Source: Spirosoma linguale DSM 74
GTDB lineage: Bacteria; Bacteroidota; Bacteroidia; Cytophagales; Spirosomataceae
DNA length: 64,000 bases
Assembly (NCBI GenBank): GCA_000024525.1
Contig: CP001769.1
Location: 5,551,001 to 5,615,000, forward strand
Direction of reading: 5' to 3'
Shown piece by piece: positions 1 to 64,000 of the stretch. The translations under genes and the position numbers were made by a program. Positions within the stretch are counted from its first letter, which is position 1; every line of letters begins with the position of its first letter. The notes under the pieces are model-generated. The model was not told the origin of the DNA. It worked only from the letters and a program-made list of their open reading frames with translations, and did no database searches.

Positions 1-849
1 ATGATTCGAAAAAAACGAGGTGGTCAAAAAACACCAGTTTGGGAACCAACTCCACAGTTTGACTGGCATTATGAACGTTGGCACAAAGACAAGTACCTTG
101 ATTTTAAAGACTTCTTCGAGAAAAGCGAACTACCTCATACGGCTTTACAGGACTATGAAGAAGACGATATTGCAACGTTGGTATTTGTTTATAATAATCG
201 AGAAGAGATTCTCAAAGGGTTAACTACAGAGCGTACTTTTTTGAAGGAAATTTTCAAAAAAGCAATTGATGAAGAGCGTGAATCAAAGTATTTCATAAAA
301 CATATATCCCTCAAAAACGCTGTCCTCAAATTATTAGGTAGAGAAAAAGAAGGCTTCCCCGATGATGATCCCAAAGATCATCAATGGCGTTTTGTTGTTG
401 ACTGTCCAACGGCTGAATACGTCGTGTTGTGTGAAAATTTAAATATGCTTAAACTACCTAGAAAGGCTCTTGAACATAATATAGAGCTCTGGCATGTTGG
501 TGGTGGTAATACAAAACCAGTCGAACGATTAGGTAGCCGTCAGCTAAACTTACCTTTATTTTATTCCTGCGACTGGGATTATCACGGACTTGAAATTTAT
601 TCTCGTATTAAACGCCTACTCAAAGGCTATAAAGTCGAATTACTTATGCCACGTATAAATGCACAACGTTTTGATACTAAAACAGAATATCATAGTAGCG
701 AGTGGAATTTCAATATTCCGTTCTCTGGCCTAGAACGAGATGATTTCTCAACCAAAGCACAACTATTAATTGAAGAACTTATACGAACCGACAAATGGAT
801 TGAAGAAGAAGGTAATGATGTCGTGGAGATGATTTTTCAGATAATTTAA
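1..849 (+). CDS. Toprim-domain protein, DUF2220/JetD C-terminal-like
   Basis: The C-terminal half looks like the Toprim fold of DUF2220 proteins (the JetD subunit of Wadjet plasmid-defence systems). An acidic residue sits in VVLCENLNML (about residues 138-147), followed by a Gly-rich HVGGGN turn and then an Asp-x-Asp motif in FYSCDWDYHG. Toprim domains use such Glu/Asp residues to hold metal and cut DNA. The N-terminal 110 residues are charged and unrecognised. The reading frame opens with ATG on the first base of the window, so the true start may lie further left. Base composition is visibly more AT-rich than the following genes, which suggests transfer. Partner ATPase or SMC-like genes, if any, would lie outside the window. 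The family call is by motif only. Confidence 0.6.
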   Translation: MIRKKRGGQKTPVWEPTPQFDWHYERWHKDKYLDFKDFFEKSELPHTALQDYEEDDIATLVFVYNNREEILKGLTTERTFLKEIFKKAIDEERESKYFIKHISLKNAVLKLLGREKEGFPDDDPKDHQWRFVVDCPTAEYVVLCENLNMLKLPRKALEHNIELWHVGGGNTKPVERLGSRQLNLPLFYSCDWDYHGLEIYSRIKRLLKGYKVELLMPRINAQRFDTKTEYHSSEWNFNIPFSGLERDDFSTKAQLLIEELIRTDKWIEEEGNDVVEMIFQII

Positions 850-1156
850 TAAATTGATTACGGGTCAGGTAGTCTAGGACGATGGTATCAATAATTAATT
901 CGTCCATCAAAAAATAAAATTCCCTTCACCTCTACAAATGTCTTTGTCCCAGATGTTTTCGGGACTTTTTCCAAAAAATGGTTTCAACGTAGAGTTGTCT
1001 AAACTTCGTTTTTTCTTTGTTCTAGTCGCTTTTTCCGACTCGCGTGTGGTTACTGGCTTTGTGGATTTCAAAATTCACTTGATATGCGGTCAGTCAAATT
1101 TACACAATATACAGGTAGTTAGTTATGAAGCAGACCAGATTTGCCAACCCACCCCA
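850..1156. other. Intergenic region with a weak terminator-like hairpin
   Basis: AT-rich spacer between two convergent genes. The only structure I see is a 5-bp stem (GTCCC 946-950, GGGAC 961-965) followed by five T at 966-970, which could end transcription of the first gene. A short open frame here has no recognisable motif and I do not consider it a gene. Confidence 0.35.
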
Positions 1157-2530
1157 TTACGGCTTTACTTGCAGGCTGGCATACATCATGTCGAGTAGAC
1201 CGTTGACAATTGCATTTTCGGCAAAACCCGGCTTGAGCCGCGACGAAACGACCTCGAAGGTGTAGGTGCCAAAAGCGGCATCGTGGGGAATATAGCCCGA
1301 ACGGGCATAGCCGTTAGTTAAGGTGGTCATCAGGGTGTTGGCAAAGGGCGATTCTTTTTTAAGGCGGGTCGAAATGGGGTTGAACACCTCGCCGTTGACG
1401 GCCGTAAGCGCAATGTCGCCCAAACGGATTAACCCTAGCCGGAGAGGAATCGAATCCGCATCGGCATACGTACCCGCGTAGCCCGCCCGGCCTTCGTCCA
1501 GCCGCTTGCGTCCGGGACAGTTGATGATACGCTGATCGGTCTGCACAATCGGGTTGCTTACTTTCCGTTTAATGCCCCGCATGGTGTGTAGCACCTCTTC
1601 GCCCAGCAGTTGCCCCATCGACAGCAGCATTTGCTTTTGCTGTTCCATCAGTTTGATCACCTTCGGGTCTTTCCGATCCAGCCCTTCGCCACCGGGGGGC
1701 ATTTTATTGCTGATATCGATGCCCCGTTTGGCGTACTCCTTAACGCGGATCTCGCGTAAATCATAGGTCTGCTGGTAATAGATCGGGTTCTGGTCACCAC
1801 AGGCCCCGGTCGACCAGAGGGCTATGGTCTCATCGTCGAAGTTGTTTTCCAGATAACGCGAGGTAGCCCCCGGAACATCTCCGCTCACCTGATCGAACAT
1901 GCCGGAAATAACGCCGTGCATGGCATAGTTGTAATAGATGGCAATGGGTTTACCGCCCAGCGATTCAAAGGTGACCACGGCTACGGTTTTGTCGGAGGGA
2001 CCATCATAATTCGGACCTTCCCACCACCGGCGGGTGTCGGGGTCAATGATATTGCGGTTCACATTGATATACGACACACCTTCGCCGTAGCCGACACGGG
2101 CGGGCTGTAGCTTGTCTTTCGCCAGTTTGACGGCACTCGCAATTTTAGACTCAAAGGCGTCACCACTGATCCCAAACGGCACGCTGTGCGTATGCGTAGC
2201 GGTGATCAGTATGTTTCGGGTAGGAATGCCCGATGTAGCCGTAATCTTAGCGAGAATACGATCCGCCATTTCGTCATTGATGCCCCCAATATCGACCGAA
2301 ACGAGCGCTACGGTTGTCGTGCCATTGTTGACGACAACCGCCCGGGAGTATATGTTGTCGTTGATACCGAAATACGGTTTTTTGAGTTCGTTCAGGGCAG
2401 GGGTTATGTCTACCTTGGCCGCCCCTACCGAGAGCAACGCTGGTGAAGTCGATTGGGCCACAACCACGTTTACAGCGGTGGTTAAAGCCATAAGCAACAG
2501 GCTTATCGTAACTAATAGCCGTTTTTTCAT
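1157..2530 (-). CDS. Neutral/alkaline ceramidase-family secreted protein
   Basis: The 457-residue product starts with a signal peptide (MKKRLLVTISLLLMALTT...). It continues with the typical opening of neutral ceramidases, VGAAKVDITP, and the metal-site motif ATHTHS near residue 110. Later comes a segment like the family's GD.. cleavage-product region (WSTGACGDQNP). These enzymes hydrolyse the amide bond of ceramides, though many bacterial relatives act on unknown substrates. The length is shorter than full ceramidases (about 650 residues), so the C-terminal immunoglobulin-like domain is absent. I chose the ATG at 2530 because it begins a clean signal peptide; a longer frame reaching 2641 adds an unlikely extra hydrophobic stretch. 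It lies 163 bp downstream of the kinase on the same strand. Confidence 0.75.
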   Translation of the reverse strand: MKKRLLVTISLLLMALTTAVNVVVAQSTSPALLSVGAAKVDITPALNELKKPYFGINDNIYSRAVVVNNGTTTVALVSVDIGGINDEMADRILAKITATSGIPTRNILITATHTHSVPFGISGDAFESKIASAVKLAKDKLQPARVGYGEGVSYINVNRNIIDPDTRRWWEGPNYDGPSDKTVAVVTFESLGGKPIAIYYNYAMHGVISGMFDQVSGDVPGATSRYLENNFDDETIALWSTGACGDQNPIYYQQTYDLREIRVKEYAKRGIDISNKMPPGGEGLDRKDPKVIKLMEQQKQMLLSMGQLLGEEVLHTMRGIKRKVSNPIVQTDQRIINCPGRKRLDEGRAGYAGTYADADSIPLRLGLIRLGDIALTAVNGEVFNPISTRLKKESPFANTLMTTLTNGYARSGYIPHDAAFGTYTFEVVSSRLKPGFAENAIVNGLLDMMYASLQVKP

Positions 2531-2693
2531 GTGCTTAGTCAGGAAGGTTAGAAGCAGGGTCGCAAGTAGTAGCGTAACGTAAAGATACACCTGATAGGCA
2601 AAGCTTGCTACGAGCTGGTTGGCAACCGTTGCCTCACCCACTTCTCCCCTAGCCGTTTCGGTTGAGTATGTGCTGATACACGTCAGTATTTCC

Positions 2694-4061
2694 TTAGAAC
2701 ATCAGGCTAAACGTGCTCCCCTGGCCCGGTATGGATTCGGCGGTGAGCTGGCCGTTGTGGAGCTGCATGATCTGGCGAGACAGACTTAGGCCGATTCCCG
2801 AACCCGTTTTCTTGGTCGTGTAGAAAGGAATGAAAATCTGCTCCAGCGCTTCGGGTTCGATACCGGCCCCATTATCGGTAACGCGGATGACAACGCGCGT
2901 CCCCATAGCTTCCGCTTCGATGCGGATAGCTGGGTTGGGCGTTTTACCCAGGCTTTCGACAGCATTTTTTATCAGGTTTAGCAGTACCATTTCAATCTGA
3001 GCAGCATCGGCCCGAATGGCCAGCTCAGGCGATGATACCGAGATCGCCACCTGGTGTTTCTGCGCGTCGGCCTGAACCAGATGGACTACGTTTCGCAGCA
3101 GTTGTTCCACCGATACATCGGCGAAAACCGGCTGGGGAATGGTCGTGAAATGCCGGTACGCATCCACAAATTGCATGATGCCTGCGCCCCGCTGTTCAAT
3201 CGTCGTCAGGGCATCACGCAGGTCGTTGACGGATTCGGCCACAAAGGCCAATTCAGCCGGGGATTGTTGACCCGTATACTCCGGCAACGAAAGCGGCACC
3301 AGGTCCGTCTCGACAATGTCGCGCATAGTACCCGCCAGCGATACAATCGGCGTGATGGAGTTCATGATCTCGTGCCGTAGCACCTTCGTCAGGTTTTGCC
3401 AGGCGTCGAGTTCGCGCTGCTGTAGTTCGGAGCGGATGTTTTGCATGGACGCCACCGTAACCAGCCGCCCCCGCAGCCGCACGGCTGTGCACCGAACAGA
3501 CAGCTCACCATCAGCACCGGTCTGGTACGATACCGGAGTCGATGAGTTAGTCGACGACCGGAGCATGTCGGCCAAATCGGGGTGAGTTGCCTGAAGGTCG
3601 TTAAGGGTACGAAGCCGGTAAATACCCAACAGCCGCAAGGCCGTTTGATTGACCAGTTCGACCTGACCAGTAGCGTCGAAAGTCAGCAGGCCAACGCTCA
3701 CGTGCTGCACGATGGTATTGACGTAGTGGAGGTTGGCCTCTTTCTCGGCCCGGGCCTGACGGAATGCGTCCAGCACCTCGTTGAACTGGTCGTTCAGTTC
3801 GTGGAAAGATGGGCCCAGGTTGCTATCGGCGCGAAAGGCCACGGCGAAATCGGAATAGCGCACCGATTCCAGAAAACGCGTCAGCTTACGGTTCACGCTC
3901 GTTACGTACCGGTACAGATTGACCGATAAAACGATGTGCCCAATGACGAAAGGAAAGAGCAGCAGACCATTGGCCTGCTCAAGATAGAAATAGGTGATCG
4001 CCCCGGTAAGGCCAACGATGCCGACGATGCGCCAGCCTATACCGAGGGCGAATCGATTCAT
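2694..4061 (-). CDS. Membrane sensor histidine kinase (NtrB/NtrY type)
   Basis: Two N-terminal membrane segments (about residues 8-26 and 30-50) lead into a short HAMP-like linker. A PAS-like domain (about 108-210) follows, then the phospho-acceptor motif VLRHEIMNSITP with His230. The ATPase domain shows the N box (NLIKNAVES), G1 (DNGAGIEP) and G2 (TGSGIGLSLS). The HEIMNS form of the H box is typical of kinases that pair with NtrC-type regulators, and one is encoded at 6446-7816. The start codon follows the desaturase stop by one base, so translation of the two is probably coupled. No periplasmic sensor domain of any size is present, so a membrane-state or intracellular signal is likely (inference). 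Confidence 0.9.
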   Translation of the reverse strand: MNRFALGIGWRIVGIVGLTGAITYFYLEQANGLLLFPFVIGHIVLSVNLYRYVTSVNRKLTRFLESVRYSDFAVAFRADSNLGPSFHELNDQFNEVLDAFRQARAEKEANLHYVNTIVQHVSVGLLTFDATGQVELVNQTALRLLGIYRLRTLNDLQATHPDLADMLRSSTNSSTPVSYQTGADGELSVRCTAVRLRGRLVTVASMQNIRSELQQRELDAWQNLTKVLRHEIMNSITPIVSLAGTMRDIVETDLVPLSLPEYTGQQSPAELAFVAESVNDLRDALTTIEQRGAGIMQFVDAYRHFTTIPQPVFADVSVEQLLRNVVHLVQADAQKHQVAISVSSPELAIRADAAQIEMVLLNLIKNAVESLGKTPNPAIRIEAEAMGTRVVIRVTDNGAGIEPEALEQIFIPFYTTKKTGSGIGLSLSRQIMQLHNGQLTAESIPGQGSTFSLMF

Positions 4062-4062
4062 A

Positions 4063-5040
4063 TTACCCGGCTATCCAGCTAAATGGATACTCAAGCGTAG
4101 GAACTTTGGTGCGCTCGGCAATCCGGCGTAGGCGGCCCGGTAAGGCCATCACATAATCGCGGGCACGCTGACCGGCATCGTTGAGATCGGTGATGGTGTC
4201 AATCTTCCAGTCGACCAGCAGCGATTCAGCAATTTCGATGTAATCGTAGGTCGTATACACGCCCAACCGCTGGGCCGCATCCGAAAAATGGCTGAATGTC
4301 TGCCCGATCTTCACCCCACTTTCGCGGAGGAAGTGCGCTGGCATCACGATTTTCTTACGCATCATGTCTTCAAAGGCCAGCATCATTTCAGACGGATCGA
4401 CTTCAAATATCTGACGGACAAAATCTTTGTACGCTTTGGCATGGCGCATCTCGTCGGACGCGATGACTCCGCAAATTTTCGACAGTTGGTTGCAGCCCGC
4501 CTGTTTGGCCAGCGTGGCCGTTCGGCGGTGCGACACGTTGGTGGCTAACTCCTGAAAAGACGTGTAAACGAAGTTCCGGTAGGGGTCTTTGCCGGTACCA
4601 ATGTCGAAACCATCAGCAATCAGGTACTGCGTCGATACTTCCATAGCCCGCATATTTACCCGACCCGACAGGTACAGAAACTTGTTCAGCAGGTCGCCGT
4701 GGCGGTTTTCCTCTGCCGTCCAGCTACGAATCCAGCGCGTCCAGCCTGCTGTGCTGCCCTGCTCAATGCCTTCCATATCCATCAGCCACGATTCATACGT
4801 TGGCAAAGCTTCTTCCGTAATTGTATCGCCAACCAGCACGGCTACGTAATCGTAAGATAACTCGCGGGTGCTTTCGCGGAGTAACTTAACTTCATCCAAA
4901 AATGATTCTCGTGTGGAATCGGGCAACAAATCAGCAGGTTGCCAATTAGTCTCGATAGGCTTAAGGAATTCATCCACCGATGCATCGATTTTCTCACCGA
5001 CGAATCGCATTACGTCCAAACGTGTGCCAGATATTATCAT
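4063..5040 (-). CDS. Acyl-ACP desaturase (ferritin-like di-iron enzyme)
   Basis: Soluble fatty-acid desaturase of the stearoyl-ACP type, which introduces a double bond into acyl chains carried on ACP using a di-iron centre. The two EXXH-type iron motifs are visible: EENRHG (about residue 110) and DEMRHA (about 196). Bridging residues lie in SFQELATNVSHRRTA. The length of 325 residues fits the family. It is the first gene of a minus-strand unit with the sensor kinase (stop TAA, one base, ATG). Placing a membrane-fluidity enzyme directly before a membrane sensor kinase suggests that both respond to envelope lipid state; that is inference. Confidence 0.92.
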   Translation of the reverse strand: MIISGTRLDVMRFVGEKIDASVDEFLKPIETNWQPADLLPDSTRESFLDEVKLLRESTRELSYDYVAVLVGDTITEEALPTYESWLMDMEGIEQGSTAGWTRWIRSWTAEENRHGDLLNKFLYLSGRVNMRAMEVSTQYLIADGFDIGTGKDPYRNFVYTSFQELATNVSHRRTATLAKQAGCNQLSKICGVIASDEMRHAKAYKDFVRQIFEVDPSEMMLAFEDMMRKKIVMPAHFLRESGVKIGQTFSHFSDAAQRLGVYTTYDYIEIAESLLVDWKIDTITDLNDAGQRARDYVMALPGRLRRIAERTKVPTLEYPFSWIAG

Positions 5041-5156
5041 GTATAAGTAACAAAGAAAGGGGTCGATATATCCCAGTGTCTGGCAAAGTTCGGGGAAAAG
5101 AACCGATGTTTTTGATTCGCATTCGTTTTTCTTCCGTACTATAAACGACTCCTTGT

Positions 5157-5164
5157 TAATTTTG
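5157..5164 (+). promoter_or_regulatory. Candidate -7 promoter box for the acyltransferase gene
   Basis: TAATTTTG matches the Bacteroidota -7 consensus TAnnTTTG exactly and lies 38 bp before the start codon at 5202. A good -33 TTTG box at the usual distance is not evident, so the call is tentative. Confidence 0.35.
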
Positions 5165-5201
5165 GGCTATACTAGCTGCTTCGCTGACGCCTGTAGGCCC
5201 T

Positions 5202-5942
5202 ATGAAAAAAGTTTTAGATTACGTATTGAGCTGCGTTTACCTCCTCTATTTTGGACTGGTCTTGTGTATATTTCATCTTGCCCAGGCCACTGCGTTTAAC
5301 CTGTTTGGCCGTCCGGCGCATAAAAAAACGGTCGATTGGATGAATGCCTTTATTGCTTACGGCTGGTACTTAACCGGAAGCACCATCGCCTATCGACCAT
5401 TAACTAACCTCCCCACCGACCGCCCCATTATTTTCGTTGCCAACCACCAGAGTATGTTCGACATTTCGCCCATCATCTGGTTTCTGCGTCGGCATACGCC
5501 CACGTTTGTTTCCAAGATCGAACTGGCGCACGGCATTCCCGGCGTTTCGTACAACCTCCGCAAAAGTGGCGCGGCTCTCATCGACCGAAAAGACCCTAAA
5601 CAGGCCATTGTGGAAATTGCCCGACTGGGTAAGCTCATTCAGCAGCAAAACATTTCTGCCGTGATTTATCCGGAGGGGACACGGTCTGCATCGGGGCAAA
5701 TGCGCCCGTTTGTAACGGGTGGGGTGGCGACTTTACTTAAACGGGCTCCATCAGCACTGGTGGTGCCCATTACCATTCGGGGAACGGGTCACTTTAACCC
5801 GAAAGGTCTGTTTCCACTCCGGTCCTTTTCAAAAATGTCGTGGACTGTATTGCCCGGCATCGAACCCACTGGCCGTACACCCGACGAGGTGGTAAAGCTA
5901 GCGCAGGAAGCGATTGCCGAGGAGTTGAGCAAGGCTATTTAA
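5202..5942 (+). CDS. plsC: 1-acyl-sn-glycerol-3-phosphate acyltransferase (PlsC family)
   Basis: Transfers an acyl chain to lysophosphatidic acid to make phosphatidic acid at the inner membrane. The catalytic HX4D motif is seen in ANHQSMFDISP (about residues 80-90). The substrate-binding motif IYPEGTRSASG follows at about 150-160. An N-terminal hydrophobic segment (residues 8-30) anchors the protein. The 246-residue length is normal. It is divergent from the desaturase, with 161 bp between the two starts. It is the third lipid-metabolism gene in the first 6 kb, together with the desaturase and ceramidase-like genes. Confidence 0.9.
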   Translation: MKKVLDYVLSCVYLLYFGLVLCIFHLAQATAFNLFGRPAHKKTVDWMNAFIAYGWYLTGSTIAYRPLTNLPTDRPIIFVANHQSMFDISPIIWFLRRHTPTFVSKIELAHGIPGVSYNLRKSGAALIDRKDPKQAIVEIARLGKLIQQQNISAVIYPEGTRSASGQMRPFVTGGVATLLKRAPSALVVPITIRGTGHFNPKGLFPLRSFSKMSWTVLPGIEPTGRTPDEVVKLAQEAIAEELSKAI

Positions 5943-5957
5943 ATTACTGCCTGATTA

Positions 5958-5990
5958 TTTGTAACGATTAATCAGAAGCGCGTATATTTA
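5958..5990 (+). promoter_or_regulatory. Candidate promoter for the coiled-coil gene
   Basis: TTTG at 5958-5961 and TATATTTA at 5983-5990 are separated by 21 bp. This resembles the Bacteroidota -33/-7 pair (TTTG, TAnnTTTG) with one mismatch. It lies just before the ATG at 6008. Confidence 0.3.
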
Positions 5991-6007
5991 CACAAAAACC
6001 CACCTGT

Positions 6008-6439
6008 ATGACACCCGACAAACGCCTTGATCAGATTGAGCCCATCCTAGCCGATGTCGCCTTAAAAACTGACCGTCTGATTGAGTCGAACGGCCAGATT
6101 CTTGAAATAGCAACGCGAGCCGATGCAAACGCAACTATTGCCGCTAAAGGCATAGCCGATTTAACAATCGAAATGCGTCAGCAATTTGGGCATCAGCAAC
6201 ATCAAATCGACCAGCTCAAAACAGAGATGAACGAGCGGTTTGGGCACGTTGATGAACAATTCAGCCAGATGAATAATCGATTCGGACAAATAGACGAACG
6301 ATTCGAACAAATGAACGAGCGATTTGGACAGCAACAAGCTCAAATTGATCTGTTACGGACAGAAATGAATCATAAATTTGCTCAAGTCACGCAAACGCAG
6401 GAGCAGATTTTAACACTTCTGCTTGACCGTCTCAAATAA
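6008..6439 (+). CDS. Heptad-repeat coiled-coil protein, function unknown
   Basis: A 143-residue, highly charged and Gln-rich protein without signal peptide or membrane segment. Residues 58-115 are built of consecutive 7-residue units of the kind MNERFGH, VDEQFSQ, MNNRFGQ, IDERFEQ, MNERFGQ, with Met/Ile/Val and Phe at the a and d positions. That pattern is a long parallel coiled coil. The N-terminal 50 residues also look helical. Similar small proteins are common and unassigned in Cytophagales. I cannot name a function. It is convergent with the response regulator, with only 6 bp between their stop codons. Confidence 0.75.
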   Translation: MTPDKRLDQIEPILADVALKTDRLIESNGQILEIATRADANATIAAKGIADLTIEMRQQFGHQQHQIDQLKTEMNERFGHVDEQFSQMNNRFGQIDERFEQMNERFGQQQAQIDLLRTEMNHKFAQVTQTQEQILTLLLDRLK

Positions 6440-6445
6440 CCAAAC

Positions 6446-7816
6446 CTACAGGCCAAACTTCTCCAGCCGCCGGTACAACGCCTGCCGCGATACACCCAAT
6501 TCGCGAGCTACGTCGGTAATACTGCCCCGATGCTTCTGCATCGCCTGCTGAATCAGTTGGCGCTCCATATCTTCCAGCTGCAGGGTTTCATTGACGGGAG
6601 AAGCCACATTACCATCTTTCCGAAATACAAAGTTGGCGGGCTCCAGCAGCGTACCTGACGTCAGTTCCGGACGGGCCAGAATGACTGCCCGCTCCACCGC
6701 ATGCTGTAATTCCCGAACATTACCCGGCCAGCGATACTGTTTCATTTCGGCCAGCAATGCCGGACTTAATCCAGACACAGACCGGTTATACTGCTTCGCG
6801 TATTTTTTCAGGAAAAACTCGGCCAGCGGCCCAATATCAGAAGGGCGCTCGCGCAGAGGTGGTAGGTTAAGCTCAATGGTATTGATCCGATAGAGCAGAT
6901 CCTGCCGGAAACCACGCTCGGCCACCCGCTCATTCAGGTCGGCATTGGTAGCACAAATGAGCCGCACATCGATAGCGCGGGCCTTGTTGGAGCCAACACG
7001 CGTTACCTGCCGCTGCTGTAACACCGTCAGGAGCCGGGCCTGCTGCGAAGGGGTCAGGTTGCCAATTTCATCCAGGAAAATGGTGCCGCCGTTGGCTTCT
7101 TCAAACCGACCGGCGCGGTCGTCACGGGCATCGGTGAACGCCCCTTTTACATGGCCGAACAGCTCACTTTCGAACAGACTCTCCGTCAAAGCGCCTACAT
7201 CGACGCTGACGAAAGGCTTATCCTTACGGTGGGAATTTTCGTGGATAGCCCGCGCAACCAGATCTTTACCGGTCCCATTTTCACCCAAAATAAGCACGTT
7301 GGCATCGGTGGGCGCAACCTGTTCAACTGTTTCCAGAATAGGGCGCATGGCGTTGCCAATGATGGATGTGCTGCCCGAGCTTCCTTTTTTGCGGTTGGTC
7401 TTCGGGGCATCGTCCCGCTCCTCTACTTCTTCTTTTTTTCCGTTTACGGCTCCGCGGATCGTATCCAGAAACTTATCATTTTGCCAGGGTTTCAACACAA
7501 AGTCGACGGCCCCGGCCTTGATCGCCCGCACTGCCATTTCGACATCGCCATAGGCTGTAAAGAGGACGACCCGCGCTTTGGGGTCGATGTCCAGGATACG
7601 GTCGAGCCAGGCGAACCCTTCGCGGCCACTGCTGACATCGCGCTGAAAATTCATATCGAGCACGATGGCGTCGTAGCGGTTGTTGTTGAGCAGAAACGGT
7701 AGTTTTTCAGGATTTTTCTCGATATCGACTGCGCCGACGTGCCGTTTCAACAACAGTCGGGCTGCGAGTAATACATCGGGATCATCGTCGACGAGTAAGA
7801 GTTTGGCATCTTGCAT
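6446..7816 (-). CDS. Sigma-54-type (NtrC family) response regulator
   Basis: The order is receiver domain (phospho-acceptor Asp54 in IVLDMNF, conserved Lys in VLKPWQ), AAA+ activator domain and Fis-type helix-turn-helix. The AAA+ domain has Walker A GENGTGKD at 178-185, the sigma-54 contact loop as GAFTDA at 225-230 and Walker B GGTIFLDEIG. The helix-turn-helix ends GSITDVARELGVSRQALYRRLEKFGL. It should activate sigma-54 promoters after phosphorylation, probably by the kinase at 2694-4061. The contact loop reads GAFTDA, not the canonical GAFTGA. I start it at 7816, where the receiver domain begins; an ATG at 7870 would add 18 residues unlike the family. Likely targets are the UAS sites described at 9873 and 50379. 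Confidence 0.92.
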   Translation of the reverse strand: MQDAKLLLVDDDPDVLLAARLLLKRHVGAVDIEKNPEKLPFLLNNNRYDAIVLDMNFQRDVSSGREGFAWLDRILDIDPKARVVLFTAYGDVEMAVRAIKAGAVDFVLKPWQNDKFLDTIRGAVNGKKEEVEERDDAPKTNRKKGSSGSTSIIGNAMRPILETVEQVAPTDANVLILGENGTGKDLVARAIHENSHRKDKPFVSVDVGALTESLFESELFGHVKGAFTDARDDRAGRFEEANGGTIFLDEIGNLTPSQQARLLTVLQQRQVTRVGSNKARAIDVRLICATNADLNERVAERGFRQDLLYRINTIELNLPPLRERPSDIGPLAEFFLKKYAKQYNRSVSGLSPALLAEMKQYRWPGNVRELQHAVERAVILARPELTSGTLLEPANFVFRKDGNVASPVNETLQLEDMERQLIQQAMQKHRGSITDVARELGVSRQALYRRLEKFGL

Positions 7817-8025
7817 ATCCCAAAGATAGAAGTAGGAAGGATTTGTTGCACCCGGATACTGATTCAACAACGAATTACGGTTTTCTTACGTACTTTGACC
7901 CGTTAAAAGTCGTTGAGCGGTCATTAATTCGCATTGATGGTCATTATGTAGTATCAACCGCTGTAGTTGTTGCCGAAGCCTACATGCCCATTAAACGAGT
8001 GGCCATCGACTACCCCGTACGACCA

Positions 8026-9780
8026 ATGACTACGAATTCCTCTTCTATTGACGACCGCTGGTTTTATGCCCTTGTTGCGGTGGGTGTCCTGTTAAACGCA
8101 ACCGGTTTGTTCCCGCCTATTATGGAGCTCGATGGCGCCCTTTATGCCTGTATAGCAAAACAAATGGCGCAAACCAACGACTTTGTGAATCTCTATGCGG
8201 TAGGCAGCGACTGGCTCGATAAGCCCCATTTTCCGTTCTGGGTAATTGCACTGAGTTACAAAGTTTTTGGCATCAATACGTTTGGCTACAAATTTCCGGC
8301 CCTGCTGTTTTTCCTGGGCAGTGTTGTATACACCTATAAATTTGCCCGGCTGACGTACCCCAAAGTCGTTGCTCAGCTTGCCGCGCTGGTTTTACTGACA
8401 GCTTTCCACGGCGTATTATCCAACAGCGATGTACGGGCCGAGCCCTACCTGATGCCGCTGATCATTGGAGCTGTTTACCATTTCTACCGTGTCTTTCTGG
8501 GCGACAGAGATGACAGTAATGCCACATCTCAACGATATGGCGTCTCCCAAGGCTGGCTTCACCTCGCTATCGGCTCCTTTCTAACTGGCTGCGCCCTGAT
8601 GACCAAAGGCGTTTTTGTGCTTATCCCAATCGGTGGCGGCTTAGTCATTCACTGGCTGTTAACGGGCCAGTGGCGGGAGCTACTCAAGCCTCGTTGGTAC
8701 GTGGCCGTAGTCCTGTCCTTTGTGTTTACCCTTCCCGAGATATACTGCCTCTATCAGCAATTCGACATCCACCCCGAAAAGGTTGTTTTTGGACAGAGGG
8801 GTGTATCGGGCGTTCGATTCTTTTTCTGGGACAGCCAGTTCGGACGGTTCTTCAATACGGGGCCGATCAAAGGCGAAGGAGACAAGTTTTTCTTTGTCCA
8901 CACGCTGCTGTGGGCGTTTTTGCCGTGGTCGTTACCCCTCTATATTGGCATTGGAAAGGTGCTCCGGGACTTGGTCAAACACCAACCAGCCTCTGATCCA
9001 TCACCATCCATAGAATATGTTTCTCTGGGGTCTGGCCTGCTTACCTTTCTCCTGTTCTCGTTTTCGGGTTTTCAGTTGCCCCATTACATGAACATTGTAT
9101 TCCCGTTCTTTGCCCTGCTGACCGCTCAGTTTCTGGTTAGCCTCGCCCCTGCTACGCTCCGTAAGTGGACCATTGGACAAACAGCTATTAGCCTGGCAAT
9201 CGTGGGACTATCCATTGCCCTATTACTATTCGTTCAACCCGAAAATGTGGTAGGCGCGGTGGTTTTAGTCATCGTTACAACCCTGGCGATTTTCACACTC
9301 TTCCGGCAGAACACGCTTTTATCGCTGTCGGGACGCATGGTGGGAGCGATGCTGATTCTGGCCGGTACACTGAACCTGTTTTTGTACCCGACGTTTCTGC
9401 GGTATCAGGCCGGTATGGCAGGGGCTCAGTACGTCAACGGCGATGCCAAACTCGCCAAACGGCCAACCGTTCTGTATGAACCCGGCACGGGTGTGGGCGG
9501 GGGCAGTTTCTGGTCGTACGAGTTTTACGTACGCTCCCCTACCGTTTACGCCCGCTCCGATTCGTCCCTCATGATTCAACTACAGTCAGGCTCCCGGCAG
9601 GTGTTTACCAGTGGTGCCGATGCCGATTCGCTGGCATCGCGCGGGTTTCAGGTAAAGCATCTGGCCGTGTTTCCATATTACCACGTGAGCCAGCTAACGT
9701 ATGAGTTTCTGAATCCCGCTACCCGCTCGCAAACCCTGGAGCCCTATGTACTGGCCGAGGTAGGACCAAAGAAAGAGTGA
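8026..9780 (+). CDS. Family 39 glycosyltransferase, ArnT-like membrane protein
   Basis: A polytopic membrane protein (about 11 hydrophobic segments) of the GT39/ArnT type, which moves a sugar from a polyprenyl-phosphate donor to a lipid or protein acceptor on the periplasmic side. Family marks near the N-terminus are an acidic loop motif ELDGALYACIAKQM after the first membrane helix and DKPHFPFWV. A motif NSDVRAEPYLMP follows. A soluble C-terminal domain of about 150 residues follows the last helices. The ATG at 8026 begins just before the first membrane helix; in-frame starts at 7984 or 7843 are possible but add unusual sequence. Divergent from the response regulator. The acceptor is unknown. 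Confidence 0.8.
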   Translation: MTTNSSSIDDRWFYALVAVGVLLNATGLFPPIMELDGALYACIAKQMAQTNDFVNLYAVGSDWLDKPHFPFWVIALSYKVFGINTFGYKFPALLFFLGSVVYTYKFARLTYPKVVAQLAALVLLTAFHGVLSNSDVRAEPYLMPLIIGAVYHFYRVFLGDRDDSNATSQRYGVSQGWLHLAIGSFLTGCALMTKGVFVLIPIGGGLVIHWLLTGQWRELLKPRWYVAVVLSFVFTLPEIYCLYQQFDIHPEKVVFGQRGVSGVRFFFWDSQFGRFFNTGPIKGEGDKFFFVHTLLWAFLPWSLPLYIGIGKVLRDLVKHQPASDPSPSIEYVSLGSGLLTFLLFSFSGFQLPHYMNIVFPFFALLTAQFLVSLAPATLRKWTIGQTAISLAIVGLSIALLLFVQPENVVGAVVLVIVTTLAIFTLFRQNTLLSLSGRMVGAMLILAGTLNLFLYPTFLRYQAGMAGAQYVNGDAKLAKRPTVLYEPGTGVGGGSFWSYEFYVRSPTVYARSDSSLMIQLQSGSRQVFTSGADADSLASRGFQVKHLAVFPYYHVSQLTYEFLNPATRSQTLEPYVLAEVGPKKE

Positions 9781-9872
9781 AAGAGCGAAACCGGGGCGCC
9801 GGAGCGGAGTGAAAGACCGGGCTGGCGTTCCAGCGGGCGGGCAGAATGTGCTGGGCGTTTGAGGCCTAAAAA

Positions 9873-9900
9873 CGGACAAGATTCGTCCGAAAGCGGACAC
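9873..9900 (+). promoter_or_regulatory. Upstream activator site of the adaptor operon
   Basis: A dyad GTCCG-AAAG-CGGACAC (9885-9900) with a further CGGAC half at 9873-9877. The same GTCCG-N4-CGGACAC layout occurs at 50401-50416 before another permease operon. In both places it lies 54-55 bp upstream of a GG-N10-GGCA element. It is read here as the binding site of the NtrC-type regulator; the match is seen directly, the binding is inferred. Confidence 0.6.
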
Positions 9901-9954
9901 CGAGCATACTGAATCCTGCTTTAAACTACTGAAAATCAGCCTCACGAATCGGTT

Positions 9955-9970
9955 GGCATGACTATTGGCA
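9955..9970 (+). promoter_or_regulatory. Sigma-54-like promoter of the adaptor operon
   Basis: GG-CATGACTATT-GGCA has the -24 GG and 10-bp spacing of sigma-54 promoters. The -12 box reads TTGG, where the consensus is TTGC. The second GG starts an overlapping near-match, GGCACAACACTTAC. It lies about 100 bp before the adaptor start. Confidence 0.45.
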
Positions 9971-10067
9971 CAACACTTACTAGCGAATAAGCTTCGAGTC
10001 TGGACCTGCTGTTACCACACTAGCAGACCACTCTTTCACTCTTTCACTCTTTCGCTAAATAATTGTA

Positions 10068-11315
10068 ATGGATCGCGTACTACCTAAACGATTTTGGACA
10101 ACTCAGCGCCTGGCTCTTTTTGGGGGCGGGACACTGGTAATTGGCTTACTGGCTTACACCCTTTTCTTCGCCGACCGTCGGTCGAAGCTGAATGTGGAAA
10201 AAGACAAAATAACGGTCTCAACCGTCTCAACAGGGCCTTTTGAAGATTTTATCGCCGTAACGGGCGTAGTTCAACCGCTGAAAACCATCCGGCTCGATGC
10301 CATTGAAGGTGGGTATGTCACCCAGAAACTGGTTGAAGGCGGCAGCACGGTAAAACAGGGCGATGTACTCCTGAAACTGGAAAACCAAAGCCTGAAACTG
10401 AGCTTCCTGCAATCCGAAACCGAAGCCAACCGACTGGTCAACGACTTACAAAATACTCGCCAACGATTACAAGTTGAGCGGTTTACGCTCCGAAAAACGC
10501 TGGCCGATCTGGATGCGCAAATCGATCAGGCCAAAGACTCCTACGACCGGCAAGCCAAATTGTATAAAGACAAAGTCGTTTCGGAAGAGGATTACCTGAA
10601 AGCCAAACGGGCCTACGAACGGCTGGCTGGCCAGCGGACCATTGAGATCGAAACGCAGAAGTACCAGGAAGATAACGCCAAGTTCCAGATCAAACAATTG
10701 GAAGGCACCTTGCAACGTACGCAGAAAAATGTGGCTCTTTGGCAGCAGACGCTGGATAATCTAGTGGTGAAAGCGCCCGTTTCGGGGCAGTTGTCCAGCA
10801 TCGATGTAGAAGTTGGCTCGAATATCAACCGGGGGCAGAACATCGGACAGATTGATGACCTGAATGGTTTCAAAATGCGCGTAGGGGTCGATGAGCATTA
10901 CATCAGCCGGGTATTCGCTGGTCTGAAAGGCTCATTTGAGTTCAACGGAAAAATGCATGAACTTACCATTAACCGGGTGTATCCGGAAGTAAAAAGCGGC
11001 CGTTTTGAGGTCGACATGATTTTCCCGAAAGGGGCACCCGAAGGCATCAAGCGCGGTCAGTCGTCGCCCATACAGCTGGAGTTGGGCAAAGCGGCTAAAG
11101 CAACGCTCATTCCCGTCGGCGGCTTCTTCTCCGATACGGGCGGCAACTGGGTGTATGTGGTTGACAAGTCGGGCAAGCGGGCGGTAAAACGCCAGATTAC
11201 GCTGGGCCGCAAAAACCCTGAGTTCTACGAAGTGCTGGACGGCCTCCAGCCCGGCGAACAGGTGATAACCAGCAGTTACGAGAATTTTGGTGATAACGAA
11301 GTATTAGAGTTTTAA
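10068..11315 (+). CDS. Periplasmic adaptor (membrane fusion) protein, HlyD/MacA family
   Basis: Bridges an inner-membrane ABC permease to an outer-membrane channel. A single N-terminal membrane anchor (about residues 17-34) is followed by the first half of a lipoyl domain (VTGVVQPLKTIRLDAIEGGYV...). A long helical hairpin follows (about 105-225, rich in Gln/Lys/Leu heptads), then the second lipoyl half (LVVKAPVSGQLSSIDVEVGS), a beta-barrel and a membrane-proximal domain. The 415 residues fit the family. It is the only adaptor in the window and opens the array, with the ATPase 129 bp downstream. It carries a proposed NtrC/sigma-54 control region upstream. No TolC-like channel gene is in view. 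Confidence 0.9.
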   Translation: MDRVLPKRFWTTQRLALFGGGTLVIGLLAYTLFFADRRSKLNVEKDKITVSTVSTGPFEDFIAVTGVVQPLKTIRLDAIEGGYVTQKLVEGGSTVKQGDVLLKLENQSLKLSFLQSETEANRLVNDLQNTRQRLQVERFTLRKTLADLDAQIDQAKDSYDRQAKLYKDKVVSEEDYLKAKRAYERLAGQRTIEIETQKYQEDNAKFQIKQLEGTLQRTQKNVALWQQTLDNLVVKAPVSGQLSSIDVEVGSNINRGQNIGQIDDLNGFKMRVGVDEHYISRVFAGLKGSFEFNGKMHELTINRVYPEVKSGRFEVDMIFPKGAPEGIKRGQSSPIQLELGKAAKATLIPVGGFFSDTGGNWVYVVDKSGKRAVKRQITLGRKNPEFYEVLDGLQPGEQVITSSYENFGDNEVLEF

Positions 11316-11319
11316 ATAT

Positions 11320-11430
11320 CTGAACCGGGATTTTAATGAGATTAAAAGGATTAACAGGATTGATCGCAAAGGACTGGTTGCATCAGATAATCTTGAAAAT
11401 CCTTTCAATCTTGTTAAAATCCCGGTTCAG
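11320..11430. repeat. Palindromic spacer between adaptor and ATPase genes
   Basis: Perfect 17-bp inverted repeat ends (11320-11336, CTGAACCGGGATTTTAA, and 11414-11430). Further imperfect pairing occurs inside, for example AGGATT against AATCCT. The whole spacer can fold into one long stem in the mRNA. No U-tract follows, so it is more likely a processing or stability element or an intergenic repeat than a terminator. Confidence 0.75.
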
Positions 11431-11444
11431 GCAACCTTTTCACT

Positions 11445-12122
11445 ATGATCCAGACAATTAACCTTCAAAAACTCTTTTCGACCGAAGAAGTCGAAACCAC
11501 CGCCCTCAACGGCATCAACATGGATGTGAAAGACGGCGAGTTCGTTGCCATCATGGGGCCATCGGGCTGCGGCAAATCCACGCTGCTTAACATCCTGGGT
11601 CTACTGGATAACCCCAGCGAAGGCGAGTACAATTTCTACGGCACGGAGGTCGCCAAAATGACCGAACGTCAGCGGGCGCAACTCCGCAAAGGCTCCATCG
11701 GCTTCGTGTTCCAGAGCTTTAACCTGATCGACGAACTGACCGTATATGAGAACGTCGAGCTGCCCTTGCTGTACCTGAAAACGCCCCCCGACGAGCGGAA
11801 GAAGCGCGTAGAAGAGGCCTTGGAACGGATGAGCATCATGCACCGGCGCAATCACTTCCCGCAGCAGCTTTCGGGTGGTCAGCAGCAGCGGACGGCCATC
11901 GCACGGGCGGTTGTTGCCAAACCCAAGCTGATCCTGGCCGATGAACCGACGGGTAACCTCGACTCGAAGAATGGCGAAGAAGTAATGAAACTATTGGGCG
12001 AACTGAACGACGAAGGCACCACGATTATCATGGTAACCCACTCACCCTACGACGCCGGTTTCGCGCATCGCATTGTGAACTTGTTTGATGGTAAGGTGGT
12101 CACGGAAAATTTCCACGTGTAG
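11445..12122 (+). CDS. ABC transporter ATP-binding protein, MacB/LolD type
   Basis: Powers FtsX-family permeases in lipoprotein release or efflux. All ATPase motifs are intact: Walker [10 protein letters not shown] (about residues 36-44), Q-loop VFQSFNLID, signature LSGGQQQR, Walker [10 protein letters not shown] and the H-loop MVTHSP. The 225-residue length and the motif spacing match MacB/LolD ATPases. It follows the adaptor and precedes 13 permeases that lack their own ATPase, so it is the obvious shared motor (inference). Its stop codon is 11 bp from the stop of the convergent Uma2-family gene. Confidence 0.95.
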
Positions 12123-12133
12123 AGATGTCGGGC

Positions 12134-12580
12134 TTACACAAATGTGTTTAGGTCCACCTGCAACACCTCCGAGAAAGATGAATTGGTAGCCACTCCGCCA
12201 TCGCCGAGCCGGTAGCGGAGCCACTGCTGGGTTTTGTAATTAAAGACAAAGCCTTCGAGGATACCGTATGCATTGTCCTCGATTAGCTTGACAATCTTGC
12301 TCGTGTCGTGTTTCAGTCCGCTATTCTGGCAAACCTCGATAATGACCTTTGCTTCTTCCGTCTGATGATCATACAGTAAAACATCGGGTACAGGACTGCT
12401 GTATCCTTCCGTTAGCATCGTTTCTGGAAGCGGCTCAAATGGTATCTTCTTCGACTGATAGAGCGGGTAAAGCCCGGCCGTCAGTCGGGCAATGACACTC
12501 TGATGAATGATCGGGGCGTTGACGCCTATATCGTCTTCCTGAACGAGTGTCTTTAAAGAGATTGGGTGTGAGTAGTTCAT
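12134..12580 (-). CDS. Uma2-family endonuclease-like protein, copy 1
   Basis: A 148-residue protein of the Uma2 (DUF820) family with a PD-(D/E)XK nuclease-like fold. The motif PLPETM is followed by the acidic PVPDVLLYD and the strand VIIEVCQ, then Lys residues in SGLKHDTSKIVKL, the usual Asp/Glu/Lys arrangement. It ends VDLNTF, as the three other copies do in related form. The biological role of Uma2 proteins is not established; nuclease activity is inferred from fold. It is divergent from the permease at 12625, with 44 bp between the starts. The same layout recurs at 15099 and 43207. Confidence 0.75.
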   Translation of the reverse strand: MNYSHPISLKTLVQEDDIGVNAPIIHQSVIARLTAGLYPLYQSKKIPFEPLPETMLTEGYSSPVPDVLLYDHQTEEAKVIIEVCQNSGLKHDTSKIVKLIEDNAYGILEGFVFNYKTQQWLRYRLGDGGVATNSSFSEVLQVDLNTFV

Positions 12581-12604
12581 CTGTAAGTTGTCTGATTAGC
12601 AGGT

Positions 12605-12619
12605 CAAATCTAACCAAAA
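12605..12619 (+). promoter_or_regulatory. Conserved leader motif before permease 1
   Basis: CAAATCTAACCAAAA ends 5 bp before the start codon at 12625. Near-identical 15-mers sit at the same distance before the permeases at 15581 and 43687, each preceded by a divergent Uma2 gene. It may act in translation initiation or as an operator for both genes. Confidence 0.5.
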
Positions 12620-12624
12620 CCACC

Positions 12625-15012
12625 ATGTTCCGCAACTACCTCAAAATCGCGTTTCGGAGTTTGATGAAGAACAAACTCTTCTCTTCCATCAACGTGCTGG
12701 GTCTGGCGCTGGGCATGGCGTGCAGCCTGCTTATTGGCCTTTGGGTAAGGGACGAACTAAGCTACGACCGCTTTCTGCCCAATGCAGAGAGCATTCATTA
12801 TGTGCGGGTTAATTTTCCCTACAACGGCGAAACGGTGACGAACTATATCACACCCGGCCCCTTACAGGAAGCCATCGCCAAAGACGTACCGGAAGTAGCG
12901 GCTGCGACCAAAATCAACTTCAACAACGAGGTGCTCGTGAAAGTGGGCGAAACAGTCGCCAAGGAAAAAGGGCACTACGCTACCGCCGACTTTTTCGGGG
13001 TCTTCGACCTGCCTGCCGTGTATGGAAATCCGAAAGCTGCGCTGGCGCAACCCAACCAGATCGTTATCACCCGAAAAGTAGCGGAGAAGTTTTTTCCTAA
13101 TGGCTTAGCCCTCGGCAAAACACTGCAACTCGACAATAACAAATTCTACGTGGTCGGAGCAGTACTGGAAAACCTGCCGACCAACTCGACCCTGCAATTC
13201 GACTGGCTGGTGAACTGGAAAGCCTATGAGCAGGACTGGATGAAAACATGGGGTAACAACTCGTTTCAAACGTTTGTCCGGCTGAAACCCCGAACTACGC
13301 TGGCCCAGGCGGAGAAAGCAATGGCCGACATTTACCCCCGCTTTGCCGGTAAAAATTTCGAAACGGGCCGTCCCATCCTACAACCCATCACCGACCTGCA
13401 TCTGTATTCAGACTACAAAAACGGCGTATCGGTGGGCGGCCGCATCGAATACGTACGGATTTTCTCTATTGTGGCGCTGTTCATGCTGCTCATTGCGTGC
13501 ATTAACTTTATGAACCTCGCCACGGCCCAGTCGGCCATGCGGGCGAAGGAAGTGGGCGTTCGGAAAGTGGTTGGCGCGTTGCGGTCGTCGCTGATCGGTC
13601 AGTTTCTAAGCGAGTCGATGATCACAAGCGGGATGGCTGTTGTGCTGGCCCTGGCGCTGGTCTGGTATGTGCTGCCCACCTTCAACGCAACCTTTGAAAA
13701 ACAACTCACCCTCGACCTCACCCAACCGACGCTGTGGCTCACACTGCTGGTTTTAGTGCTGATTACCGGCTTTCTGTCGGGTAGTTATCCGGCGCTGTTT
13801 CTGTCGTCCTTACAACCGATAAAGATTCTGAAAGGGAACGGTCTGGGGCTTCGGGTACAGCTCAGCAAAGGACGAACCGTTCTAAGCCCGGCCCTGTTTC
13901 GGCGGGCACTGGTTGTGTTTCAGTTTTCGCTGTCGATTTTTCTGATTGTTGGTATGCTGGCTATTGGTCGGCAGATGAATTATCTGCGAACCAAGAACCT
14001 GGGCCTCGACCGCGAAAATGTCGTTTACATTCCGCTGGAAGGCGAAATAGCGCAGCCTAAAAAGGTAGAAGCGTTCCGACAGGAAGTCATGCGCCAGCCA
14101 GCCATTGCATCGGCCACCACGGCCATGTCGCTCCCCGTAAATGTGCAAAGCACCTCCGGCGATCTGAAATGGCCCGGCAAAGACCCCAATCTGCAAACCA
14201 ACGTGTCGTGTATGTTTGTGGGTGGCGATTTCACCAAAACCATGAACATTAAGCTGGTCGACGGGCGTGACTTCCGCACCGACAGCCCCGCCGATTCGAC
14301 CAATTACCTCATCAACGAAGCCGCGGCCCGGCTCATGTCGATGAAAGACCCGGTTGGTAAAGACGTGCAGTTCTGGCCGGGTAAAGGCAAGATCATTGGC
14401 CTGATGAAAGATTTTCACCTCAACTCACTCCATCAGGAAATTACGCCCTTAATTCTTTGCTTTGACAGCCGCAACACGAGTTACTTGCTCGTGAAAACCC
14501 GCGCTGGTCAGGCCCCGGCCGCCATCGCCGATCTCGAAAAACTATCGAAGCAATTCAACCCGAATTACCCGTTTACGTATCATTTTCTGGATGAAGAGTT
14601 CGAGAGCCTGTATCGGTCTGAGCAGCAGGTAAACACGCTGGTCAATTATTTCGGCTTTCTGGCGATTCTGATTTCCTGCCTGGGGCTGTTTGCGCTGGCG
14701 GCTTTCACAGCCGAGCAGCGTACCAAAGAAATTGGCGTTCGGAAAGTGCTGGGCGCGTCGGTAGTGAACATCGTCGGCCTGCTTTCCAAAGACTTTCTGA
14801 CGCTGGTATTGATTGCGCTGGTACTGTCTACGCCACTGGCGTGGTGGGCCCTGAGCAAATGGCTCGAAACCTTTGCCTATCGGGAAAACCTGACCTGGTG
14901 GATTTTTGGTGTGGCGGGCCTGCTGGCCGTTGTTATTGCGTTTCTAACGGTAAGTTACCAAAGCATCAAAGCTGCGCTGATGAACCCGGTAACGAGTTTA
15001 CGGTCTGAATGA
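12625..15012 (+). CDS. FtsX/MacB-family ABC permease 1
   Basis: A 795-residue permease containing two MacB-type halves. The first half has membrane helix 1 (about 20-42), a periplasmic domain and three helices (about 285-430). The second half has a fifth helix (about 440), a second periplasmic domain and three C-terminal helices. The cytoplasmic coupling loops that meet the ATPase are RAKEVGVRKVVGA and QRTKEIGVRKVLGAS. The product ends NPVTSLRSE, the tail common to the array. I start at 12625, where MFRNYLKIAFRSL matches the sister genes; an upstream in-frame ATG at 12547 would overlap the divergent Uma2 gene. First permease after the ATPase. Confidence 0.93.
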   Translation: MFRNYLKIAFRSLMKNKLFSSINVLGLALGMACSLLIGLWVRDELSYDRFLPNAESIHYVRVNFPYNGETVTNYITPGPLQEAIAKDVPEVAAATKINFNNEVLVKVGETVAKEKGHYATADFFGVFDLPAVYGNPKAALAQPNQIVITRKVAEKFFPNGLALGKTLQLDNNKFYVVGAVLENLPTNSTLQFDWLVNWKAYEQDWMKTWGNNSFQTFVRLKPRTTLAQAEKAMADIYPRFAGKNFETGRPILQPITDLHLYSDYKNGVSVGGRIEYVRIFSIVALFMLLIACINFMNLATAQSAMRAKEVGVRKVVGALRSSLIGQFLSESMITSGMAVVLALALVWYVLPTFNATFEKQLTLDLTQPTLWLTLLVLVLITGFLSGSYPALFLSSLQPIKILKGNGLGLRVQLSKGRTVLSPALFRRALVVFQFSLSIFLIVGMLAIGRQMNYLRTKNLGLDRENVVYIPLEGEIAQPKKVEAFRQEVMRQPAIASATTAMSLPVNVQSTSGDLKWPGKDPNLQTNVSCMFVGGDFTKTMNIKLVDGRDFRTDSPADSTNYLINEAAARLMSMKDPVGKDVQFWPGKGKIIGLMKDFHLNSLHQEITPLILCFDSRNTSYLLVKTRAGQAPAAIADLEKLSKQFNPNYPFTYHFLDEEFESLYRSEQQVNTLVNYFGFLAILISCLGLFALAAFTAEQRTKEIGVRKVLGASVVNIVGLLSKDFLTLVLIALVLSTPLAWWALSKWLETFAYRENLTWWIFGVAGLLAVVIAFLTVSYQSIKAALMNPVTSLRSE

Positions 15013-15021
15013 TGCACCTAT

Positions 15022-15095
15022 GTACCCACGGGATTTATCCCGTGTTTTTATCATGTATGTATAGCCATAAAACACGGGATAAATCCCGTGGGTAC
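15022..15095. repeat. 27-bp inverted repeat after permease 1
   Basis: Arms 15022-15048 and 15069-15095 are perfect inverted copies. Each arm is itself nearly palindromic (CACGGGATTTATCCCGTG). It begins 9 bp after the permease stop and ends 3 bp before the convergent Uma2 stop, so it may terminate transcription in both directions. A variant lies after permease 6 (42633-42714). Confidence 0.8.
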
Positions 15096-15098
15096 GAA

Positions 15099-15542
15099 TT
15101 ACAAAAAAGTATTTAAATCGAGGTTCAATATCTCGGAGAATGATGATTCGGTGGTCAGGCCGCCGTCGCCAAACCGGTAGCGGAGCCATTGCTGGGTTTT
15201 GTAATTGTAGACGAAGCCTTCACGAATGCCGTAAATGCCATCATCTATGAGTTGAATCACTTTTCTGAGGTCACCTTTCAGACCGGCGGTCTTACATACT
15301 TCAATAATGATCGGCGTTTCGCTGGATTCATTATCGACCAGTGACAGATCTGGAACAAGGCTGGCTTTGGCATCGTCGAGCATCGTTTCGGGCAGGGGCT
15401 CAAGATGAATAGCCTTTGTGTGATAGAATAAAACACCTAAACCCGTGGTGAGCTTAGCGATAATCCGCTGATGATCGGCGGGAGCCCAGACGCCTAAATC
15501 TTCGCCAACAGCGAAAGGGTCACTTCCAGAAGGAAAGTACAT
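15099..15542 (-). CDS. Uma2-family endonuclease-like protein, copy 2
   Basis: A 147-residue Uma2-family protein. Key elements are PLPETMLDDAKASLVPDLSL, the strand PIIIEVCKT and GLKGDLRKVIQLID, followed by a C-terminal RYRFGDGGL segment. It starts MYFPSG, like copy 4 (MYFPAA), which supports the ATG at 15542; an ATG at 15578 is possible but runs into the leader of permease 2. The two starts are 38 bp apart on opposite strands. Of the four copies it looks most like copy 4 (43207-43650), judged by eye. Confidence 0.75.
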   Translation of the reverse strand: MYFPSGSDPFAVGEDLGVWAPADHQRIIAKLTTGLGVLFYHTKAIHLEPLPETMLDDAKASLVPDLSLVDNESSETPIIIEVCKTAGLKGDLRKVIQLIDDGIYGIREGFVYNYKTQQWLRYRFGDGGLTTESSFSEILNLDLNTFL

Positions 15543-15560
15543 AACAGACAGCGTTTTAGA

Positions 15561-15575
15561 CAAACTTAACGAAAA
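15561..15575 (+). promoter_or_regulatory. Conserved leader motif before permease 2
   Basis: CAAACTTAACGAAAA, ending 5 bp before the start at 15581. It differs by a few bases from the motifs at 12605 and 43667. Confidence 0.5.
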
Positions 15576-15580
15576 CATTC

Positions 15581-17998
15581 ATGTTCCGCAATTACCTGAA
15601 AGTCGCCCTGCGAACGCTCTGGAAACACCGCACGCACACACTCATCAACATCGTTGGGCTGTCGGTGGCGTTCGGTACCTGCGTGCTGTTGTTCCTGACG
15701 GCTACCTTCGAACTCTCCTACGACAGCTTTCATACCGATGCCGACCGCATCTTCCGGCTGAACTTTCTGTCGACCAACCGCGATGGAACGACGGATAGAG
15801 GCAGCACCATGCCGTATCCCATCTCCCCCGCCCTCAAAGCCGAATTTCCGGAGATTGAAGGGGTTACGCGTTGGTTCGACCGGAGCGCGAGTATCCGGCG
15901 CAATAGCCAGACCTACACCAAGGATGTCCGCATGGCCGATGCGGATTTTCTTCATATGTTCTCCTTCCCGCTCCAGAAAGGCAACCCCAAAACGGCCATG
16001 AACGGTCTGAGCGACATTGTCATCAGCGAACGTATGGCGAACGATATTTTTGGGAAGGAAGACCCCGTGGGCAAGCCCCTCCAGCTCCGTATGAACGGCG
16101 CCTGGCAGGCATTTACCGTGACGGGCGTAATAAGCAATCCTCCAAAAAACTCAACCTTCGATTTTGATGCACTCATCCGCAGCGACAACGCGGGCGATTA
16201 TCAGGAGTTCAAAAGCCGCTGGGACCACGGCAACCATGATGTATATGTACAGGTAAAAGCCGGTACCGACGCGCAAACCCTGCAACGCCGGACGCAGGCT
16301 TTCATGGACAAATACTTCGCGAAGGATATTAAAGAGCGGCAGGAACAGGGGTATCCAAAAAATGAACTGGGTTACCAGCGCAGCCTTCTTCTGGAGCCCT
16401 TGCGCGATGTCCATTTTGACACCGTCACCACACATGGTGCTGGTATCAGTCGGGCGTACGTGTATACATTGCTGCTCATCGGCCTGTTCATTCTCGCCAT
16501 TGCCTGTATCAACTTCATTAACCTCACCATTGCGCAATCGCTCTCGCGGGCTCGGGAAGTGGGCGTTCGTAAATCGCTGGGGGCTCAACGGGCACAGCTG
16601 TTTGGCCAGATCTGGGGTGAAACCCTGTTGCTGTGCTTCGGCGCATTAGTCATTGGCCTGGGGTTGGCGTATGCTGTGCTACCCACCTTCAATCGCCTGT
16701 TCCGAAGCTATCTGACACTGGACAACTTCCTGACACCAACCGTATTGCTGGTAACGGCATTGTGCTTTCTGCTCATCACGCTCATAGCGGGCGGCTATCC
16801 ATCCTGGTTTGTGACGCGCTTCAATGCTGTGGAGGTCCTGAAAGGCCGGGTGAAGGTGAGCAAACCGGGCGTACTTCGCAATTCACTCATCATCACTCAG
16901 TTTACCATAGCCTGTCTGCTTATCGTCTGCACCATAATAGTCCGGCAGCAGATCACCTATTTGCAGCAGCGACCGATGGGCATGGACAAAGAACAGGTTA
17001 TCAGCGTACCGGTGGGTGGCGAACTCAACGGCACCGTCGCCCTGAAAGCTATGCGCGACCGGCTGGCCAACCAACCCAACATCACCGCCGTATCGGGTTC
17101 GGGCGTGAACATCGGCGCGGGACTGGACGGTAGCTCATCCCGAATGATGTTCGGTTTCCAATACGGCAAACGGGACGTTACCTGCGACTGGCTCCGCATC
17201 GACACGGATTACCTGAAAACAATGGGTATCAAACTCCTGAAGGGCCGCGATTTCAGCCCGGACTTCAGTACGGATTCCAGCTCGGCGGTGCTGATTACCC
17301 AGAGTATGGCGAAGGCACTAGGCGAAGCAAATCCTATAGGAAAATTCATTAAGCCCGATAATAAATCGTACCAGATTGTGGGTGTCGTTTCCGATTTCAA
17401 CCTGTACTCCCTGCATCAGGAAGCCAAACCGATTACCTTGCAAATGGAGTCGAGCGCACCCATTCAGTACATTCTTGTCCGGGTAAATCCGCAGAATCTA
17501 ACGGGCGCAATGGAAACCATCAAGACTGCCTGGAAGACCATCGCGCCCAAACAGGAGTTCATCGGCTCGTTTCTGGATGAAAACACCGAACGCTGGTATC
17601 GGAAAGAACAGCGGTTATCGACCATCTTTTCGACCGCTGCGGGCATTGCCATTTTGCTCTCGTGCATGGGTTTGTTCTCCATCGCTCTGCTCACCATCGA
17701 ACAGCGCACCAAAGAGATTGGCGTTCGGAAAGTGCTGGGTGCCAGCGTAGCCAGTATTGTGGCCCTGCTCTCAAAAGACTTTCTAAAACTGGTTGTAGCG
17801 GCCATCGTCATTGCCTCACCTCTGGCATGGTGGGCCATGGACAACTGGCTTCAGGATTTCGCCTATAAAATTGATATTGCCTGGTGGGTCTTTGCGGTAG
17901 CGGGTTTGCTGGCGGTTGTGATTGCGCTGGCAACCGTAAGCTTCCAGAGTATCAAAGCCGCCTTGATGAACCCAGTGCAATCGTTACGGTCCGAATGA
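15581..17998 (+). CDS. FtsX/MacB-family ABC permease 2
   Basis: An 805-residue double-half permease. The N-terminus MFRNYLKVALRTLWKHRTHT leads into helix 1, whose flank reads VAFGTCVLLFL where most array members have GLA-CLL. The first coupling loop is RAREVGVRKSLGAQRAQLFGQIWGE and the second is QRTKEIGVRKVLGAS. The third membrane block ends with AWWAMDNWLQDFAYKID and NPVQSLRSE. It belongs with permeases 7, 10 and 13 by its early region (LSYDSFHTDADRIFRL). Transcribed away from Uma2 copy 2. The downstream spacer to permease 3 is 97 bp and carries a repeat. Confidence 0.92.
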   Translation: MFRNYLKVALRTLWKHRTHTLINIVGLSVAFGTCVLLFLTATFELSYDSFHTDADRIFRLNFLSTNRDGTTDRGSTMPYPISPALKAEFPEIEGVTRWFDRSASIRRNSQTYTKDVRMADADFLHMFSFPLQKGNPKTAMNGLSDIVISERMANDIFGKEDPVGKPLQLRMNGAWQAFTVTGVISNPPKNSTFDFDALIRSDNAGDYQEFKSRWDHGNHDVYVQVKAGTDAQTLQRRTQAFMDKYFAKDIKERQEQGYPKNELGYQRSLLLEPLRDVHFDTVTTHGAGISRAYVYTLLLIGLFILAIACINFINLTIAQSLSRAREVGVRKSLGAQRAQLFGQIWGETLLLCFGALVIGLGLAYAVLPTFNRLFRSYLTLDNFLTPTVLLVTALCFLLITLIAGGYPSWFVTRFNAVEVLKGRVKVSKPGVLRNSLIITQFTIACLLIVCTIIVRQQITYLQQRPMGMDKEQVISVPVGGELNGTVALKAMRDRLANQPNITAVSGSGVNIGAGLDGSSSRMMFGFQYGKRDVTCDWLRIDTDYLKTMGIKLLKGRDFSPDFSTDSSSAVLITQSMAKALGEANPIGKFIKPDNKSYQIVGVVSDFNLYSLHQEAKPITLQMESSAPIQYILVRVNPQNLTGAMETIKTAWKTIAPKQEFIGSFLDENTERWYRKEQRLSTIFSTAAGIAILLSCMGLFSIALLTIEQRTKEIGVRKVLGASVASIVALLSKDFLKLVVAAIVIASPLAWWAMDNWLQDFAYKIDIAWWVFAVAGLLAVVIALATVSFQSIKAALMNPVQSLRSE

Positions 17999-18004
17999 AA
18001 GTAA

Positions 18005-18081
18005 AAGGAGTTAGGAGCGAGAAGGGAGGAGCCATCCGGCGGAAAACCTGCTTCAGCAACTCCTACCTCCTACCTCCTAAT
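18005..18081. repeat. AGGAGTTAGGAG-type inverted repeat after permease 2
   Basis: Purine-rich left arm with AGGAGTTAGGAG units (from about 18006) and pyrimidine-rich right arm with CTCCTACCTCC units (to about 18080) enclose CCATCCGGCGG. Related spacers follow permeases 10, 11 and 12. Confidence 0.65.
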
Positions 18082-18095
18082 ACTACCTCTTCCCC

Positions 18096-20537
18096 ATGCT
18101 AACCAACTACATCAAAATCGCCTGGCGGAACCTGCGGAAACAGCAGGGATTCGCATTTATCAACATTTTCGGGCTGGCTATTGGCCTGGCATGTTGCATG
18201 CTCATTATGCTGTATGTGCTGGACGAACTGAGCTTCGACCGCTACAACGCCAATGCCGACCGTATCTATCGCATACAGTCCGACATCAAGTTTGGGGGGA
18301 ATGATATGCACTTCGCCACAACACCCGACCCACTGGGACCTACCCTTAAGAAAGACTATCCACAGGTAGAGCAATTTGTCCGGCTGCACCAGCGTGGTAC
18401 CTGGCTGGTGAAGAAAACCGGCGAAACGACCAACCTTCGGGAAGGTGACGTCGTGTTTGCGGATTCTACGGTATTCGATGTTTTCACGCTGCCCTTTGTT
18501 GCGGGCGATGCCAAACGGGCACTGACGCAGCCGAACACAGTTGTCATCAGCAAATCGGCCGCGAAACGGCACTTTGGCAACCAGAACGCCCTAGGGCAAA
18601 CGCTGGTCTTTGCAAACACAGAAAATTACAGAGTAACGGGAATCATGCGCGACATGCCCCGGAACGCCCATTTTCGCACTGACTTCTTCGTGACGATGCT
18701 CAGCGATAAGTACCCCTGGGGACAATGGCTTAGTAATAACCATCACACGTATATACGGCTGAAGGCAGGACGGTCCGGCGCTCCGGCTGATCCGGCTGTA
18801 TTTTCTCAGAATTTCGGGGCCGTTATCGAGAAATACGTGGGGCCGCAATTGCTGCAAATGGTGGGCACCACAATGGAGCAGTTCCGGAAATCCAACAACC
18901 AGATGAACTTTTGGCTCATTCCCCTCACCGATATTCATCTACGTTCCAAACAACAAATCGAACTGGCCCCCAACGGCGACATTCAATACGTTTATATCTT
19001 CTCGGCCGTAGCACTGTTCATTCTCATTATAGCCTGTATCAACTTCATGAATCTGGCCACTGCCCGCTCATCGAACCGGGCTAAAGAGGTTGGCGTCCGG
19101 AAAGTGATGGGATCGGAACGGCAACAACTCGTGGGTCAGTTCATGACCGAATCGATACTGACGACCGTGCTGGCTATGGCGCTGGCCATTGGTATTGTGG
19201 CCGTTGCCCTGCCGGGATTTAATAGCATTGCGGCCAAAGAAATCAGTCTGTTGCAATTGGTATCGCCATCGTTGTTGCCAATAATTATCATCCTGCCGAT
19301 TGTGGTAGGCTTGCTGGCTGGCAGTTACCCGGCCTTTTTTCTGTCTTCCTTTCAACCCATTTCGGTATTGAAAGGCCGCATAAACATGAGTTTCCGGACG
19401 GTCAGTCTACGAAGCGGACTGGTGGTGTTCCAGTTCATGATGTCGGTCGTACTCATCATCGGGACAATCATTGTCTATCGACAGCTTACGTACATCCAAA
19501 CGACCAGCGTGGGTTTCAACCGCGATCACGTTCTAACGGTCAATGATCTGTATGCGGTGGGCAAACAGGCCGAAACGTTCAAGCAGGAGGTACTGCGCTT
19601 ACCGGGCGTGGTAAGCGGCAGCCTGTCCGGTTACCTGCCCACCCCCTCAGACCGGAACGACAACGTGTTTTTCCCCGAAGGGCAGACAAACATGAACAAA
19701 GGGGTCAGCATGCAGAACTGGGGCGTCGATTACGACTATGTGAAAACACTAGGTATTCAACTGGTAGCGGGGCGTAATTTCTCACAGCAGTTCGGTTCCG
19801 ACTCCTCAGGGATACTGCTCAACGAAGTCGCTGTCAAAATTCTGGGATTCAAAGACCCCATTGGCAAACGCATCTGGGGATTCAATGATGCCGAGGGGAA
19901 AACCCGAAAAACATACACCGTCGTCGGGGTTGTTAAAAATTTCCATTACGAATCGCTCCGGCGCAACATTGGTGCGTTGGCACTGGTGCTGAGTGCCAAC
20001 GCAGGGGCGGCTTCCTTCCGGGTAATCAGCACGAACCTACCGGTATTGATGCAGCAGATTGAAGCGAAATGGAAAGCACTGGCACCCGGCCAGCCGTTCA
20101 GTTTCAAATTCATGGATGATAGCTTCGACGAGATGTACCGCGCCGAACAGCGCATTGGCACCATTGCCCTAACGTTTGCGGGATTGGCTATCCTGATCGC
20201 GTGTCTGGGTCTGTTCGGACTGGCCGCGTTCATCGCGGAACAGCGTACCAAAGAGATCGGCGTCCGCAAAGTACTGGGCGCGAGTGTCCCCAGCCTCATC
20301 GGTCTGCTCTCCAGGGACTTTCTGAAACTGGTTCTGATTGCTATTGTCATAGCCTCGCCCATTGCCTGGTATGCCATGAATAACTGGCTAAAAGACTTCG
20401 CTTATAAAATCGACATTGAGTGGTGGATGTTTGCCCTGGCGGGTCTGCTGGCCGTAGGCATTGCTCTGTTGACGGTCAGTTTCCAGAGTGTAAAAGCTGC
20501 GTTGATGAACCCAGTGAAGAGTTTACGGAGTGAGTAA
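18096..20537 (+). CDS. FtsX/MacB-family ABC permease 3
   Basis: An 813-residue, two-half permease. It starts MLTNYIKIAWRNLRKQQGFA, like permease 9. Coupling loops: RAKEVGVRKVMGSERQQLVGQF and QRTKEIGVRKVLGASVPSL. The first periplasmic region carries LSFDRYNANADRIYRIQ, and the domain before helix 2 ends with the conserved LTDIHLRSKQ. The C-terminal block AWYAMNNWLKDFAYKIDIEWWMF is close to permeases 4, 5 and 10. It is 66 bp before permease 4, so the two are probably co-transcribed. Confidence 0.92.
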   Translation: MLTNYIKIAWRNLRKQQGFAFINIFGLAIGLACCMLIMLYVLDELSFDRYNANADRIYRIQSDIKFGGNDMHFATTPDPLGPTLKKDYPQVEQFVRLHQRGTWLVKKTGETTNLREGDVVFADSTVFDVFTLPFVAGDAKRALTQPNTVVISKSAAKRHFGNQNALGQTLVFANTENYRVTGIMRDMPRNAHFRTDFFVTMLSDKYPWGQWLSNNHHTYIRLKAGRSGAPADPAVFSQNFGAVIEKYVGPQLLQMVGTTMEQFRKSNNQMNFWLIPLTDIHLRSKQQIELAPNGDIQYVYIFSAVALFILIIACINFMNLATARSSNRAKEVGVRKVMGSERQQLVGQFMTESILTTVLAMALAIGIVAVALPGFNSIAAKEISLLQLVSPSLLPIIIILPIVVGLLAGSYPAFFLSSFQPISVLKGRINMSFRTVSLRSGLVVFQFMMSVVLIIGTIIVYRQLTYIQTTSVGFNRDHVLTVNDLYAVGKQAETFKQEVLRLPGVVSGSLSGYLPTPSDRNDNVFFPEGQTNMNKGVSMQNWGVDYDYVKTLGIQLVAGRNFSQQFGSDSSGILLNEVAVKILGFKDPIGKRIWGFNDAEGKTRKTYTVVGVVKNFHYESLRRNIGALALVLSANAGAASFRVISTNLPVLMQQIEAKWKALAPGQPFSFKFMDDSFDEMYRAEQRIGTIALTFAGLAILIACLGLFGLAAFIAEQRTKEIGVRKVLGASVPSLIGLLSRDFLKLVLIAIVIASPIAWYAMNNWLKDFAYKIDIEWWMFALAGLLAVGIALLTVSFQSVKAALMNPVKSLRSE

Positions 20538-20579
20538 TGCAGCCCCTCCGGATCGGCGAGGAATCAATCTATTTAACAC

Positions 20580-20596
20580 CCGCCCTAGCGGGGCGG
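20580..20596. repeat. Short GC-rich hairpin between permeases 3 and 4
   Basis: CCGCCC-TAGCG-GGGCGG, a perfect 6-bp stem. It lies 7 bp before the next start codon and could hide the translation start region of permease 4. Confidence 0.45.
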
Positions 20597-20603
20597 CACT
20601 ACA

Positions 20604-23006
20604 ATGATCCAGAATTATCTCCGAATTGCCGTTCGAAACTTGTGGAGAAACAAGGTTTTCTCCGGCATCAACATCGTTGGGCTAGCTGTAGGGCTGGCTT
20701 CGTGCCTGCTGCTGTTCATGTACATCACGCATGAGCTGAGTTACGACGATTTTCAGCAGAAAGCCGACCGGATCGTGCGCGTCACGATGGAGTACAGCAT
20801 GGAAGGCCGAGTCGCTAAAATCCCACAAACGGGTACCAAAGTCGTAAAGGAGTTTGGGCGGCAGTTTCCCGAAATAGAATCGGGGGTGCGGCTTATTAAC
20901 CGGGATGGGGTTGTCAATACCGGCGACCGTCAGTTTAGCGAAAAACGGATCGTCTTCGCCGATTCAGCTTTCTTTACGCTGTTTTCGTTCCCACTCCTGA
21001 AAGGCAATTCGCAAACGGCACTGGCGGCCCCAAACCAGGTTGTGCTCTCGGAAAGCACGGCCCGGAAATACTTCAGCGACGAAAATCCGGTGGGCAAAAC
21101 GATTCGCATCAACACGGGCGGGTCGTTTCGGGATTATGCCGTTACGGGCGTCGTGAAAGACAGCCCGGCCAATTCGCAGATCAAATACGACCTGCTGACG
21201 TCGTTCCTAACGCTGCCCGCAGCGAAAAGCGAAGAGTGGTTTTCGTCCAATTACGCCACCTATTTGCTGCTCCGTAAACCGGACGGCATGGCCCCACTAC
21301 AGGCCAAAATTCCGGGCTTCATGAAGACGCAGTTCGGGAAAGAGGAAATGTCGGCGGGAAGCTACCTGACGTATAATCTCGAACCGCTGCGTCGGGTGCA
21401 TTTGCATTCCGACGTAGAGGGCAGTTTCGAACCCAACGGCGACCTGACCTACATCTATATTTTCGGGTCGATTGCCCTGCTGATTCTGCTGATCGCCTGC
21501 GTCAACTACGTCAATCTGGCTACATCGCGGGCGGTGGAACGTGCGCAGGAAGTGGGGGTACGAAAGGTGATGGGCGCCCTGCGCGGGCAACTGTTCGGGC
21601 AGTTCATTGGCGAATCGGTGATCGTGACGTCCATTGCCCTGGTGTTGGCATTGCTGCTGGCGGCACTGGCGTTACCGGTATTCAACGACCTGTCGGACCG
21701 GCAGTTTTCGGTTAGCAGCTGGTTCGAACCGGGCAACCTGCTGCTGCTGGCGGGTATCGGGTTGGTCGTTAGCCTGATTGCGGGTAGTTATCCAGCCCTG
21801 GTACTGGCGCGATTTGAACCCGTACGCGTCCTGAAAGGGCATCTGAAAACCGCCGGAGCGGGTCAGTTTCGCCGGGCGTTGATTGTCTTTCAGTTTGCCA
21901 TTACCGCCTTTCTCATTATCAGCACCCTGCTGGTTCGCAACCAGTTGGCCTTTGTACAGCAAAAGAAATTAGGCTACAGCAAAGACCATGTACTGATGCT
22001 TCCCGTCGATAAGCAGGTCAACGAGAAGATAGCGGCCATAAAAAGCGAATTCCGGCAAAATGCAGACGTTCAGCATGTGTCGCTGGCGTCGGAGTCGCCT
22101 GTATTCGTGGAAGGCGGGTATGGGATGCGCAGTGCCAGGATGGCGGCCGATCAGCGGAAGATGGTAGCCGGAGTGACCATCGACGAAGATTATGTGCCAA
22201 CGATGAGTCTGCAACTGATTGCGGGCAGTAACCTGAATGCCGCCGATATGGAGCGTATCTCGCGCACGGATAACGACAGCCTCACCCGAAGTCGGTTTAT
22301 TCTCAACGAAGCCGCCGTAAAAGAACTGGGCTGGACACCCCAGCAAGCCATTGGTCAGTGGCTGGATATGAATGGGCGTCTGGGCGAAATAAAAGGCGTG
22401 GTAGCCGATTTTCACTTCGCGTCGATGAAGCAGAAGATTGGCCCGCTGGTTCTTTTCCCACAGAATGGCGGTGAAATCCTGCTGGTCAAACTTTCGGGCA
22501 GTCAGTTGCCCAACACGCTCCGGTTCCTGGAAAGCAAATGGCGGACACTCATCCCCGACCGACCCTTTTCCTACGAATTCATGGACGAGGAGTTCAACAA
22601 ACTGTATGCCGCCGAAACCCGAACCGGGCTCATTTTCAGCATTTTTGCATTTCTGTCTATCTTTCTGGCCTGTCTGGGTCTGTTCGGACTATCGGCCTAT
22701 ACAACGGCGCAGCGCACCAAAGAGATTGGCGTCCGGAAAGTGCTCGGCGCATCGGTGTTCAGCATTGTCGGCCTACTCTCGAAAGACTTTTTGAAGCTCG
22801 TTCTGGTGGCCCTAGTCATAGCCTCTCCCCTAGCCTGGTATGCCATGAACCAGTGGCTCAACGACTTCGCCTACAAGATCGACATCGAATGGTGGGTATT
22901 CGCGCTGGCGGGTATTTTGGCCGTAGGTATTGCGTTACTGACGGTCAGTTTCCAAAGCGTGAAAGCCGCGTTGATGAACCCGGTGAAGAGTTTACGGAGC
23001 GAGTAG
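20604..23006 (+). CDS. FtsX/MacB-family ABC permease 4
   Basis: An 800-residue permease beginning MIQNYLRIAVRNLWRNKVFSG. First coupling loop RAQEVGVRKVMGALRGQLFGQFIGES; second QRTKEIGVRKVLGASVFSIVGLLSKDF. The first periplasmic domain has LSYDDFQQKADRIVRV, where most sisters have the R of DR. The second domain is short of the usual LVDGRDF form and reads LIAGSNLNAAD. It ends NPVKSLRSE. It is the last gene of the first permease block; a decayed permease tail and an insertion sequence follow. Confidence 0.92.
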   Translation: MIQNYLRIAVRNLWRNKVFSGINIVGLAVGLASCLLLFMYITHELSYDDFQQKADRIVRVTMEYSMEGRVAKIPQTGTKVVKEFGRQFPEIESGVRLINRDGVVNTGDRQFSEKRIVFADSAFFTLFSFPLLKGNSQTALAAPNQVVLSESTARKYFSDENPVGKTIRINTGGSFRDYAVTGVVKDSPANSQIKYDLLTSFLTLPAAKSEEWFSSNYATYLLLRKPDGMAPLQAKIPGFMKTQFGKEEMSAGSYLTYNLEPLRRVHLHSDVEGSFEPNGDLTYIYIFGSIALLILLIACVNYVNLATSRAVERAQEVGVRKVMGALRGQLFGQFIGESVIVTSIALVLALLLAALALPVFNDLSDRQFSVSSWFEPGNLLLLAGIGLVVSLIAGSYPALVLARFEPVRVLKGHLKTAGAGQFRRALIVFQFAITAFLIISTLLVRNQLAFVQQKKLGYSKDHVLMLPVDKQVNEKIAAIKSEFRQNADVQHVSLASESPVFVEGGYGMRSARMAADQRKMVAGVTIDEDYVPTMSLQLIAGSNLNAADMERISRTDNDSLTRSRFILNEAAVKELGWTPQQAIGQWLDMNGRLGEIKGVVADFHFASMKQKIGPLVLFPQNGGEILLVKLSGSQLPNTLRFLESKWRTLIPDRPFSYEFMDEEFNKLYAAETRTGLIFSIFAFLSIFLACLGLFGLSAYTTAQRTKEIGVRKVLGASVFSIVGLLSKDFLKLVLVALVIASPLAWYAMNQWLNDFAYKIDIEWWVFALAGILAVGIALLTVSFQSVKAALMNPVKSLRSE

Positions 23007-23020
23007 AGACCGCATCGCGA

Positions 23021-23046
23021 AGCCGCAGACGGTCGGCGGACCGGCA
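23021..23046. repeat. GC-rich repeat core after permease 4
   Basis: AGCCGCAGACGG followed by TCGGCGGACCGGCA is nearly the same as the core inside the 48-bp repeats at 60548-60595 and 63111-63158. It starts 15 bp after the permease stop, in the same orientation as the copy after permease 12. Confidence 0.6.
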
Positions 23047-23095
23047 ATACCTTGCGTCTCAGATTCCGGATGGCTTTTGAGTCAATAGTGCAAGG

Positions 23096-23424
23096 CCGGG
23101 CCACATTGTTTCATGGCTTGCGCCTATTATTCTCCATCTGGTATGAAAAGCTATATCTGTAGAACAGCCAAATTGATTTTCATCTTATTTGCTCCGTTAG
23201 GAGCCTAACAGCGTAGCGTCGGTAGCCATCGAAGAGCCCCCAAGTACCTACGTGCCGTAGGGACGCGACAGGTTTCGTACCTACGGCATGATAAACGACA
23301 AATTATCAACTTTTCTACCAACGCTACGCTGTAAAATCCCTAGGGATACGTTGCTCGGTGAACTATTAAAAACTAATCAGGCTAGAGAATAATAGACAGA
23401 AGGATAAAGCCTTGCGTGGCCCGG
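23096..23424. repeat. Inverted-repeat-bounded non-coding element
   Basis: About 330 bp without a gene. The outer ends share CCGGGCCAC (23096-23104, inverted at 23416-23424) and CTATTATTCTC (23124-23134, inverted at 23385-23395). Inside, ACAGCGTAGCG...GGTAG (about 23209-23226) pairs with its inverted copy (about 23318-23335, one mismatch in 18). TGCCGTAGG (23253-23261) pairs with CCTACGGCA (23280-23288). The nested layout looks like a MITE or a large foldback repeat. Confidence 0.55.
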
Positions 23425-23430
23425 TCTCGC

Positions 23431-23559
23431 CATTGGCTCATAGCTTCCCCCGCCTGATACGCCATGAAATAGTGGCTCGCCGATTTCGCTTACGAAATCG
23501 ATGTTGACTGGCGAATGTTTGCTTTGACAGGTATGTTGTCGTTAGGTATTACTTTACTA
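23431..23559 (+). pseudogene. Decayed C-terminal tail of an FtsX permease
   Basis: Read in the frame beginning at 23431, the sequence gives ASPA*YAMK*WLADFAYEID and then VDWRMFALTGMLSLGITLL. This is the C-terminal membrane block of the array permeases (SPLAWYAMNxWLxDFAYKID...). Two stop codons replace the Trp and Gln/Lys codons. The frame runs straight into the left end of the IS5-type element, so the rest was lost or cut off there. It shows that a further permease once stood here. Confidence 0.8.
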
Positions 23560-23635
23560 AGAACGTGTTGGGAAATGCTACAATCTAAAATGAATGAGCA
23601 TCTGTCTATCTTCAAGTCGCCAAACTTTGATAGAT

Positions 23636-24160
23636 ATGCAGACCAGTTACCAAGCCCTGACAGATGCTCAGTGGCAAGTTATGATGCCTTTTTTTGACTT
23701 ACAACGAAAACGAACAGTTGCCTTGCGCCAAGTCGTTGATGCTTTGTTTTATATACTGCGAACGGGCTGTCAATGGCGTAACTTACCCGCTAATTATCCT
23801 CATTGGCAAGCTGTATACTATTACTTTGACAGATGGAAAACGAATGGTTTGTTCGAGCAGATTAATCGAGCCTTGAATCAAATAGACCGTGGACAAGAAG
23901 GCCGAGCCCCTTATCCATCTATCCTTAACACTGATAGTCAAAGCGTTAAGTTGACGCCTATGATTTATGAACATCGGGGTTGGGATGGACACAAGAATGT
24001 CAACGGGCGTAAGCGTCAGTTGGTAGTTGACAGTGGTGGGCGACTTTGGGTGGCTAAAGTGCATGCGGCTAACCAGGCGGATGGCGTCTCTTCTATAAGT
24101 TTGGTGGCTGATATTGCTTACTTAAATGATCGCCTGACAAAAATCTTTGGTGATCAAGCC
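23636..24160 (+). pseudogene. IS5-family transposase, N-terminal part (continues at 25618-25885)
   Basis: The N-terminal part has the family opening LTDAQWQVMMPFF, then RTGCQWRNLP, the first catalytic Asp in NTDSQSVK (about residue 102) and LWVAKVHAANQADG. It is cut after IFGDQA. The rest resumes at 25618 as [20 protein letters not shown], then [24 protein letters not shown], which carries the catalytic Glu. A one-base shift near 25795 follows, after which another frame gives [17 protein letters not shown] up to a stop at 25883-25885. Joining the halves restores GDQAYNGVF, typical of the family, which locates the inner insertion precisely. Confidence 0.85.
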
Positions 24161-24216
24161 GCTGGTACTGTCGTGAAAAACAAATTTTGAGGTAGGATTT
24201 TTTTAATATCTTTGAC

Positions 24217-25345
24217 TTATCTAAAGGACAACTCTGCCAAGGTGGATTGATCCTGTGTAGTCCCGCTAGTCGGGACTATTTTTTTCTCGTTCTGTACAAG
24301 ACTCTCACTCAGTCCAGGACCATGGGAATATAACGGATCATACTTGGTTTGATGACGCCACAAGGCATACGCCAAGAGTAATAACTTTTTTTGGACGGCC
24401 ACGTAAGCCTTCATTTTTGTATTCGTTCGTTGATAAATCCGCTCATAAAGAGCCTGACAAGTTGGCTCTCCAAAGCGGACTGCATTGAAGGCAGGTAAAT
24501 GCAGAACACGACGAATACGACTGTTGCCTTTTTTAGAAATCTTGGTCTTACCTGAACGATTGCCTGATTGGTTTTCCACCACATCATAACCTGCATAGCT
24601 AACTAGTTGGCGCTGGTTGGCAAAGCCTTCAAACCCATTCGTCTCCGCAATTAGTACAGCAACCGAAAGTAGGGCTAAGCCTTTGATGGCTGTCAGCCGT
24701 TCAACTTGTGGGTTTAAAACGGCATCGTTCTTAATCAAATCTTGGATTGCTTTCTCCAGAGCTTCCAACTGTTGATCATAAACAGTCAGCAGCTTGGCGT
24801 TCTGTTTGGTGATAAAATCATCGCCTACAGCGCTGGAATCCAAGGCGTGCTGCTGATTGCGACATTGGGTTTTCCATTCTTGGAATCGTTGATGTTGCCG
24901 AGTTAATAAACGCAATTGGTAGATATTTTTAGATATGGGTTCCCACAAAGTTAGCTGTTGTTCTAAGCCCATCCTGGCTAACCCCTGGGCATCAATCTTA
25001 TCATTCTTCGACAGCGCCGGCTGCCCGGTTATAGCCCAAGCTTTTGAGATAATGTTTTGCCTTGTTAGGCAACAGAATACAGACCGACTCATTCTTCTGA
25101 TAGAGGTGCCAAGCAATAGCCTCATGGTAAACACCGGTCGACTCCATCACATAGCGGAGCGGTAATTGATTGGCTTTACGATGCTTTTCAACCCACTGTT
25201 CTAATTGAGCAAACGCAGTTGGTTTATTCACTACTTTAGTTGATCCTTTAACTACTACTCGTCCCTCGATATCAATCACCGAAAGACAAACCTGAAGCGA
25301 ATCCTTACTGATGTCTAGACCAACACAATACCGTAGCAGTTGCAT
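24217..25345 (-). pseudogene. IS110-family transposase, frameshifted
   Basis: A DEDD recombinase guided by a bridge RNA in active members. The N-terminal part has YCVGLDISKDSLQVC (first Asp) and YVMESTGVYHEAIAWHLY, and runs to KHYLKSLGYN before hitting a stop. A second frame resumes with SKNDKIDAQGLARMG. It continues to the Transposase_20 domain (LTAIKGLALLSVAVLIAETNG, SYAGYD, GNSRIRRVLHLPAF with the conserved Ser region). The break fits an extra 16 bases at about 25012-25027. Without them the join would read YNSKNDKIDA, as in intact relatives. The start at 25345 is the Met just before the DEDD domain. Confidence 0.85.
24259..24285 (+). terminator. Terminator-like hairpin in the IS110 3' region
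   Basis: AGTCCCG-CTAGT-CGGGACT (24259-24277) followed by A and seven T (24279-24285), oriented on the plus strand. It would block transcription entering the element against its own gene. Confidence 0.6.
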
Positions 25346-25617
25346 AAGAAAGGGGATTAAGGTGAATGATTTGGTCGCTTGACGGCCTTTTCCCGCTGTT
25401 GCACATGGATGCCAGATCATGGTCAGCGACCATGTCTATGGGTACTGTTGGAGCTACAGGGAAAAGACAAGCTAGCCAGAACAACCAGCGGCACAGTATC
25501 GTTGGGACGTACTATCGGCGGATCTCAGGATGCTGGCTAGCCTTGTCAAGTCCTACTCAAAATTGTACTTTTTTGTAGACAATCAAACTAAATCAAAGAT
25601 ATGTTCGGCGGTCCGAT
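25346..25617 (-). ncRNA. Candidate bridge RNA region of the IS110 element
   Basis: A gene-free 272 bp directly upstream of the transposase, in the place where IS110-group elements encode the bridge RNA. Two stems are visible: CATGGTC-AGC-GACCATG (25418-25434), and a long pairing of GACAAGCTAGCCAG (25466-25479) with CTGGCTAGCCTTGTC (25533-25547, one bulged base). The second encloses a 53-base internal region that could hold a target- or donor-binding loop. No RNA has been demonstrated. Confidence 0.5.
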
Positions 25618-25971
25618 TACAATGGAGTTTTTACCCAAACCCTTTCGGATTGGGGACTAGTATTTGAAAAAGCCTCACGCCCTGAATCAAAGCGAGGGTT
25701 CGTACCCGTGGCTAAACGATGGGTTGTTGAGCGAACGATTGCCTGGACAAACTTCTTTCGACGTTTAGTCAAAGATTATGAATATACCACGGTCCGCCGT
25801 TGCGGTATCTTCTTCGGCTAACTGGTTGTATTTGGCTAACATGCAGGTGATGCTACAACGAATACCGCCCCCCAACCAGAGATAATTTCCCAACACATTC
25901 TTAACCTTTTTTAACACCCCCTTCCCCCAACCCTTCACGCGCCTTACCACTCTACGTAAGAAACGTGAAGT

Positions 25972-28326
25972 ATGATCGCTAACTACGTCAAAATCGCTCG
26001 TCGGCATTTGTGGACGAACAAACTCTATACCGGTCTCAATGCCGGAGGGCTGGCCGTTGGGCTGACGGCCTGCCTGCTCATGGTGCTGTATGTGAAGCAT
26101 GAATTCACCTACGACCGCTTTCACACCAAGGCCGACCGGATCGCTCGGGTCACGACGAAGCTGACCACACCCGAGGTACCCATTGTCGTAGCCTCCTCCT
26201 CCATCTTACTGGCCAGCGCCTTGAAACGGGATTACCCGGAAGTCGAAACAGCCGCCCGATTCGAGCCGGTGTCGGCCACCATTAGGTATGGGACCGATTT
26301 GCGGAACGAACCCGATGTGTACTTTGCCGAACCGGCCATTTTCCAGGTGTTTACTTACCCGTTCGTCGAAGGAGATGCGGCACAAGCGTTGACCGAGCCA
26401 AACACCGCCGTCGTTACTGAGAGTTTTGCCCGAAAATACGCCGGACGGACAAGTGTACTGGGCGAGACATTCCTGTGCAACAAAAAACTGTACCGCATTA
26501 CAGGCGTCATGGCCGATTTGCCGTCCAACGCCGACATGAAAATCAGCGCGTTGCTGGCTAAAGATTACACAACCTACACCGACTGGCTGGTGGATGACTT
26601 TCCGGTCTATACGTTCGTTCTGTTCCGGCAAATTCCTAATCTGAACGTCTTCGAGAAGAAACTGGCCTTACTCAGCAAAACCTACATCCAGCCGGAACTC
26701 AAGAAAATAGGGGCAACGGGCTATGCCGTTGTTTTCCAAACCGAGTTGCTGAAAGACGTCCACTTCAGTCAGGGGAAAATGGCTGATATGCCGAAGGGCA
26801 ATAAACAATATGGCTATATCTTCCTGTTTCTGGCCGTTTTTGTGCTGGTAATCGCCTTGCTGAACTACATCAACCTGCTGACGGCCCGCGCCACCGGGCG
26901 AGCGAAGGAAGTAGGCGTCCGAAAAGCCAGCGGAGCCTTGCGGACACAGTTGATCGGCCAGTTTTTACTGGAGTCGTTCCTGTTGAGCTGGCTGGCGGTC
27001 GGGCTGGCGATCGTCCTGCTGGCAGTCAGCATTCCTTTTTTCAACGACTTGCTGCAAGTTCAGCTTACGGTCGGCTGGCCCGACGGGTTTCTGATGGCGG
27101 GCGTGGCGGTAGCAAGTACAACCCTGCTGGGCGGACTCTATCCGGCCTTTGTCCTGTCCGGCTTTGACCCGGCGACTATCTTACGTAAACAGGCGGGCGG
27201 GTTGGGTCGCGGCTTTGGGCTTCGGCAAACGATCACCGTATTTCAGTTTATACTGGCGGTGGGCATGATGATTGGTGTACTGGTGGCCCATAGTCAGATG
27301 AACTACATGCAGCGCGTTGATCTGGGGTTCACAAAAGAGCAAGTGCTAACCGTTCACCTCCCCGACGATTCGCTGGCCAGAACCAGGGGCTATGCCTTCG
27401 CCCAGGCGTTGCGGCAACGCACCGAAATCAGGGATGCATCGTTGGGATCGGGGATTAAGCCCGATGCCATACTGGTCAAAGCAACGACCCTATTTCAATC
27501 GGCGGGCAAAAAGCGGGAAGTCATGGGCAATTATTTGTCCATCGATGATCGTTTTCTGCCGTTGCTGAACCTGAAACTGGCGATTGGCCGGAATCTATCG
27601 GCGGACTCGGAAGCCGACAAGAACGGAGCCTTTCTGGTCAACGAAGCCTTTGTTAAACAAGCGGGCTGGAAACAGGCCGTTGGTCAGCCTATGGAGGGAT
27701 TTATGCACAAGGGTAAGGTAATTGGCGTGGTCAGGAATTTCCATTTCCATTCCCTGCATACAGCCATTGAACCGGTCATATTGGTTTTCAACACCAATCC
27801 ACCCGCCAACCTGACGCTGAAAATGAAGCCGGAACAATTGCCGCTCGTACGAGCAACCTGGAAGCAGCACTATCCGAACTTCCCTTTCGATTACACGTTT
27901 CTGGACGAGGCCTTTGCCGCCCAATACCGTAAAGACGAGTTGATGATCATTCTTTTCAACGGATTTTCATTGCTAACTATACTGGTTTCCTGTCTGGGCC
28001 TGTTCGGTCTGGCGACCTACTCGGCCGAGCAACGAACCAAGGAAATCGGGGTGCGTAAAGTACTGGGTGCAAGTGTCCTCAGCATCGTGGCACTTCTGTC
28101 GAAAGATGTCTTTAAACTGGTCCTCATCGCCATTGTCATTGCCTCTCCCCTGGCCTGGTACGCTATGAATAAATGGCTGACCGACTTTGCCTACAAAATC
28201 GACATTAGCTGGTGGATGTTTGTGCTGGCGGGTGTGCTGGCCCTGGGTGTTGCCCTGCTAACCATGAGTTTTCAGAGCATAAAAGCTGCGCGGATGAATC
28301 CAGTGAAATCATTACGGACGGAATAG
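25972..28326 (+). CDS. FtsX/MacB-family ABC permease 5
   Basis: At 784 residues it is the shortest complete member. It starts MIANYVKIARRHLWTNKLYTG. Coupling loops: RAKEVGVRKASGALRTQLIGQF and QRTKEIGVRKVLGASVLSIVALL. The fifth helix region reads TVFQFILAVGMMIGVLVAH. It ends MNPVKSLRTE, the only one in the window with T in place of the S of LRSE, and with ARMNP in place of ALMNP. It lies just after the IS element, so its original promoter may have been displaced. It is convergent with the six-PAS kinase. Confidence 0.92.
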   Translation: MIANYVKIARRHLWTNKLYTGLNAGGLAVGLTACLLMVLYVKHEFTYDRFHTKADRIARVTTKLTTPEVPIVVASSSILLASALKRDYPEVETAARFEPVSATIRYGTDLRNEPDVYFAEPAIFQVFTYPFVEGDAAQALTEPNTAVVTESFARKYAGRTSVLGETFLCNKKLYRITGVMADLPSNADMKISALLAKDYTTYTDWLVDDFPVYTFVLFRQIPNLNVFEKKLALLSKTYIQPELKKIGATGYAVVFQTELLKDVHFSQGKMADMPKGNKQYGYIFLFLAVFVLVIALLNYINLLTARATGRAKEVGVRKASGALRTQLIGQFLLESFLLSWLAVGLAIVLLAVSIPFFNDLLQVQLTVGWPDGFLMAGVAVASTTLLGGLYPAFVLSGFDPATILRKQAGGLGRGFGLRQTITVFQFILAVGMMIGVLVAHSQMNYMQRVDLGFTKEQVLTVHLPDDSLARTRGYAFAQALRQRTEIRDASLGSGIKPDAILVKATTLFQSAGKKREVMGNYLSIDDRFLPLLNLKLAIGRNLSADSEADKNGAFLVNEAFVKQAGWKQAVGQPMEGFMHKGKVIGVVRNFHFHSLHTAIEPVILVFNTNPPANLTLKMKPEQLPLVRATWKQHYPNFPFDYTFLDEAFAAQYRKDELMIILFNGFSLLTILVSCLGLFGLATYSAEQRTKEIGVRKVLGASVLSIVALLSKDVFKLVLIAIVIASPLAWYAMNKWLTDFAYKIDISWWMFVLAGVLALGVALLTMSFQSIKAARMNPVKSLRTE

Positions 28327-28336
28327 GATGCCTCAA

Positions 28337-28362
28337 TAGAGACAACGCATGCGTTGTCTCTA
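28337..28362. terminator. Perfect 26-bp palindrome between convergent genes
   Basis: TAGAGACAACGCA followed by its exact inverted copy. It lies 10 bp after the permease 5 stop and 11 bp before the stop of the minus-strand kinase. Copies of the same palindrome follow permeases 7, 8 and 9. It is probably a two-way terminator here, although no clear U-tract is present. Confidence 0.6.
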
Positions 28363-28373
28363 CTATCCTAACC

Positions 28374-31300
28374 TCACCTTTCCTTCCGGATAGGCAGGTA
28401 GACCCGGAAGGTACTGCCCTGGCCGGGCTGGCTGCTGGCGGTAATGGCTCCGTTGTGCCGTTCAGCGATCTTGTAGCAAATGGCCAGTCCAATACCTGAC
28501 CCGCTGTACTGACTTCGACCGTGCAGCCGCTGGAAAACCTGGAAGATGCGATCCAGATACTTCTCATCGAAGCCAATCCCATTGTCGCTTACCGAAATTT
28601 CAGCGAACCATGTTTCCATCGCCCGGTTCTTTTCCAGTTTGGCCGACATCAACTTCACCGATACGTCGGAGTGCTTAACCAGTCGGCTGCTCACGGTGAT
28701 GTCGGGCGTTACACCCTTCGGGCAAAATTTGATAGCGTTGGATAACAAGTTCTGGAACAGCTGTCGCATTTGCAGCCGGTCGGCCATGAGAATTGGCAAC
28801 TCGCCAAGGTGGATTTCGGCGTTACTCTGCTGGATGGTCATCCAGAGTTCATGTTCCTGTAGTTCTCCAATCAACCGGGTTAGGTTGACCGGCTCGAACG
28901 AGTCCTCCCGTGTGTCGACCTGCGAGTAGGCCAGCAGATCCTGAATAAGCAGACGCATCCGGTTGGCCGACGTGTTGATTCGCTTCACAATATCGGTAGC
29001 CGGTGCATCGAACTGCCCGGCATACTGGGTACTCAGAATGTCTGCAAACGATATTATTTTGCGAAGGGGCTCCTGCAAATCATGCGAGGAAACGAAGGCG
29101 AACGACTGTAGATTTTCGTTGGACCGTTTGAGTTCGAGGTTTGCCAGTTCCAGTTTCTGCCGGTATTCGCGCATAGGGGTGATATCCTGTACGGTAAGCA
29201 AAACACCATCGCCAAAACGGGCCAGGGAGAAATCATACCAACGGTCGTCCCAGGGAACTTCCAGACGGGCAGGGTTACCCGTTTCGATCACCTGCTTGCA
29301 TTGCGCGAACAGGGGCGTATCCAGCGAGCCGGGAATGTACTTGGAGACGCGCCGAAACTGAACCTTATCGATTGGGTTTTTCATCAGTTTGGTAGCCATA
29401 TGATTCAGCCTGACCATGCGCAGATCAACAATTTGGCCGGTCTCATCCCGGATACTCTCATTCAGTACAATGGCGGCAGGTGTCATATTCATGACCTGCT
29501 CAAGTAAGCTGGCGTACTGCTGCTGAGCCAGTTCGGCTTCTTTAAGCGCGGTCACATCGGTATACGTATAGAGCAGATAGCCGTCTACGCAATTAAACGA
29601 ACCATCGAACCAGCCATTCATTTGATAAGCTTCGTACGGGAAGGTCAGTCGCTGTGCCTGCCCACTCTCAACAACCTCGACGTACCGACGGAACAAGTCC
29701 GAATCCTGCCATCCGGGAAACAGGCTGCTCACCAGCGCATCGGCCATCTCGGCCACCGTCCAGCCCGTTGTGCGGGCGTTGTACTCATTTGTCAGCACAT
29801 ACCGGAAGTCGACGATCGTACCCGATTCGTCGCGCTCAGGCTGGGCCAGCACCAGTCCGGCCTGGGAGTTGTCGATAACCTGCTGAAGTATGATGCTCTG
29901 CTGTACTTTCTCCCGTTCTGCCCGACGCAAGCTGGTTGTATTGAGGATATTCAGAACGAATCCATCCTCCCAGGGCTGCACCGAGAACTCAAACCAGCCA
30001 TCAAGACCGCCATTACTAAAGTGCTGTTCAAATTGATCGGGCTGGCCACTTTCGACCACCCGTACATAGCGATCAAACACACCTGACGGCTTCAGGCTGG
30101 GCATATCTTCAAGCAGGGTAGCTTTAATTGGCTCGTTCGGTGCATGACGATGCAACTGGGAGGCCGTCGCATTCCGGAATATAGGCTGAAAGTCAACAAT
30201 TGTACCCGCCGAATCGCGAATGGATTTGCAGGCCGAAATACCTATCTGCGACGTATTCTGAATGCTGTTCAGTAACTCGGCCTGTTGGCGGGCCTGCAAC
30301 TCATCCTCTTTTTGCTTCGTGATATCGGTATACGAAACGACAATGCCATCGCCAAAGGGCGACCCCAGGCAAAGGCTCCAGTCGTCGAAACCATCATAGT
30401 GGTAGTTTACTTCGAACTTCTGTGACTGCCGGGTTTCGATAACCTCTACCCAGCGGTGAAACACGCCCGATTCAACCATTCCCGGGTAGACCTCCGTCAG
30501 GCGTTTACCCAGAAAAAAAGATTCGGGCTTGCCTGCCAACCGCAATCGCTCCTGATTGACCAGGGTATAGCGCAGGTCGATGATTTTGTCGTCGGCATCC
30601 CGCACGGCTTCCAGAACCGTGATGGACGTTAACGCCGTATCCAGAATGGTCTTGTACAACTCGGCCTGCTGCTGATACTTCTGCTCGGCCAGTCGGGTAG
30701 CTGTCAGGTCAAAACTCATGCTGATCACCCCATCGTTATGTCGGATGTATTTGGCATCGATCCAGATCTGGTCATCATCACCTTTGTAATAAAGCTCCTG
30801 CTGCTGAGTCTCGCCCGTTTCGACTACGGTCACCAAACGGTCGAACACGCCCGACGACAGAAGGCTGGGAAAAAGGGGCAGCATCCGCTTGCCAACTACC
30901 TGACTTTCAACCACCCTCATCTGATTCAGGCTGGCCTGATTGGCCATCCGGCAGATAAAATCCTCGATTTTACCCTCGGCATCGCGAACGGGCTCCAGCA
31001 ACTGCATACTACAGGGCGATTCGTGAAAGAGCTTCCGGAGCAAGTCGGTCTGTTGCTGCGGCACCCGTTCTGTTTGGGCAGGGGGTACGATTTCGCCGTA
31101 ATTAACCAGCACGCCATCTTCCAGCTTAGTGACCAGCATATCGTACACCTGCACCGACTGATTACCCGGCCGACTGTATTCCATCTCGAACCGAACGGCC
31201 CGCCCACGCTCTACCACCACGCTGAATTGCTGAAGTAAGAACTGCCGGTCGGCCACCGTAAATAGTTGACTGATCGAACGCCCGGTCAGTTCCCGCTGCG

Positions 31301-31463
31301 GATACCCCCACATCTCCTGCGTAGAGGAGTTGAGCATAACCAGACTAAAATCCGTGATTTTCCCATCGGCATTTCGCTGAGCATGATACAGTACCGCACT
31401 GCTGAGGTGAGAGCTTAAATCCGGACTAGGCAGTGCATTGGCGAAGGCAGAGACTGGTATCAT
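28374..31463 (-). CDS. Cytoplasmic sensor histidine kinase with about six PAS domains
   Basis: A 1029-residue protein with no membrane segment. Six PAS-like units of about 125 residues follow each other. Most repeat a pattern of the form (R)D..G.I.DF/L..... N and then SGVFDR.V.VVE(T/S)G, which points to internal duplication. A short coiled coil leads to the HisKA domain with FVSSHDLQEPLRKI. The ATPase domain follows with NLLSNAIKF, DNGIGFDEKYLDRIF and GSGIGLAIC. HDLQEPL is the phytochrome-like kinase type. No response regulator is adjacent on the same strand, so the partner is unknown. Ligands of the PAS units cannot be told from sequence. Confidence 0.9.
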   Translation of the reverse strand: MIPVSAFANALPSPDLSSHLSSAVLYHAQRNADGKITDFSLVMLNSSTQEMWGYPQRELTGRSISQLFTVADRQFLLQQFSVVVERGRAVRFEMEYSRPGNQSVQVYDMLVTKLEDGVLVNYGEIVPPAQTERVPQQQTDLLRKLFHESPCSMQLLEPVRDAEGKIEDFICRMANQASLNQMRVVESQVVGKRMLPLFPSLLSSGVFDRLVTVVETGETQQQELYYKGDDDQIWIDAKYIRHNDGVISMSFDLTATRLAEQKYQQQAELYKTILDTALTSITVLEAVRDADDKIIDLRYTLVNQERLRLAGKPESFFLGKRLTEVYPGMVESGVFHRWVEVIETRQSQKFEVNYHYDGFDDWSLCLGSPFGDGIVVSYTDITKQKEDELQARQQAELLNSIQNTSQIGISACKSIRDSAGTIVDFQPIFRNATASQLHRHAPNEPIKATLLEDMPSLKPSGVFDRYVRVVESGQPDQFEQHFSNGGLDGWFEFSVQPWEDGFVLNILNTTSLRRAEREKVQQSIILQQVIDNSQAGLVLAQPERDESGTIVDFRYVLTNEYNARTTGWTVAEMADALVSSLFPGWQDSDLFRRYVEVVESGQAQRLTFPYEAYQMNGWFDGSFNCVDGYLLYTYTDVTALKEAELAQQQYASLLEQVMNMTPAAIVLNESIRDETGQIVDLRMVRLNHMATKLMKNPIDKVQFRRVSKYIPGSLDTPLFAQCKQVIETGNPARLEVPWDDRWYDFSLARFGDGVLLTVQDITPMREYRQKLELANLELKRSNENLQSFAFVSSHDLQEPLRKIISFADILSTQYAGQFDAPATDIVKRINTSANRMRLLIQDLLAYSQVDTREDSFEPVNLTRLIGELQEHELWMTIQQSNAEIHLGELPILMADRLQMRQLFQNLLSNAIKFCPKGVTPDITVSSRLVKHSDVSVKLMSAKLEKNRAMETWFAEISVSDNGIGFDEKYLDRIFQVFQRLHGRSQYSGSGIGLAICYKIAERHNGAITASSQPGQGSTFRVYLPIRKER

Positions 31464-31841
31464 AACACTAGGGCAAAAATCGTCTGTTACGGGGGCAGGC
31501 TCAACTCTATTTTGGTGGCCTTACTATAAACAAATGTAACTAATTCCAATCCACTTTTTGAATAGACTGGCAGGCCTTATCTACTCAGTATTAGCTTTTT
31601 GTTCAGGAGCATTAACGTTTTATCTGGAAGAACAACGCAGGCACCATGCATTAACGCTGCTCTATTGGTTTGTTTCCGTCGCATTGTTCAGTTTGTCGCT
31701 ACCGTCCACAGAATAAAGTTGAACAATAGTATTATTTTTTGGTATTATTGTTTAGACACATTACTTACCGGTTTCCTATTTTCCCTGAAAACCAGCAAGT
31801 ACCGTGCCCTATTTACTCATCGCGTTATCCAAAACTAAATC
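31464..31841 (+). promoter_or_regulatory. Divergent intergenic region with a candidate promoter
   Basis: 378 bp between the divergent kinase and the GlcG-like gene. TTTG (31692-31695), 18 bp, then TAAAGTTG (31714-31721) resembles the Bacteroidota -33/-7 pair and points toward the GlcG-like gene. An imperfect AT-rich dyad (AACAATAGTATT...GGTATTATTGTT) follows directly, at the expected transcription start, and could be an operator. Nothing else is recognised. Confidence 0.35.
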
Positions 31842-32246
31842 ATGAGCATTACGTTAGCACAAGCCGAAACAGCTGTACAGGCAGCCAAAGTTAAAGCGAC
31901 AGAACTAGGAACTCTGATGAACATTGCCATCGTCGACACAGGAGCCAACCTCACCGCCTTTGCCCACATGGATGGTGCCTGGCTGGGTTCGATTGATATT
32001 TCGCAGAAGAAAGCCAGAACCGCCCGGTATTTCGATATGCCAACGGGCGAAATTGGCAAACTATCGCAACCGGGTGGTTCGCTCTACAACATAGAACACT
32101 CCAACGGTGGGCTCATTACCTTTCCCGGCGGCATACCGATCAAAAATGCAGACGGTGACATCATTGGTGCCATTGGCGTGTCCGGCAGCACCGTCGAGAA
32201 TGACCATATCGTTGCCCAGGCGGGCGTTGACGCCCTCGCCCAGTAA
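31842..32246 (+). CDS. GlcG/HbpS-family protein (DUF336)
   Basis: A small 134-residue protein of the GlcG/HbpS type. Family marks are [20 protein letters not shown] (about 27-46), [12 protein letters not shown], and the Gly-rich end [23 protein letters not shown], followed by DH and VAQAGVDAL. HbpS binds haem outside the cell in Streptomyces; most GlcG relatives have no proven role and often sit beside alcohol or aldehyde oxidation genes. No signal peptide is seen. It stands 79 bp before the formaldehyde dehydrogenase, so the two probably form an operon. Confidence 0.85.
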
Positions 32247-32325
32247 ACGTCAGCAAGTAGCTGACGCGAAAACAATACACCCACGCCAGCTACCGGCGAA
32301 CTTCTAACTCCTAACTCCTACCTCT

Positions 32326-33516
32326 ATGTGTCAAAATCATGGTGTTGCGTATATCAAACCCGGCGTGGTTGAAGTCCAATCCATTGACTACCCGAAGCTG
32401 GCCCTTGGCGACCGAAAATGTCACCATGGGGTTATTCTGCAAATCGTTTCGACCAACATCTGCGGCAGCGACCAGCACATGGTTCGGGGGCGGACAACGG
32501 CACCTGCCGGTCTGGTGCTGGGACACGAAATAACGGGCCTGGTTATCGAAGCCGGTCGCGATGTGGAGTTTATCAAAGAAGGCGACCTGGTCTCGGTTCC
32601 GTTCAATATTGCCTGCGGGCGTTGCCGCAATTGCAAAGTGGGTCAAACGGGCATATGCCTGAATGTGAACCCCGCCCGCCCTGGTGCGGCTTACGGATAC
32701 GTCGACATGGGCGGCTGGGTTGGCGGACAGGCCGAATACGTGATGGTGCCCTACGCCGATTTTAACTTGCTGAAGTTTCCGGATAAAGATCAGGCAATGG
32801 CCAAAATTCGCGATCTGACACTCCTCTCCGACATTTTCCCAACGGGCTATCATGGGGCCGTTATGGCCGGTGTGGGACCGGGGTCGATTGTGTACGTTGC
32901 GGGTGCCGGACCCGTTGGCCTGGCCTGTGCCGCTTCCTGTCATTTGCTCGGAGCCGCCGTCGTTATTGTTGGCGACATGATTCCCGAGCGGCTGGAGCAA
33001 GCCAAAAGCTTCGGTTGTGAAACGATCGACCTCCGCAACGAAGCCTCGCTGGCCGACCAGATTGCCGCGATCATCGGCGTGCCCGAAGTGGATTCAGCTG
33101 TCGACTGCGTAGGTTTTGAAGCACGCGGCCACGGCGCCGATGCCGCCACGGAGCAACCAGCCACCGTGCTGAATGCCGCCATGACCATTACCCGGGCGGG
33201 CGGGGCCATCGGTATCCCCGGCCTCTACGTAACGGGCGACCCCGGGGCCTCGACAGAAGCCGCCAAAGAAGGTAATCTTAACATTCGTATTGGACTGGGC
33301 TGGGCAAAATCACACTCGTTCTACACGGGCCAGTGTCCGGTTATGAAATACCACCGGCAGTTGATGAATGCCATTCTGTACGATAAGATACAGATTGCCA
33401 AAGCCGTCAATGTGGAAGTGATCAGTTTGGACAAAGCCCCTAAAGGCTACCAGGATTTCGACAAAGGGGCCGCCAAGAAATTCGTGATCGATCCCCACGG
33501 AATGATTCCCAATTAA
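32326..33516 (+). CDS. fdhA: Glutathione-independent formaldehyde dehydrogenase (zinc MDR family)
   Basis: Oxidises formaldehyde (or dismutates aldehydes) with NAD. The catalytic zinc ligands lie in STNICGSDQHM (Cys) and GHEITG (His). The structural zinc ligands lie in CGRCRNCKVGQTGIC. The NAD fold has AGAGPVGLACAASCHLLGA and an acidic residue at the end of the next strand (VIVGDM). The insertion after the structural zinc, with NPARPGAAYGYVDMGGW, is the mark of the Pseudomonas putida type enzyme. At 396 residues it has normal length. A strong terminator follows at 33579. It probably serves aldehyde detoxification together with the upstream GlcG-like gene. Confidence 0.92.
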   Translation: MCQNHGVAYIKPGVVEVQSIDYPKLALGDRKCHHGVILQIVSTNICGSDQHMVRGRTTAPAGLVLGHEITGLVIEAGRDVEFIKEGDLVSVPFNIACGRCRNCKVGQTGICLNVNPARPGAAYGYVDMGGWVGGQAEYVMVPYADFNLLKFPDKDQAMAKIRDLTLLSDIFPTGYHGAVMAGVGPGSIVYVAGAGPVGLACAASCHLLGAAVVIVGDMIPERLEQAKSFGCETIDLRNEASLADQIAAIIGVPEVDSAVDCVGFEARGHGADAATEQPATVLNAAMTITRAGGAIGIPGLYVTGDPGASTEAAKEGNLNIRIGLGWAKSHSFYTGQCPVMKYHRQLMNAILYDKIQIAKAVNVEVISLDKAPKGYQDFDKGAAKKFVIDPHGMIPN

Positions 33517-33578
33517 GGCAGGAGGCCGCAACCGGTACGCAGCGCGCCGGGCATTCAGATAAGCGTAAACAAGTGCGT

Positions 33579-33618
33579 GTCCGCAGGTAGGTGATCTCAT
33601 CTATCTGCGGACTTTTTT
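33579..33618 (+). terminator. Rho-independent terminator after the formaldehyde dehydrogenase
   Basis: GTCCGCAG-G-TAG pairs with CTA-T-CTGCGGAC around a 10-base loop, followed by six T (33613-33618). Confidence 0.85.
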
Positions 33619-33676
33619 GTGCCGTATTGCCAGGTTTTTTCAGGAACGCGGCACAAATACCAACCAGATCCGGCGC

Positions 33677-33713
33677 TTGTCCGAAATGTGAGTGTGTTTG
33701 TCCGAAATGTGAG
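33677..33713. repeat. Two 16-bp direct repeats 21 bp apart
   Basis: TTGTCCGAAATGTGAG at 33677-33692 and 33698-33713, identical. A 21-bp period (two helix turns) is typical of regulator-binding direct repeats. The GTCCG part recalls the activator sites at 9885 and 50401, but the second half-site is absent. Confidence 0.6.
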
Positions 33714-33865
33714 CGCCCCTGCTGGCCCAATGCCCCAACTTTGTTACCGTCAATGACACACAGGCCTACGGAATAACGCAAACCAAACTACCACACCAAA
33801 CCAGAAACATACCAAAACCCATTACGCTTTACCCACACCATAAAGCCTTTTTTTAATCGTCATAT

Positions 33866-33887
33866 CTGAGTCGGGCGCCCGACTCAG
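33866..33887. repeat. Perfect 22-bp palindrome
   Basis: CTGAGTCGGGC followed by its exact inverted copy, 30 bp before the relic oxidoreductase start. No U-tract follows on the plus strand. It is either an operator-type dyad or a leftover terminator of a lost gene. Confidence 0.55.
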
Positions 33888-33917
33888 GTACAGCTTATTC
33901 CTGGCCAGACCCCAATT

Positions 33918-34061
33918 ATGAAAGCTTTATCCAACTATTATGATGTAATGAAAGACCATTGCGGTGTAGTGGTCGTCGGTTCGGGCCAGGGCGGAGGTGT
34001 AACAGCCTCCTGCCCGGCACGAGCTTCTACAATTTGCCCGTCAACAACCCGTTCGGCTTAG
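33918..34061 (+). pseudogene. N-terminal relic of a GMC-type FAD oxidoreductase
   Basis: The 47 codons open MKALSNYYDVMKDHCGVVVV and continue GSGQGGGVTASCPAR, the FAD-binding start of GMC/cholesterol oxidase-like enzymes (GxGxxG...A). They end at a stop. After a shift of frame, FYNLPVNNPFGLAAIRPLRD can still be read. Full enzymes have over 500 residues, so this is a remnant. It lies downstream of the aldehyde dehydrogenase, where such oxidases would fit. Confidence 0.6.
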
Positions 34062-34191
34062 CGGCAATACGCCCGTTACGGGACCCCGTCAGTCGTTAAG
34101 CGGTTAAAATGCCGTTGAAACAGTTACTCGTCCATTCACGCTTAGCTGAAGCAGCCCCGTTAACAGCCCCTAACTCACCCATAAACTTGTC

Positions 34192-34689
34192 ATGAACACG
34201 CTCCTAACCTGGTACCGCCATACAATATGGATGGGTATTGTTCTGAACCTGGGTTTGCTCCTGCAAAACGGCTCACCAACCAATAAACAAGTGAGCGTGC
34301 AGGGTATCGAAAAATATCTGTTGACCATCAATGACGAAGCAGAGCACACGCTGCCCGTGGAGTTGGTCAGACGGCAGATCGGCTACAGATCGGTAGAGCC
34401 TACCTGTACCTTCTGTCATGACGGAGCCTTCAAAGGCAGAAACCTGAGCACCAACAGACCTAAAGTGCTCACGTACAGCCCGACGCAGATGTCGGGTCTC
34501 GAAGCCTCTCAACGGTCTTCGTACGACTGTGCCGCCAGCAAACGCTCCGGTTCCGATACGCTCATGCGGTACATCGATCCGTTACCCGACAGGTCGTCGA
34601 CCGGGCATATGGTCTACAAACACCTCACCATTCCTTTCGCCAAAACAGCGCTGTTGAAACAGCAACAGACTTACGCCTGGCAGAAATAG
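34192..34689 (+). CDS. Hypothetical protein with CxxCH motif, possibly a decayed gene
   Basis: 165 codons. The N-terminus has a hydrophobic stretch (TIWMGIVLNLGLLLQNG) and resembles the start of a membrane protein. A single haem-c-like motif CTFCH occurs near residue 80. The remainder is Ser/Thr/Arg-rich and looks like no domain I know. It may be a chimera of frames from decayed genes, since it follows an obvious relic and is closed by a strong terminator at 34818. If expressed, a one-haem periplasmic protein is conceivable. The function is unknown. Confidence 0.35.
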   Translation: MNTLLTWYRHTIWMGIVLNLGLLLQNGSPTNKQVSVQGIEKYLLTINDEAEHTLPVELVRRQIGYRSVEPTCTFCHDGAFKGRNLSTNRPKVLTYSPTQMSGLEASQRSSYDCAASKRSGSDTLMRYIDPLPDRSSTGHMVYKHLTIPFAKTALLKQQQTYAWQK

Positions 34690-34817
34690 TCTGAATTCAT
34701 ACCATGAGTCATCGCGCCTTTTAGTCCGTTTTGCTGCTGAAACCCGGAGTAAACTTGCTGGTGAGCTGATCGGCATAGTTTGTAACTATGTCCAACGCCT
34801 TTTATAATAAGCACCTA

Positions 34818-34861
34818 ACTGCCCGACATACCTGGTTGGTATGCCGGGCAGTCCCTTTTTT
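34818..34861 (+). terminator. Strong rho-independent terminator
   Basis: ACTGCCCG-A-CATACC pairs with GGTATG-C-CGGGCAGT around loop TGGTT (34818-34852). CCC and six T follow. Confidence 0.85.
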
Positions 34862-35416
34862 AGAATCCCTATACTTCGGAAGAATTCCTCTACTATTTAT
34901 GTACGTACAAGCATTCGGCACCGTTGCCTTAAAATTAGTATACGTTGAACTTTAGATAAAAACATCATTGTTACATATTCATTCAACATTTTCCTATGAG
35001 TAAACCAGTTAACAACGGTTAGTCCACCACGACACTTCGCTGGTTTCGTTTATTTTTGCTGAGGCTCAAGTCTGATTATCCACACAAAATGAGATAAAGT
35101 TTCACCAAAAGCACCTTATCTGAAATTGGTTTTCAACTTCATCAGAACAGTTATCCGCACCTAACGCCGATCAGGTTCTCCATGATCGCTTTCAACAGAG
35201 AAAAGACTATCCATTCCCCAATACATACCTAAAACCAGTACCCGCTAATCGGGGTGTTGCAGCCAGGTGGTATTCGACTGATCACCATACTCCGTTCCCG
35301 GATATTAGTTGTCGGATGATGGATAATACTTACATTTAGGCATCTATACGCACCCGGTTCTCTGGCGGCTGACAGTGCTCTCTGAATTGAGAATTCTCTT
35401 TACTAAACATCAACCC
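34862..35416 (+). promoter_or_regulatory. Non-coding region before the REC gene, with candidate promoter
   Basis: About 550 bp, AT-rich and without a convincing gene. TTG (35309-35311), 19 bp, then TACATTTA (35331-35338) is a fair Bacteroidota-type promoter about 80 bp before the REC protein start. No other structure was found. Confidence 0.3.
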
Positions 35417-35815
35417 ATGCTAAAGATTTTAGTTGTCGATGACGAACTGGACATCAAGCCCTTGTATGAACAACGGTTTGCCCGTGAAATCTTGAGTCAG
35501 CAGGTAGACATTTATTTTGCCCATTCAGGCGAAGAAGCACTGGGGGGGCTAGCGGATTCGGAAGTCGGGCTAATTTTATCCGATATCAATATGCCTGGCA
35601 TGAACGGACTGGAACTGCTTCGCCGGGTCCGGCAGAAGTACCCCAAACAACCACCAGCCATTATGATGGTGACGGCCTATGGCGATGATGAAAACTACCG
35701 ACAGGCCATGCGTGCCGGGGCCGATGATTTTTTAACCAAACCGCTGGATTTCAAACTACTGAAAACTAAACTCAAAGACCTGACGGCGCATGGGCACCAA
35801 AATACTGGTCATTGA
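35417..35815 (+). CDS. Stand-alone receiver-domain protein
   Basis: 132 residues made of one receiver domain only. Acidic pocket VVDDELD, phospho-acceptor Asp56 in ILSDINMPGMNG, Thr in MMVTAYGDD and Lys in LTKPLD. No output domain is present, so it is likely a phosphate carrier or protein-interaction switch in a phosphorelay. It overlaps the next gene by 26 bp, which implies coupled translation and a shared pathway. I start at 35417, the Met at the domain edge, in preference to 35375. Confidence 0.88.
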   Translation: MLKILVVDDELDIKPLYEQRFAREILSQQVDIYFAHSGEEALGGLADSEVGLILSDINMPGMNGLELLRRVRQKYPKQPPAIMMVTAYGDDENYRQAMRAGADDFLTKPLDFKLLKTKLKDLTAHGHQNTGH

Positions 35816-37781
35816 TGATGAACCCGATATTGAACCACTGCTTCTACAGCGGTTTTGGCTTACCATACGAGAAGGTATCTATCAGTTCAAGTTCGCCAGA
35901 GGGGGCTATGAAGCCATCTCCTTAATCAAGGCCGAACCAGACTACGACGTATTACTGGTCGATATCAACATGCGCGACATGGACGGGCTAACCCTGCTCA
36001 GCTACCTGCCCGATCTGCTGCCTAATGGCCGGGCTGTGATGGTATCGGCCTATGGCGATATGGATAATATCCGAACGGCCATGAATAGGGGCGCATTTGA
36101 CTTCGTTTGTAAACCAATCAACTTCAAAGATCTGGAGCTGACCGTCGAGAAAACCGCCCGGCACGTCCACCAACTGCGTGAGTCGGCCCGGACAAAACTG
36201 GCGGCCGATCTGAAAACCCATTTCTTCGACAACATAACGCATGAGTTCCGAACGCCGTTAACCCTTATCCTGGCTCCCGTCGAACGGTTGCTGCGCCAAT
36301 GGAGCGAGCACCAGGGTACCCAGCGGGACTTAATAGCCATTGACCGGAACGCCCGTCAATTACTCCGGCTGATCAACCAGCTTCTGGACCTGGCCAAACT
36401 GGAAGTAGGCCACCTGCAGGTAAACCCTCAGCCGGGTTATCTAAGCGAATTTATTGACCAGTTGGTGCAGGCCTTTGTACCCATAGCCGAACAACGCGGG
36501 ATTACCCTCAACTACCAGACCGATGTATCGGGGATGTGGCTGTTCGACGCCGAGAAAGTTGGTCAGATCGGCTATAATCTGCTGGCAAACGCCATTAAGT
36601 TCACTACCGGGCCCGCTACACAAAAAGCTGGTTCCACACACGTTACAGTCCGGCTGGAGAACGGTTCGCCCATCCGGCTCTCTGTCTCGGATACGGGCAT
36701 TGGTATTCCGACGGCTAATTTACCCCATATCTTCGACCGTTTTTATCAGGTAAACTCGCTGGTGCGACCGCTGGAACCCGGCACGGGCATAGGCCTGTCG
36801 ATGGTTAAGGAACTAACGGAACTGATGGGCGGTACGGTATCGGTCAGCAGCAGTACAGGTACCCCCACGACACCGTCGGGCAGTACCTTCGTTGTCGATT
36901 TGCCAATATGTCCTTTATCAACCGAAGAGGGTGTTGTCGACGACAGTTTCTCCATACGGGACTGGTTTCCGCTGCGAGCAACCGAGCCGGATACCGAATG
37001 GGGGTCTATAACTCCTCCGGAGGATGCTCCCCTTGTTGTTGTTGTGGAGGATAATGATGAACTCCGCACCTTTCTGGCCGAAGAACTGACAAACCACTAC
37101 CGGGTACTGACGGCCGCTTCGGGTGAACGGGGCTGGACAATGATCCAGACCGAATTGCCCGACGTCGTTATTTCTGATGTAATGATGCCGGGCATGGACG
37201 GGTATGCTTTAACCCAACTCATCAAAACTACACCGGCCACCGATCATATTGCGGTTATCCTGCTCACCGCCAAAGCAGCCAGTGACAGTCGGCTGGCCGG
37301 TCTCCAGCAAGGAGCCGACGACTACCTGACCAAACCTTTCGTTATCGAAGAACTGGTGTTGCGGCTGCGCAACCTCCTGGCTCGTCAGCAACGGTTACGT
37401 ACGCTTTATCAGCAGCAACTAGCCCGCCCCGAACTGCCCCAACCTATAGAAACCGTTCAGGACGGATGGTTAAGAACCTTATTCACTGTGCTGGATGAAC
37501 ACCTCGACGACTCCTCATTTACCGTGGAGCGGCTGGCCGAATGTATGGCATTGAGTAGTAAAACGCTGCTCCGAAAAGTGCAGTCGCTCACGCAACTGTC
37601 GACCAACGACCTGATCCGGCGGTACCGTTTACGCAAAGCCGTCGACCTACTCCGGGCCGGACACGGTGTATCCGAAACCGCTTATATGGTTGGCTTCGAT
37701 ACGCCCTCGTATTTCGGTCAGTGTTTCAAGGAGATTTATCAGGTTACGCCTAAAGATTTCGCCATCTCAACAAAAGCGTAA
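35790..37781 (+). CDS. Soluble hybrid kinase: REC-HisKA-HATPase-REC-AraC
   Basis: A 663-residue protein without membrane segments. The first receiver has Asp58 in LLVDINMRDMDG. HisKA has NITHEFRTPLTLIL with His151. The ATPase has NLLANAIKF, DTGIGIPTANLPHIFDRFYQ and GTGIGLSMVKEL. The second receiver has DVVISDVMMPGMDG. The C-terminal AraC-type DNA-binding domain ends with VSETAYMVGFDTPSYFGQCFKEIYQVTPKDF. The kinase-REC-AraC part equals the rear half of Bacteroidota hybrid two-component systems that control polysaccharide loci, but a receiver replaces the periplasmic sensor. Its input is probably phosphate from another kinase. Targets are unknown; the secreted beta-helix protein gene next door is a candidate. 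Confidence 0.92.
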   Translation: MGTKILVIDDEPDIEPLLLQRFWLTIREGIYQFKFARGGYEAISLIKAEPDYDVLLVDINMRDMDGLTLLSYLPDLLPNGRAVMVSAYGDMDNIRTAMNRGAFDFVCKPINFKDLELTVEKTARHVHQLRESARTKLAADLKTHFFDNITHEFRTPLTLILAPVERLLRQWSEHQGTQRDLIAIDRNARQLLRLINQLLDLAKLEVGHLQVNPQPGYLSEFIDQLVQAFVPIAEQRGITLNYQTDVSGMWLFDAEKVGQIGYNLLANAIKFTTGPATQKAGSTHVTVRLENGSPIRLSVSDTGIGIPTANLPHIFDRFYQVNSLVRPLEPGTGIGLSMVKELTELMGGTVSVSSSTGTPTTPSGSTFVVDLPICPLSTEEGVVDDSFSIRDWFPLRATEPDTEWGSITPPEDAPLVVVVEDNDELRTFLAEELTNHYRVLTAASGERGWTMIQTELPDVVISDVMMPGMDGYALTQLIKTTPATDHIAVILLTAKAASDSRLAGLQQGADDYLTKPFVIEELVLRLRNLLARQQRLRTLYQQQLARPELPQPIETVQDGWLRTLFTVLDEHLDDSSFTVERLAECMALSSKTLLRKVQSLTQLSTNDLIRRYRLRKAVDLLRAGHGVSETAYMVGFDTPSYFGQCFKEIYQVTPKDFAISTKA

Positions 37782-37824
37782 TCCGTCTCCCGGCGCTTTT
37801 ATAACCCATACTGATTTTGTAAAA

Positions 37825-37897
37825 AGCCACCAGAGGTTTGGGTAATAGAGTTTAGTCGTATAACGATTTAACTCTATTACCTAAACCTCCGGTGGCT
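37825..37897. terminator. Two-way terminator hairpin
   Basis: Two 28-bp arms (37825-37852 and 37870-37897) pair with only two irregular positions around a 17-base loop. It lies between the convergent hybrid kinase and beta-helix genes. A-rich and T-containing flanks are present. Confidence 0.75.
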
Positions 37898-37937
37898 ATC
37901 AACATGGCGTTCCGATAAGACTATCGCATAGTTTAAC

Positions 37938-39605
37938 TTACTTTTTAATAAACCGGCCTTTCAGCAATTTAAGGTCGGGCGTAACAACCTGGTATACATA
38001 AATACCCGTTGGTAATGTCCCTGTCTCCACCCGGACTTCATTAACAGGAGTAGCTGGAATTACATGATTAACACGCTGGCCATCAATAGAATAAATACTC
38101 ACTTCAGATATGGCCAGGTCCGAATTCGTCAGGCGAAGGAATAGTTCATCTACACAAGGCGAGGGCGACGATGAAATTTCCCGCACCGTCGTTTCCAGTC
38201 CGGCGGTCAGCCCCGACAGTTCGACGCCTTCGCGGGCACCAGCCACCGGCTGAAACTCGTAGGCCCCAATATCTATAGCTGTTCCCTTGGGCCGACCATT
38301 ACCGGCAAGGTCGGTAGTCATAGTACAGTACGTATTCAGGATTCCTTTATCGACCAGTGGAGAGCCTTTCAGTGGCCGGTAGTTTGCATCAACAATACTG
38401 GTTGTTAAGGCTGTACTTAGGGAAGATGCATAATAATTGGCCGACTGCGTTATCTGGTAACCTGTTATCAGCTTAACTAACTTGCCCGTTCCTGCCTGAA
38501 TTACTGCATTGTTGGTCATGGTTGTCTGATCCAGCTTATTATAGAAACATAACCCATCCAGTACTGAGTTAACAAAGGTATTATTGGTAACGATCAACGG
38601 ATTACCGCTGGGTGTTCCGGCCCGGTTGTCGCAGAACAAACCGTATCCGCCAACATCTGTGACCAGGTTGTTGTAGATCAGATTCTTACCGGAGTGACCA
38701 ACAAATATGATTCCATTTCCACCCACATAGCGCACGGTATTATTGTATAGTCGGCCGGCAGAGCCCCCAGACGCCTGAATGCCGTTGTTCTGATACTGCT
38801 GAAACGGGGAGATCCCGGCATGGTTGATTACATTATTATATACCTGGTAATCTGGCGCACAGGCATATTGGATACCTTCGGCACCGGTGCGCTCGACCAG
38901 ATTGTTGTAAATGGCCAGACCATAAATGTTGTGCGGATAAACCACCTTGGTCACACCATCACAGGTCTTGGTAATGCCGCTGTTCCAGAATGAGTTGCCG
39001 ATGTACATCCCCTCGCCGTAGGTATCGTGTATGTAGTTGTCGTGTATCTTGATATTGTACATCGCGAAGTTGCCCCGCCAGGTAGCCGGATCGCAGGTAG
39101 GGTCCATCTTGATCATGATCCCGGCAAATCCGGTGCTCGAGACTTCGACCCGCTCAATTTCGAAATTGGAGCTAAAGCCCGTCACGTTGACGCCCGATGC
39201 TCCGCTGGGAGTTTTAGTGAGTTGAATGCCGTATTTGTAGCGGCTGTCGCCCGAGCCGGTAAGCTTGACGTACTTACTGTCATAAAACTGGATACCGTTG
39301 GTGCCGGTCTCAGTACCGACCGTAACAAGCCCACCGCAGTTAACAATTTTAATAGGCTGGGTGGCAGAGCCAACAATATTTTTGAAGTACAGGTACGAAT
39401 AATTACCGGCTGCTACACAAATTGTCTGACCAGGTTTGTAGCCTAGCGCCTTACCATCATACATGGCTGCTTTCGAGATGGTAACGTTACAATTACACGT
39501 TTGGGCTATCACCGAATGGCTGGTAAGAACCAGGTAAACAACCACCAGCAGAGATAGACCTGAAGTATTAAACTTCCTTACTTTACCAATACATTTAGTT
39601 AACAT
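37938..39605 (-). CDS. Secreted right-handed beta-helix protein with T9SS sorting domain
   Basis: The signal peptide ends ...LTSHSVIAQ (residue 35 from the start used). A series of short parallel-beta repeats with Asn ladders follows (IYNNLVERTGAEGIQYA, VYNNVINHAG, LYNNTVRYVGGNGIIFVG, IYNNLVTDVGGYGLF), typical of pectin-lyase-like folds. A choice-of-anchor segment DIGAYEF leads to the C-terminal type IX secretion signal (YSIDGQRVNHV, LPTGIYVYQVV, LLKGRFIKK). It is likely a cell-surface or secreted polysaccharide-binding or -cleaving protein; the substrate is unknown. An upstream ATG at 39653 would lengthen the leader, so I prefer 39605. Confidence 0.85.
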   Translation of the reverse strand: MLTKCIGKVRKFNTSGLSLLVVVYLVLTSHSVIAQTCNCNVTISKAAMYDGKALGYKPGQTICVAAGNYSYLYFKNIVGSATQPIKIVNCGGLVTVGTETGTNGIQFYDSKYVKLTGSGDSRYKYGIQLTKTPSGASGVNVTGFSSNFEIERVEVSSTGFAGIMIKMDPTCDPATWRGNFAMYNIKIHDNYIHDTYGEGMYIGNSFWNSGITKTCDGVTKVVYPHNIYGLAIYNNLVERTGAEGIQYACAPDYQVYNNVINHAGISPFQQYQNNGIQASGGSAGRLYNNTVRYVGGNGIIFVGHSGKNLIYNNLVTDVGGYGLFCDNRAGTPSGNPLIVTNNTFVNSVLDGLCFYNKLDQTTMTNNAVIQAGTGKLVKLITGYQITQSANYYASSLSTALTTSIVDANYRPLKGSPLVDKGILNTYCTMTTDLAGNGRPKGTAIDIGAYEFQPVAGAREGVELSGLTAGLETTVREISSSPSPCVDELFLRLTNSDLAISEVSIYSIDGQRVNHVIPATPVNEVRVETGTLPTGIYVYQVVTPDLKLLKGRFIKK

Positions 39606-40198
39606 ATTTAATGAACAGTTAACTCTAAATAAATCATTATACATGTTTAACATCTTATAAGTACATATTACGGTTTAAGTGCATATATATGGCAATAATT
39701 TTACTAATACAAACTATAGTAAATTAATTATATAGAATATCAGTACTTATTTTAATTACATATATTAATAATAAATCAATATAAATTATATAGTACACTT
39801 AATTGATCACAAAGGGAGATTTTCAACAAAACGATTTTTGTCATTTAATAGTAAAATTTACTAGGTGGTCAGCTTTTTTTAATCACATTACTAACAAATG
39901 GCTCGTATTCAGTTACATCTGAGCAAAATTAGCTACGCCAGTCAGATGGGTACCACAGGTAGTCAGACGTATAAATCTGACACACGCAACACGTATTAAC
40001 CTATACGTCTGGCAGGGTTCGATAGCTCTATCGATTTTAGAAAATAGCTTTCCTGGGAGTTCAGGAAAAGCTTAACATATTTTAACGGCCTGCTAATCAA
40101 GCTACAGAGCGAACAAACCCGATTCCTGAATACCTTCACGGCCGTAAAATCCAAACCCATTGTCCGCTTGCGTTGAAGAACCCTAACCCGCTCGGCTT
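39606..40198. promoter_or_regulatory. AT-rich divergent control region
   Basis: Positions 39655-39860 consist almost wholly of A and T, very different from the surroundings, and presumably hold the beta-helix gene promoter. Further right there are dyads: CAGACGTATA (39964-39973) with TATACGTCTG (40002-40011), and an imperfect pair at about 40046-40071. No sigma-54-like site or GTCCG-N4-CGGAC module was found before permease 6. Confidence 0.5.
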
Positions 40199-42634
40199 AT
40201 GCTACAGAATTACCTAAAAATCGCCTTTCGAAACCTGGCCCGCAGGCGGTTCTACGCGCTCGTCACCCTGCTCGGGCTTACGGTGGGCATTACGTTCCTG
40301 CTGCTTATTGGCAGCTATATTCAGGGCGAACTGGCCGTTAACAAAACCCTCCGACATGCCGACCGGCAGTATCTGGTGCAAAGCCGCTGGAAGGTGCCCG
40401 ACATGGGTATGGACATCACAACGCTGGCGCCCCTGGGCCCTACGCTTAAGCAGCGATATCCCGGTTTGGTTGCCAACTACTACCGTTTTTATGGCGTTTC
40501 AGCCAACATCTCGACAGGCGAAAACCATTTTCGGGAGTCAATCCAGATCGGCGACTCTACCCTACTGGCCATGTTCGGTTTTCCGCTAGCCTTTGGCGAT
40601 CCCCAAACGGCCCTGCTGGCTCCTAACTCAATGGTGATTACGGCAGCAATTGCCCAAAAGTTTTTTGGCAGAACGGATGTTCTCCGCCAACAACTGACCG
40701 TGCAGACGCCGGTGGGGGGTAAGCAGGTATTCACCATAACGGGTGTTTTGGAGCCACTGCCAACCAACAGTGTGACGCAGTTGCTTCAGTTGCCCGATCA
40801 GATTTTTATATCGCTGCGCAACGTCAGTTACTTTACAAACGAAGCGGGTATGCGCTCCTGGCAGAATCAGTACATTCCGACCTATCTGGAACTACAGCCG
40901 GGCGTAACGCCGGATCAGCTAGCGAAGCCCCTTGCTCAAGTACTGGCAACCGATGTCCCAACTGGCTTTAGAGAAAACCTCAGCCTCGATCTCAGCCCTC
41001 TGGAAACATTTTATATAAAAGCAGGAAATGGCCTGGTCGAAAAAATGATATTGACCTTGCTCATCATCGCTGTATTTATCCTGCTGATGGCCGTGGTCAA
41101 TTTTGTAAATATCACCATTGGTATGTCGGCAACACGACTGCGGGAAATTGGCGTCCGGAAGGTACTGGGTGGCCTGAAAAAGCAGGTGATTGCCCAATTT
41201 CTGGCCGAAGCAATCCTGTTAACCACGGGCGCTACGCTACTGGCGTTGGGGGGTTATGAACTTTTCCGGCCTACGTTTGCTACGTTGCTCGACAAGCCAA
41301 TATCATCTCTGTTAAGCTGGTCACCTTATGCTTTTCTGAGCCTGGTGGTTCTTGTTGTGATCATCGGTTTGCTGGCCGGTAGCTACCCTGCCTTTGTACT
41401 GTCGGGGCTGCCGTCTGTTGAGTCACTGAAAGGAAAACTACTTGCATCGGTGCAAAAAGGTATCGGATTGCGTCGGGCGTTGGTTGTCTTTCAGTTTACG
41501 GTGGCCATTCTGGTTTTTGTTGGCGCGGTCGTCATTAGTCGACAGGTTTCTTTCTTTTTCAACAAAGATTTAGGTTATCAGAAAGAGCAGATACTAACCG
41601 TGTCGTCGGTGCCCCGCGACTGGTCGCCAGCGGGTGTGCAACGTATGATAGGGATACGCAATCAACTGGCCCGTATTCCGGGCGTTCAGGATGTGAGTTT
41701 TTCATTTGAAGTACCGGATGGCCGAAGCAGCGGCAGCAGCCAGTTATTCCCTCAGGGCCGCGACAGTACGGATGCGATAACGGCCGATGTGCTGACAACC
41801 GACGAACGGTTTGCACAAACTTACGGGCTAACGATGCGGGAGGGAGCTTATTTTGGCCCCACGGATGCAGATTCGTTACACGCTGTGCTGAATGAGTCGG
41901 CCACGAAGGCGCTTGGCTGGACCAATCCGGCAAAAGCAATAGATCAACTGGTTCGGTTTCAGGGCAGCAACCGGGTTTACCGGGTGAGCGGCATTGTAAA
42001 AGACTTCCATTTTGGATCTTTGCATCAGGCCATCAAGCCACTTATTTTCCTGAACGTTCGGAGCAACACGATATACCGCAACTTCTCGTTCAAAGTAGCG
42101 TCTGGTCCATCTGCTACGGGACTGAACAGCCATTTACCCGAAACCATAGCGGCCATCAACCAAGAATGGGCACGACTGTTCCCCGACGCCCCTTTCGAGT
42201 ACTCGTTCATGGACGATACCCTTCAGAAGCTCTACAGAACCGAAATTCAATTGCAAAAGGCATCGCGGCTGGCAACCACGCTGGCCCTAATCATCGTGTT
42301 ACTGGGTGTGCTGGGACTGGTGTCGCTGAACGTGACCCGCCGGACAAAAGAGATTGGTATCCGCAAAGTGCTGGGTTCTTCGACGTTCGGCATCGTCAAT
42401 CTGTTCATGAAAGAATTTGTCCTGATTCTGGTGATGGCCAACATCATCGCGTGGCCCGTAGCCTATTACCTGCTGAGCGACTGGCTCACACACTTTGCTT
42501 ATCGGACCGATTTATCCTGGTGGCCTTTTGCGCTGGTGGCGGGCTGTTTAGCCCTGTTAACCGGATTGATCGTGAGTACGCAAACGATTAAAGCGGCCCT
42601 CGCAAACCCGGTGACGTCGTTGCGGAGTGAGTGA
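40199..42634 (+). CDS. FtsX/MacB-family ABC permease 6 (divergent member)
   Basis: An 811-residue permease that departs most from the array consensus. The early signature LSYDR..ADR is replaced by LAVNKTLRHADRQYLV. The first coupling loop is RLREIGVRKVLGGLKKQVIAQF. The last membrane block reads LGVLGLVSLNVTRRTKEIGIRKVLGSSTFGIVNLFMKEF, where the others have AEQRTKEIG...LLSKDF. The tail NPVTSLRSE is kept. It stands alone between the beta-helix gene and two minus-strand Uma2 genes. Its separate branch suggests an older duplicate or a different substrate. Confidence 0.9.
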   Translation: MLQNYLKIAFRNLARRRFYALVTLLGLTVGITFLLLIGSYIQGELAVNKTLRHADRQYLVQSRWKVPDMGMDITTLAPLGPTLKQRYPGLVANYYRFYGVSANISTGENHFRESIQIGDSTLLAMFGFPLAFGDPQTALLAPNSMVITAAIAQKFFGRTDVLRQQLTVQTPVGGKQVFTITGVLEPLPTNSVTQLLQLPDQIFISLRNVSYFTNEAGMRSWQNQYIPTYLELQPGVTPDQLAKPLAQVLATDVPTGFRENLSLDLSPLETFYIKAGNGLVEKMILTLLIIAVFILLMAVVNFVNITIGMSATRLREIGVRKVLGGLKKQVIAQFLAEAILLTTGATLLALGGYELFRPTFATLLDKPISSLLSWSPYAFLSLVVLVVIIGLLAGSYPAFVLSGLPSVESLKGKLLASVQKGIGLRRALVVFQFTVAILVFVGAVVISRQVSFFFNKDLGYQKEQILTVSSVPRDWSPAGVQRMIGIRNQLARIPGVQDVSFSFEVPDGRSSGSSQLFPQGRDSTDAITADVLTTDERFAQTYGLTMREGAYFGPTDADSLHAVLNESATKALGWTNPAKAIDQLVRFQGSNRVYRVSGIVKDFHFGSLHQAIKPLIFLNVRSNTIYRNFSFKVASGPSATGLNSHLPETIAAINQEWARLFPDAPFEYSFMDDTLQKLYRTEIQLQKASRLATTLALIIVLLGVLGLVSLNVTRRTKEIGIRKVLGSSTFGIVNLFMKEFVLILVMANIIAWPVAYYLLSDWLTHFAYRTDLSWWPFALVAGCLALLTGLIVSTQTIKAALANPVTSLRSE

Positions 42635-42714
42635 TGTACCCACGGGCTTTATCCCGTATGTATTGACATAAAACACGGGATAAAGCCGAACGCAGCCCCG
42701 GCCGTGGGTACATC
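42633..42714. repeat. Inverted repeat after permease 6
   Basis: GATGTACCCACGG (42633-42645) pairs with CCGTGGGTACATC (42702-42714), and GGCTTTATCCCGT (42645-42657) with ACGGGATAAAGCC (42675-42687). It is a variant of the repeat after permease 1, with 14 extra bases in one arm. It begins within the permease stop codon and touches the stop of the convergent Uma2 gene. Confidence 0.7.
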
Positions 42715-43172
42715 TACAAAAACTGGTTCAGGTCCAGTTGCAGGATTTCGGAGAAGGAGGTTTCTGTAGCTATGCCATTATCACCTTTACGGTACCGAAA
42801 CCAATGTTCTGTTCGGTAATTATAGACGAAGCCTTCGAGAATATCGTAGGGGAAATCTTCGATTAAACTAACCACTTTTTGCAAGTCCCCTTTCAGGCCA
42901 CGGGTATGACAAACTTCAATAATAACCGGTATATGATCACGCGCTTTATCATATAAAATCAAGTCAGGAGTGGGCGGTCCGTCGTAACGGCTTGTTCGAC
43001 CTTCGTCGAGCATCGTTTCGGGCAACGGCTCTAATGAAATGGCTTTATCATAATAAAACAGTTTACCTAAGCCAACATTCAACTTACTGATAACGCGCTG
43101 GTGATCCATAGGCGCATTTACGCCCATTTCATCTTCATGAACCATTGATAGGCCGTGCGAGACTTTGTACAT
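42714..43172 (-). CDS. Uma2-family endonuclease-like protein, copy 3
   Basis: 152 residues, same family as the copies at 12134, 15099 and 43207. PLPETMLDEGRTSR is followed by an inserted YDGP, then PTPDLILYD, VIIEVCHTRGLKGDLQKVVSLIED and a C-terminal RYRKGDNG segment. The N-terminus (MYKVSHGLSMVHEDEMGVNAPMDHQ) is nearest to copy 1. It lies 34 bp downstream of copy 4 on the same strand, so the two are probably co-transcribed from the short region before permease 7. Confidence 0.75.
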   Translation of the reverse strand: MYKVSHGLSMVHEDEMGVNAPMDHQRVISKLNVGLGKLFYYDKAISLEPLPETMLDEGRTSRYDGPPTPDLILYDKARDHIPVIIEVCHTRGLKGDLQKVVSLIEDFPYDILEGFVYNYRTEHWFRYRKGDNGIATETSFSEILQLDLNQFL

Positions 43173-43206
43173 AGTTAATTATGGTAAAGGTTACAACCTG
43201 GTGTGC

Positions 43207-43650
43207 TTACAAAAATTGATTCAGGTCCAGTTGGAGGATGTCGGAGAAAGAGGTTGACTGTGTTAATCCGTCACCGCCCGAACGATAAAGAACCCAGGTT
43301 CCGGCTCGATAATCGTAGATAAATCCCTCCTGAATGCCATAATCACCATCGTCTATCAACTGAATAACTTTACGCAAATCACCTTTCAACCCGTTTGTAT
43401 GGCATACTTCAATAATAATTGGCGTTTGTGATGCCGAATTATCTCGCAACGATATGTCTGGCACTGGACTAGCCTTCCCTTCATCAAGCATTGTTTCGGG
43501 TAATGGCTCCAGTGATATTGCCTTTTCGCGGTGATACAAGACACCCAAACCAATCGTCAGCAGCGAGATGATACGCTGATGATCAATGGGTGCCCATATG
43601 CCTAAATCTTCAGCAGCCAATGATGTATCTATAGCAGCAGGAAAGTACAT
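43207..43650 (-). CDS. Uma2-family endonuclease-like protein, copy 4
   Basis: 147 residues; starts MYFPAAIDTSLAAEDLGIWAPIDHQ, very like copy 2 in length and sequence. Acidic and Lys positions are kept: SPVPDISLRD, PIIIEVCHTNGLKGDLRKVIQLID. The C-terminal segment reads VLYRSGGDGL. It is divergent from permease 7 with 36 bp between the starts, and the spacer contains the shared leader motif. Confidence 0.75.
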   Translation of the reverse strand: MYFPAAIDTSLAAEDLGIWAPIDHQRIISLLTIGLGVLYHREKAISLEPLPETMLDEGKASPVPDISLRDNSASQTPIIIEVCHTNGLKGDLRKVIQLIDDGDYGIQEGFIYDYRAGTWVLYRSGGDGLTQSTSFSDILQLDLNQFL

Positions 43651-43666
43651 AAACTGTTGTTTTTAA

Positions 43667-43681
43667 CAAATCTAACGAAAA
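43667..43681 (+). promoter_or_regulatory. Conserved leader motif before permease 7
   Basis: CAAATCTAACGAAAA, ending 5 bp before the ATG at 43687. One base differs from the motif at 12605. Confidence 0.5.
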
Positions 43682-43686
43682 AAGTG

Positions 43687-46083
43687 ATGTTTCAGTCCTA
43701 CCTCAAGATCGCCCTTCGCAACCTGCGTTCGCAACGCAGTTACACCCTGCTGAACATCCTTGGCCTGTCGATTGGCATGGCCGGAGCCCTCCTTATTTTC
43801 CTGTTTCTGCGCCACCACCTGAGTATCGACCGGCACCACGCGAAACTCGACCGCATCGTCCGAATCAATACGGATATGCACCTTCCCGACGGTTCTATCG
43901 AGTACAATCCGGAGTCTCCTATGCCCCTGGTAGAAGCCTTACGCAAAGACTATCCGCAGGTTGAACAGGCCGCTTTCCTGATGATGAACCGAGAGCTGAC
44001 CGTTGGCGTCAGACAAGCCGGAAAGGGAACAGTCCGGCGGTTTCTGGAGCACAAAGGCACCGGGTTAGTCGAGCCGGAATGGTTTGACATATTGGATTAC
44101 AGATGGTTACAGGGTAACCCAAAAACAGCTCTTCGTCAGCCCAACAGCGTGGTACTGACCGAGACCTGGGCCAAAAAGTACTTTGGTAATACCAATCCCA
44201 TTGGACAGACCCTCACGCTTAACAACAAAATCGATGTGACGGTCACAGGTATCCTGGCTGACCCACCACCCATGACCGACACCGATCTCGGCCTGTTTGT
44301 GTCGATGGCTACCCTGAAGGAATTCGACCCGACTTATGAAGTCGATAACTGGTGGTTCCTTAACAGCACTAACCGGGTTTACGCAACCCTCAAAAACTCA
44401 CAAGCGGCTACAAGCCTCGAACAATCGTTTCCGGCACTCGCCAAAAAGCATTATGGGGCCGATGCAAAGGTTTTCCAGCTCCATATCCAGCCTCTGCGGG
44501 ACATCCATACCGATGTAAAGCGGGGCGGTGAGACCATTCGGCCTTCCCTAATCTGGTCGCTGGGTGTCATTGGGGTGCTGCTGATTGTGGCGGCCTGTAT
44601 CAACTTCATCAATCTGGCTACGGCACAGGCACTCCGACGCGGTAAAGAAGTGGGCGTTCGCAAAACCCTGGGTAGTTCGCGAAGGCAGTTGATTGGTCAG
44701 TTCTTGCTGGAAGCAAGCCTGATCGTTTTTGCCGCTGCCGCGCTGTCCCTACTGCTGGTTGCCATGCTGCTCCCCTTCTTCTCGGACTGGGTCCAACTAA
44801 CTTTATCCTTCCGGCCTGACGGCCTTACGATGCTGTTCATCGGGTTACTGCTAACGAGTATCATCCTGATTGCCGGTGGCTATCCGGCTGCAGTACTGTC
44901 GGGGGTGTCGCCCTGGTCAGCGCTGAAAGGGAAACTTACCGGTGCTTCAGGGCACGGCTTTACGGTTCGGCGGGTGCTGGTTGTGAGTCAGTTTGTTGTT
45001 TGTCAGGCATTGATAATCGGGGCGCTGGTCGTGGCGAATCAGATACGGTATATACAACGGGCCGATCTGGGATTTCGGAAGGACAACATCGTGGTGGTTA
45101 CGATGCCCGTCAACCAACAGGCGCGTCTGGAAGCGTTCAAACAAAAACTCTCCCAGTATACCGACGTACAGTCGGTCAGCTTCAGCCACCGCCCACCGGC
45201 CAGCGACCAGATGTATGGCGGCTCCATCAAGTTCAACGGCAGTAACGACTGGTCGGTATTCCCTGTTCGGGAACGGTTGGCCGATGCCGATTATGTGCGC
45301 ACTTACGGCCTGACGCTGGTTGCCGGGCGCAACATCGTACAAAGCGACACCATCCGCGAATACCTCGTCAACGAGTCTCTGGCTCATCAGCTTGGCTTTC
45401 AAAATCCACAGCAGATAGTGGGCAAAAAACTACAGTACTATCATTCGTCGGTGCCTCTGCCCATCGTGGGCGTCGTAAAAGACTTTCATCAGAAATCACT
45501 TCGGGAAGCTATAGCTCCCTGCCTGATTGCCAGCAAAGCCGATTGGTACGCCCGGGTGGGTATACGTATTTCGGGCAAAAACCTGACGCAAACGCTTCAG
45601 CACATTCGGCAAACGTGGCAGCAGATATACCCCGAGGAAGTGTTCGAATACCAGTTTCTGGACGATCAGGTCGCTAAATTTTATGAGACTGAAAACCTGA
45701 TCGCCCGACTCATCAACGCCTTCACGGGCATTGCCATCCTGATCTGCTGCCTGGGGCTATACGGCTTGGTGCTGCACATTGTTGGCCAGCGGACCAAAGA
45801 GATCGGCATTCGGAAAGTGCTCGGCGCGAGCGTCACCAGCATTGTAGCGCTACTTTCAGCCGAGTTTTTGAAACTGGTGGCGGTGGCCATTGTCATTGCC
45901 AGTCCGCTGGCGTGGTGGGTCATGAACCAGTGGCTACAGGACTTCGCCTACAAAACCGACATCGCCTGGTGGGTATTCGTGCTGGCGGGCATACTGGCCG
46001 TGAGTATAGCGCTATTGACCGTCAGTTTCCAGAGTATTAAAGCGGCTTTGGTGAACCCGGTGAAATCGTTGCGGTCCGAATAG
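43687..46083 (+). CDS. FtsX/MacB-family ABC permease 7
   Basis: A 798-residue permease starting MFQSYLKIALRNLRSQRSYT. The early region LSIDRHHAKLDRIVRI places it with permeases 2, 10 and 13. Coupling loops: RRGKEVGVRKTLGSSRRQLIGQF and QRTKEIGIRKVLGASVTSIVALLSAEF. The fifth helix block reads VSQFVVCQALIIGALVVAN. The tail is ALVNPVKSLRSE, with V in the place of M. An ATG at 43657 is in frame but lies in the Uma2 spacer, so I use 43687. Convergent with the DUF5916 gene. Confidence 0.92.
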   Translation: MFQSYLKIALRNLRSQRSYTLLNILGLSIGMAGALLIFLFLRHHLSIDRHHAKLDRIVRINTDMHLPDGSIEYNPESPMPLVEALRKDYPQVEQAAFLMMNRELTVGVRQAGKGTVRRFLEHKGTGLVEPEWFDILDYRWLQGNPKTALRQPNSVVLTETWAKKYFGNTNPIGQTLTLNNKIDVTVTGILADPPPMTDTDLGLFVSMATLKEFDPTYEVDNWWFLNSTNRVYATLKNSQAATSLEQSFPALAKKHYGADAKVFQLHIQPLRDIHTDVKRGGETIRPSLIWSLGVIGVLLIVAACINFINLATAQALRRGKEVGVRKTLGSSRRQLIGQFLLEASLIVFAAAALSLLLVAMLLPFFSDWVQLTLSFRPDGLTMLFIGLLLTSIILIAGGYPAAVLSGVSPWSALKGKLTGASGHGFTVRRVLVVSQFVVCQALIIGALVVANQIRYIQRADLGFRKDNIVVVTMPVNQQARLEAFKQKLSQYTDVQSVSFSHRPPASDQMYGGSIKFNGSNDWSVFPVRERLADADYVRTYGLTLVAGRNIVQSDTIREYLVNESLAHQLGFQNPQQIVGKKLQYYHSSVPLPIVGVVKDFHQKSLREAIAPCLIASKADWYARVGIRISGKNLTQTLQHIRQTWQQIYPEEVFEYQFLDDQVAKFYETENLIARLINAFTGIAILICCLGLYGLVLHIVGQRTKEIGIRKVLGASVTSIVALLSAEFLKLVAVAIVIASPLAWWVMNQWLQDFAYKTDIAWWVFVLAGILAVSIALLTVSFQSIKAALVNPVKSLRSE

Positions 46084-46094
46084 GAACGCGGGGT

Positions 46095-46122
46095 GTAGAG
46101 ACAAGGCATGCGTTGTCTCTAC
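46095..46122. terminator. 28-bp palindrome between convergent genes
   Basis: GTAGAGACAAGGCA pairs with TGCGTTGTCTCTAC, one mismatch. It starts 11 bp after the permease 7 stop and ends 9 bp before the stop of the minus-strand DUF5916 gene. It belongs to the same palindrome class as 28337, 52941 and 55489. Confidence 0.65.
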
Positions 46123-46131
46123 CTTACAAAA

Positions 46132-48339
46132 TTAAAACTGTTTCAGGTAGCTGATTTTGGCGATGGCGTGGTCTTCGGTTTGGGTTCTCTGCTGTAAATT
46201 CTGAAAACCCCGATGGTTGAGAACGACATACACGTACGACAGCGGCTGGTACTCCCACGACAGACGGATGTTGTAATTCTGCGACTGGTTTTCTGAATTA
46301 CGCTGGTAAAAGCCGATCAACTGAAGGCGGGGGTTTAGGGCAAATCGCCCTTCGATGGCATACAGATCGACGGTTGCGCTGGTTTTATCCTCGCCCACCT
46401 CAACGAAGCGGTTCCGGTTAAAACGCCCCGACAATGAGAAATGCGGGATGGGCGCAAACTGCACCGTCCAGTCGCCCGAGTTCAGCTTTCCGCCGAAATA
46501 GGTTCCCCAGTTATACATAGTCTGGATATTCAGGATGCGCGACGGGTCGGTGCTGGCGTAGATCTGGTGACGCACATAATTGAACTGACCCGTTTGAATT
46601 TTGACACCCAGCGGTTCAAATACCTCGGTAAGCTGCTGATAGGTGGGCGTGATGCTGTAGCCAAAATAGGCCCCACTCTGGAGGTTCAGCCAGATGGGGT
46701 AAACTGTCCAGGTGCGCTCGATGAGTTTGCCGGTGGAAGCCTGATGATAAAACTCCGGGAAAACGCTCGGCTCCCACGCCCGTAACCACTTCTTGAACGG
46801 CAGCCGCCGACCCCGATACCACCAGAAGATACCGGGTGTAGTGGCAATGACGTCATTGCGCGAAACAAAGCCCAACTCCGGGTCGTAATCCTTCGTGACG
46901 ATGGACTGCGTCCACCAGATTTTGAATTGGTTACTCACATAGAAATACTGCGCATAAGCCGAAAAGCCCTGTTTTCCCGTTCGGGCCGAGGTCGAATAGG
47001 ACGCCAGCGTGTTGAGCGAGTGTGATTCGCCCAGCCGGAAAAAGCCGTCTATCGTACCAACGACATTCGAGCCGTCGGGTCGGTCCTTGACCGTCAGCAG
47101 GCCCCCGATATGGTGCTGTTTGCCAAAATTCTCCGAAAACCGCCCGACAAAAAAGTTGGTAGCGGGCGTATCGTCAACCCCTCGCTGCCGCATTAGAATG
47201 GCCCCGATGTTTCGTTTCGAAGAGCGATACACAAACCGTCCGCCCACATCAATCGGGATAGGGTTCCCGCTATCGTCCAGGCCAATCCGGCGGCTAAAAA
47301 ATGGCTGGATGCGCATATTCCCACCCGACTCATCCAGATTCCGGCTGATACCCACGCCAAACAACGAGGCATTTTCCAGAAAAAACTGTCGCCGTTCGGG
47401 GAAGAACACCGAAAACCGGCTTACGTTATTCACCTGCCGGTCGGCATCAGCCTGAGCAAAATCCGTGTTAGCGGTGAGGTCCAGTACCGCGTTTGGATTA
47501 ATGGCCCATTTGAGTTCGCCCCCGAGTTTAACTTTTGTCTCCTCGGGCTTTACGGACGCATCGAAGCCGGTATACCGGTCGTAGGACGTCAGGACATACG
47601 GCTGTATGCGGATATTTGGTTTCGGTGGTGGCGGCTGAAGGTTAGCCAGAATACCGGCATAATCCATCCGAAACGACGAAAAAGAGCGTGGGTACGGCGA
47701 AAACGCGGAGATTTCGTTCGTTAGTCGTCGGTTACGGTAGATATTAAATCCCCAGTTCTGCACCGCTTCGGTTGTTTTGGGATAGCGCAATGTCTGCCAC
47801 GGAATAGCGATTTCAGCCACCCAACCCGAATCACTACGGGCGGTACGCACCCGCCACAGGCCATCCCAGTCAAAGTCGTAATAAATATCGTCGAAGGATA
47901 GGAAATCGCGCTGAACACCGTAGGGATTGGTGGCAAAGGCCATGGCATTGCGCCGGTCATTGAACCCATCGAACGACAGGTTGACCAGATCATGCTGCGT
48001 ATAGTTGAAATCACGCTTGAAATCGGTAGCCCGGATGGCCTTTTTGCCCAGCGAATCCCGCAAAACAATCCCGAAATAGAGAAACTGCTTGTTATACAAA
48101 ACCCGCACGTCCGTTTGGTGGTTGGGGCTTTTGCCCTGATACGGTTCAATCTGAATAAAGCCCGGAGACGGTTTCGTTTTCTTCCATTCAGGATCATTTA
48201 GCAGCCCTTCAACCTTCAGAGACGATTTAATCTGCACCGCTTCAATAACCCGCCGAACCGAATCGGGCTTGAAAATAGTCGCATCCTGGGCAAACGAACG
48301 AAGGGAAATCAACAATAATAGCGTAGAGAGTCTTTTCAT
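46132..48339 (-). CDS. DUF5916 outer-membrane protein with carbohydrate-binding-like domain
   Basis: 735 residues. Signal peptide (MKRLSTLLLLISLRSFAQ), then a CBM9-like beta-sandwich (about residues 30-230: LKVEGLLNDPEWKK, FLYFGIVLRDS, WVAEIAIPWQTLRYP). A beta-barrel of the DUF5916 type follows (LGGELKWAINPNAVLDLTANTDFAQADADRQVNNVSRFSVFFPERRQFF, in pieces). The strands end with the aromatic C-terminal residue (KISYLKQF) typical of outer-membrane proteins. Such proteins are frequent in Bacteroidota and their substrates are mostly unknown. It is not obviously linked to the permease array. Confidence 0.85.
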   Translation of the reverse strand: MKRLSTLLLLISLRSFAQDATIFKPDSVRRVIEAVQIKSSLKVEGLLNDPEWKKTKPSPGFIQIEPYQGKSPNHQTDVRVLYNKQFLYFGIVLRDSLGKKAIRATDFKRDFNYTQHDLVNLSFDGFNDRRNAMAFATNPYGVQRDFLSFDDIYYDFDWDGLWRVRTARSDSGWVAEIAIPWQTLRYPKTTEAVQNWGFNIYRNRRLTNEISAFSPYPRSFSSFRMDYAGILANLQPPPPKPNIRIQPYVLTSYDRYTGFDASVKPEETKVKLGGELKWAINPNAVLDLTANTDFAQADADRQVNNVSRFSVFFPERRQFFLENASLFGVGISRNLDESGGNMRIQPFFSRRIGLDDSGNPIPIDVGGRFVYRSSKRNIGAILMRQRGVDDTPATNFFVGRFSENFGKQHHIGGLLTVKDRPDGSNVVGTIDGFFRLGESHSLNTLASYSTSARTGKQGFSAYAQYFYVSNQFKIWWTQSIVTKDYDPELGFVSRNDVIATTPGIFWWYRGRRLPFKKWLRAWEPSVFPEFYHQASTGKLIERTWTVYPIWLNLQSGAYFGYSITPTYQQLTEVFEPLGVKIQTGQFNYVRHQIYASTDPSRILNIQTMYNWGTYFGGKLNSGDWTVQFAPIPHFSLSGRFNRNRFVEVGEDKTSATVDLYAIEGRFALNPRLQLIGFYQRNSENQSQNYNIRLSWEYQPLSYVYVVLNHRGFQNLQQRTQTEDHAIAKISYLKQF

Positions 48340-48475
48340 TCACAGAAGTTTAAGACTACAAAAGTCTGTAAAATGCTTAATTGTACAGTTAAGATCAATA
48401 AATTAGTGTTGTCGATAAGTTGATCTCAAAACGCCCTATATGATGAGAAAGCAGTTTTATTGATTAAGTACAAAA

Positions 48476-49129
48476 CTAGGTTAAACTCTCCAGCCGCGTT
48501 ACACACTCATTAAAGTGCGGACATTCTTGCCGGAGAACAGGGAGGGTTATATCTTTCAGAATCAGAATGCCGTCCGTTATTTTATTATAACTCGAACAAA
48601 GTGATAAAATTCGCTTCGATGGAGCGGTAAGCGGACTGTCATTAATCTCTTCCGGCGTTTGGTAAGCCTTTCTTATCGCAGTTAAACTACCTGTAGGCAG
48701 GTCAGGATGGTCGAGTTGAAGCCAGTTTTCGGTATGTGCAGGATCAGCAAAAAGCAATGCTTCAAACTCGTGCAGCTGCAAATAGGGGATGAACCGATAA
48801 TGACCAATACGATCCTCAAATGCCTGTTCGAGCCGAAGCACCCGGTCATACGAACGAAATAACCGAGTTTCATTAAAGGCTGGGAACTGACTGTCTAAGC
48901 CATACAGATCAATAAGTGTCGTATGCCAGGCCGTAGGATCTTCGCTTAGCCACTGCCGTATGTCAAACTCAGCTTTCCCAAAGTTGGTGTAACCACCTCG
49001 TTGGGTTTTACTAGTGCGTAGTCGGCGTACATCGGCGTAGATACCCAATGGGAGTAAATGAGGACGTAGTATCTGATTAACAAACTGCTCTTCAGCATGG
49101 CCCTCGGCCGTTATATTAAGTCGAATCAT
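48476..49129 (-). CDS. DUF4276-family (Toprim-like) protein
   Basis: 217 residues. It begins with the Toprim-like Glu motif NITAEGHAEEQFVNQILRPHL. An acidic strand WHTTLIDLYGL follows, then FIPYLQLHEFEALLFADP, the family hallmark. The ATG at 49129 overlaps the TGA of the upstream ATPase gene (ATGA), so the two are translationally coupled. An in-frame start at 49159 is less likely. DUF4276 proteins usually accompany an AAA ATPase; by analogy with OLD and PARIS-type pairs, the ATPase may sense phage and the Toprim-like partner may cut nucleic acid. That role is inferred. Confidence 0.82.
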   Translation of the reverse strand: MIRLNITAEGHAEEQFVNQILRPHLLPLGIYADVRRLRTSKTQRGGYTNFGKAEFDIRQWLSEDPTAWHTTLIDLYGLDSQFPAFNETRLFRSYDRVLRLEQAFEDRIGHYRFIPYLQLHEFEALLFADPAHTENWLQLDHPDLPTGSLTAIRKAYQTPEEINDSPLTAPSKRILSLCSSYNKITDGILILKDITLPVLRQECPHFNECVTRLESLT

Positions 49130-50262
49130 GGGGTGCCGCCAATTACGTTTTTCTCCCACAGATCACCTAAACTGTACTCGGTAAGCCAGGTGGCTAGTAC
49201 ATCCGTCTCCAGTCGTCGGAAGGTAGAGTGGCCAGGGCGGCCGTCCGCATCTTCACGATCAACAACAATTACATCGTCGGGCGCGAAGGCATTGACCAGA
49301 TTGACGCTTTGTGTGGACACAATGACCTGCGTACGAGACGAGGCTTTTTTCAGCAAACCCGCTAACAGAGCTAATGCTGTCGGGTGCAAACCCAGTTCAG
49401 GTTCATCCAGAAGTATAAGGTTGGGTAGTTTTGGCTGTAGGAGTAAAGTTACCAGACAGATGAACCTCAGTGAGCCATCAGAAAGGTCACTGGCGTTAAA
49501 GCGCATATCGGATCGGTTATCCTGCCATTCCAGCAAAATTTTCTGCTCATTGTATGGGTTGGGCCGAAAGATGAAATCACCAAAAAAAGGCAATACCAAT
49601 TTTATTGTACTGACAATTCGTTCGTAGTGTTTCGGTGATTTCTGCTGCATATACCACAGGAAAGCCGCCAGATTACCCGCATCGGCCCGCAAGAAAGCAG
49701 TGTCGCTTATATCACTCAATTTCTTGACAGGAGCTTCGGCACTAGTATCGTGAAAATGATAGACACGCCAATTCTTTAGTTGAGCACTAATCACCTGACT
49801 GACTTTGAATGAGTTCTTTGTTAAAAGTGACTCTTCTTTTCCCTTCGAAAAACGAACTCCCTCTGTCGTAATAGGCCCTGTAATGACATTAGTTTCTTCA
49901 AACTCAATTATAAGCCTATCGTCCTGAGCTATTATTAAGGATAATTCGTACCAACTGTCATTAAAGGTTAAGATGATTTTTATTTGCTTCGTCTCCCGGC
50001 TCCCATAATGAAGCAACTTATCTGCCCCGCCTTTTACGGCTGTGTAAACTTGTAGGCGCTGGTTGATAATTTCATGCAGAAAGCGAAACAACTCTATAAA
50101 ATTTGACTTACCTGCACCATTCTGCCCAATCAAAATATTCAGATCCTGAATTGGCAAGTCAACGCTCTGGATTGACCGGAAGCCGCTAACGTGAATTGAT
50201 TGTAATGTGTGTTGCCCATCCATACCCAAAACTACACTTATTTTCTTTTTCCATTTGATCAT
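49126..50262 (-). CDS. AAA-family ATPase (RecF/OLD-like, AAA_21)
   Basis: 378 residues. N-terminal VSGFRSIQSVDLPIQDLNILIGQNGAGKSN contains Walker A (about residues 45-52). The ABC-like signature is LSDGSLRFICLVTLL. Walker B is LILLDEPELGLHP, followed by VIVSTQSVNLVNAF. The end, VIVVDREDADG, is typical of ATPases that work with a nuclease partner. The first gene of a two-gene unit with the DUF4276 protein. The start at 50262 has a good ribosome site (GGAGG, 3 bp before ATG), unusual in this genome; an ATG at 50223 is the alternative. More AT-rich than the permeases. Confidence 0.88.
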   Translation of the reverse strand: MIKWKKKISVVLGMDGQHTLQSIHVSGFRSIQSVDLPIQDLNILIGQNGAGKSNFIELFRFLHEIINQRLQVYTAVKGGADKLLHYGSRETKQIKIILTFNDSWYELSLIIAQDDRLIIEFEETNVITGPITTEGVRFSKGKEESLLTKNSFKVSQVISAQLKNWRVYHFHDTSAEAPVKKLSDISDTAFLRADAGNLAAFLWYMQQKSPKHYERIVSTIKLVLPFFGDFIFRPNPYNEQKILLEWQDNRSDMRFNASDLSDGSLRFICLVTLLLQPKLPNLILLDEPELGLHPTALALLAGLLKKASSRTQVIVSTQSVNLVNAFAPDDVIVVDREDADGRPGHSTFRRLETDVLATWLTEYSLGDLWEKNVIGGTP

Positions 50263-50378
50263 AAACCTCCTTCTTGCTTAGCGCTCTCGATCAGAGAGTA
50301 AGCAAGCGGAGTCATCCAGAATCATAGTTAATCAACCAAATCATAAAAATCCTGCGGGGCCGCCCGTGCGGTTCTGAC

Positions 50379-50416
50379 TGTCCGCAACTGTACGCCCTCC
50401 GTCCGTTTGCGGACAC
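50379..50416 (+). promoter_or_regulatory. Upstream activator site of the permease 8 operon
   Basis: GTCCG-TTTG-CGGACAC (50401-50416) repeats the layout of 9885-9900. An extra TGTCCGCAA at 50379-50387 forms a 9-bp inverted pair with TTGCGGACA (50407-50415). Confidence 0.6.
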
Positions 50417-50469
50417 TTTCCCCTAGACCGCTATCACCATCTGATTAATAACCAGTCACTTAACAAACT

Positions 50470-50485
50470 GGTACGGCATTTGGCA
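50470..50485 (+). promoter_or_regulatory. Sigma-54-like promoter of the permease 8 operon
   Basis: GG-TACGGCATTT-GGCA, starting 54 bp after the activator dyad and about 37 bp before the ATG at 50522. It has the same form, including the unusual TTGG at -12, as the element at 9955. Confidence 0.45.
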
Positions 50486-50521
50486 TAGAAGTCAGCATAT
50501 CCTACTCAACTCTGCCTGATT

Positions 50522-52927
50522 ATGCTGCGAAACTATTTTCTTATCGCCTTTCGCAATTTGCGGAAACATAAATCATTCAGTTTCATCAACATCACGGGGG
50601 TAGCTGTGGGATTGGCGTGCTTCCTGCTCATTGCCCTCTATGTGCAGGATGAACTGAGCTACGACCGCTACAACACCCATGCAGATCGGACGTATCGCCT
50701 TACACGCACGTTCCTCTCGTCGGAAGGCACGGCTTCCCTGCGGCTGGCACAGGCGGCACCACCCTTCGGCCCGCTCATCAAGCAGGATTTTCCGGAAGCC
50801 GAGCAGGTTGTGCGAACGATTGATAACGGAGGGCTGGTAAAATACGGCGAGCACTCGTTCAACGAGGAGGATATGTTTTTTGCCGAAGCGAATCTGTTCA
50901 AGGTGTTCGATTTTAACGTCACCAGCGGAAACCCCGAACACGCGCTGGTGAATCCGTTTTCGATCATGTTCTCCCGGCCGATGGCGGAGAAGTACTTTGG
51001 CCGGGAGAACCCGGTCGGTAAAACCGTTCGCCTGTATGACCAGTTCGATCTGACCGTAACGGGTGTGTTTGAGCCTTTGCCCGCTCAGTCGCATTTTCAT
51101 CCCAGCTTCCTAGTGTCGTTTTCGACCTTCAACGACAACCGCGTTTACGGCGCAGAACAGCTTCGGACCAACTGGAGCAACAACTCATTCAACACCTATG
51201 TGCTGCTAAAGCCCAACGGTAATCCACAGCGAATGGAAGCTGCGTTTCCGAGCTTTCAGGACAAATATGTTCCGGCCGAGGAAGGGCGTAAAGCATCCGC
51301 TTTTTCAATACTGAACCTCCAAAAACTCACCGATATTCACCTGAAGTCGCATACCGATTCGGAGATAGAACCCACCGGCGACATGAGTTATATCTATCTG
51401 TTTTCGGCCATTGGTTTATTCATTCTGCTCATTGCCTGCATCAATTACATGAATCTGGCAACTGCCCGGTCGGCAGGGCGGGCCAAAGAGGTTGGGATGC
51501 GCAAGGTTGTAGGGGCTTTGCGTTCCCAACTCATTGGGCAGTTTTTGAGCGAGTCGATTTTAGTGGTAACCTTCTCTTTATTCATTGCCATCGGGCTGGT
51601 GCTACTTTGTTTGCCCGTGCTGAACGAGTTTACGCAAAAACATATGGCGTTTAGCCAATTGCTTGACCCTGTCTTTTTGAGTGTCCTCATTGGCATTACC
51701 TTACTCACCGGCCTAGTGGCAGGTAGTTACCCCGCCTTCTTCCTCACCTCCTTCCGGCCATTAGGCGTGCTGAAAGGACAGATTGCATCGACCATGCGGA
51801 CGGGCAAACTACGGCAGGTGCTGGTGATCACGCAGTTCGCTATTGCCATCGCGCTCATTATCAGCACGGCCGTCGTCTATAACCAGATGAAATACATTCA
51901 GAATTACCGGCTGGGCTACGCGAAAGATCAGGTACTTCTCCTGTCAGACATTGGTGACTCAACAACGAATTACGAAACCCTAAAACAGCAACTCCTGCAA
52001 ACGGGTGCCGTACGCGACATGGGCCGTTCCTCGCGCGTACCGTCGGGCAGACTGCTCGATTCATACGGCGGCATGGCTATGAAAGGCGACAGCATGGCCC
52101 CGGTAAAAATCAACTTACGGGGACTGCGCGTCGATTACGATTTCATCCCGGCTTACCAGATCAGCATGGCCGCTGGGCGCAACTTCTCGCGGGCCTACTC
52201 CACCGACACGTCGATGGTGGTGCTGAACGAAACAGCCGTGCGTCAGTTGGGCTGGACACCCGAACAGGCCATCGGCAAACCGTTTCAGTATGGCCCCGCC
52301 AAAGGCCAGATCATCGGCGTAACGAAGGATTACCACTTTGAATCCCTGCATCAGCAGGTGGCTGCACTGGCCATGATTCTGACACCCCGTCAGCTTAACT
52401 GGATTTCCATCCCACTCAAAGGAAATATTACGGCGAGTATTCAGCAGGTCGAATCGGTCTGGAAGCAATACTTCCCGCAACGCCCGTTCGACTACCAGTT
52501 TCTGGATACCCGCTTTGACCGGCTCTACGCCCGCGAGCAAACGCAGCAAACGTTGTTCAGCATCTTTGCGGGAGTGGCTATCCTTATTTCGTGCCTCGGT
52601 TTGTTTGGCCTGTCGATGTTCATGGCGGAACAGCGTACCAAGGAAATCGGTATTCGCAAAGTGCTGGGTGCGTCGGAAGCGAGTCTGGTAGCCTTGTTCT
52701 CTCAGGACTTCATGAAACTGGTACTGGTAGCATTGGTCATTGCATCGCCCATCGCGTGGTACGCCATGCACACCTGGCTCAGCGACTTCGCCTACCGCAC
52801 CGACATCCACTGGTGGGTATTCCTGCTGGCCGGTGGCCTGACGATTTTCATAGCCTTATTAACCGTAAGTTTTCAAAGCGTGAAAGCCGCCTTGATGAAC
52901 CCGGTAAAATCATTACGGTCGGAATAG
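50522..52927 (+). CDS. FtsX/MacB-family ABC permease 8
   Basis: An 801-residue permease starting MLRNYFLIAFRNLRKHKSFS. Coupling loops: RAKEVGMRKVVGALRSQLIGQF and QRTKEIGIRKVLGASEASLVALFSQDF. The early signature is LSYDRYNTHADRTYRL. It ends NPVKSLRSE. It is the first gene of the second permease block (8 to 13 in close tandem) and is the only permease with a full activator-plus-promoter module directly upstream. It therefore probably heads an operon co-regulated with the adaptor and ATPase genes 40 kb away. Confidence 0.93.
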   Translation: MLRNYFLIAFRNLRKHKSFSFINITGVAVGLACFLLIALYVQDELSYDRYNTHADRTYRLTRTFLSSEGTASLRLAQAAPPFGPLIKQDFPEAEQVVRTIDNGGLVKYGEHSFNEEDMFFAEANLFKVFDFNVTSGNPEHALVNPFSIMFSRPMAEKYFGRENPVGKTVRLYDQFDLTVTGVFEPLPAQSHFHPSFLVSFSTFNDNRVYGAEQLRTNWSNNSFNTYVLLKPNGNPQRMEAAFPSFQDKYVPAEEGRKASAFSILNLQKLTDIHLKSHTDSEIEPTGDMSYIYLFSAIGLFILLIACINYMNLATARSAGRAKEVGMRKVVGALRSQLIGQFLSESILVVTFSLFIAIGLVLLCLPVLNEFTQKHMAFSQLLDPVFLSVLIGITLLTGLVAGSYPAFFLTSFRPLGVLKGQIASTMRTGKLRQVLVITQFAIAIALIISTAVVYNQMKYIQNYRLGYAKDQVLLLSDIGDSTTNYETLKQQLLQTGAVRDMGRSSRVPSGRLLDSYGGMAMKGDSMAPVKINLRGLRVDYDFIPAYQISMAAGRNFSRAYSTDTSMVVLNETAVRQLGWTPEQAIGKPFQYGPAKGQIIGVTKDYHFESLHQQVAALAMILTPRQLNWISIPLKGNITASIQQVESVWKQYFPQRPFDYQFLDTRFDRLYAREQTQQTLFSIFAGVAILISCLGLFGLSMFMAEQRTKEIGIRKVLGASEASLVALFSQDFMKLVLVALVIASPIAWYAMHTWLSDFAYRTDIHWWVFLLAGGLTIFIALLTVSFQSVKAALMNPVKSLRSE

Positions 52928-52940
52928 GGCGTTAACGCAC

Positions 52941-52968
52941 GTAGAGACAACGCATGCGTTGTCTCTAC
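52941..52968. repeat. Perfect 28-bp palindrome after permease 8
   Basis: GTAGAGACAACGCA followed by its inverted copy, 13 bp after the stop. It lies between two genes of the same direction, so it cannot serve only as an end-of-operon terminator. Confidence 0.75.
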
Positions 52969-53051
52969 AACCATCGGGATGGTTGTCCGACACAGGATTG
53001 TTTCCATCGACAAAAATAGCCGCAAGGTATTGCGGCTCTACACGCACACAT

Positions 53052-55475
53052 ATGCTTACAAACTACATCAAAATCGCCTGGCGGAACCTGATCCGCAACA
53101 AAGCCTTCTCGGCGATTAATATCGTGGGGTTGGCGATTGGATTGGCGACGTGCCTGCTCATCAGTCTGTTTGTTCTCGACGAGTTAAGCTACGACCGCTT
53201 CAACGAAAAAGCCGACCGGATTGTAAGGGTTATCTTCCGTGGATCGTCGGCGGGCGGTAAGATGAACGAAGCCCATGTGATGCCCCCCACGGCCCAGACC
53301 CTCAAAGCCGATTACCCCGAAGTGCTGGATGCCACCCGAATGCGTATGGCGGGCGCGCCGGTCATAACCGTAAACAACAGGACGTTTCGGGATGCCGCTA
53401 CAGCCTTTGCCGATTCCAACCTCTTCCAGGTATTTACGCTGCCGCTGCTGAAAGGCAATGCCAGAACAGCGTTGACCCGACCTAATACCGCCGTTATCAC
53501 GCAGGCCCTGGCCCGCAACTACTTCGGCAATCAGGACCCCATCGGTAAGATCATCACCATGAAAAGCTGGAAAGCTACCTATCAGGTAACGGGAGTGATC
53601 GACAACATGCCCACCAACTCGCATTTTCATGTCGACCTGTTGCTGTCGATGGCCAGCCTACCCGAAGCCAAAGGTAACTCGTGGATGACGTCCGAATTTT
53701 TCACCTACCTGCTCCTGCCCGAAGGCTACGACTACAAGCAACTGGAAGCCAAACTGCCGCAGGTTGTCGAGAAATACATGGGACCGCAACTGCAAAAGGC
53801 GATGGGTATGACACTGACCCAGTTCCGGCAGAAAGGCAACGACATTGGCTTATACCTCCAACCCCTCACCGACATTCACCTGCATTCTGATTTTGCTTAC
53901 GACCTGAGCCCAGCCGGGAATATCCAGTACGTCTACATTTCGGGGGCCATTGCGCTCTTCATCCTGCTTATTGCCTGCATCAATTTCATGAACCTGAGTA
54001 CGGCCGGAGCGGCCAAACGAGCTAAAGAGGTGGGCGTCCGGAAAGTGCTGGGTTCGGCAAAACAAGCTCTGACCATGCAGTTTCTGGTCGAATCACTGCT
54101 CCTGACGGCCATTGCGTTGCTGCTGGCGGTTGGGCTGGTGTATCTGGCGCTCCCGGCCTTTAATGAACTGGCCGACAAGAAACTTAACCTGAATGTAACG
54201 ACAGCCCCCTGGTTGATTCCGGCTTTGCTGGCGTTTGGGCTGGGGGTTGGGGTACTGGCGGGGAGTTATCCGGCATTCTTTCTGTCGTCGTTCAAGCCCA
54301 TTGCGGTGCTGAAAGGCAGCAAATTTACAGGCGACAGCCGAAGCATCGGCCTCCGAAGCGGGCTGGTGGTCGTGCAGTTTTTTATTTCCATCACGCTCAT
54401 GGTCAGCACGGCGGTGGTGTACCAGCAGCTTAACTATATCCAGAACAAAAAGCTGGGTTACGACAAGGAGCAGGTGCTGGTACTGCCCGAAACCTGGCTG
54501 TTAGGAACCAATGAAGAGGCATTCCGCAATCAGCTTATGCAGGACTCGCGGGTGGTCAACGTCAGCACCTCGGGCTACCTGCCCGCCGGCCCCGGCAACA
54601 ATAACAATTTCTTTGTCTACCCGGAATCACAATCGACCCAGATCGTCAAGACGCTCCGCTACGATGTCGATTACAACTACATTCCAACACTGGGTATACA
54701 ACTGGCGACCGGGCGTAATTTCTCGAAGACATACGGCACCGATTCGACGGGGATCATTCTGAACGAAACGGCGGCCCGAACCCTGGGCTGGGCGAAAAAT
54801 GCGCTGGGACACAGCCTGAGCCGGGCCGACCAGGATGGCAAGGTGATGACCTACCGGGTGATTGGCGTGGTGAAAGATTTTCACTTCAAGTCCTTGCACG
54901 AGCCGATTACACCCCTGGTGATGGTACTGAGCAGCAACTCCGGAACGGTCATTGCCAAGGTAAAAACCAAAGACATTTCGGGTTTACTGGCTTCCCTGAA
55001 AACCCAGTGGAATCGGTTCACTACCGATGCGCCGTTCACCTACGCCTTTCTGGACGAGCGTTTCAACGCCACCTACCGGGCCGAACAGAAGACGGGGCTT
55101 ATCCTCGGCATTTTTGCCGGGCTGACCATTTTTGTCGCCTGTCTGGGCCTGTTCGGGCTGGCGACGTTCACGGCCGAGCAGCGTACCAAAGAGATTGGTG
55201 TGCGGAAGGTGCTGGGAGCCTCCGTACTCGGTATCGTGTCCCTGCTGTCGAAAGATTTCCTCAAACTTGTGGGTATTGCCCTGGTGCTGGCAGTGCCCGT
55301 ATCCTGGTGGGCCATGACGAAATGGCTTCAGGACTTTGCCTATAAAATCGACATTTCCTGGTGGGTCTTTGCGCTGGCGGGTGTGCTGGCAGTTGTCATC
55401 ACCCTGCTTACGGTCAGTTTTCAAAGTGTAAAAGCCGCGTTAATGAACCCGGTGAAATCATTGAAATCGGAATAG
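53052..55475 (+). CDS. FtsX/MacB-family ABC permease 9
   Basis: An 807-residue permease; the start at 53052 gives MLTNYIKIAWRNLIRNKAFSAINIVGLAIG, matching permeases 3 and 12. A longer frame from 52959 reads through the palindrome and is unlikely. Coupling loops: RAKEVGVRKVLGSAKQALTMQF and QRTKEIGVRKVLGASVLGIVSLL. The early signature is LSYDRFNEKADRIVRV. The tail is NPVKSLKSE, shared only with permease 10. The second periplasmic domain has a clear YIPTLGIQLATGRNF segment. Confidence 0.93.
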   Translation: MLTNYIKIAWRNLIRNKAFSAINIVGLAIGLATCLLISLFVLDELSYDRFNEKADRIVRVIFRGSSAGGKMNEAHVMPPTAQTLKADYPEVLDATRMRMAGAPVITVNNRTFRDAATAFADSNLFQVFTLPLLKGNARTALTRPNTAVITQALARNYFGNQDPIGKIITMKSWKATYQVTGVIDNMPTNSHFHVDLLLSMASLPEAKGNSWMTSEFFTYLLLPEGYDYKQLEAKLPQVVEKYMGPQLQKAMGMTLTQFRQKGNDIGLYLQPLTDIHLHSDFAYDLSPAGNIQYVYISGAIALFILLIACINFMNLSTAGAAKRAKEVGVRKVLGSAKQALTMQFLVESLLLTAIALLLAVGLVYLALPAFNELADKKLNLNVTTAPWLIPALLAFGLGVGVLAGSYPAFFLSSFKPIAVLKGSKFTGDSRSIGLRSGLVVVQFFISITLMVSTAVVYQQLNYIQNKKLGYDKEQVLVLPETWLLGTNEEAFRNQLMQDSRVVNVSTSGYLPAGPGNNNNFFVYPESQSTQIVKTLRYDVDYNYIPTLGIQLATGRNFSKTYGTDSTGIILNETAARTLGWAKNALGHSLSRADQDGKVMTYRVIGVVKDFHFKSLHEPITPLVMVLSSNSGTVIAKVKTKDISGLLASLKTQWNRFTTDAPFTYAFLDERFNATYRAEQKTGLILGIFAGLTIFVACLGLFGLATFTAEQRTKEIGVRKVLGASVLGIVSLLSKDFLKLVGIALVLAVPVSWWAMTKWLQDFAYKIDISWWVFALAGVLAVVITLLTVSFQSVKAALMNPVKSLKSE

Positions 55476-55476
55476 G

Positions 55477-55528
55477 GTTGCCGTTAGTGTAGAGACAAGG
55501 CATGCCTTGTCTCTACACTAACGGCAAC
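55477..55528. repeat. Perfect 52-bp palindrome after permease 9
   Basis: Two exact 26-bp halves without a loop; the centre is GGCATGCC and the core (55489-55516) is the 28-bp element seen at 46095 and 52941. It begins 1 bp after the stop and ends 20 bp before the next start, so it fills most of the spacer. Confidence 0.85.
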
Positions 55529-55548
55529 ACCATATCACCCATAAAATC

Positions 55549-57972
55549 ATGCTCAAAAACTATTTCACCACCGCCCTGCGTGTCTTAAGACGCAACTGGA
55601 ATTATACAATCATCAACGTTGTCGGATTGACGTTCGGACTGGCGTGCTGCCTTGTTCTTTTTCTGGCGATTCGTTACGAACTGAGCTACGACCGGCACCA
55701 CGCCAACGCCGACCGGACCTACCGGATCATTACATACAACCGAAATTCGGGTGGCGATGGCCGCAATACGGGCATTCCCTTACCGGCACTGGCGGCACTG
55801 CGAAACGACTTCCCGGAGTTGACGCATCAGGTGACGATGGCTTATGAACTCTACGGCGGGCTCGTACGTGTGCAGGATCGGCAGGGGAACAAGTTTCAGG
55901 AAAAAGAAGGGGTCATCGCCTTTGTCGAACCCGAATACTTCCGGCTGTTTGACTACCAATGGGCAAATGGCAGCCCCAAAACGGCGGTCAGCAACCCGCA
56001 AACGGCGGTACTGTCGGAGCAGATGGCCCAGAAGTATTTTGGCAATGTCGACCCAATAGGCAAAACCATTCGTATCGACAACAAAGTCGATTTTGTGGTG
56101 ACGGGCGTTGTTCAGAATCCACCAACTACGAGCAGCCTGCCGTTTGAGGTTATGCTGTCGTTCCCTTCGCTCAAACAATACGGGACGAATGGCGGCTGGG
56201 ACGACTGGCAGTCGAACTACAGCGGTGCCCAGATTTACATGGCCTTACCGGCAAACGTGACATCGGCGCAGATGGAACGTAAGCTCGTGCCGTTCCTTCA
56301 AAAATACATGCGCCCGGAGGATGCCAAAGACCTTCAATACGAGTTGCAACCCCTCACCAACATTCACTTCGATACCCGCACGGGCAACTCAGCCAACCGA
56401 ACAGTGAGCAAACAGATGATTTGGGCGATGGCTCTGATCGGGCTGTTCGTTCTGATAACGGCCTGTGTTAATTTCATCAATCTGGCTACGGCCCAGGCCA
56501 TTCGTCGGGCCAAAGAGGTGGGCGTCCGGAAAGTACTTGGTAGTTCGCGGACGCAGCTGGTCCGGCAGTTTTTAAGCGAAACGGGCCTATTGACGGGTCT
56601 GGCCATCGTACTGGCTTTTGTAGTCGCCAATCTGTCGATGCCATATGTGTCGGAGCTGCTCGACATCAATGCAAAGTCGTTAACGCTATTCGACCCCGGC
56701 GTTGTGTCGTTTGTACTCGTACTAGCGCTGCTGACCACGGTGCTGGCGGGGTTTTATCCGGCCCTGGTGCTGTCGGGCTACCAGCCGGTGCTGGCCTTAC
56801 GCGGCAAGATGCGGATGGCGGGCAGCAGCCAGCTTACGCTGCGCCGGGGCCTGATCGTATTTCAGTTTGCCATTTCGCAGGTGCTCTTGATCGGCACCAT
56901 CATCGCTTACAGCCAGATGAAGTACGTCCGCACGGCTGACCTGGGCTACAACAAAGACGCCGTGCTCACGGTCAACATCCCCGACCGGAAGCCGGGCCAG
57001 CTGGAAGCCCTGCGCGCTAAACTGGTTGGGTTGCCCAACGTAAAATCACTGAGCTACGGCATCTCCATTCCGTCGTCGGATGGCAACTGGTGGAGCGGCT
57101 TCCGCTATGAAAACGCTGACAAAGACGCCGATTTTAGTATCGTCATGCGCTTTGCCGATACATCGTATATCAACACCTATGGTCTGAAACTCATTGCCGG
57201 GCGCATGTACCAACCCGCCGACACCGCCCGGGATATGGTTGTAAACGAGTCGTTTGTCAAGAAAATTGGCCTGCACGACCCGAAACAGATTCTCGGCAAA
57301 CGCATCAGGATTGGGGCTAATAGCCCTCAAAAGGAGATCGTGGGGGTTGTTCGCGACTTCAATACCTTCTCGCTCCATCAGGAAACCAACGCCTGTGTAC
57401 TCACCAACCGCCGGGACGCTTATCATTCGCTCGGCATCAAACTCTCGACCGGGCAGGGCAGCACCGAAGCCATTCATAGCCTGATTGGCGAGGTAGAAAC
57501 GGCCTGGAACGCCACCTTCCCGGACTTTGTCTTCAAGTATGAATTTCTGGATCAGGCCCTCAACAGCTTTTACAAGAGCGAAGAGCGCATGTACGCCCTG
57601 TTCCGGCTGCTGGCGGGTATCGCCATTTTTATCGGCTGTCTGGGTCTCTACGGCGTGGTAGCCTTCATGGCCGAAGCCCGCACCAAAGAAGTGGGCATCC
57701 GCAAAGTGCTGGGGGCATCGGTTGGCAATATTGTGAGCCTGTTCTCCACCGATTTTGTAAAGCTGGTATTCATCGCGTTGGTCGTTGCCTCGCCGATAGC
57801 CTGGTATGTCATGGGCAAATGGCTCGCCGATTTCCCGTACAAGATCGATATCGAGTGGTGGATGTTTGCCCTGGCGGGTGTGCTAGCCACCGGCATTGCC
57901 CTATTGACGATTAGTTTCCAGAGTGTAAAAGCGGCCCTGATGAACCCGGTGAAATCGTTGAAAAGCGAGTAG
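55549..57972 (+). CDS. FtsX/MacB-family ABC permease 10
   Basis: An 807-residue permease starting MLKNYFTTALRVLRRNWNYT. Coupling loops: RAKEVGVRKVLGSSRTQLVRQF and ARTKEVGIRKVLGASVGNIVSLFSTDF, the latter differing from the usual QRTKEIG. The early signature is LSYDRHHANADRTYRI. The last block ends ADFPYKIDIEWWMF and NPVKSLKSE. It is strikingly similar to the partial permease 13 at the right edge over the first 250 residues, so the two are sister copies separated by two unrelated members. Confidence 0.93.
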   Translation: MLKNYFTTALRVLRRNWNYTIINVVGLTFGLACCLVLFLAIRYELSYDRHHANADRTYRIITYNRNSGGDGRNTGIPLPALAALRNDFPELTHQVTMAYELYGGLVRVQDRQGNKFQEKEGVIAFVEPEYFRLFDYQWANGSPKTAVSNPQTAVLSEQMAQKYFGNVDPIGKTIRIDNKVDFVVTGVVQNPPTTSSLPFEVMLSFPSLKQYGTNGGWDDWQSNYSGAQIYMALPANVTSAQMERKLVPFLQKYMRPEDAKDLQYELQPLTNIHFDTRTGNSANRTVSKQMIWAMALIGLFVLITACVNFINLATAQAIRRAKEVGVRKVLGSSRTQLVRQFLSETGLLTGLAIVLAFVVANLSMPYVSELLDINAKSLTLFDPGVVSFVLVLALLTTVLAGFYPALVLSGYQPVLALRGKMRMAGSSQLTLRRGLIVFQFAISQVLLIGTIIAYSQMKYVRTADLGYNKDAVLTVNIPDRKPGQLEALRAKLVGLPNVKSLSYGISIPSSDGNWWSGFRYENADKDADFSIVMRFADTSYINTYGLKLIAGRMYQPADTARDMVVNESFVKKIGLHDPKQILGKRIRIGANSPQKEIVGVVRDFNTFSLHQETNACVLTNRRDAYHSLGIKLSTGQGSTEAIHSLIGEVETAWNATFPDFVFKYEFLDQALNSFYKSEERMYALFRLLAGIAIFIGCLGLYGVVAFMAEARTKEVGIRKVLGASVGNIVSLFSTDFVKLVFIALVVASPIAWYVMGKWLADFPYKIDIEWWMFALAGVLATGIALLTISFQSVKAALMNPVKSLKSE

Positions 57973-57974
57973 TA

Positions 57975-58087
57975 TTAGGAGTTAGGAGTCAGTAGCGAGG
58001 ACGGGGCCGCCCGGCGGTGAGAAGCCATCCGGTGGCACAACACGCGTCAGCAACTCCTAACTTCTCGCTCCTAACTCCTAACTCCTC
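57975..58087. repeat. AGGAGTTAGGAG-type inverted repeat after permease 10
   Basis: Left arm TTAGGAGTTAGGAGTC (57975-57990), right arm with CTCCTAACTCCTAACTCCT (about 58068-58086), and CCATCCGGTGG in the middle. Same class as after permeases 2, 11 and 12. Confidence 0.65.
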
Positions 58088-58121
58088 ATGCTAACCAACC
58101 ATACTCCTCATGCTAACCAAC
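58081..58121 (+). repeat. 22-bp tandem duplication across a start codon
   Basis: ACTCCTCATGCTAACCAAC occurs at 58081-58099 and again at 58103-58121. The first ATG (58088) is out of frame with permease 11 and would give a short peptide; the second (58110) is the real start. Confidence 0.85.
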
Positions 58122-60488
58122 TATCTCAAAATCGCCTTTCGCAACCTGACCCGAAACAAGGCTTTTTCGGTCATTAACCTGCTTGGCTTGTCTACGGGCA
58201 TTACCGTTTGCCTGATGATTTTTCTGTTCATCAGCAATGAGTTCAGCGTAGACAATTTCCACAAAAATGGAAAAAGCATCTACCGCGTGATGCGCGGCAT
58301 CGAGAATGAAGGGAAAGAGATCGGGGTTTCTTACCTGTCTGGGCCGTATGCACCGGCACTGCTAACCGATTTTAAAGGGCAAATCACCCAGGCGGTACGG
58401 GTAAACCCAACCGATGCGCTGGTAAGCGCTCAGGATAAGTCGTTCCATGAACGAAAAATCATTGATGTCGACCCTAACTTTTTTACCCTCTTCACCTTCC
58501 CGTTGTTGAAAGGTGATCCGGCAACCGTATTGACAGAGCCCGCGAGCGTGGTACTCACCGAATCGACGGCCCGGAAATATTTCGGCAGCATCGACAAGGC
58601 GATGGGCCAGATCGTTAAAGTCGACAAAAACCTACCGCTCAAAGTCACCGGTATTGCGCAGGATGTACCCGCCAACTCGCACCTGGATTTCGACCTCGTT
58701 ATACCGCTGGAGAACTATAAAGACCGGAGCTGGATGAACGTCTGGATCAACAACGGCATCTACACCTATGTACAGCTGGCCCCAACGGTTAGCAAAGAAC
58801 AGGTTGAGCGAAATTTCCCGCGCTTCATGGACAAACACATGGGACAACTCATGAAGCAGGCGGGCTATCATTTCAAGCTATCGCTCACGCCATTGCGGGA
58901 AATTTACTTTGAACAGGCGGCCTTCGACAGCGTGAAGCATGGCGACAAAAAAGTCGTCTATATCTTTCTATCGATTGCCATCCTCATTCTGCTGGTGGCC
59001 TGCATCAATTTCATGAACCTGAGCACGGTGCGGGCAGTGGAGCGCTCGAAAGAGATTGGCGTGCGCAAGGTGCTGGGGGCCTTTAAAGCGCATCTGGTGT
59101 GGCAGTTCATTGGCGAGTCGCTGCTGCTTACAACTTTTGCAAGCCTGATTTCACTGGGGCTGCTGGCCCTGGTCTTTCCCTTTTACAAAGAGCTGCTGGG
59201 CTACCCCCTGAATCTGGCTGTCTATGCAGGACCGATTGGGCTGTTCCTCATCGCTATTATCGGGCTGGTGGGTTTCCTTTCGGGAAGTTATCCTGCCTTT
59301 GTGCTGGCGGCCTTTTCGCCCATCCAAGCCCTGAAAGGTAAATTACGGATGGGCAAAGGCGGTACGTCGCTGAGGCAGGTACTGGTGGTTGTCCAGTTCA
59401 GCATTTCAATACTGCTCATGCTCGGAACAGCCATCGGTACCCAGCAAATGAGTTACCTCAAAAACAAGCAGCTTGGCTACCATAAAGAGCAAACCCTCGT
59501 CGTCCCCATCGACAATGACGACATCTATATGTTCTTCCTGAGGCACAAACAGGAACTGCTGGCGCAGAGCCGGGTAGAGGCCGTGTCGATGATGTCGGGC
59601 GAGCCGGGTGGCTTTTTCGATGGGCAAATGTTCGACGTCGAAGCGCACGCCAACCGATGGAAATCCCGGAGCGAGTTTGCCGATTTCGATTACGTAAAAA
59701 CATTAGGATTGAAAATCATTGCTGGTAGGGATTTTTCGGGCCAGTACCCTTCCGACACCACCCGGTCGGCCCTGATCAATCGGACGGCAGCGGCCCGGCT
59801 GGGCTGGAAACCCGAAGAAGCCATCGGTAAGTGGATAAAGAATACATTGCGGGACAGCACGAACCGCACGATCATTGGTGTCGTTGAAGATTTCAATTTC
59901 CTTTCCCTTAAAGAAGGGATTGAACCCCTGGTGATTTCCCCCGCCGACGACCGGCGGGCGGCCCTGATCAGACTTAGCCCCGGCAACCTGTCGGCCACGG
60001 TCGAAACCATCCAGCGACTATACGCCCAGACGCGCCCGGCCTATCCGTTTGAGTACCACTTCCTGGACCAGAAGTTCGACCAGATGTACCAGGCCGACCT
60101 GCGTCAGCAGACAATTATGCGTGTTTTTGCCGGCTTAGCCATTTTCATCGCCTGTCTGGGCTTGTTTGGTCTGGCTTCTTTTTCGGCCCAGCAGCGTACC
60201 AAAGAAATTGGCGTCCGGAAAGTGTTAGGGGCTTCGGTGGGCAGTATTGTCAACCTGCTTTCCGGCGATTTCCTGAAACCAGTGGGCATTGCTATTCTCA
60301 TTGCCAGCCCGATTGCGTGGTACATTATGAATGAATGGCTGCAAAACTTTGCGTACCGGATTGACCTGTCGTGGTGGGTCTTTGCCCTGGTCGGGTTGCT
60401 GGCGGTGGCTATCGCGCTCCTGACGGTCAGTTTCCAGAGTATCAAAGCGGCATTGATGAACCCGGTGAAATCGTTGCGGTCGGAATGA
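58110..60488 (+). CDS. FtsX/MacB-family ABC permease 11
   Basis: A 792-residue permease starting MLTNYLKIAFRNLTRNKAFS. The early signature is altered: FSVDNFHKNGKSIYRV in place of LSYDRF..ADRIYRV. Coupling loops: RSKEIGVRKVLGAFKAHLVWQF and QRTKEIGVRKVLGASVGSIVNLLSGDF. The helix-4 region reads LVGFLSGSYPAFVLAAF. It ends NPVKSLRSE. Two ATGs, 22 bp apart and created by a duplication, precede it, which may lower its translation. Confidence 0.93.
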   Translation: MLTNYLKIAFRNLTRNKAFSVINLLGLSTGITVCLMIFLFISNEFSVDNFHKNGKSIYRVMRGIENEGKEIGVSYLSGPYAPALLTDFKGQITQAVRVNPTDALVSAQDKSFHERKIIDVDPNFFTLFTFPLLKGDPATVLTEPASVVLTESTARKYFGSIDKAMGQIVKVDKNLPLKVTGIAQDVPANSHLDFDLVIPLENYKDRSWMNVWINNGIYTYVQLAPTVSKEQVERNFPRFMDKHMGQLMKQAGYHFKLSLTPLREIYFEQAAFDSVKHGDKKVVYIFLSIAILILLVACINFMNLSTVRAVERSKEIGVRKVLGAFKAHLVWQFIGESLLLTTFASLISLGLLALVFPFYKELLGYPLNLAVYAGPIGLFLIAIIGLVGFLSGSYPAFVLAAFSPIQALKGKLRMGKGGTSLRQVLVVVQFSISILLMLGTAIGTQQMSYLKNKQLGYHKEQTLVVPIDNDDIYMFFLRHKQELLAQSRVEAVSMMSGEPGGFFDGQMFDVEAHANRWKSRSEFADFDYVKTLGLKIIAGRDFSGQYPSDTTRSALINRTAAARLGWKPEEAIGKWIKNTLRDSTNRTIIGVVEDFNFLSLKEGIEPLVISPADDRRAALIRLSPGNLSATVETIQRLYAQTRPAYPFEYHFLDQKFDQMYQADLRQQTIMRVFAGLAIFIACLGLFGLASFSAQQRTKEIGVRKVLGASVGSIVNLLSGDFLKPVGIAILIASPIAWYIMNEWLQNFAYRIDLSWWVFALVGLLAVAIALLTVSFQSIKAALMNPVKSLRSE

Positions 60489-60493
60489 AACAG

Positions 60494-60637
60494 AAAGGAG
60501 TTAGAAGCGAGGAGTTAGGAGCGAGGAGCCATCCGGCGGCACAAAACATGCCGGTCCGCCGACCGTCCGCGGCTGCGGTGCGGTCAGCAACTCCTCACCG
60601 CTCGGCGGTCCGATTCTCGCTCCTAACTTCTAACTCC
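60494..60637. repeat. Composite inverted repeat after permease 11
   Basis: AGGAGTTAGAAGCGAGGAG-type left arm, then a 48-bp GC-rich core (60548-60595) and a CTCCTAACTTCTAACTCCT right arm. The core is an exact inverted match of 63111-63158 after permease 12. Confidence 0.75.
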
Positions 60638-60654
60638 TAATACTAACACTACAT

Positions 60655-63081
60655 ATGCTAACAAACTATATCAAAATCGCGCTGCGAATCGTCAGGAAAG
60701 ATTCCACTTTTACGCTCATCAACGTGGCGGGGCTGGCTACTGGTTTGGCCGTAGCGCTGCTCATTATCCAATATGTGCGGTTCGAGTTGAGCTATGAAAA
60801 GGCCTACCCGCAGGCGGATCGGCTGGTTCGGCTCACCATCGACTACCTGAATGGGGGAGCGGTAAACTCCCAGGATGCCGAAACCTACCCGCCTATTGGC
60901 GCCAAAGCCAAACGGGAAATGAGCGAAGTCGTCAGCTATACCCGCGCCTATCCGTTAGGAAAACCCAACGTGACGGTCCAGATTGGTGAGCAGTATTTCC
61001 TGGTCAATAACGTCTATGCGGTCGATTCCTCTTTCTTCTCCATGTTCAGCTACCCGCTGCTGCGGGGAAGTCGTAGCGGCATTTTTACCCGGCCACGGCA
61101 GGCTGTGCTGACCGAAAGGATGGCGATGACCTACTTCAATACGCTCGATGTAGTGGGCAAAACCCTGAAAATGCCAAAGTCGGAAGGCAGCGTTCTGCTC
61201 GAAATAGCGGGCGTTGTGCCAAACAGTCCGATCAATACGCACCTGAAATTCGATATGCTCCTCTCCTACCCGACCATGCTGTCGGATTTTGGCGAACGGG
61301 AAGATAACTGGAACAACAATAACGCGTATACGTATGTACAGCTGGCCGAAAATGTCTCTTATGAAGGCTTCACCAAATCGCTGGCGGGCTTTAGTGACCG
61401 ACTGGTCAGCGAAAGGAAGATACACAATGAGCAGGTGATCGGTCAGAAGATCGGCGACATTCACCTGTATTCCCATAAGAACTTTGAACCCGAACCGAAT
61501 GGCGACGCGCGGTCGGTGTATTTTCTGCTGGGCGTCGCGTTTCTGGTGCTCCTGAGCGCTTTTGTCAACTATGTGAATCTGACCACCGCCAAAGCCCTCG
61601 ACCGGGCACGGGAAATCGGGATGCGTAAAGTCGTTGGCTCGACGCAGCGCCAGATACGAACCCAGATTTTTACAGAAACGATTCTGGTCAATGTCGTTGC
61701 CGGAACCTTAGCAGTGGGGTTGGTAGCGGCCCTGCGCCCGGTGTTTGTGGAGGTGGCGGGGCTGCCCCAGGGCTTTAACGTGTTTCAGGACGTATTTTTC
61801 TGGAAAAGCGTCGGGGCGTTTCTACTGCTAAGTATTCTGCTATCAGGCTTTTATCCGGCCTTTGTCCTCTCGTCGTTCGATCCGATTGCCGTTCTCAAGG
61901 GTAGTTTTTCGCACTCGACCAAAGGCGTATTGCTGCGTAAGTCGTTAGTGATTACCCAGTTTTCCGTTACCCTTATTCTGCTGGTGCAAACGTTCGCCGT
62001 GTACCAGCAGGTCAATTTTCTGCGGGAGCAAAACCTGGGCGTGAACCTCGACCATACCCTCGTGGTTCATGCCCCCGCAGGAAAAAACGCCCGGCAGGAT
62101 TACGGTCGGTTTCGGCAAATGCTGCTCGATCAGGCGCAGGTAAAAGCCGTATCGCTGTCGGGCACGGTGCCCGGCCTGGGCTCGACCCAGATGGGGACAA
62201 CAACGGGGCTCAACCTGTCGGACGCCGTCAAAAAAACGTATTACAACTTTTACCTGACCCGCATCGACACCTCGTTTATCGACCTGATGGGCCTTAAACT
62301 ACTGGCGGGCAAGAACTTCGATGCCACCACCCGGCCGGGTTTTGCCGACACAACCGACCGGCAACTGATTGTCAATGAAGAAGCGATCCGGCTTTGGGAA
62401 ATTCCATCGCCCCAGGAAGCCATCGGCAAGCGGATAGATCTTTGGGGACATAAGGCGACGATTCGGGGCGTTATCAACAACTACCATTACGAATCGCCCA
62501 AAGCGGCTCATATTCCGATCATCCATATGTACTCGCCCGATTTCAAATCGTTCGCCAGTGTAAAGTTTGCCGGGGGTAAGGCCAACGAACAGCTCGCTAC
62601 CCTCAAACGAATCTACGAAGCCAATTTTCCCTATTCGCCGTTCAGCTACTTCTTCATGGACGCTGAATATGACAAGCAGTATAAGGCCGACGACCGCTTC
62701 CAGCAGGTGTTTGGTGCCCTGACCGGGTTCGCCATTCTGATTTCCTGCCTGGGTCTGTTCGGTCTGGCGACGTTTACCGTTACCAAGCGAACGAAGGAGA
62801 TCGGCATTCGCAAAGTCATTGGGGCCAGCACCACAAACCTGATGCTTTTGCTCTCGAAAGAGTTTATCCGAACCGTCCTGATCGCCATACTGATCGGCCT
62901 GCCTGTTACCTATTTTCTAGTCAAAAACTGGCTGGCCAATTATGCAGTCCGTATTGAACTAAGCTGGTGGCTTTTCGCGGCCCCCGCCCTGTTGATCCTG
63001 ATTCTGGTCCTTATATCCATTAGCAGTAAAACCATTGCAACGGCCCTGATGAACCCCGTGAAAAGTTTGCGGTCGGAATGA
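60655..63081 (+). CDS. FtsX/MacB-family ABC permease 12 (divergent member)
   Basis: An 808-residue permease starting MLTNYIKIALRIVRKDSTFT. The first coupling loop is RAREIGMRKVVGSTQRQIRTQI and the second is KRTKEIGIRKVIGASTTNLMLLLSKEF. The C-terminal membrane block (NWLANYAVRIELSWWLFAAPALLILILVLISISSKTIATAL, in pieces) departs clearly from its neighbours. The tail NPVKSLRSE is kept. It is flanked by exact inverted 48-bp repeats. With permease 6 it forms the divergent minority of the array. Confidence 0.92.
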   Translation: MLTNYIKIALRIVRKDSTFTLINVAGLATGLAVALLIIQYVRFELSYEKAYPQADRLVRLTIDYLNGGAVNSQDAETYPPIGAKAKREMSEVVSYTRAYPLGKPNVTVQIGEQYFLVNNVYAVDSSFFSMFSYPLLRGSRSGIFTRPRQAVLTERMAMTYFNTLDVVGKTLKMPKSEGSVLLEIAGVVPNSPINTHLKFDMLLSYPTMLSDFGEREDNWNNNNAYTYVQLAENVSYEGFTKSLAGFSDRLVSERKIHNEQVIGQKIGDIHLYSHKNFEPEPNGDARSVYFLLGVAFLVLLSAFVNYVNLTTAKALDRAREIGMRKVVGSTQRQIRTQIFTETILVNVVAGTLAVGLVAALRPVFVEVAGLPQGFNVFQDVFFWKSVGAFLLLSILLSGFYPAFVLSSFDPIAVLKGSFSHSTKGVLLRKSLVITQFSVTLILLVQTFAVYQQVNFLREQNLGVNLDHTLVVHAPAGKNARQDYGRFRQMLLDQAQVKAVSLSGTVPGLGSTQMGTTTGLNLSDAVKKTYYNFYLTRIDTSFIDLMGLKLLAGKNFDATTRPGFADTTDRQLIVNEEAIRLWEIPSPQEAIGKRIDLWGHKATIRGVINNYHYESPKAAHIPIIHMYSPDFKSFASVKFAGGKANEQLATLKRIYEANFPYSPFSYFFMDAEYDKQYKADDRFQQVFGALTGFAILISCLGLFGLATFTVTKRTKEIGIRKVIGASTTNLMLLLSKEFIRTVLIAILIGLPVTYFLVKNWLANYAVRIELSWWLFAAPALLILILVLISISSKTIATALMNPVKSLRSE

Positions 63082-63087
63082 AAATAG

Positions 63088-63229
63088 GAAGGAGGTAGGA
63101 GCGAGGATGTAGGAGTTGCTGACCGCACCGCAGCCGCGGACGGTCGGCGGACCGGCATACAATGCCGCCGGATGACTCCTACCTCCTCGCTTCTAACTTC
63201 TAACTCCTAGTACTCGCTCCTAACTCCTA
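63088..63229. repeat. Composite inverted repeat after permease 12
   Basis: AGGAGGTAGGAGCGAGGA-type left arm, 48-bp core 63111-63158 in the opposite orientation to the copy after permease 11, then GCCGCCGGATGAC and a CTCCTACCTCCTCGCTTC right arm. Confidence 0.75.
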
Positions 63230-63237
63230 CATACTCA

Positions 63238-64000
63238 TGTTAAAAAGCTATCTCACCACCGCCCTGCGCGCGCTGAAGCGCAACTGGAGTTACTCCACCA
63301 TCAATGTGCTGGGCCTGACGCTCAGCCTTGCCTGCTGCCTGCTTTTGTTTCTGGCCATTCGCTATGAACTGAGCTTCGACCGGCACAATACGCACGCGGA
63401 TCAAACCTATCGGCTGATTTCATCCAGTAAAAAGTCGAACAGCGACCGCTGGCAGGTCGGTATGCCACTGCCTGCGTTACCCGCCCTGCGGAATGATTTT
63501 CCAGCCCTGAAACACGATGTTACGATGGTGTACCGAGTGGCGAATGTGGTTGTCAGTGTGCGCGGGAAAACCAATGCAGCGACCAAAAAATTTCAGGAGG
63601 GCGATGGCGTCATTGCCTTCGCCGAACCCGAATACTTCCGTCTGTTCGATTACACCTGGAAACGTGGCAGCCCGCAAACATCCCTCAACAACCCTAATAC
63701 CGTTGTTCTGAGCGAGGGAATGGCCGAAAAATATTTTGGCGCAGGTAACCCGATTGGCAAAACGCTACGGCTCGAAAACAAGACGGATTTCGTGGTAACG
63801 GGTGTCGTGCAGGAGCCATCTGCCACCACCAGCCTGCCCTTTAGCGTCCTATTATCGTTCTCCTCCCTGAAACAGTTCGGGGCCAGCACCAACTGGGACG
63901 ATTGGCAATCAACATACGGGGGCGCACAAATCTACCTGAAGCTGCCCAACGCGCCCGCCGATCAGCCGATGGCCGCAGCGCAGATGGACAAACAACTGGT
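63238..64000 (+). CDS. FtsX/MacB-family ABC permease 13, cut by the window edge
   Basis: 254 codons from the ATG at 63238 to the edge, open throughout. It starts MLKSYLTTALRALKRNWSYS, then ACCLLLFLAIRYELSFDRHNTHADQTYRLI. The N-terminal helix and most of the first periplasmic domain are present (EYFRLFDYTWKRGSPQTSLN, AEKYFGAGNPIGKTLRL). It is closely related to permease 10 throughout, including the FAEPEYFRLFDY segment. The rest lies to the right of the window, so the array continues beyond it. Confidence 0.9.

Follow-up and report, generated by a model that had tools for sequence, protein, structure and literature searches.

Canonical sigma-54 promoters combine a -24 element, TGGCAC, with a -12 element, TTGC, in the arrangement GG-N10-GC. 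The system described here, from Spirosoma linguale DSM 74, resembles the NtrC, ZraR and AtoC family in that a protein with receiver, sigma-54 AAA+ and Fis-type helix-turn-helix domains goes with tandem dyads upstream of a promoter of the -24/-12 type. It differs from that family in its GAFTDA loop, in a -12 element that is mostly TTGG, TTGA or TTGT, in two discrete spacer lengths and in having dispersed duplicated permeases as targets. The regulator (6446-7816) did not reach the cut-off of any of the 25 NCBIfam models listed (of 60 matched).

In Bacteroidia, sigma-54 promoters were reported in 2025 to be statistically enriched before COG0577 (FtsX-like) genes, which was claimed as the first link between sigma-54 and FtsX-like proteins (PMC12316311). 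According to the accessible parts of that report activator specificity was not available for all organisms studied, and, unlike the system below, the COG0577 genes are given there neither an activator nor a site for one, and neither tandem dyads nor a rule for spacing. Two Dyadobacter genomes contain 28 and 33 ADOP genes of unknown function, the available sections of the paper describing no regulation of them (PMC11573002). The sigma-54 regulon of Flavobacterium psychrophilum, obtained from transcription start mapping and promoter changes, has typical -24/-12 elements and, like the present system, consists of Bacteroidota sigma-54 promoters; as far as the available text goes, it differs in concerning protein quality control, envelope stress, gliding and exported proteins, with activators not assigned (PMC9723704). 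Searches of the open-licence literature, in which queries with the hyphenated term may miss other spellings, found no description of the regulator, dyad or regulon considered here.

Modules in the window and their target genes

The window is a stretch of 64,000 nucleotides (contig CP001769.1, 5,551,001 to 5,615,000). An initial annotation had placed the same dyad and promoter-like box before two operons, and its positions proved right: GTCCG at 9885-9889 and CGGACAC at 9894-9900, GTCCG at 50401-50405 and CGGACAC at 50410-50416, with GG-N10-GGCA at 9955-9970 and 50470-50485. Its spacings of 55 and 54 bp are position differences; 54 and 53 bases lie strictly between CGGACAC and the box. It overlooked a further dyad, or half of one, that stands 21 bp upstream in both modules. 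The module elements are as follows.

9873..9878, + strand, module 1 distal dyad, right half-site only, 21 bp before the right half of the proximal dyad (sequence; common to other modules of this genome)
9885..9899, + strand, module 1 predicted proximal activator dyad, GTCCGAAAGCGGACA (sequence, pattern scans)
9953..9970, + strand, module 1 sigma-54-like promoter, TTGGCATGACTATTGGCA (sequence, pattern scan)
50380..50393, + strand, module 2 distal dyad, imperfect, GTCCGCAACTGTAC, 21 bp before the proximal dyad (sequence, half-site test)
50401..50415, + strand, module 2 predicted proximal activator dyad, GTCCGTTTGCGGACA (sequence, pattern scans)
50468..50485, + strand, module 2 sigma-54-like promoter, CTGGTACGGCATTTGGCA (sequence, pattern scan)

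The genes behind the two modules encode an adaptor, an ATPase and runs of permeases.

10068..11315, + strand, HlyD-type periplasmic adaptor that opens the module 1 operon (Pfam HlyD_3; NCBIfam DarC-like, below cut-off)
11445..12122, + strand, ABC ATPase of the MacB/LolD/DarD type (Pfam ABC_tran; NCBIfam DarD-like, below cut-off)
12547..15012, + strand, duplicated FtsX/MacB_PCD permease, downstream of adaptor and ATPase (Pfam search)
15581..17998, + strand, tandem duplicated FtsX permease (MacB_PCD match)
18096..20537, + strand, tandem duplicated FtsX permease (MacB_PCD match)
20604..23006, + strand, tandem duplicated FtsX permease (MacB_PCD match)
50522..52927, + strand, duplicated FtsX permease heading the module 2 unit (Pfam search, target-gene survey)
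52959..63081, + strand, four more tandem duplicated FtsX permeases behind module 2, at 52959-55475, 55549-57972, 58110-60488 and 60655-63081 (MacB_PCD match)
63237 to past the window end, + strand, sixth duplicated FtsX permease of the module 2 array

The permease, adaptor and ATPase resemble DarB, DarC and DarD of the darobactin exporter, but scored below the NCBIfam equivalog cut-offs (DarB 147/700, DarC 202/450 and DarD 277.8/375 bits). The permease is similar over nearly its full length to the ADOP duplicated permease TIGR03434, but again below cut-off (282.7/622.3 bits). The one PadR-linked array permease scanned (L010:3182-5845) matched the permease prefix domain 2 transporter model NF038404 with 64.4 bits (cut-off 35).

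The whole genome (8.49 Mb) was scanned with a combined pattern, GTCC-N6-GGAC followed after 45-75 bp by TGGNA-N6-TTG, with the reversed pattern as control; there were 14 matches and none for the control. A weight matrix run over 404 kb gave 21 matches, 14 of them the matrix seeds, against 0 control matches, and one site added by eye completed a set of 22 modules. In this genome scan, which the initial annotation had called for, the paired motif stood mainly upstream of FtsX permease units and not at random places. Duplicated FtsX permeases lie downstream of 17 of the 22 modules, with a PadR gene in between for 11, and HlyD/ATPase or ATPase operons follow two more. The expected target is absent at the remaining three: 1354825 (no gene), 2621382 (a 252-residue protein) and 5638036 (an ECF sigma operon). 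None of eight single-type MacB permeases had a module, six of the eight having been checked with the genome-wide combined pattern only. Among the 49 duplicated permeases 32 lack a module directly upstream; 20 of these stand behind another permease and the other 12 begin a run, in one case behind the adaptor/ATPase operon. In two genomes of other genera (G008 and G029) FtsX, PadR-FtsX, HlyD or ATPase genes follow 26 of 27 modules.

The dyad alone was rejected as evidence because its genome-wide count (8 rows, 6 distinct places) equals that of the reversed pattern (8 rows). Only three features carry weight: dyads cluster, they are paired with the promoter, and a half-site stands in tandem with them. 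Four of the six dyad-alone places fall within 86 kb, inside the permease array, each before a gene on the same strand.

The module at C1:1354825, which precedes a terminator, was considered as the promoter of a sigma-54 small RNA. This was rejected as the simplest reading, since in seven inspected relative loci (L278, L279 and L281-L285) there is a gene for the homologous promoter to drive, encoding some 124-140 residues. No such gene was found downstream in S. linguale (L275) or in two other genomes (G039, L276; G173, L277).

Tandem dyads and spacer classes

A half-site with at most one mismatch was found 20-22 bp upstream in 22/22 modules. At nine control offsets the count was 0-2 of 22, and the 14 combined-pattern modules had been picked without regard to that region. 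Across 200 genomes of the family the combined pattern gave 874 matches (67 for the control). Among the 150 matches listed of the 874, the spacer was 52-56 bp in 86, 62-67 bp in 50 and 57-61 bp in none. The two spacer classes differ by about one helical turn. The half-site and spacer counts give, on sequence, the tandem dyads at a distance and the face-of-helix phasing that define an enhancer site.

These distances bear on what the dyads do. They could be repressor operators, for example for the PadR proteins encoded first behind 11 of the 22 modules, with the TGGCA and TTGG boxes incidental. However, dyads also precede units lacking PadR, the adaptor operon included, and the 50-70 bp that separate them from the promoter box downstream take two phased values, which better fits an activator acting at a distance than a blocking repressor; we regard operators as very unlikely. 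The permeases form large tandem arrays, and several modules precede paralogues, as they would if modules were passengers of segmental permease duplication with no present regulatory function. Yet spacer and flanks have diverged between modules while dyads, spacing and boxes were retained, and the module also stands before non-permease operons and is kept across genera. Mere carriage by duplication is thus hardly credible, and an enhancer joined to a sigma-54 promoter is the preferred reading of each module.

The regulator and its co-occurrence with modules

Two genes on the other strand of the window encode a putative two-component system.

6446..7816, - strand, NtrC-type response regulator, proposed activator of all modules (Pfam Response_reg, Sigma54_activat and HTH_8; GAFTDA; co-occurrence with modules)
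2694..4061, - strand, histidine kinase, probable partner of the regulator (HATPase_c; regulator loci of relatives)

All Pfam matches to the regulator's receiver, AAA+ and Fis-type helix-turn-helix domains were above cut-off, the composition of an NtrC-type protein. A kinase like 2694-4061 (38-69% identity) lies inside the 14-kb regulator locus in 20 of 24 relatives. The genome has one PF04552 gene, which contains the RpoN box ARRTVAKYR and so qualifies as a sigma-54 factor.

The modules might be sigma-54 enhancers whose dyads are bound by one or more other activators, as the genome has 11 strong Sigma54_activat genes, one of them a paralogue with a similar recognition helix. Three observations speak against this and make it unlikely. 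First, modules track regulator 6446-7816. Co-occurrence was counted over related genomes with statistics that ignore kinship: the 116 genomes with a strong regulator match hold 852 module matches (control 58) and the other 84 hold 22 (control 9). The same is seen within one genus (g27), where all eight genomes with a good regulator match have at least 1 module and the three that lack such a match have none. One apparent counter-example (G089), which has eight of those 22 matches and a weak regulator match, was ruled out, as its regulator is split in two parts across contig ends. In two genomes of other genera (G008 and G029) FtsX, PadR-FtsX, HlyD or ATPase genes follow 26 of 27 modules.

Second, the module stands divergently beside the regulator in several genera. 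The exact pattern had 0 matches in several relatives with a 62-67% identical regulator (G011, G013, G017 and part of g32). It is too strict beyond close relatives because relatives further off use variants of the TGTCCG/CGAACA type; CGAACA or TGAACA half-sites, invisible to it, were seen on inspection of G011, G017 and G104. A less strict test for two dyads was therefore run alongside controls; it was drawn up after the variant half-sites were seen and covered 80 loci with a 900-bp search. Of the 80 named loci, 40 had tandem dyads with a promoter lying divergently next to the regulator, against 0/80 for the reversed control and 1/800 for block shuffles. Nothing was found within 900 bp of the regulator in the other 40. 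Nine of these failing loci belong to close relatives (six Spirosoma, one Spirosomataceae MAG, Fibrisoma and Fibrella), and in the close-relative loci inspected (L155-L157) another gene is divergent to the regulator, and what lies beyond that gene is out of reach of the 900-bp search.

Third, the dyad that accompanies the nearest paralogue in the genome (45% identical) is a different one, TGTGCG-N4-CGCACA. It stands equally far from a TTTGG promoter, that of another HlyD gene, and this speaks for dyad specificity. The proposal in the initial annotation that regulator 6446-7816 controls both operons thus gains support from the scan, the co-occurrence, the divergent module and the presence of RpoN.

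Its suggestion that TTGG at -12 may be a lineage variant also fared well: the modules match the canonical -24 box and the N10 spacing, but only 3 of 21 have C after TTG, one of these three reading TTAGC. Genome-wide, TGGCAC-N5-TTGC occurs 14 times (control 13) and the TTGR form 44 times (control 30); such matches are mostly chance, and all that the counts show is the lack of a preference for TTGC, which does occur at some sites outside coding frames. The AAA+ loop of the regulator is GAFTDA, not GAFTGA. In 134 loci with the regulator or its relatives the loop was GAFTDA only in 99, GSFTDA in two, GAFTGA in one and GSFTGA in one, with no pattern match in 31. Two of the 10 S. linguale activators whose loop was read have GAFTDA, and both go with TTTGG-type promoters. 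GAFTDA-loop regulators may be matched to a non-canonical -12 box (TTGG/A/T), a lead that rests on two activators.

A proposed regulon and its meaning

Taken together, the modules very probably constitute a sigma-54 regulon of response regulator 6446-7816. Points that count against this reading are the GAFTDA loop, the rarity of TTGC at -12, the three modules without an expected target, the 32 permeases with no module directly before them, the relatives lacking exact-pattern matches and the 40 loci that gave nothing in the looser test. The regulator, presumably phosphorylated by kinase 2694-4061, would bind the tandem dyads, TGTCCG-N4-CGGACA plus a weaker copy about 21 bp (two helical turns) upstream. 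Bound regulator would contact RNA polymerase-sigma-54 waiting at TGGYAY-N5-TTG(G/A/T), across a spacer of either of two fixed lengths, which differ by about one helical turn, and would open the promoter. As the same code precedes the adaptor/ATPase operon near the regulator and many dispersed permease units, one signal would switch all of them on. About two dozen such switch-plus-promoter units probably let one regulator turn on many scattered transporter genes, in this genome and in its relatives.

A further, tentative idea is that dozens of duplicated permeases, exchangeable with one another, share a single adaptor/ATPase pair (10068-12122), the regulator switching on the whole kit through the copied enhancer code. 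If true, this would answer which ATPase powers the "orphan" permeases.

Duplicated FtsX permeases form large arrays in S. linguale and its relatives, and through the enhancer code many of them would be linked with a single adaptor/ATPase operon and a single two-component system. Given such a shared code, permease function would be testable by deleting a single regulator, and regulon membership could be read from the sequences of relatives. Helical phasing in sigma-54 activation could be studied on the two sharply separated spacer classes as they occur in nature. For activator specificity, the paralogous system, whose half-site differs by one base, provides a natural counterpart.

Tandem dyads and sigma-54-like promoters in the S. 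linguale genome

Two modules, each consisting of a dyad GTCC-N6-GGAC (a candidate enhancer) followed by a sigma-54-like promoter, had been described in the initial annotation, and upon re-reading of the sequence both sites were confirmed exactly. The relevant features of the window are:

9873-9970: module 1, ahead of the HlyD/ATPase/FtsX operon, the first gene of which starts at 10068 (+)
50380-50485: module 2
6446-7816 (-): NtrC-type response regulator, the proposed activator
2694-4061 (-): kinase, the probable partner of the regulator
7843-9780: glycosyltransferase-like gene, lying between the regulator and module 1

In the 8.49 Mb genome (the window being C1:5551001-5615000) the dyad with its trailing A gave 8 matches at 6 distinct places versus 8 for the reversed pattern, and because the count equals that of the control, the dyad by itself is uninformative. 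Four of the six places lay within 5560885-5646608, every one ahead of plus-strand permease-array genes. The full pattern (GTCC-N6-GGAC, 45-75 bp, TGGNA-N6-TTG) gave 14 sites versus none for the reversed control. A weight matrix made from those 14 sites and run over 404 kb, chiefly around permease genes, gave 21 sites (the 14 seeds plus seven new) versus 0 in the control. Together with 5638036, a site recognized by eye having its promoter one base out of register, these made a set of 22 modules.

The proximal dyad, TGTCCG-N4-CGGACA, has a second dyad or half-dyad on its upstream side. A second half-site (at most one mismatch) was present 20-22 bp upstream in all 22 modules versus 0-2 of the 22 at nine other offsets; this stretch was unused in selecting the 14 pattern-found modules, and the seven matrix sites are not independent of it. 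Both halves of the second dyad had together no more than three mismatches in 14 of the 22. The promoter of 21 modules reads TGGYAY-N5-TTG, the next base being T (7), A (6), G (5) or C (3). By eye, a hairpin plus T-run was seen between enhancer and promoter in several PadR-linked modules and at 5619894 (loci listed: L061, L063, L070 and L071). It probably serves the gene before it as terminator, as if packed into the loop. Also by eye, an inverted repeat of about 48 bp, near-perfect, was found centered on the dyad at G000:C1:5646608 (L007/L008); two further long inverted repeats flank this module, one lying between the promoter and the start codon.

Genes behind the modules

Seventeen of the 22 modules precede duplicated FtsX permeases, a PadR gene coming first in 11 of these. 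The genome scan proposed in the initial annotation placed the paired motif mostly ahead of FtsX permease units and not at random. One module each stood ahead of the HlyD-ATPase-FtsX operon of the window, an ATPase operon (1461596) and the gene for a 252-aa protein. Module 5638036 (L005/L006) sits within the permease array ahead of this operon:

L011:4163-12466: operon encoding a 190-aa protein, an ECF sigma factor, a zf-HC2/HEAT protein, ORFs lacking a Pfam assignment and three PF00144 proteins

PF00144 is the beta-lactamase/esterase family. Module G000:C1:1354825 (-) (L064, L275) has no gene behind it, and in seven relative loci (among L278-L285) the homologous promoter drives a gene encoding about 124-140 aa; the gene seems to have been lost in S. 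linguale, leaving a promoter that now faces a terminator.

All 49 duplicated-type permeases lie inside the 404 kb, and 17 have a module directly upstream. The other 32 comprise 20 in tandem after another permease and 12 that open a run; one of these 12 stands behind the adaptor/ATPase operon. The permease at 25972 has no module directly upstream; an IS4/5-type transposase match (DUF4096) lies ahead of it in the array, at 23594-24190. No module preceded any of eight single-type permeases, two covered by the matrix scan and six by the genome-wide pattern only. In genomes G008 and G029 (two other genera), where the downstream gene was checked for every module counted (n = 27), 26 precede FtsX, PadR-FtsX, HlyD or ATPase genes.

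Regulator, module and spacer across relatives

Matches of the window regulator to named Spirosoma loci reach 96%. Of 24 relatives, 20 have inside their 14-kb regulator locus a kinase that matches 2694-4061 with 38-69% identity. Over 200 family genomes module count climbs with the strength of the best regulator match (Spearman 0.78, uncorrected for kinship). Where this match was strong (E at or below about 1e-175; 116 genomes), there were 852 module matches versus 58 in the control, and the remaining 84 genomes had 22 versus 9. Eight of those 22 belong to G089, the regulator of which is split across contig ends (87/85% identity). In genus g27 the eight genomes with a good regulator match have at least one module each, and the three without (best 40-41% identity) have no module.

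An exact dyad lies within 700 bp of the regulator, in the divergent region, in 10 of 24 relative loci, and variant dyads occupy that region at others. A looser two-dyad test, designed after the variants had been seen and run on 80 named loci (the highest-ranking of at least 556), detected a module beside the regulator in 40 (reversed control 0/80, block shuffles 1/800) and none in the other 40; positives include Larkinella, Dyadobacter, Chitinophaga, Persicitalea and Siphonobacter. The exact pattern is absent from some genomes having a regulator of 62-67% identity, and the three of these that were inspected (G011, G017 and G104) carry tandem dyads whose half-sites read CGAACA or TGAACA.

Spacers, for which the pattern permits 45-75 bp, were taken from 150 listed matches, chance matches among them, of the 874 counted in the 200 genomes. 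Of these spacers, 86 measured 52-56 bp, 50 measured 62-67 bp, none fell at 57-61 bp and 14 had other lengths; 137 of the 150 lay at 51-57 or 62-67 bp, where a uniform spread would place 42%. The same two classes account for 9 and 5 of the 14 sites in S. linguale, and named loci with at most four mismatches (n = 29) had spacers of 53-56 bp (16) or 64-66 bp (13). Such a pair of lengths, separated by about one turn of the helix, is what contact between a protein and polymerase across a short loop of DNA would require.

Possible activator specificity and a possible shared ATPase

The -12 box of the modules differs from the canonical sigma-54 -12. An influence of the AAA+ loop of activators on the -12 region is described in work on the loop's phenylalanine. 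The loop of the window regulator reads GAFTDA. GAFTDA was found in two of 10 activators of the genome with the loop read, both paired with TTTGG-type promoters. GAFTGA has been termed invariant in sigma-54 activators (PMC12316311, 2025). Counting against the proposed activator are this loop, the -12 box, the genomes lacking the exact pattern and the 40 negative named loci.

The closest paralogue of the regulator (45% identity) has the recognition helix TRFALYRR versus SRQALYRR, and neighbors an HlyD gene, an ATPase and single-type permeases. This HlyD gene has a TTTGG promoter, with the dyad TGTGCG-AATT-CGCACA upstream of it at the distance seen in the modules:

G000:C1:2833511 (L354, about 1500) (-): paralogous dyad TGTGCG-N4-CGCACA plus TTTGG sigma-54-like promoter

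In this single case a change of helix goes with a change of half-site, as specific recognition would predict.

The link of sigma-54 to the FtsX-like family is already in print, as PMC12316311 reports sigma-54 promoters enriched ahead of COG0577 permeases in Bacteroidia and claims the first evidence for the link. In Flavobacterium psychrophilum the mapped sigma-54 regulon was given other functions (PMC9723704), and a Dyadobacter paper records 28 and 33 ADOP genes whose function is unknown (PMC11573002). We found no published description of the activator, tandem dyads, two spacer classes or regulon in the open-licence literature.

The genome encodes nine ATPases that are related at E ≤ 1e-30 to the window ATPase (11445-12122, +), versus 49 duplicated permeases, and the ATPase near the regulator has the same enhancer code as the dispersed permeases. 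Given these numbers and the shared code, it is plausible that one ATPase may serve many permeases.
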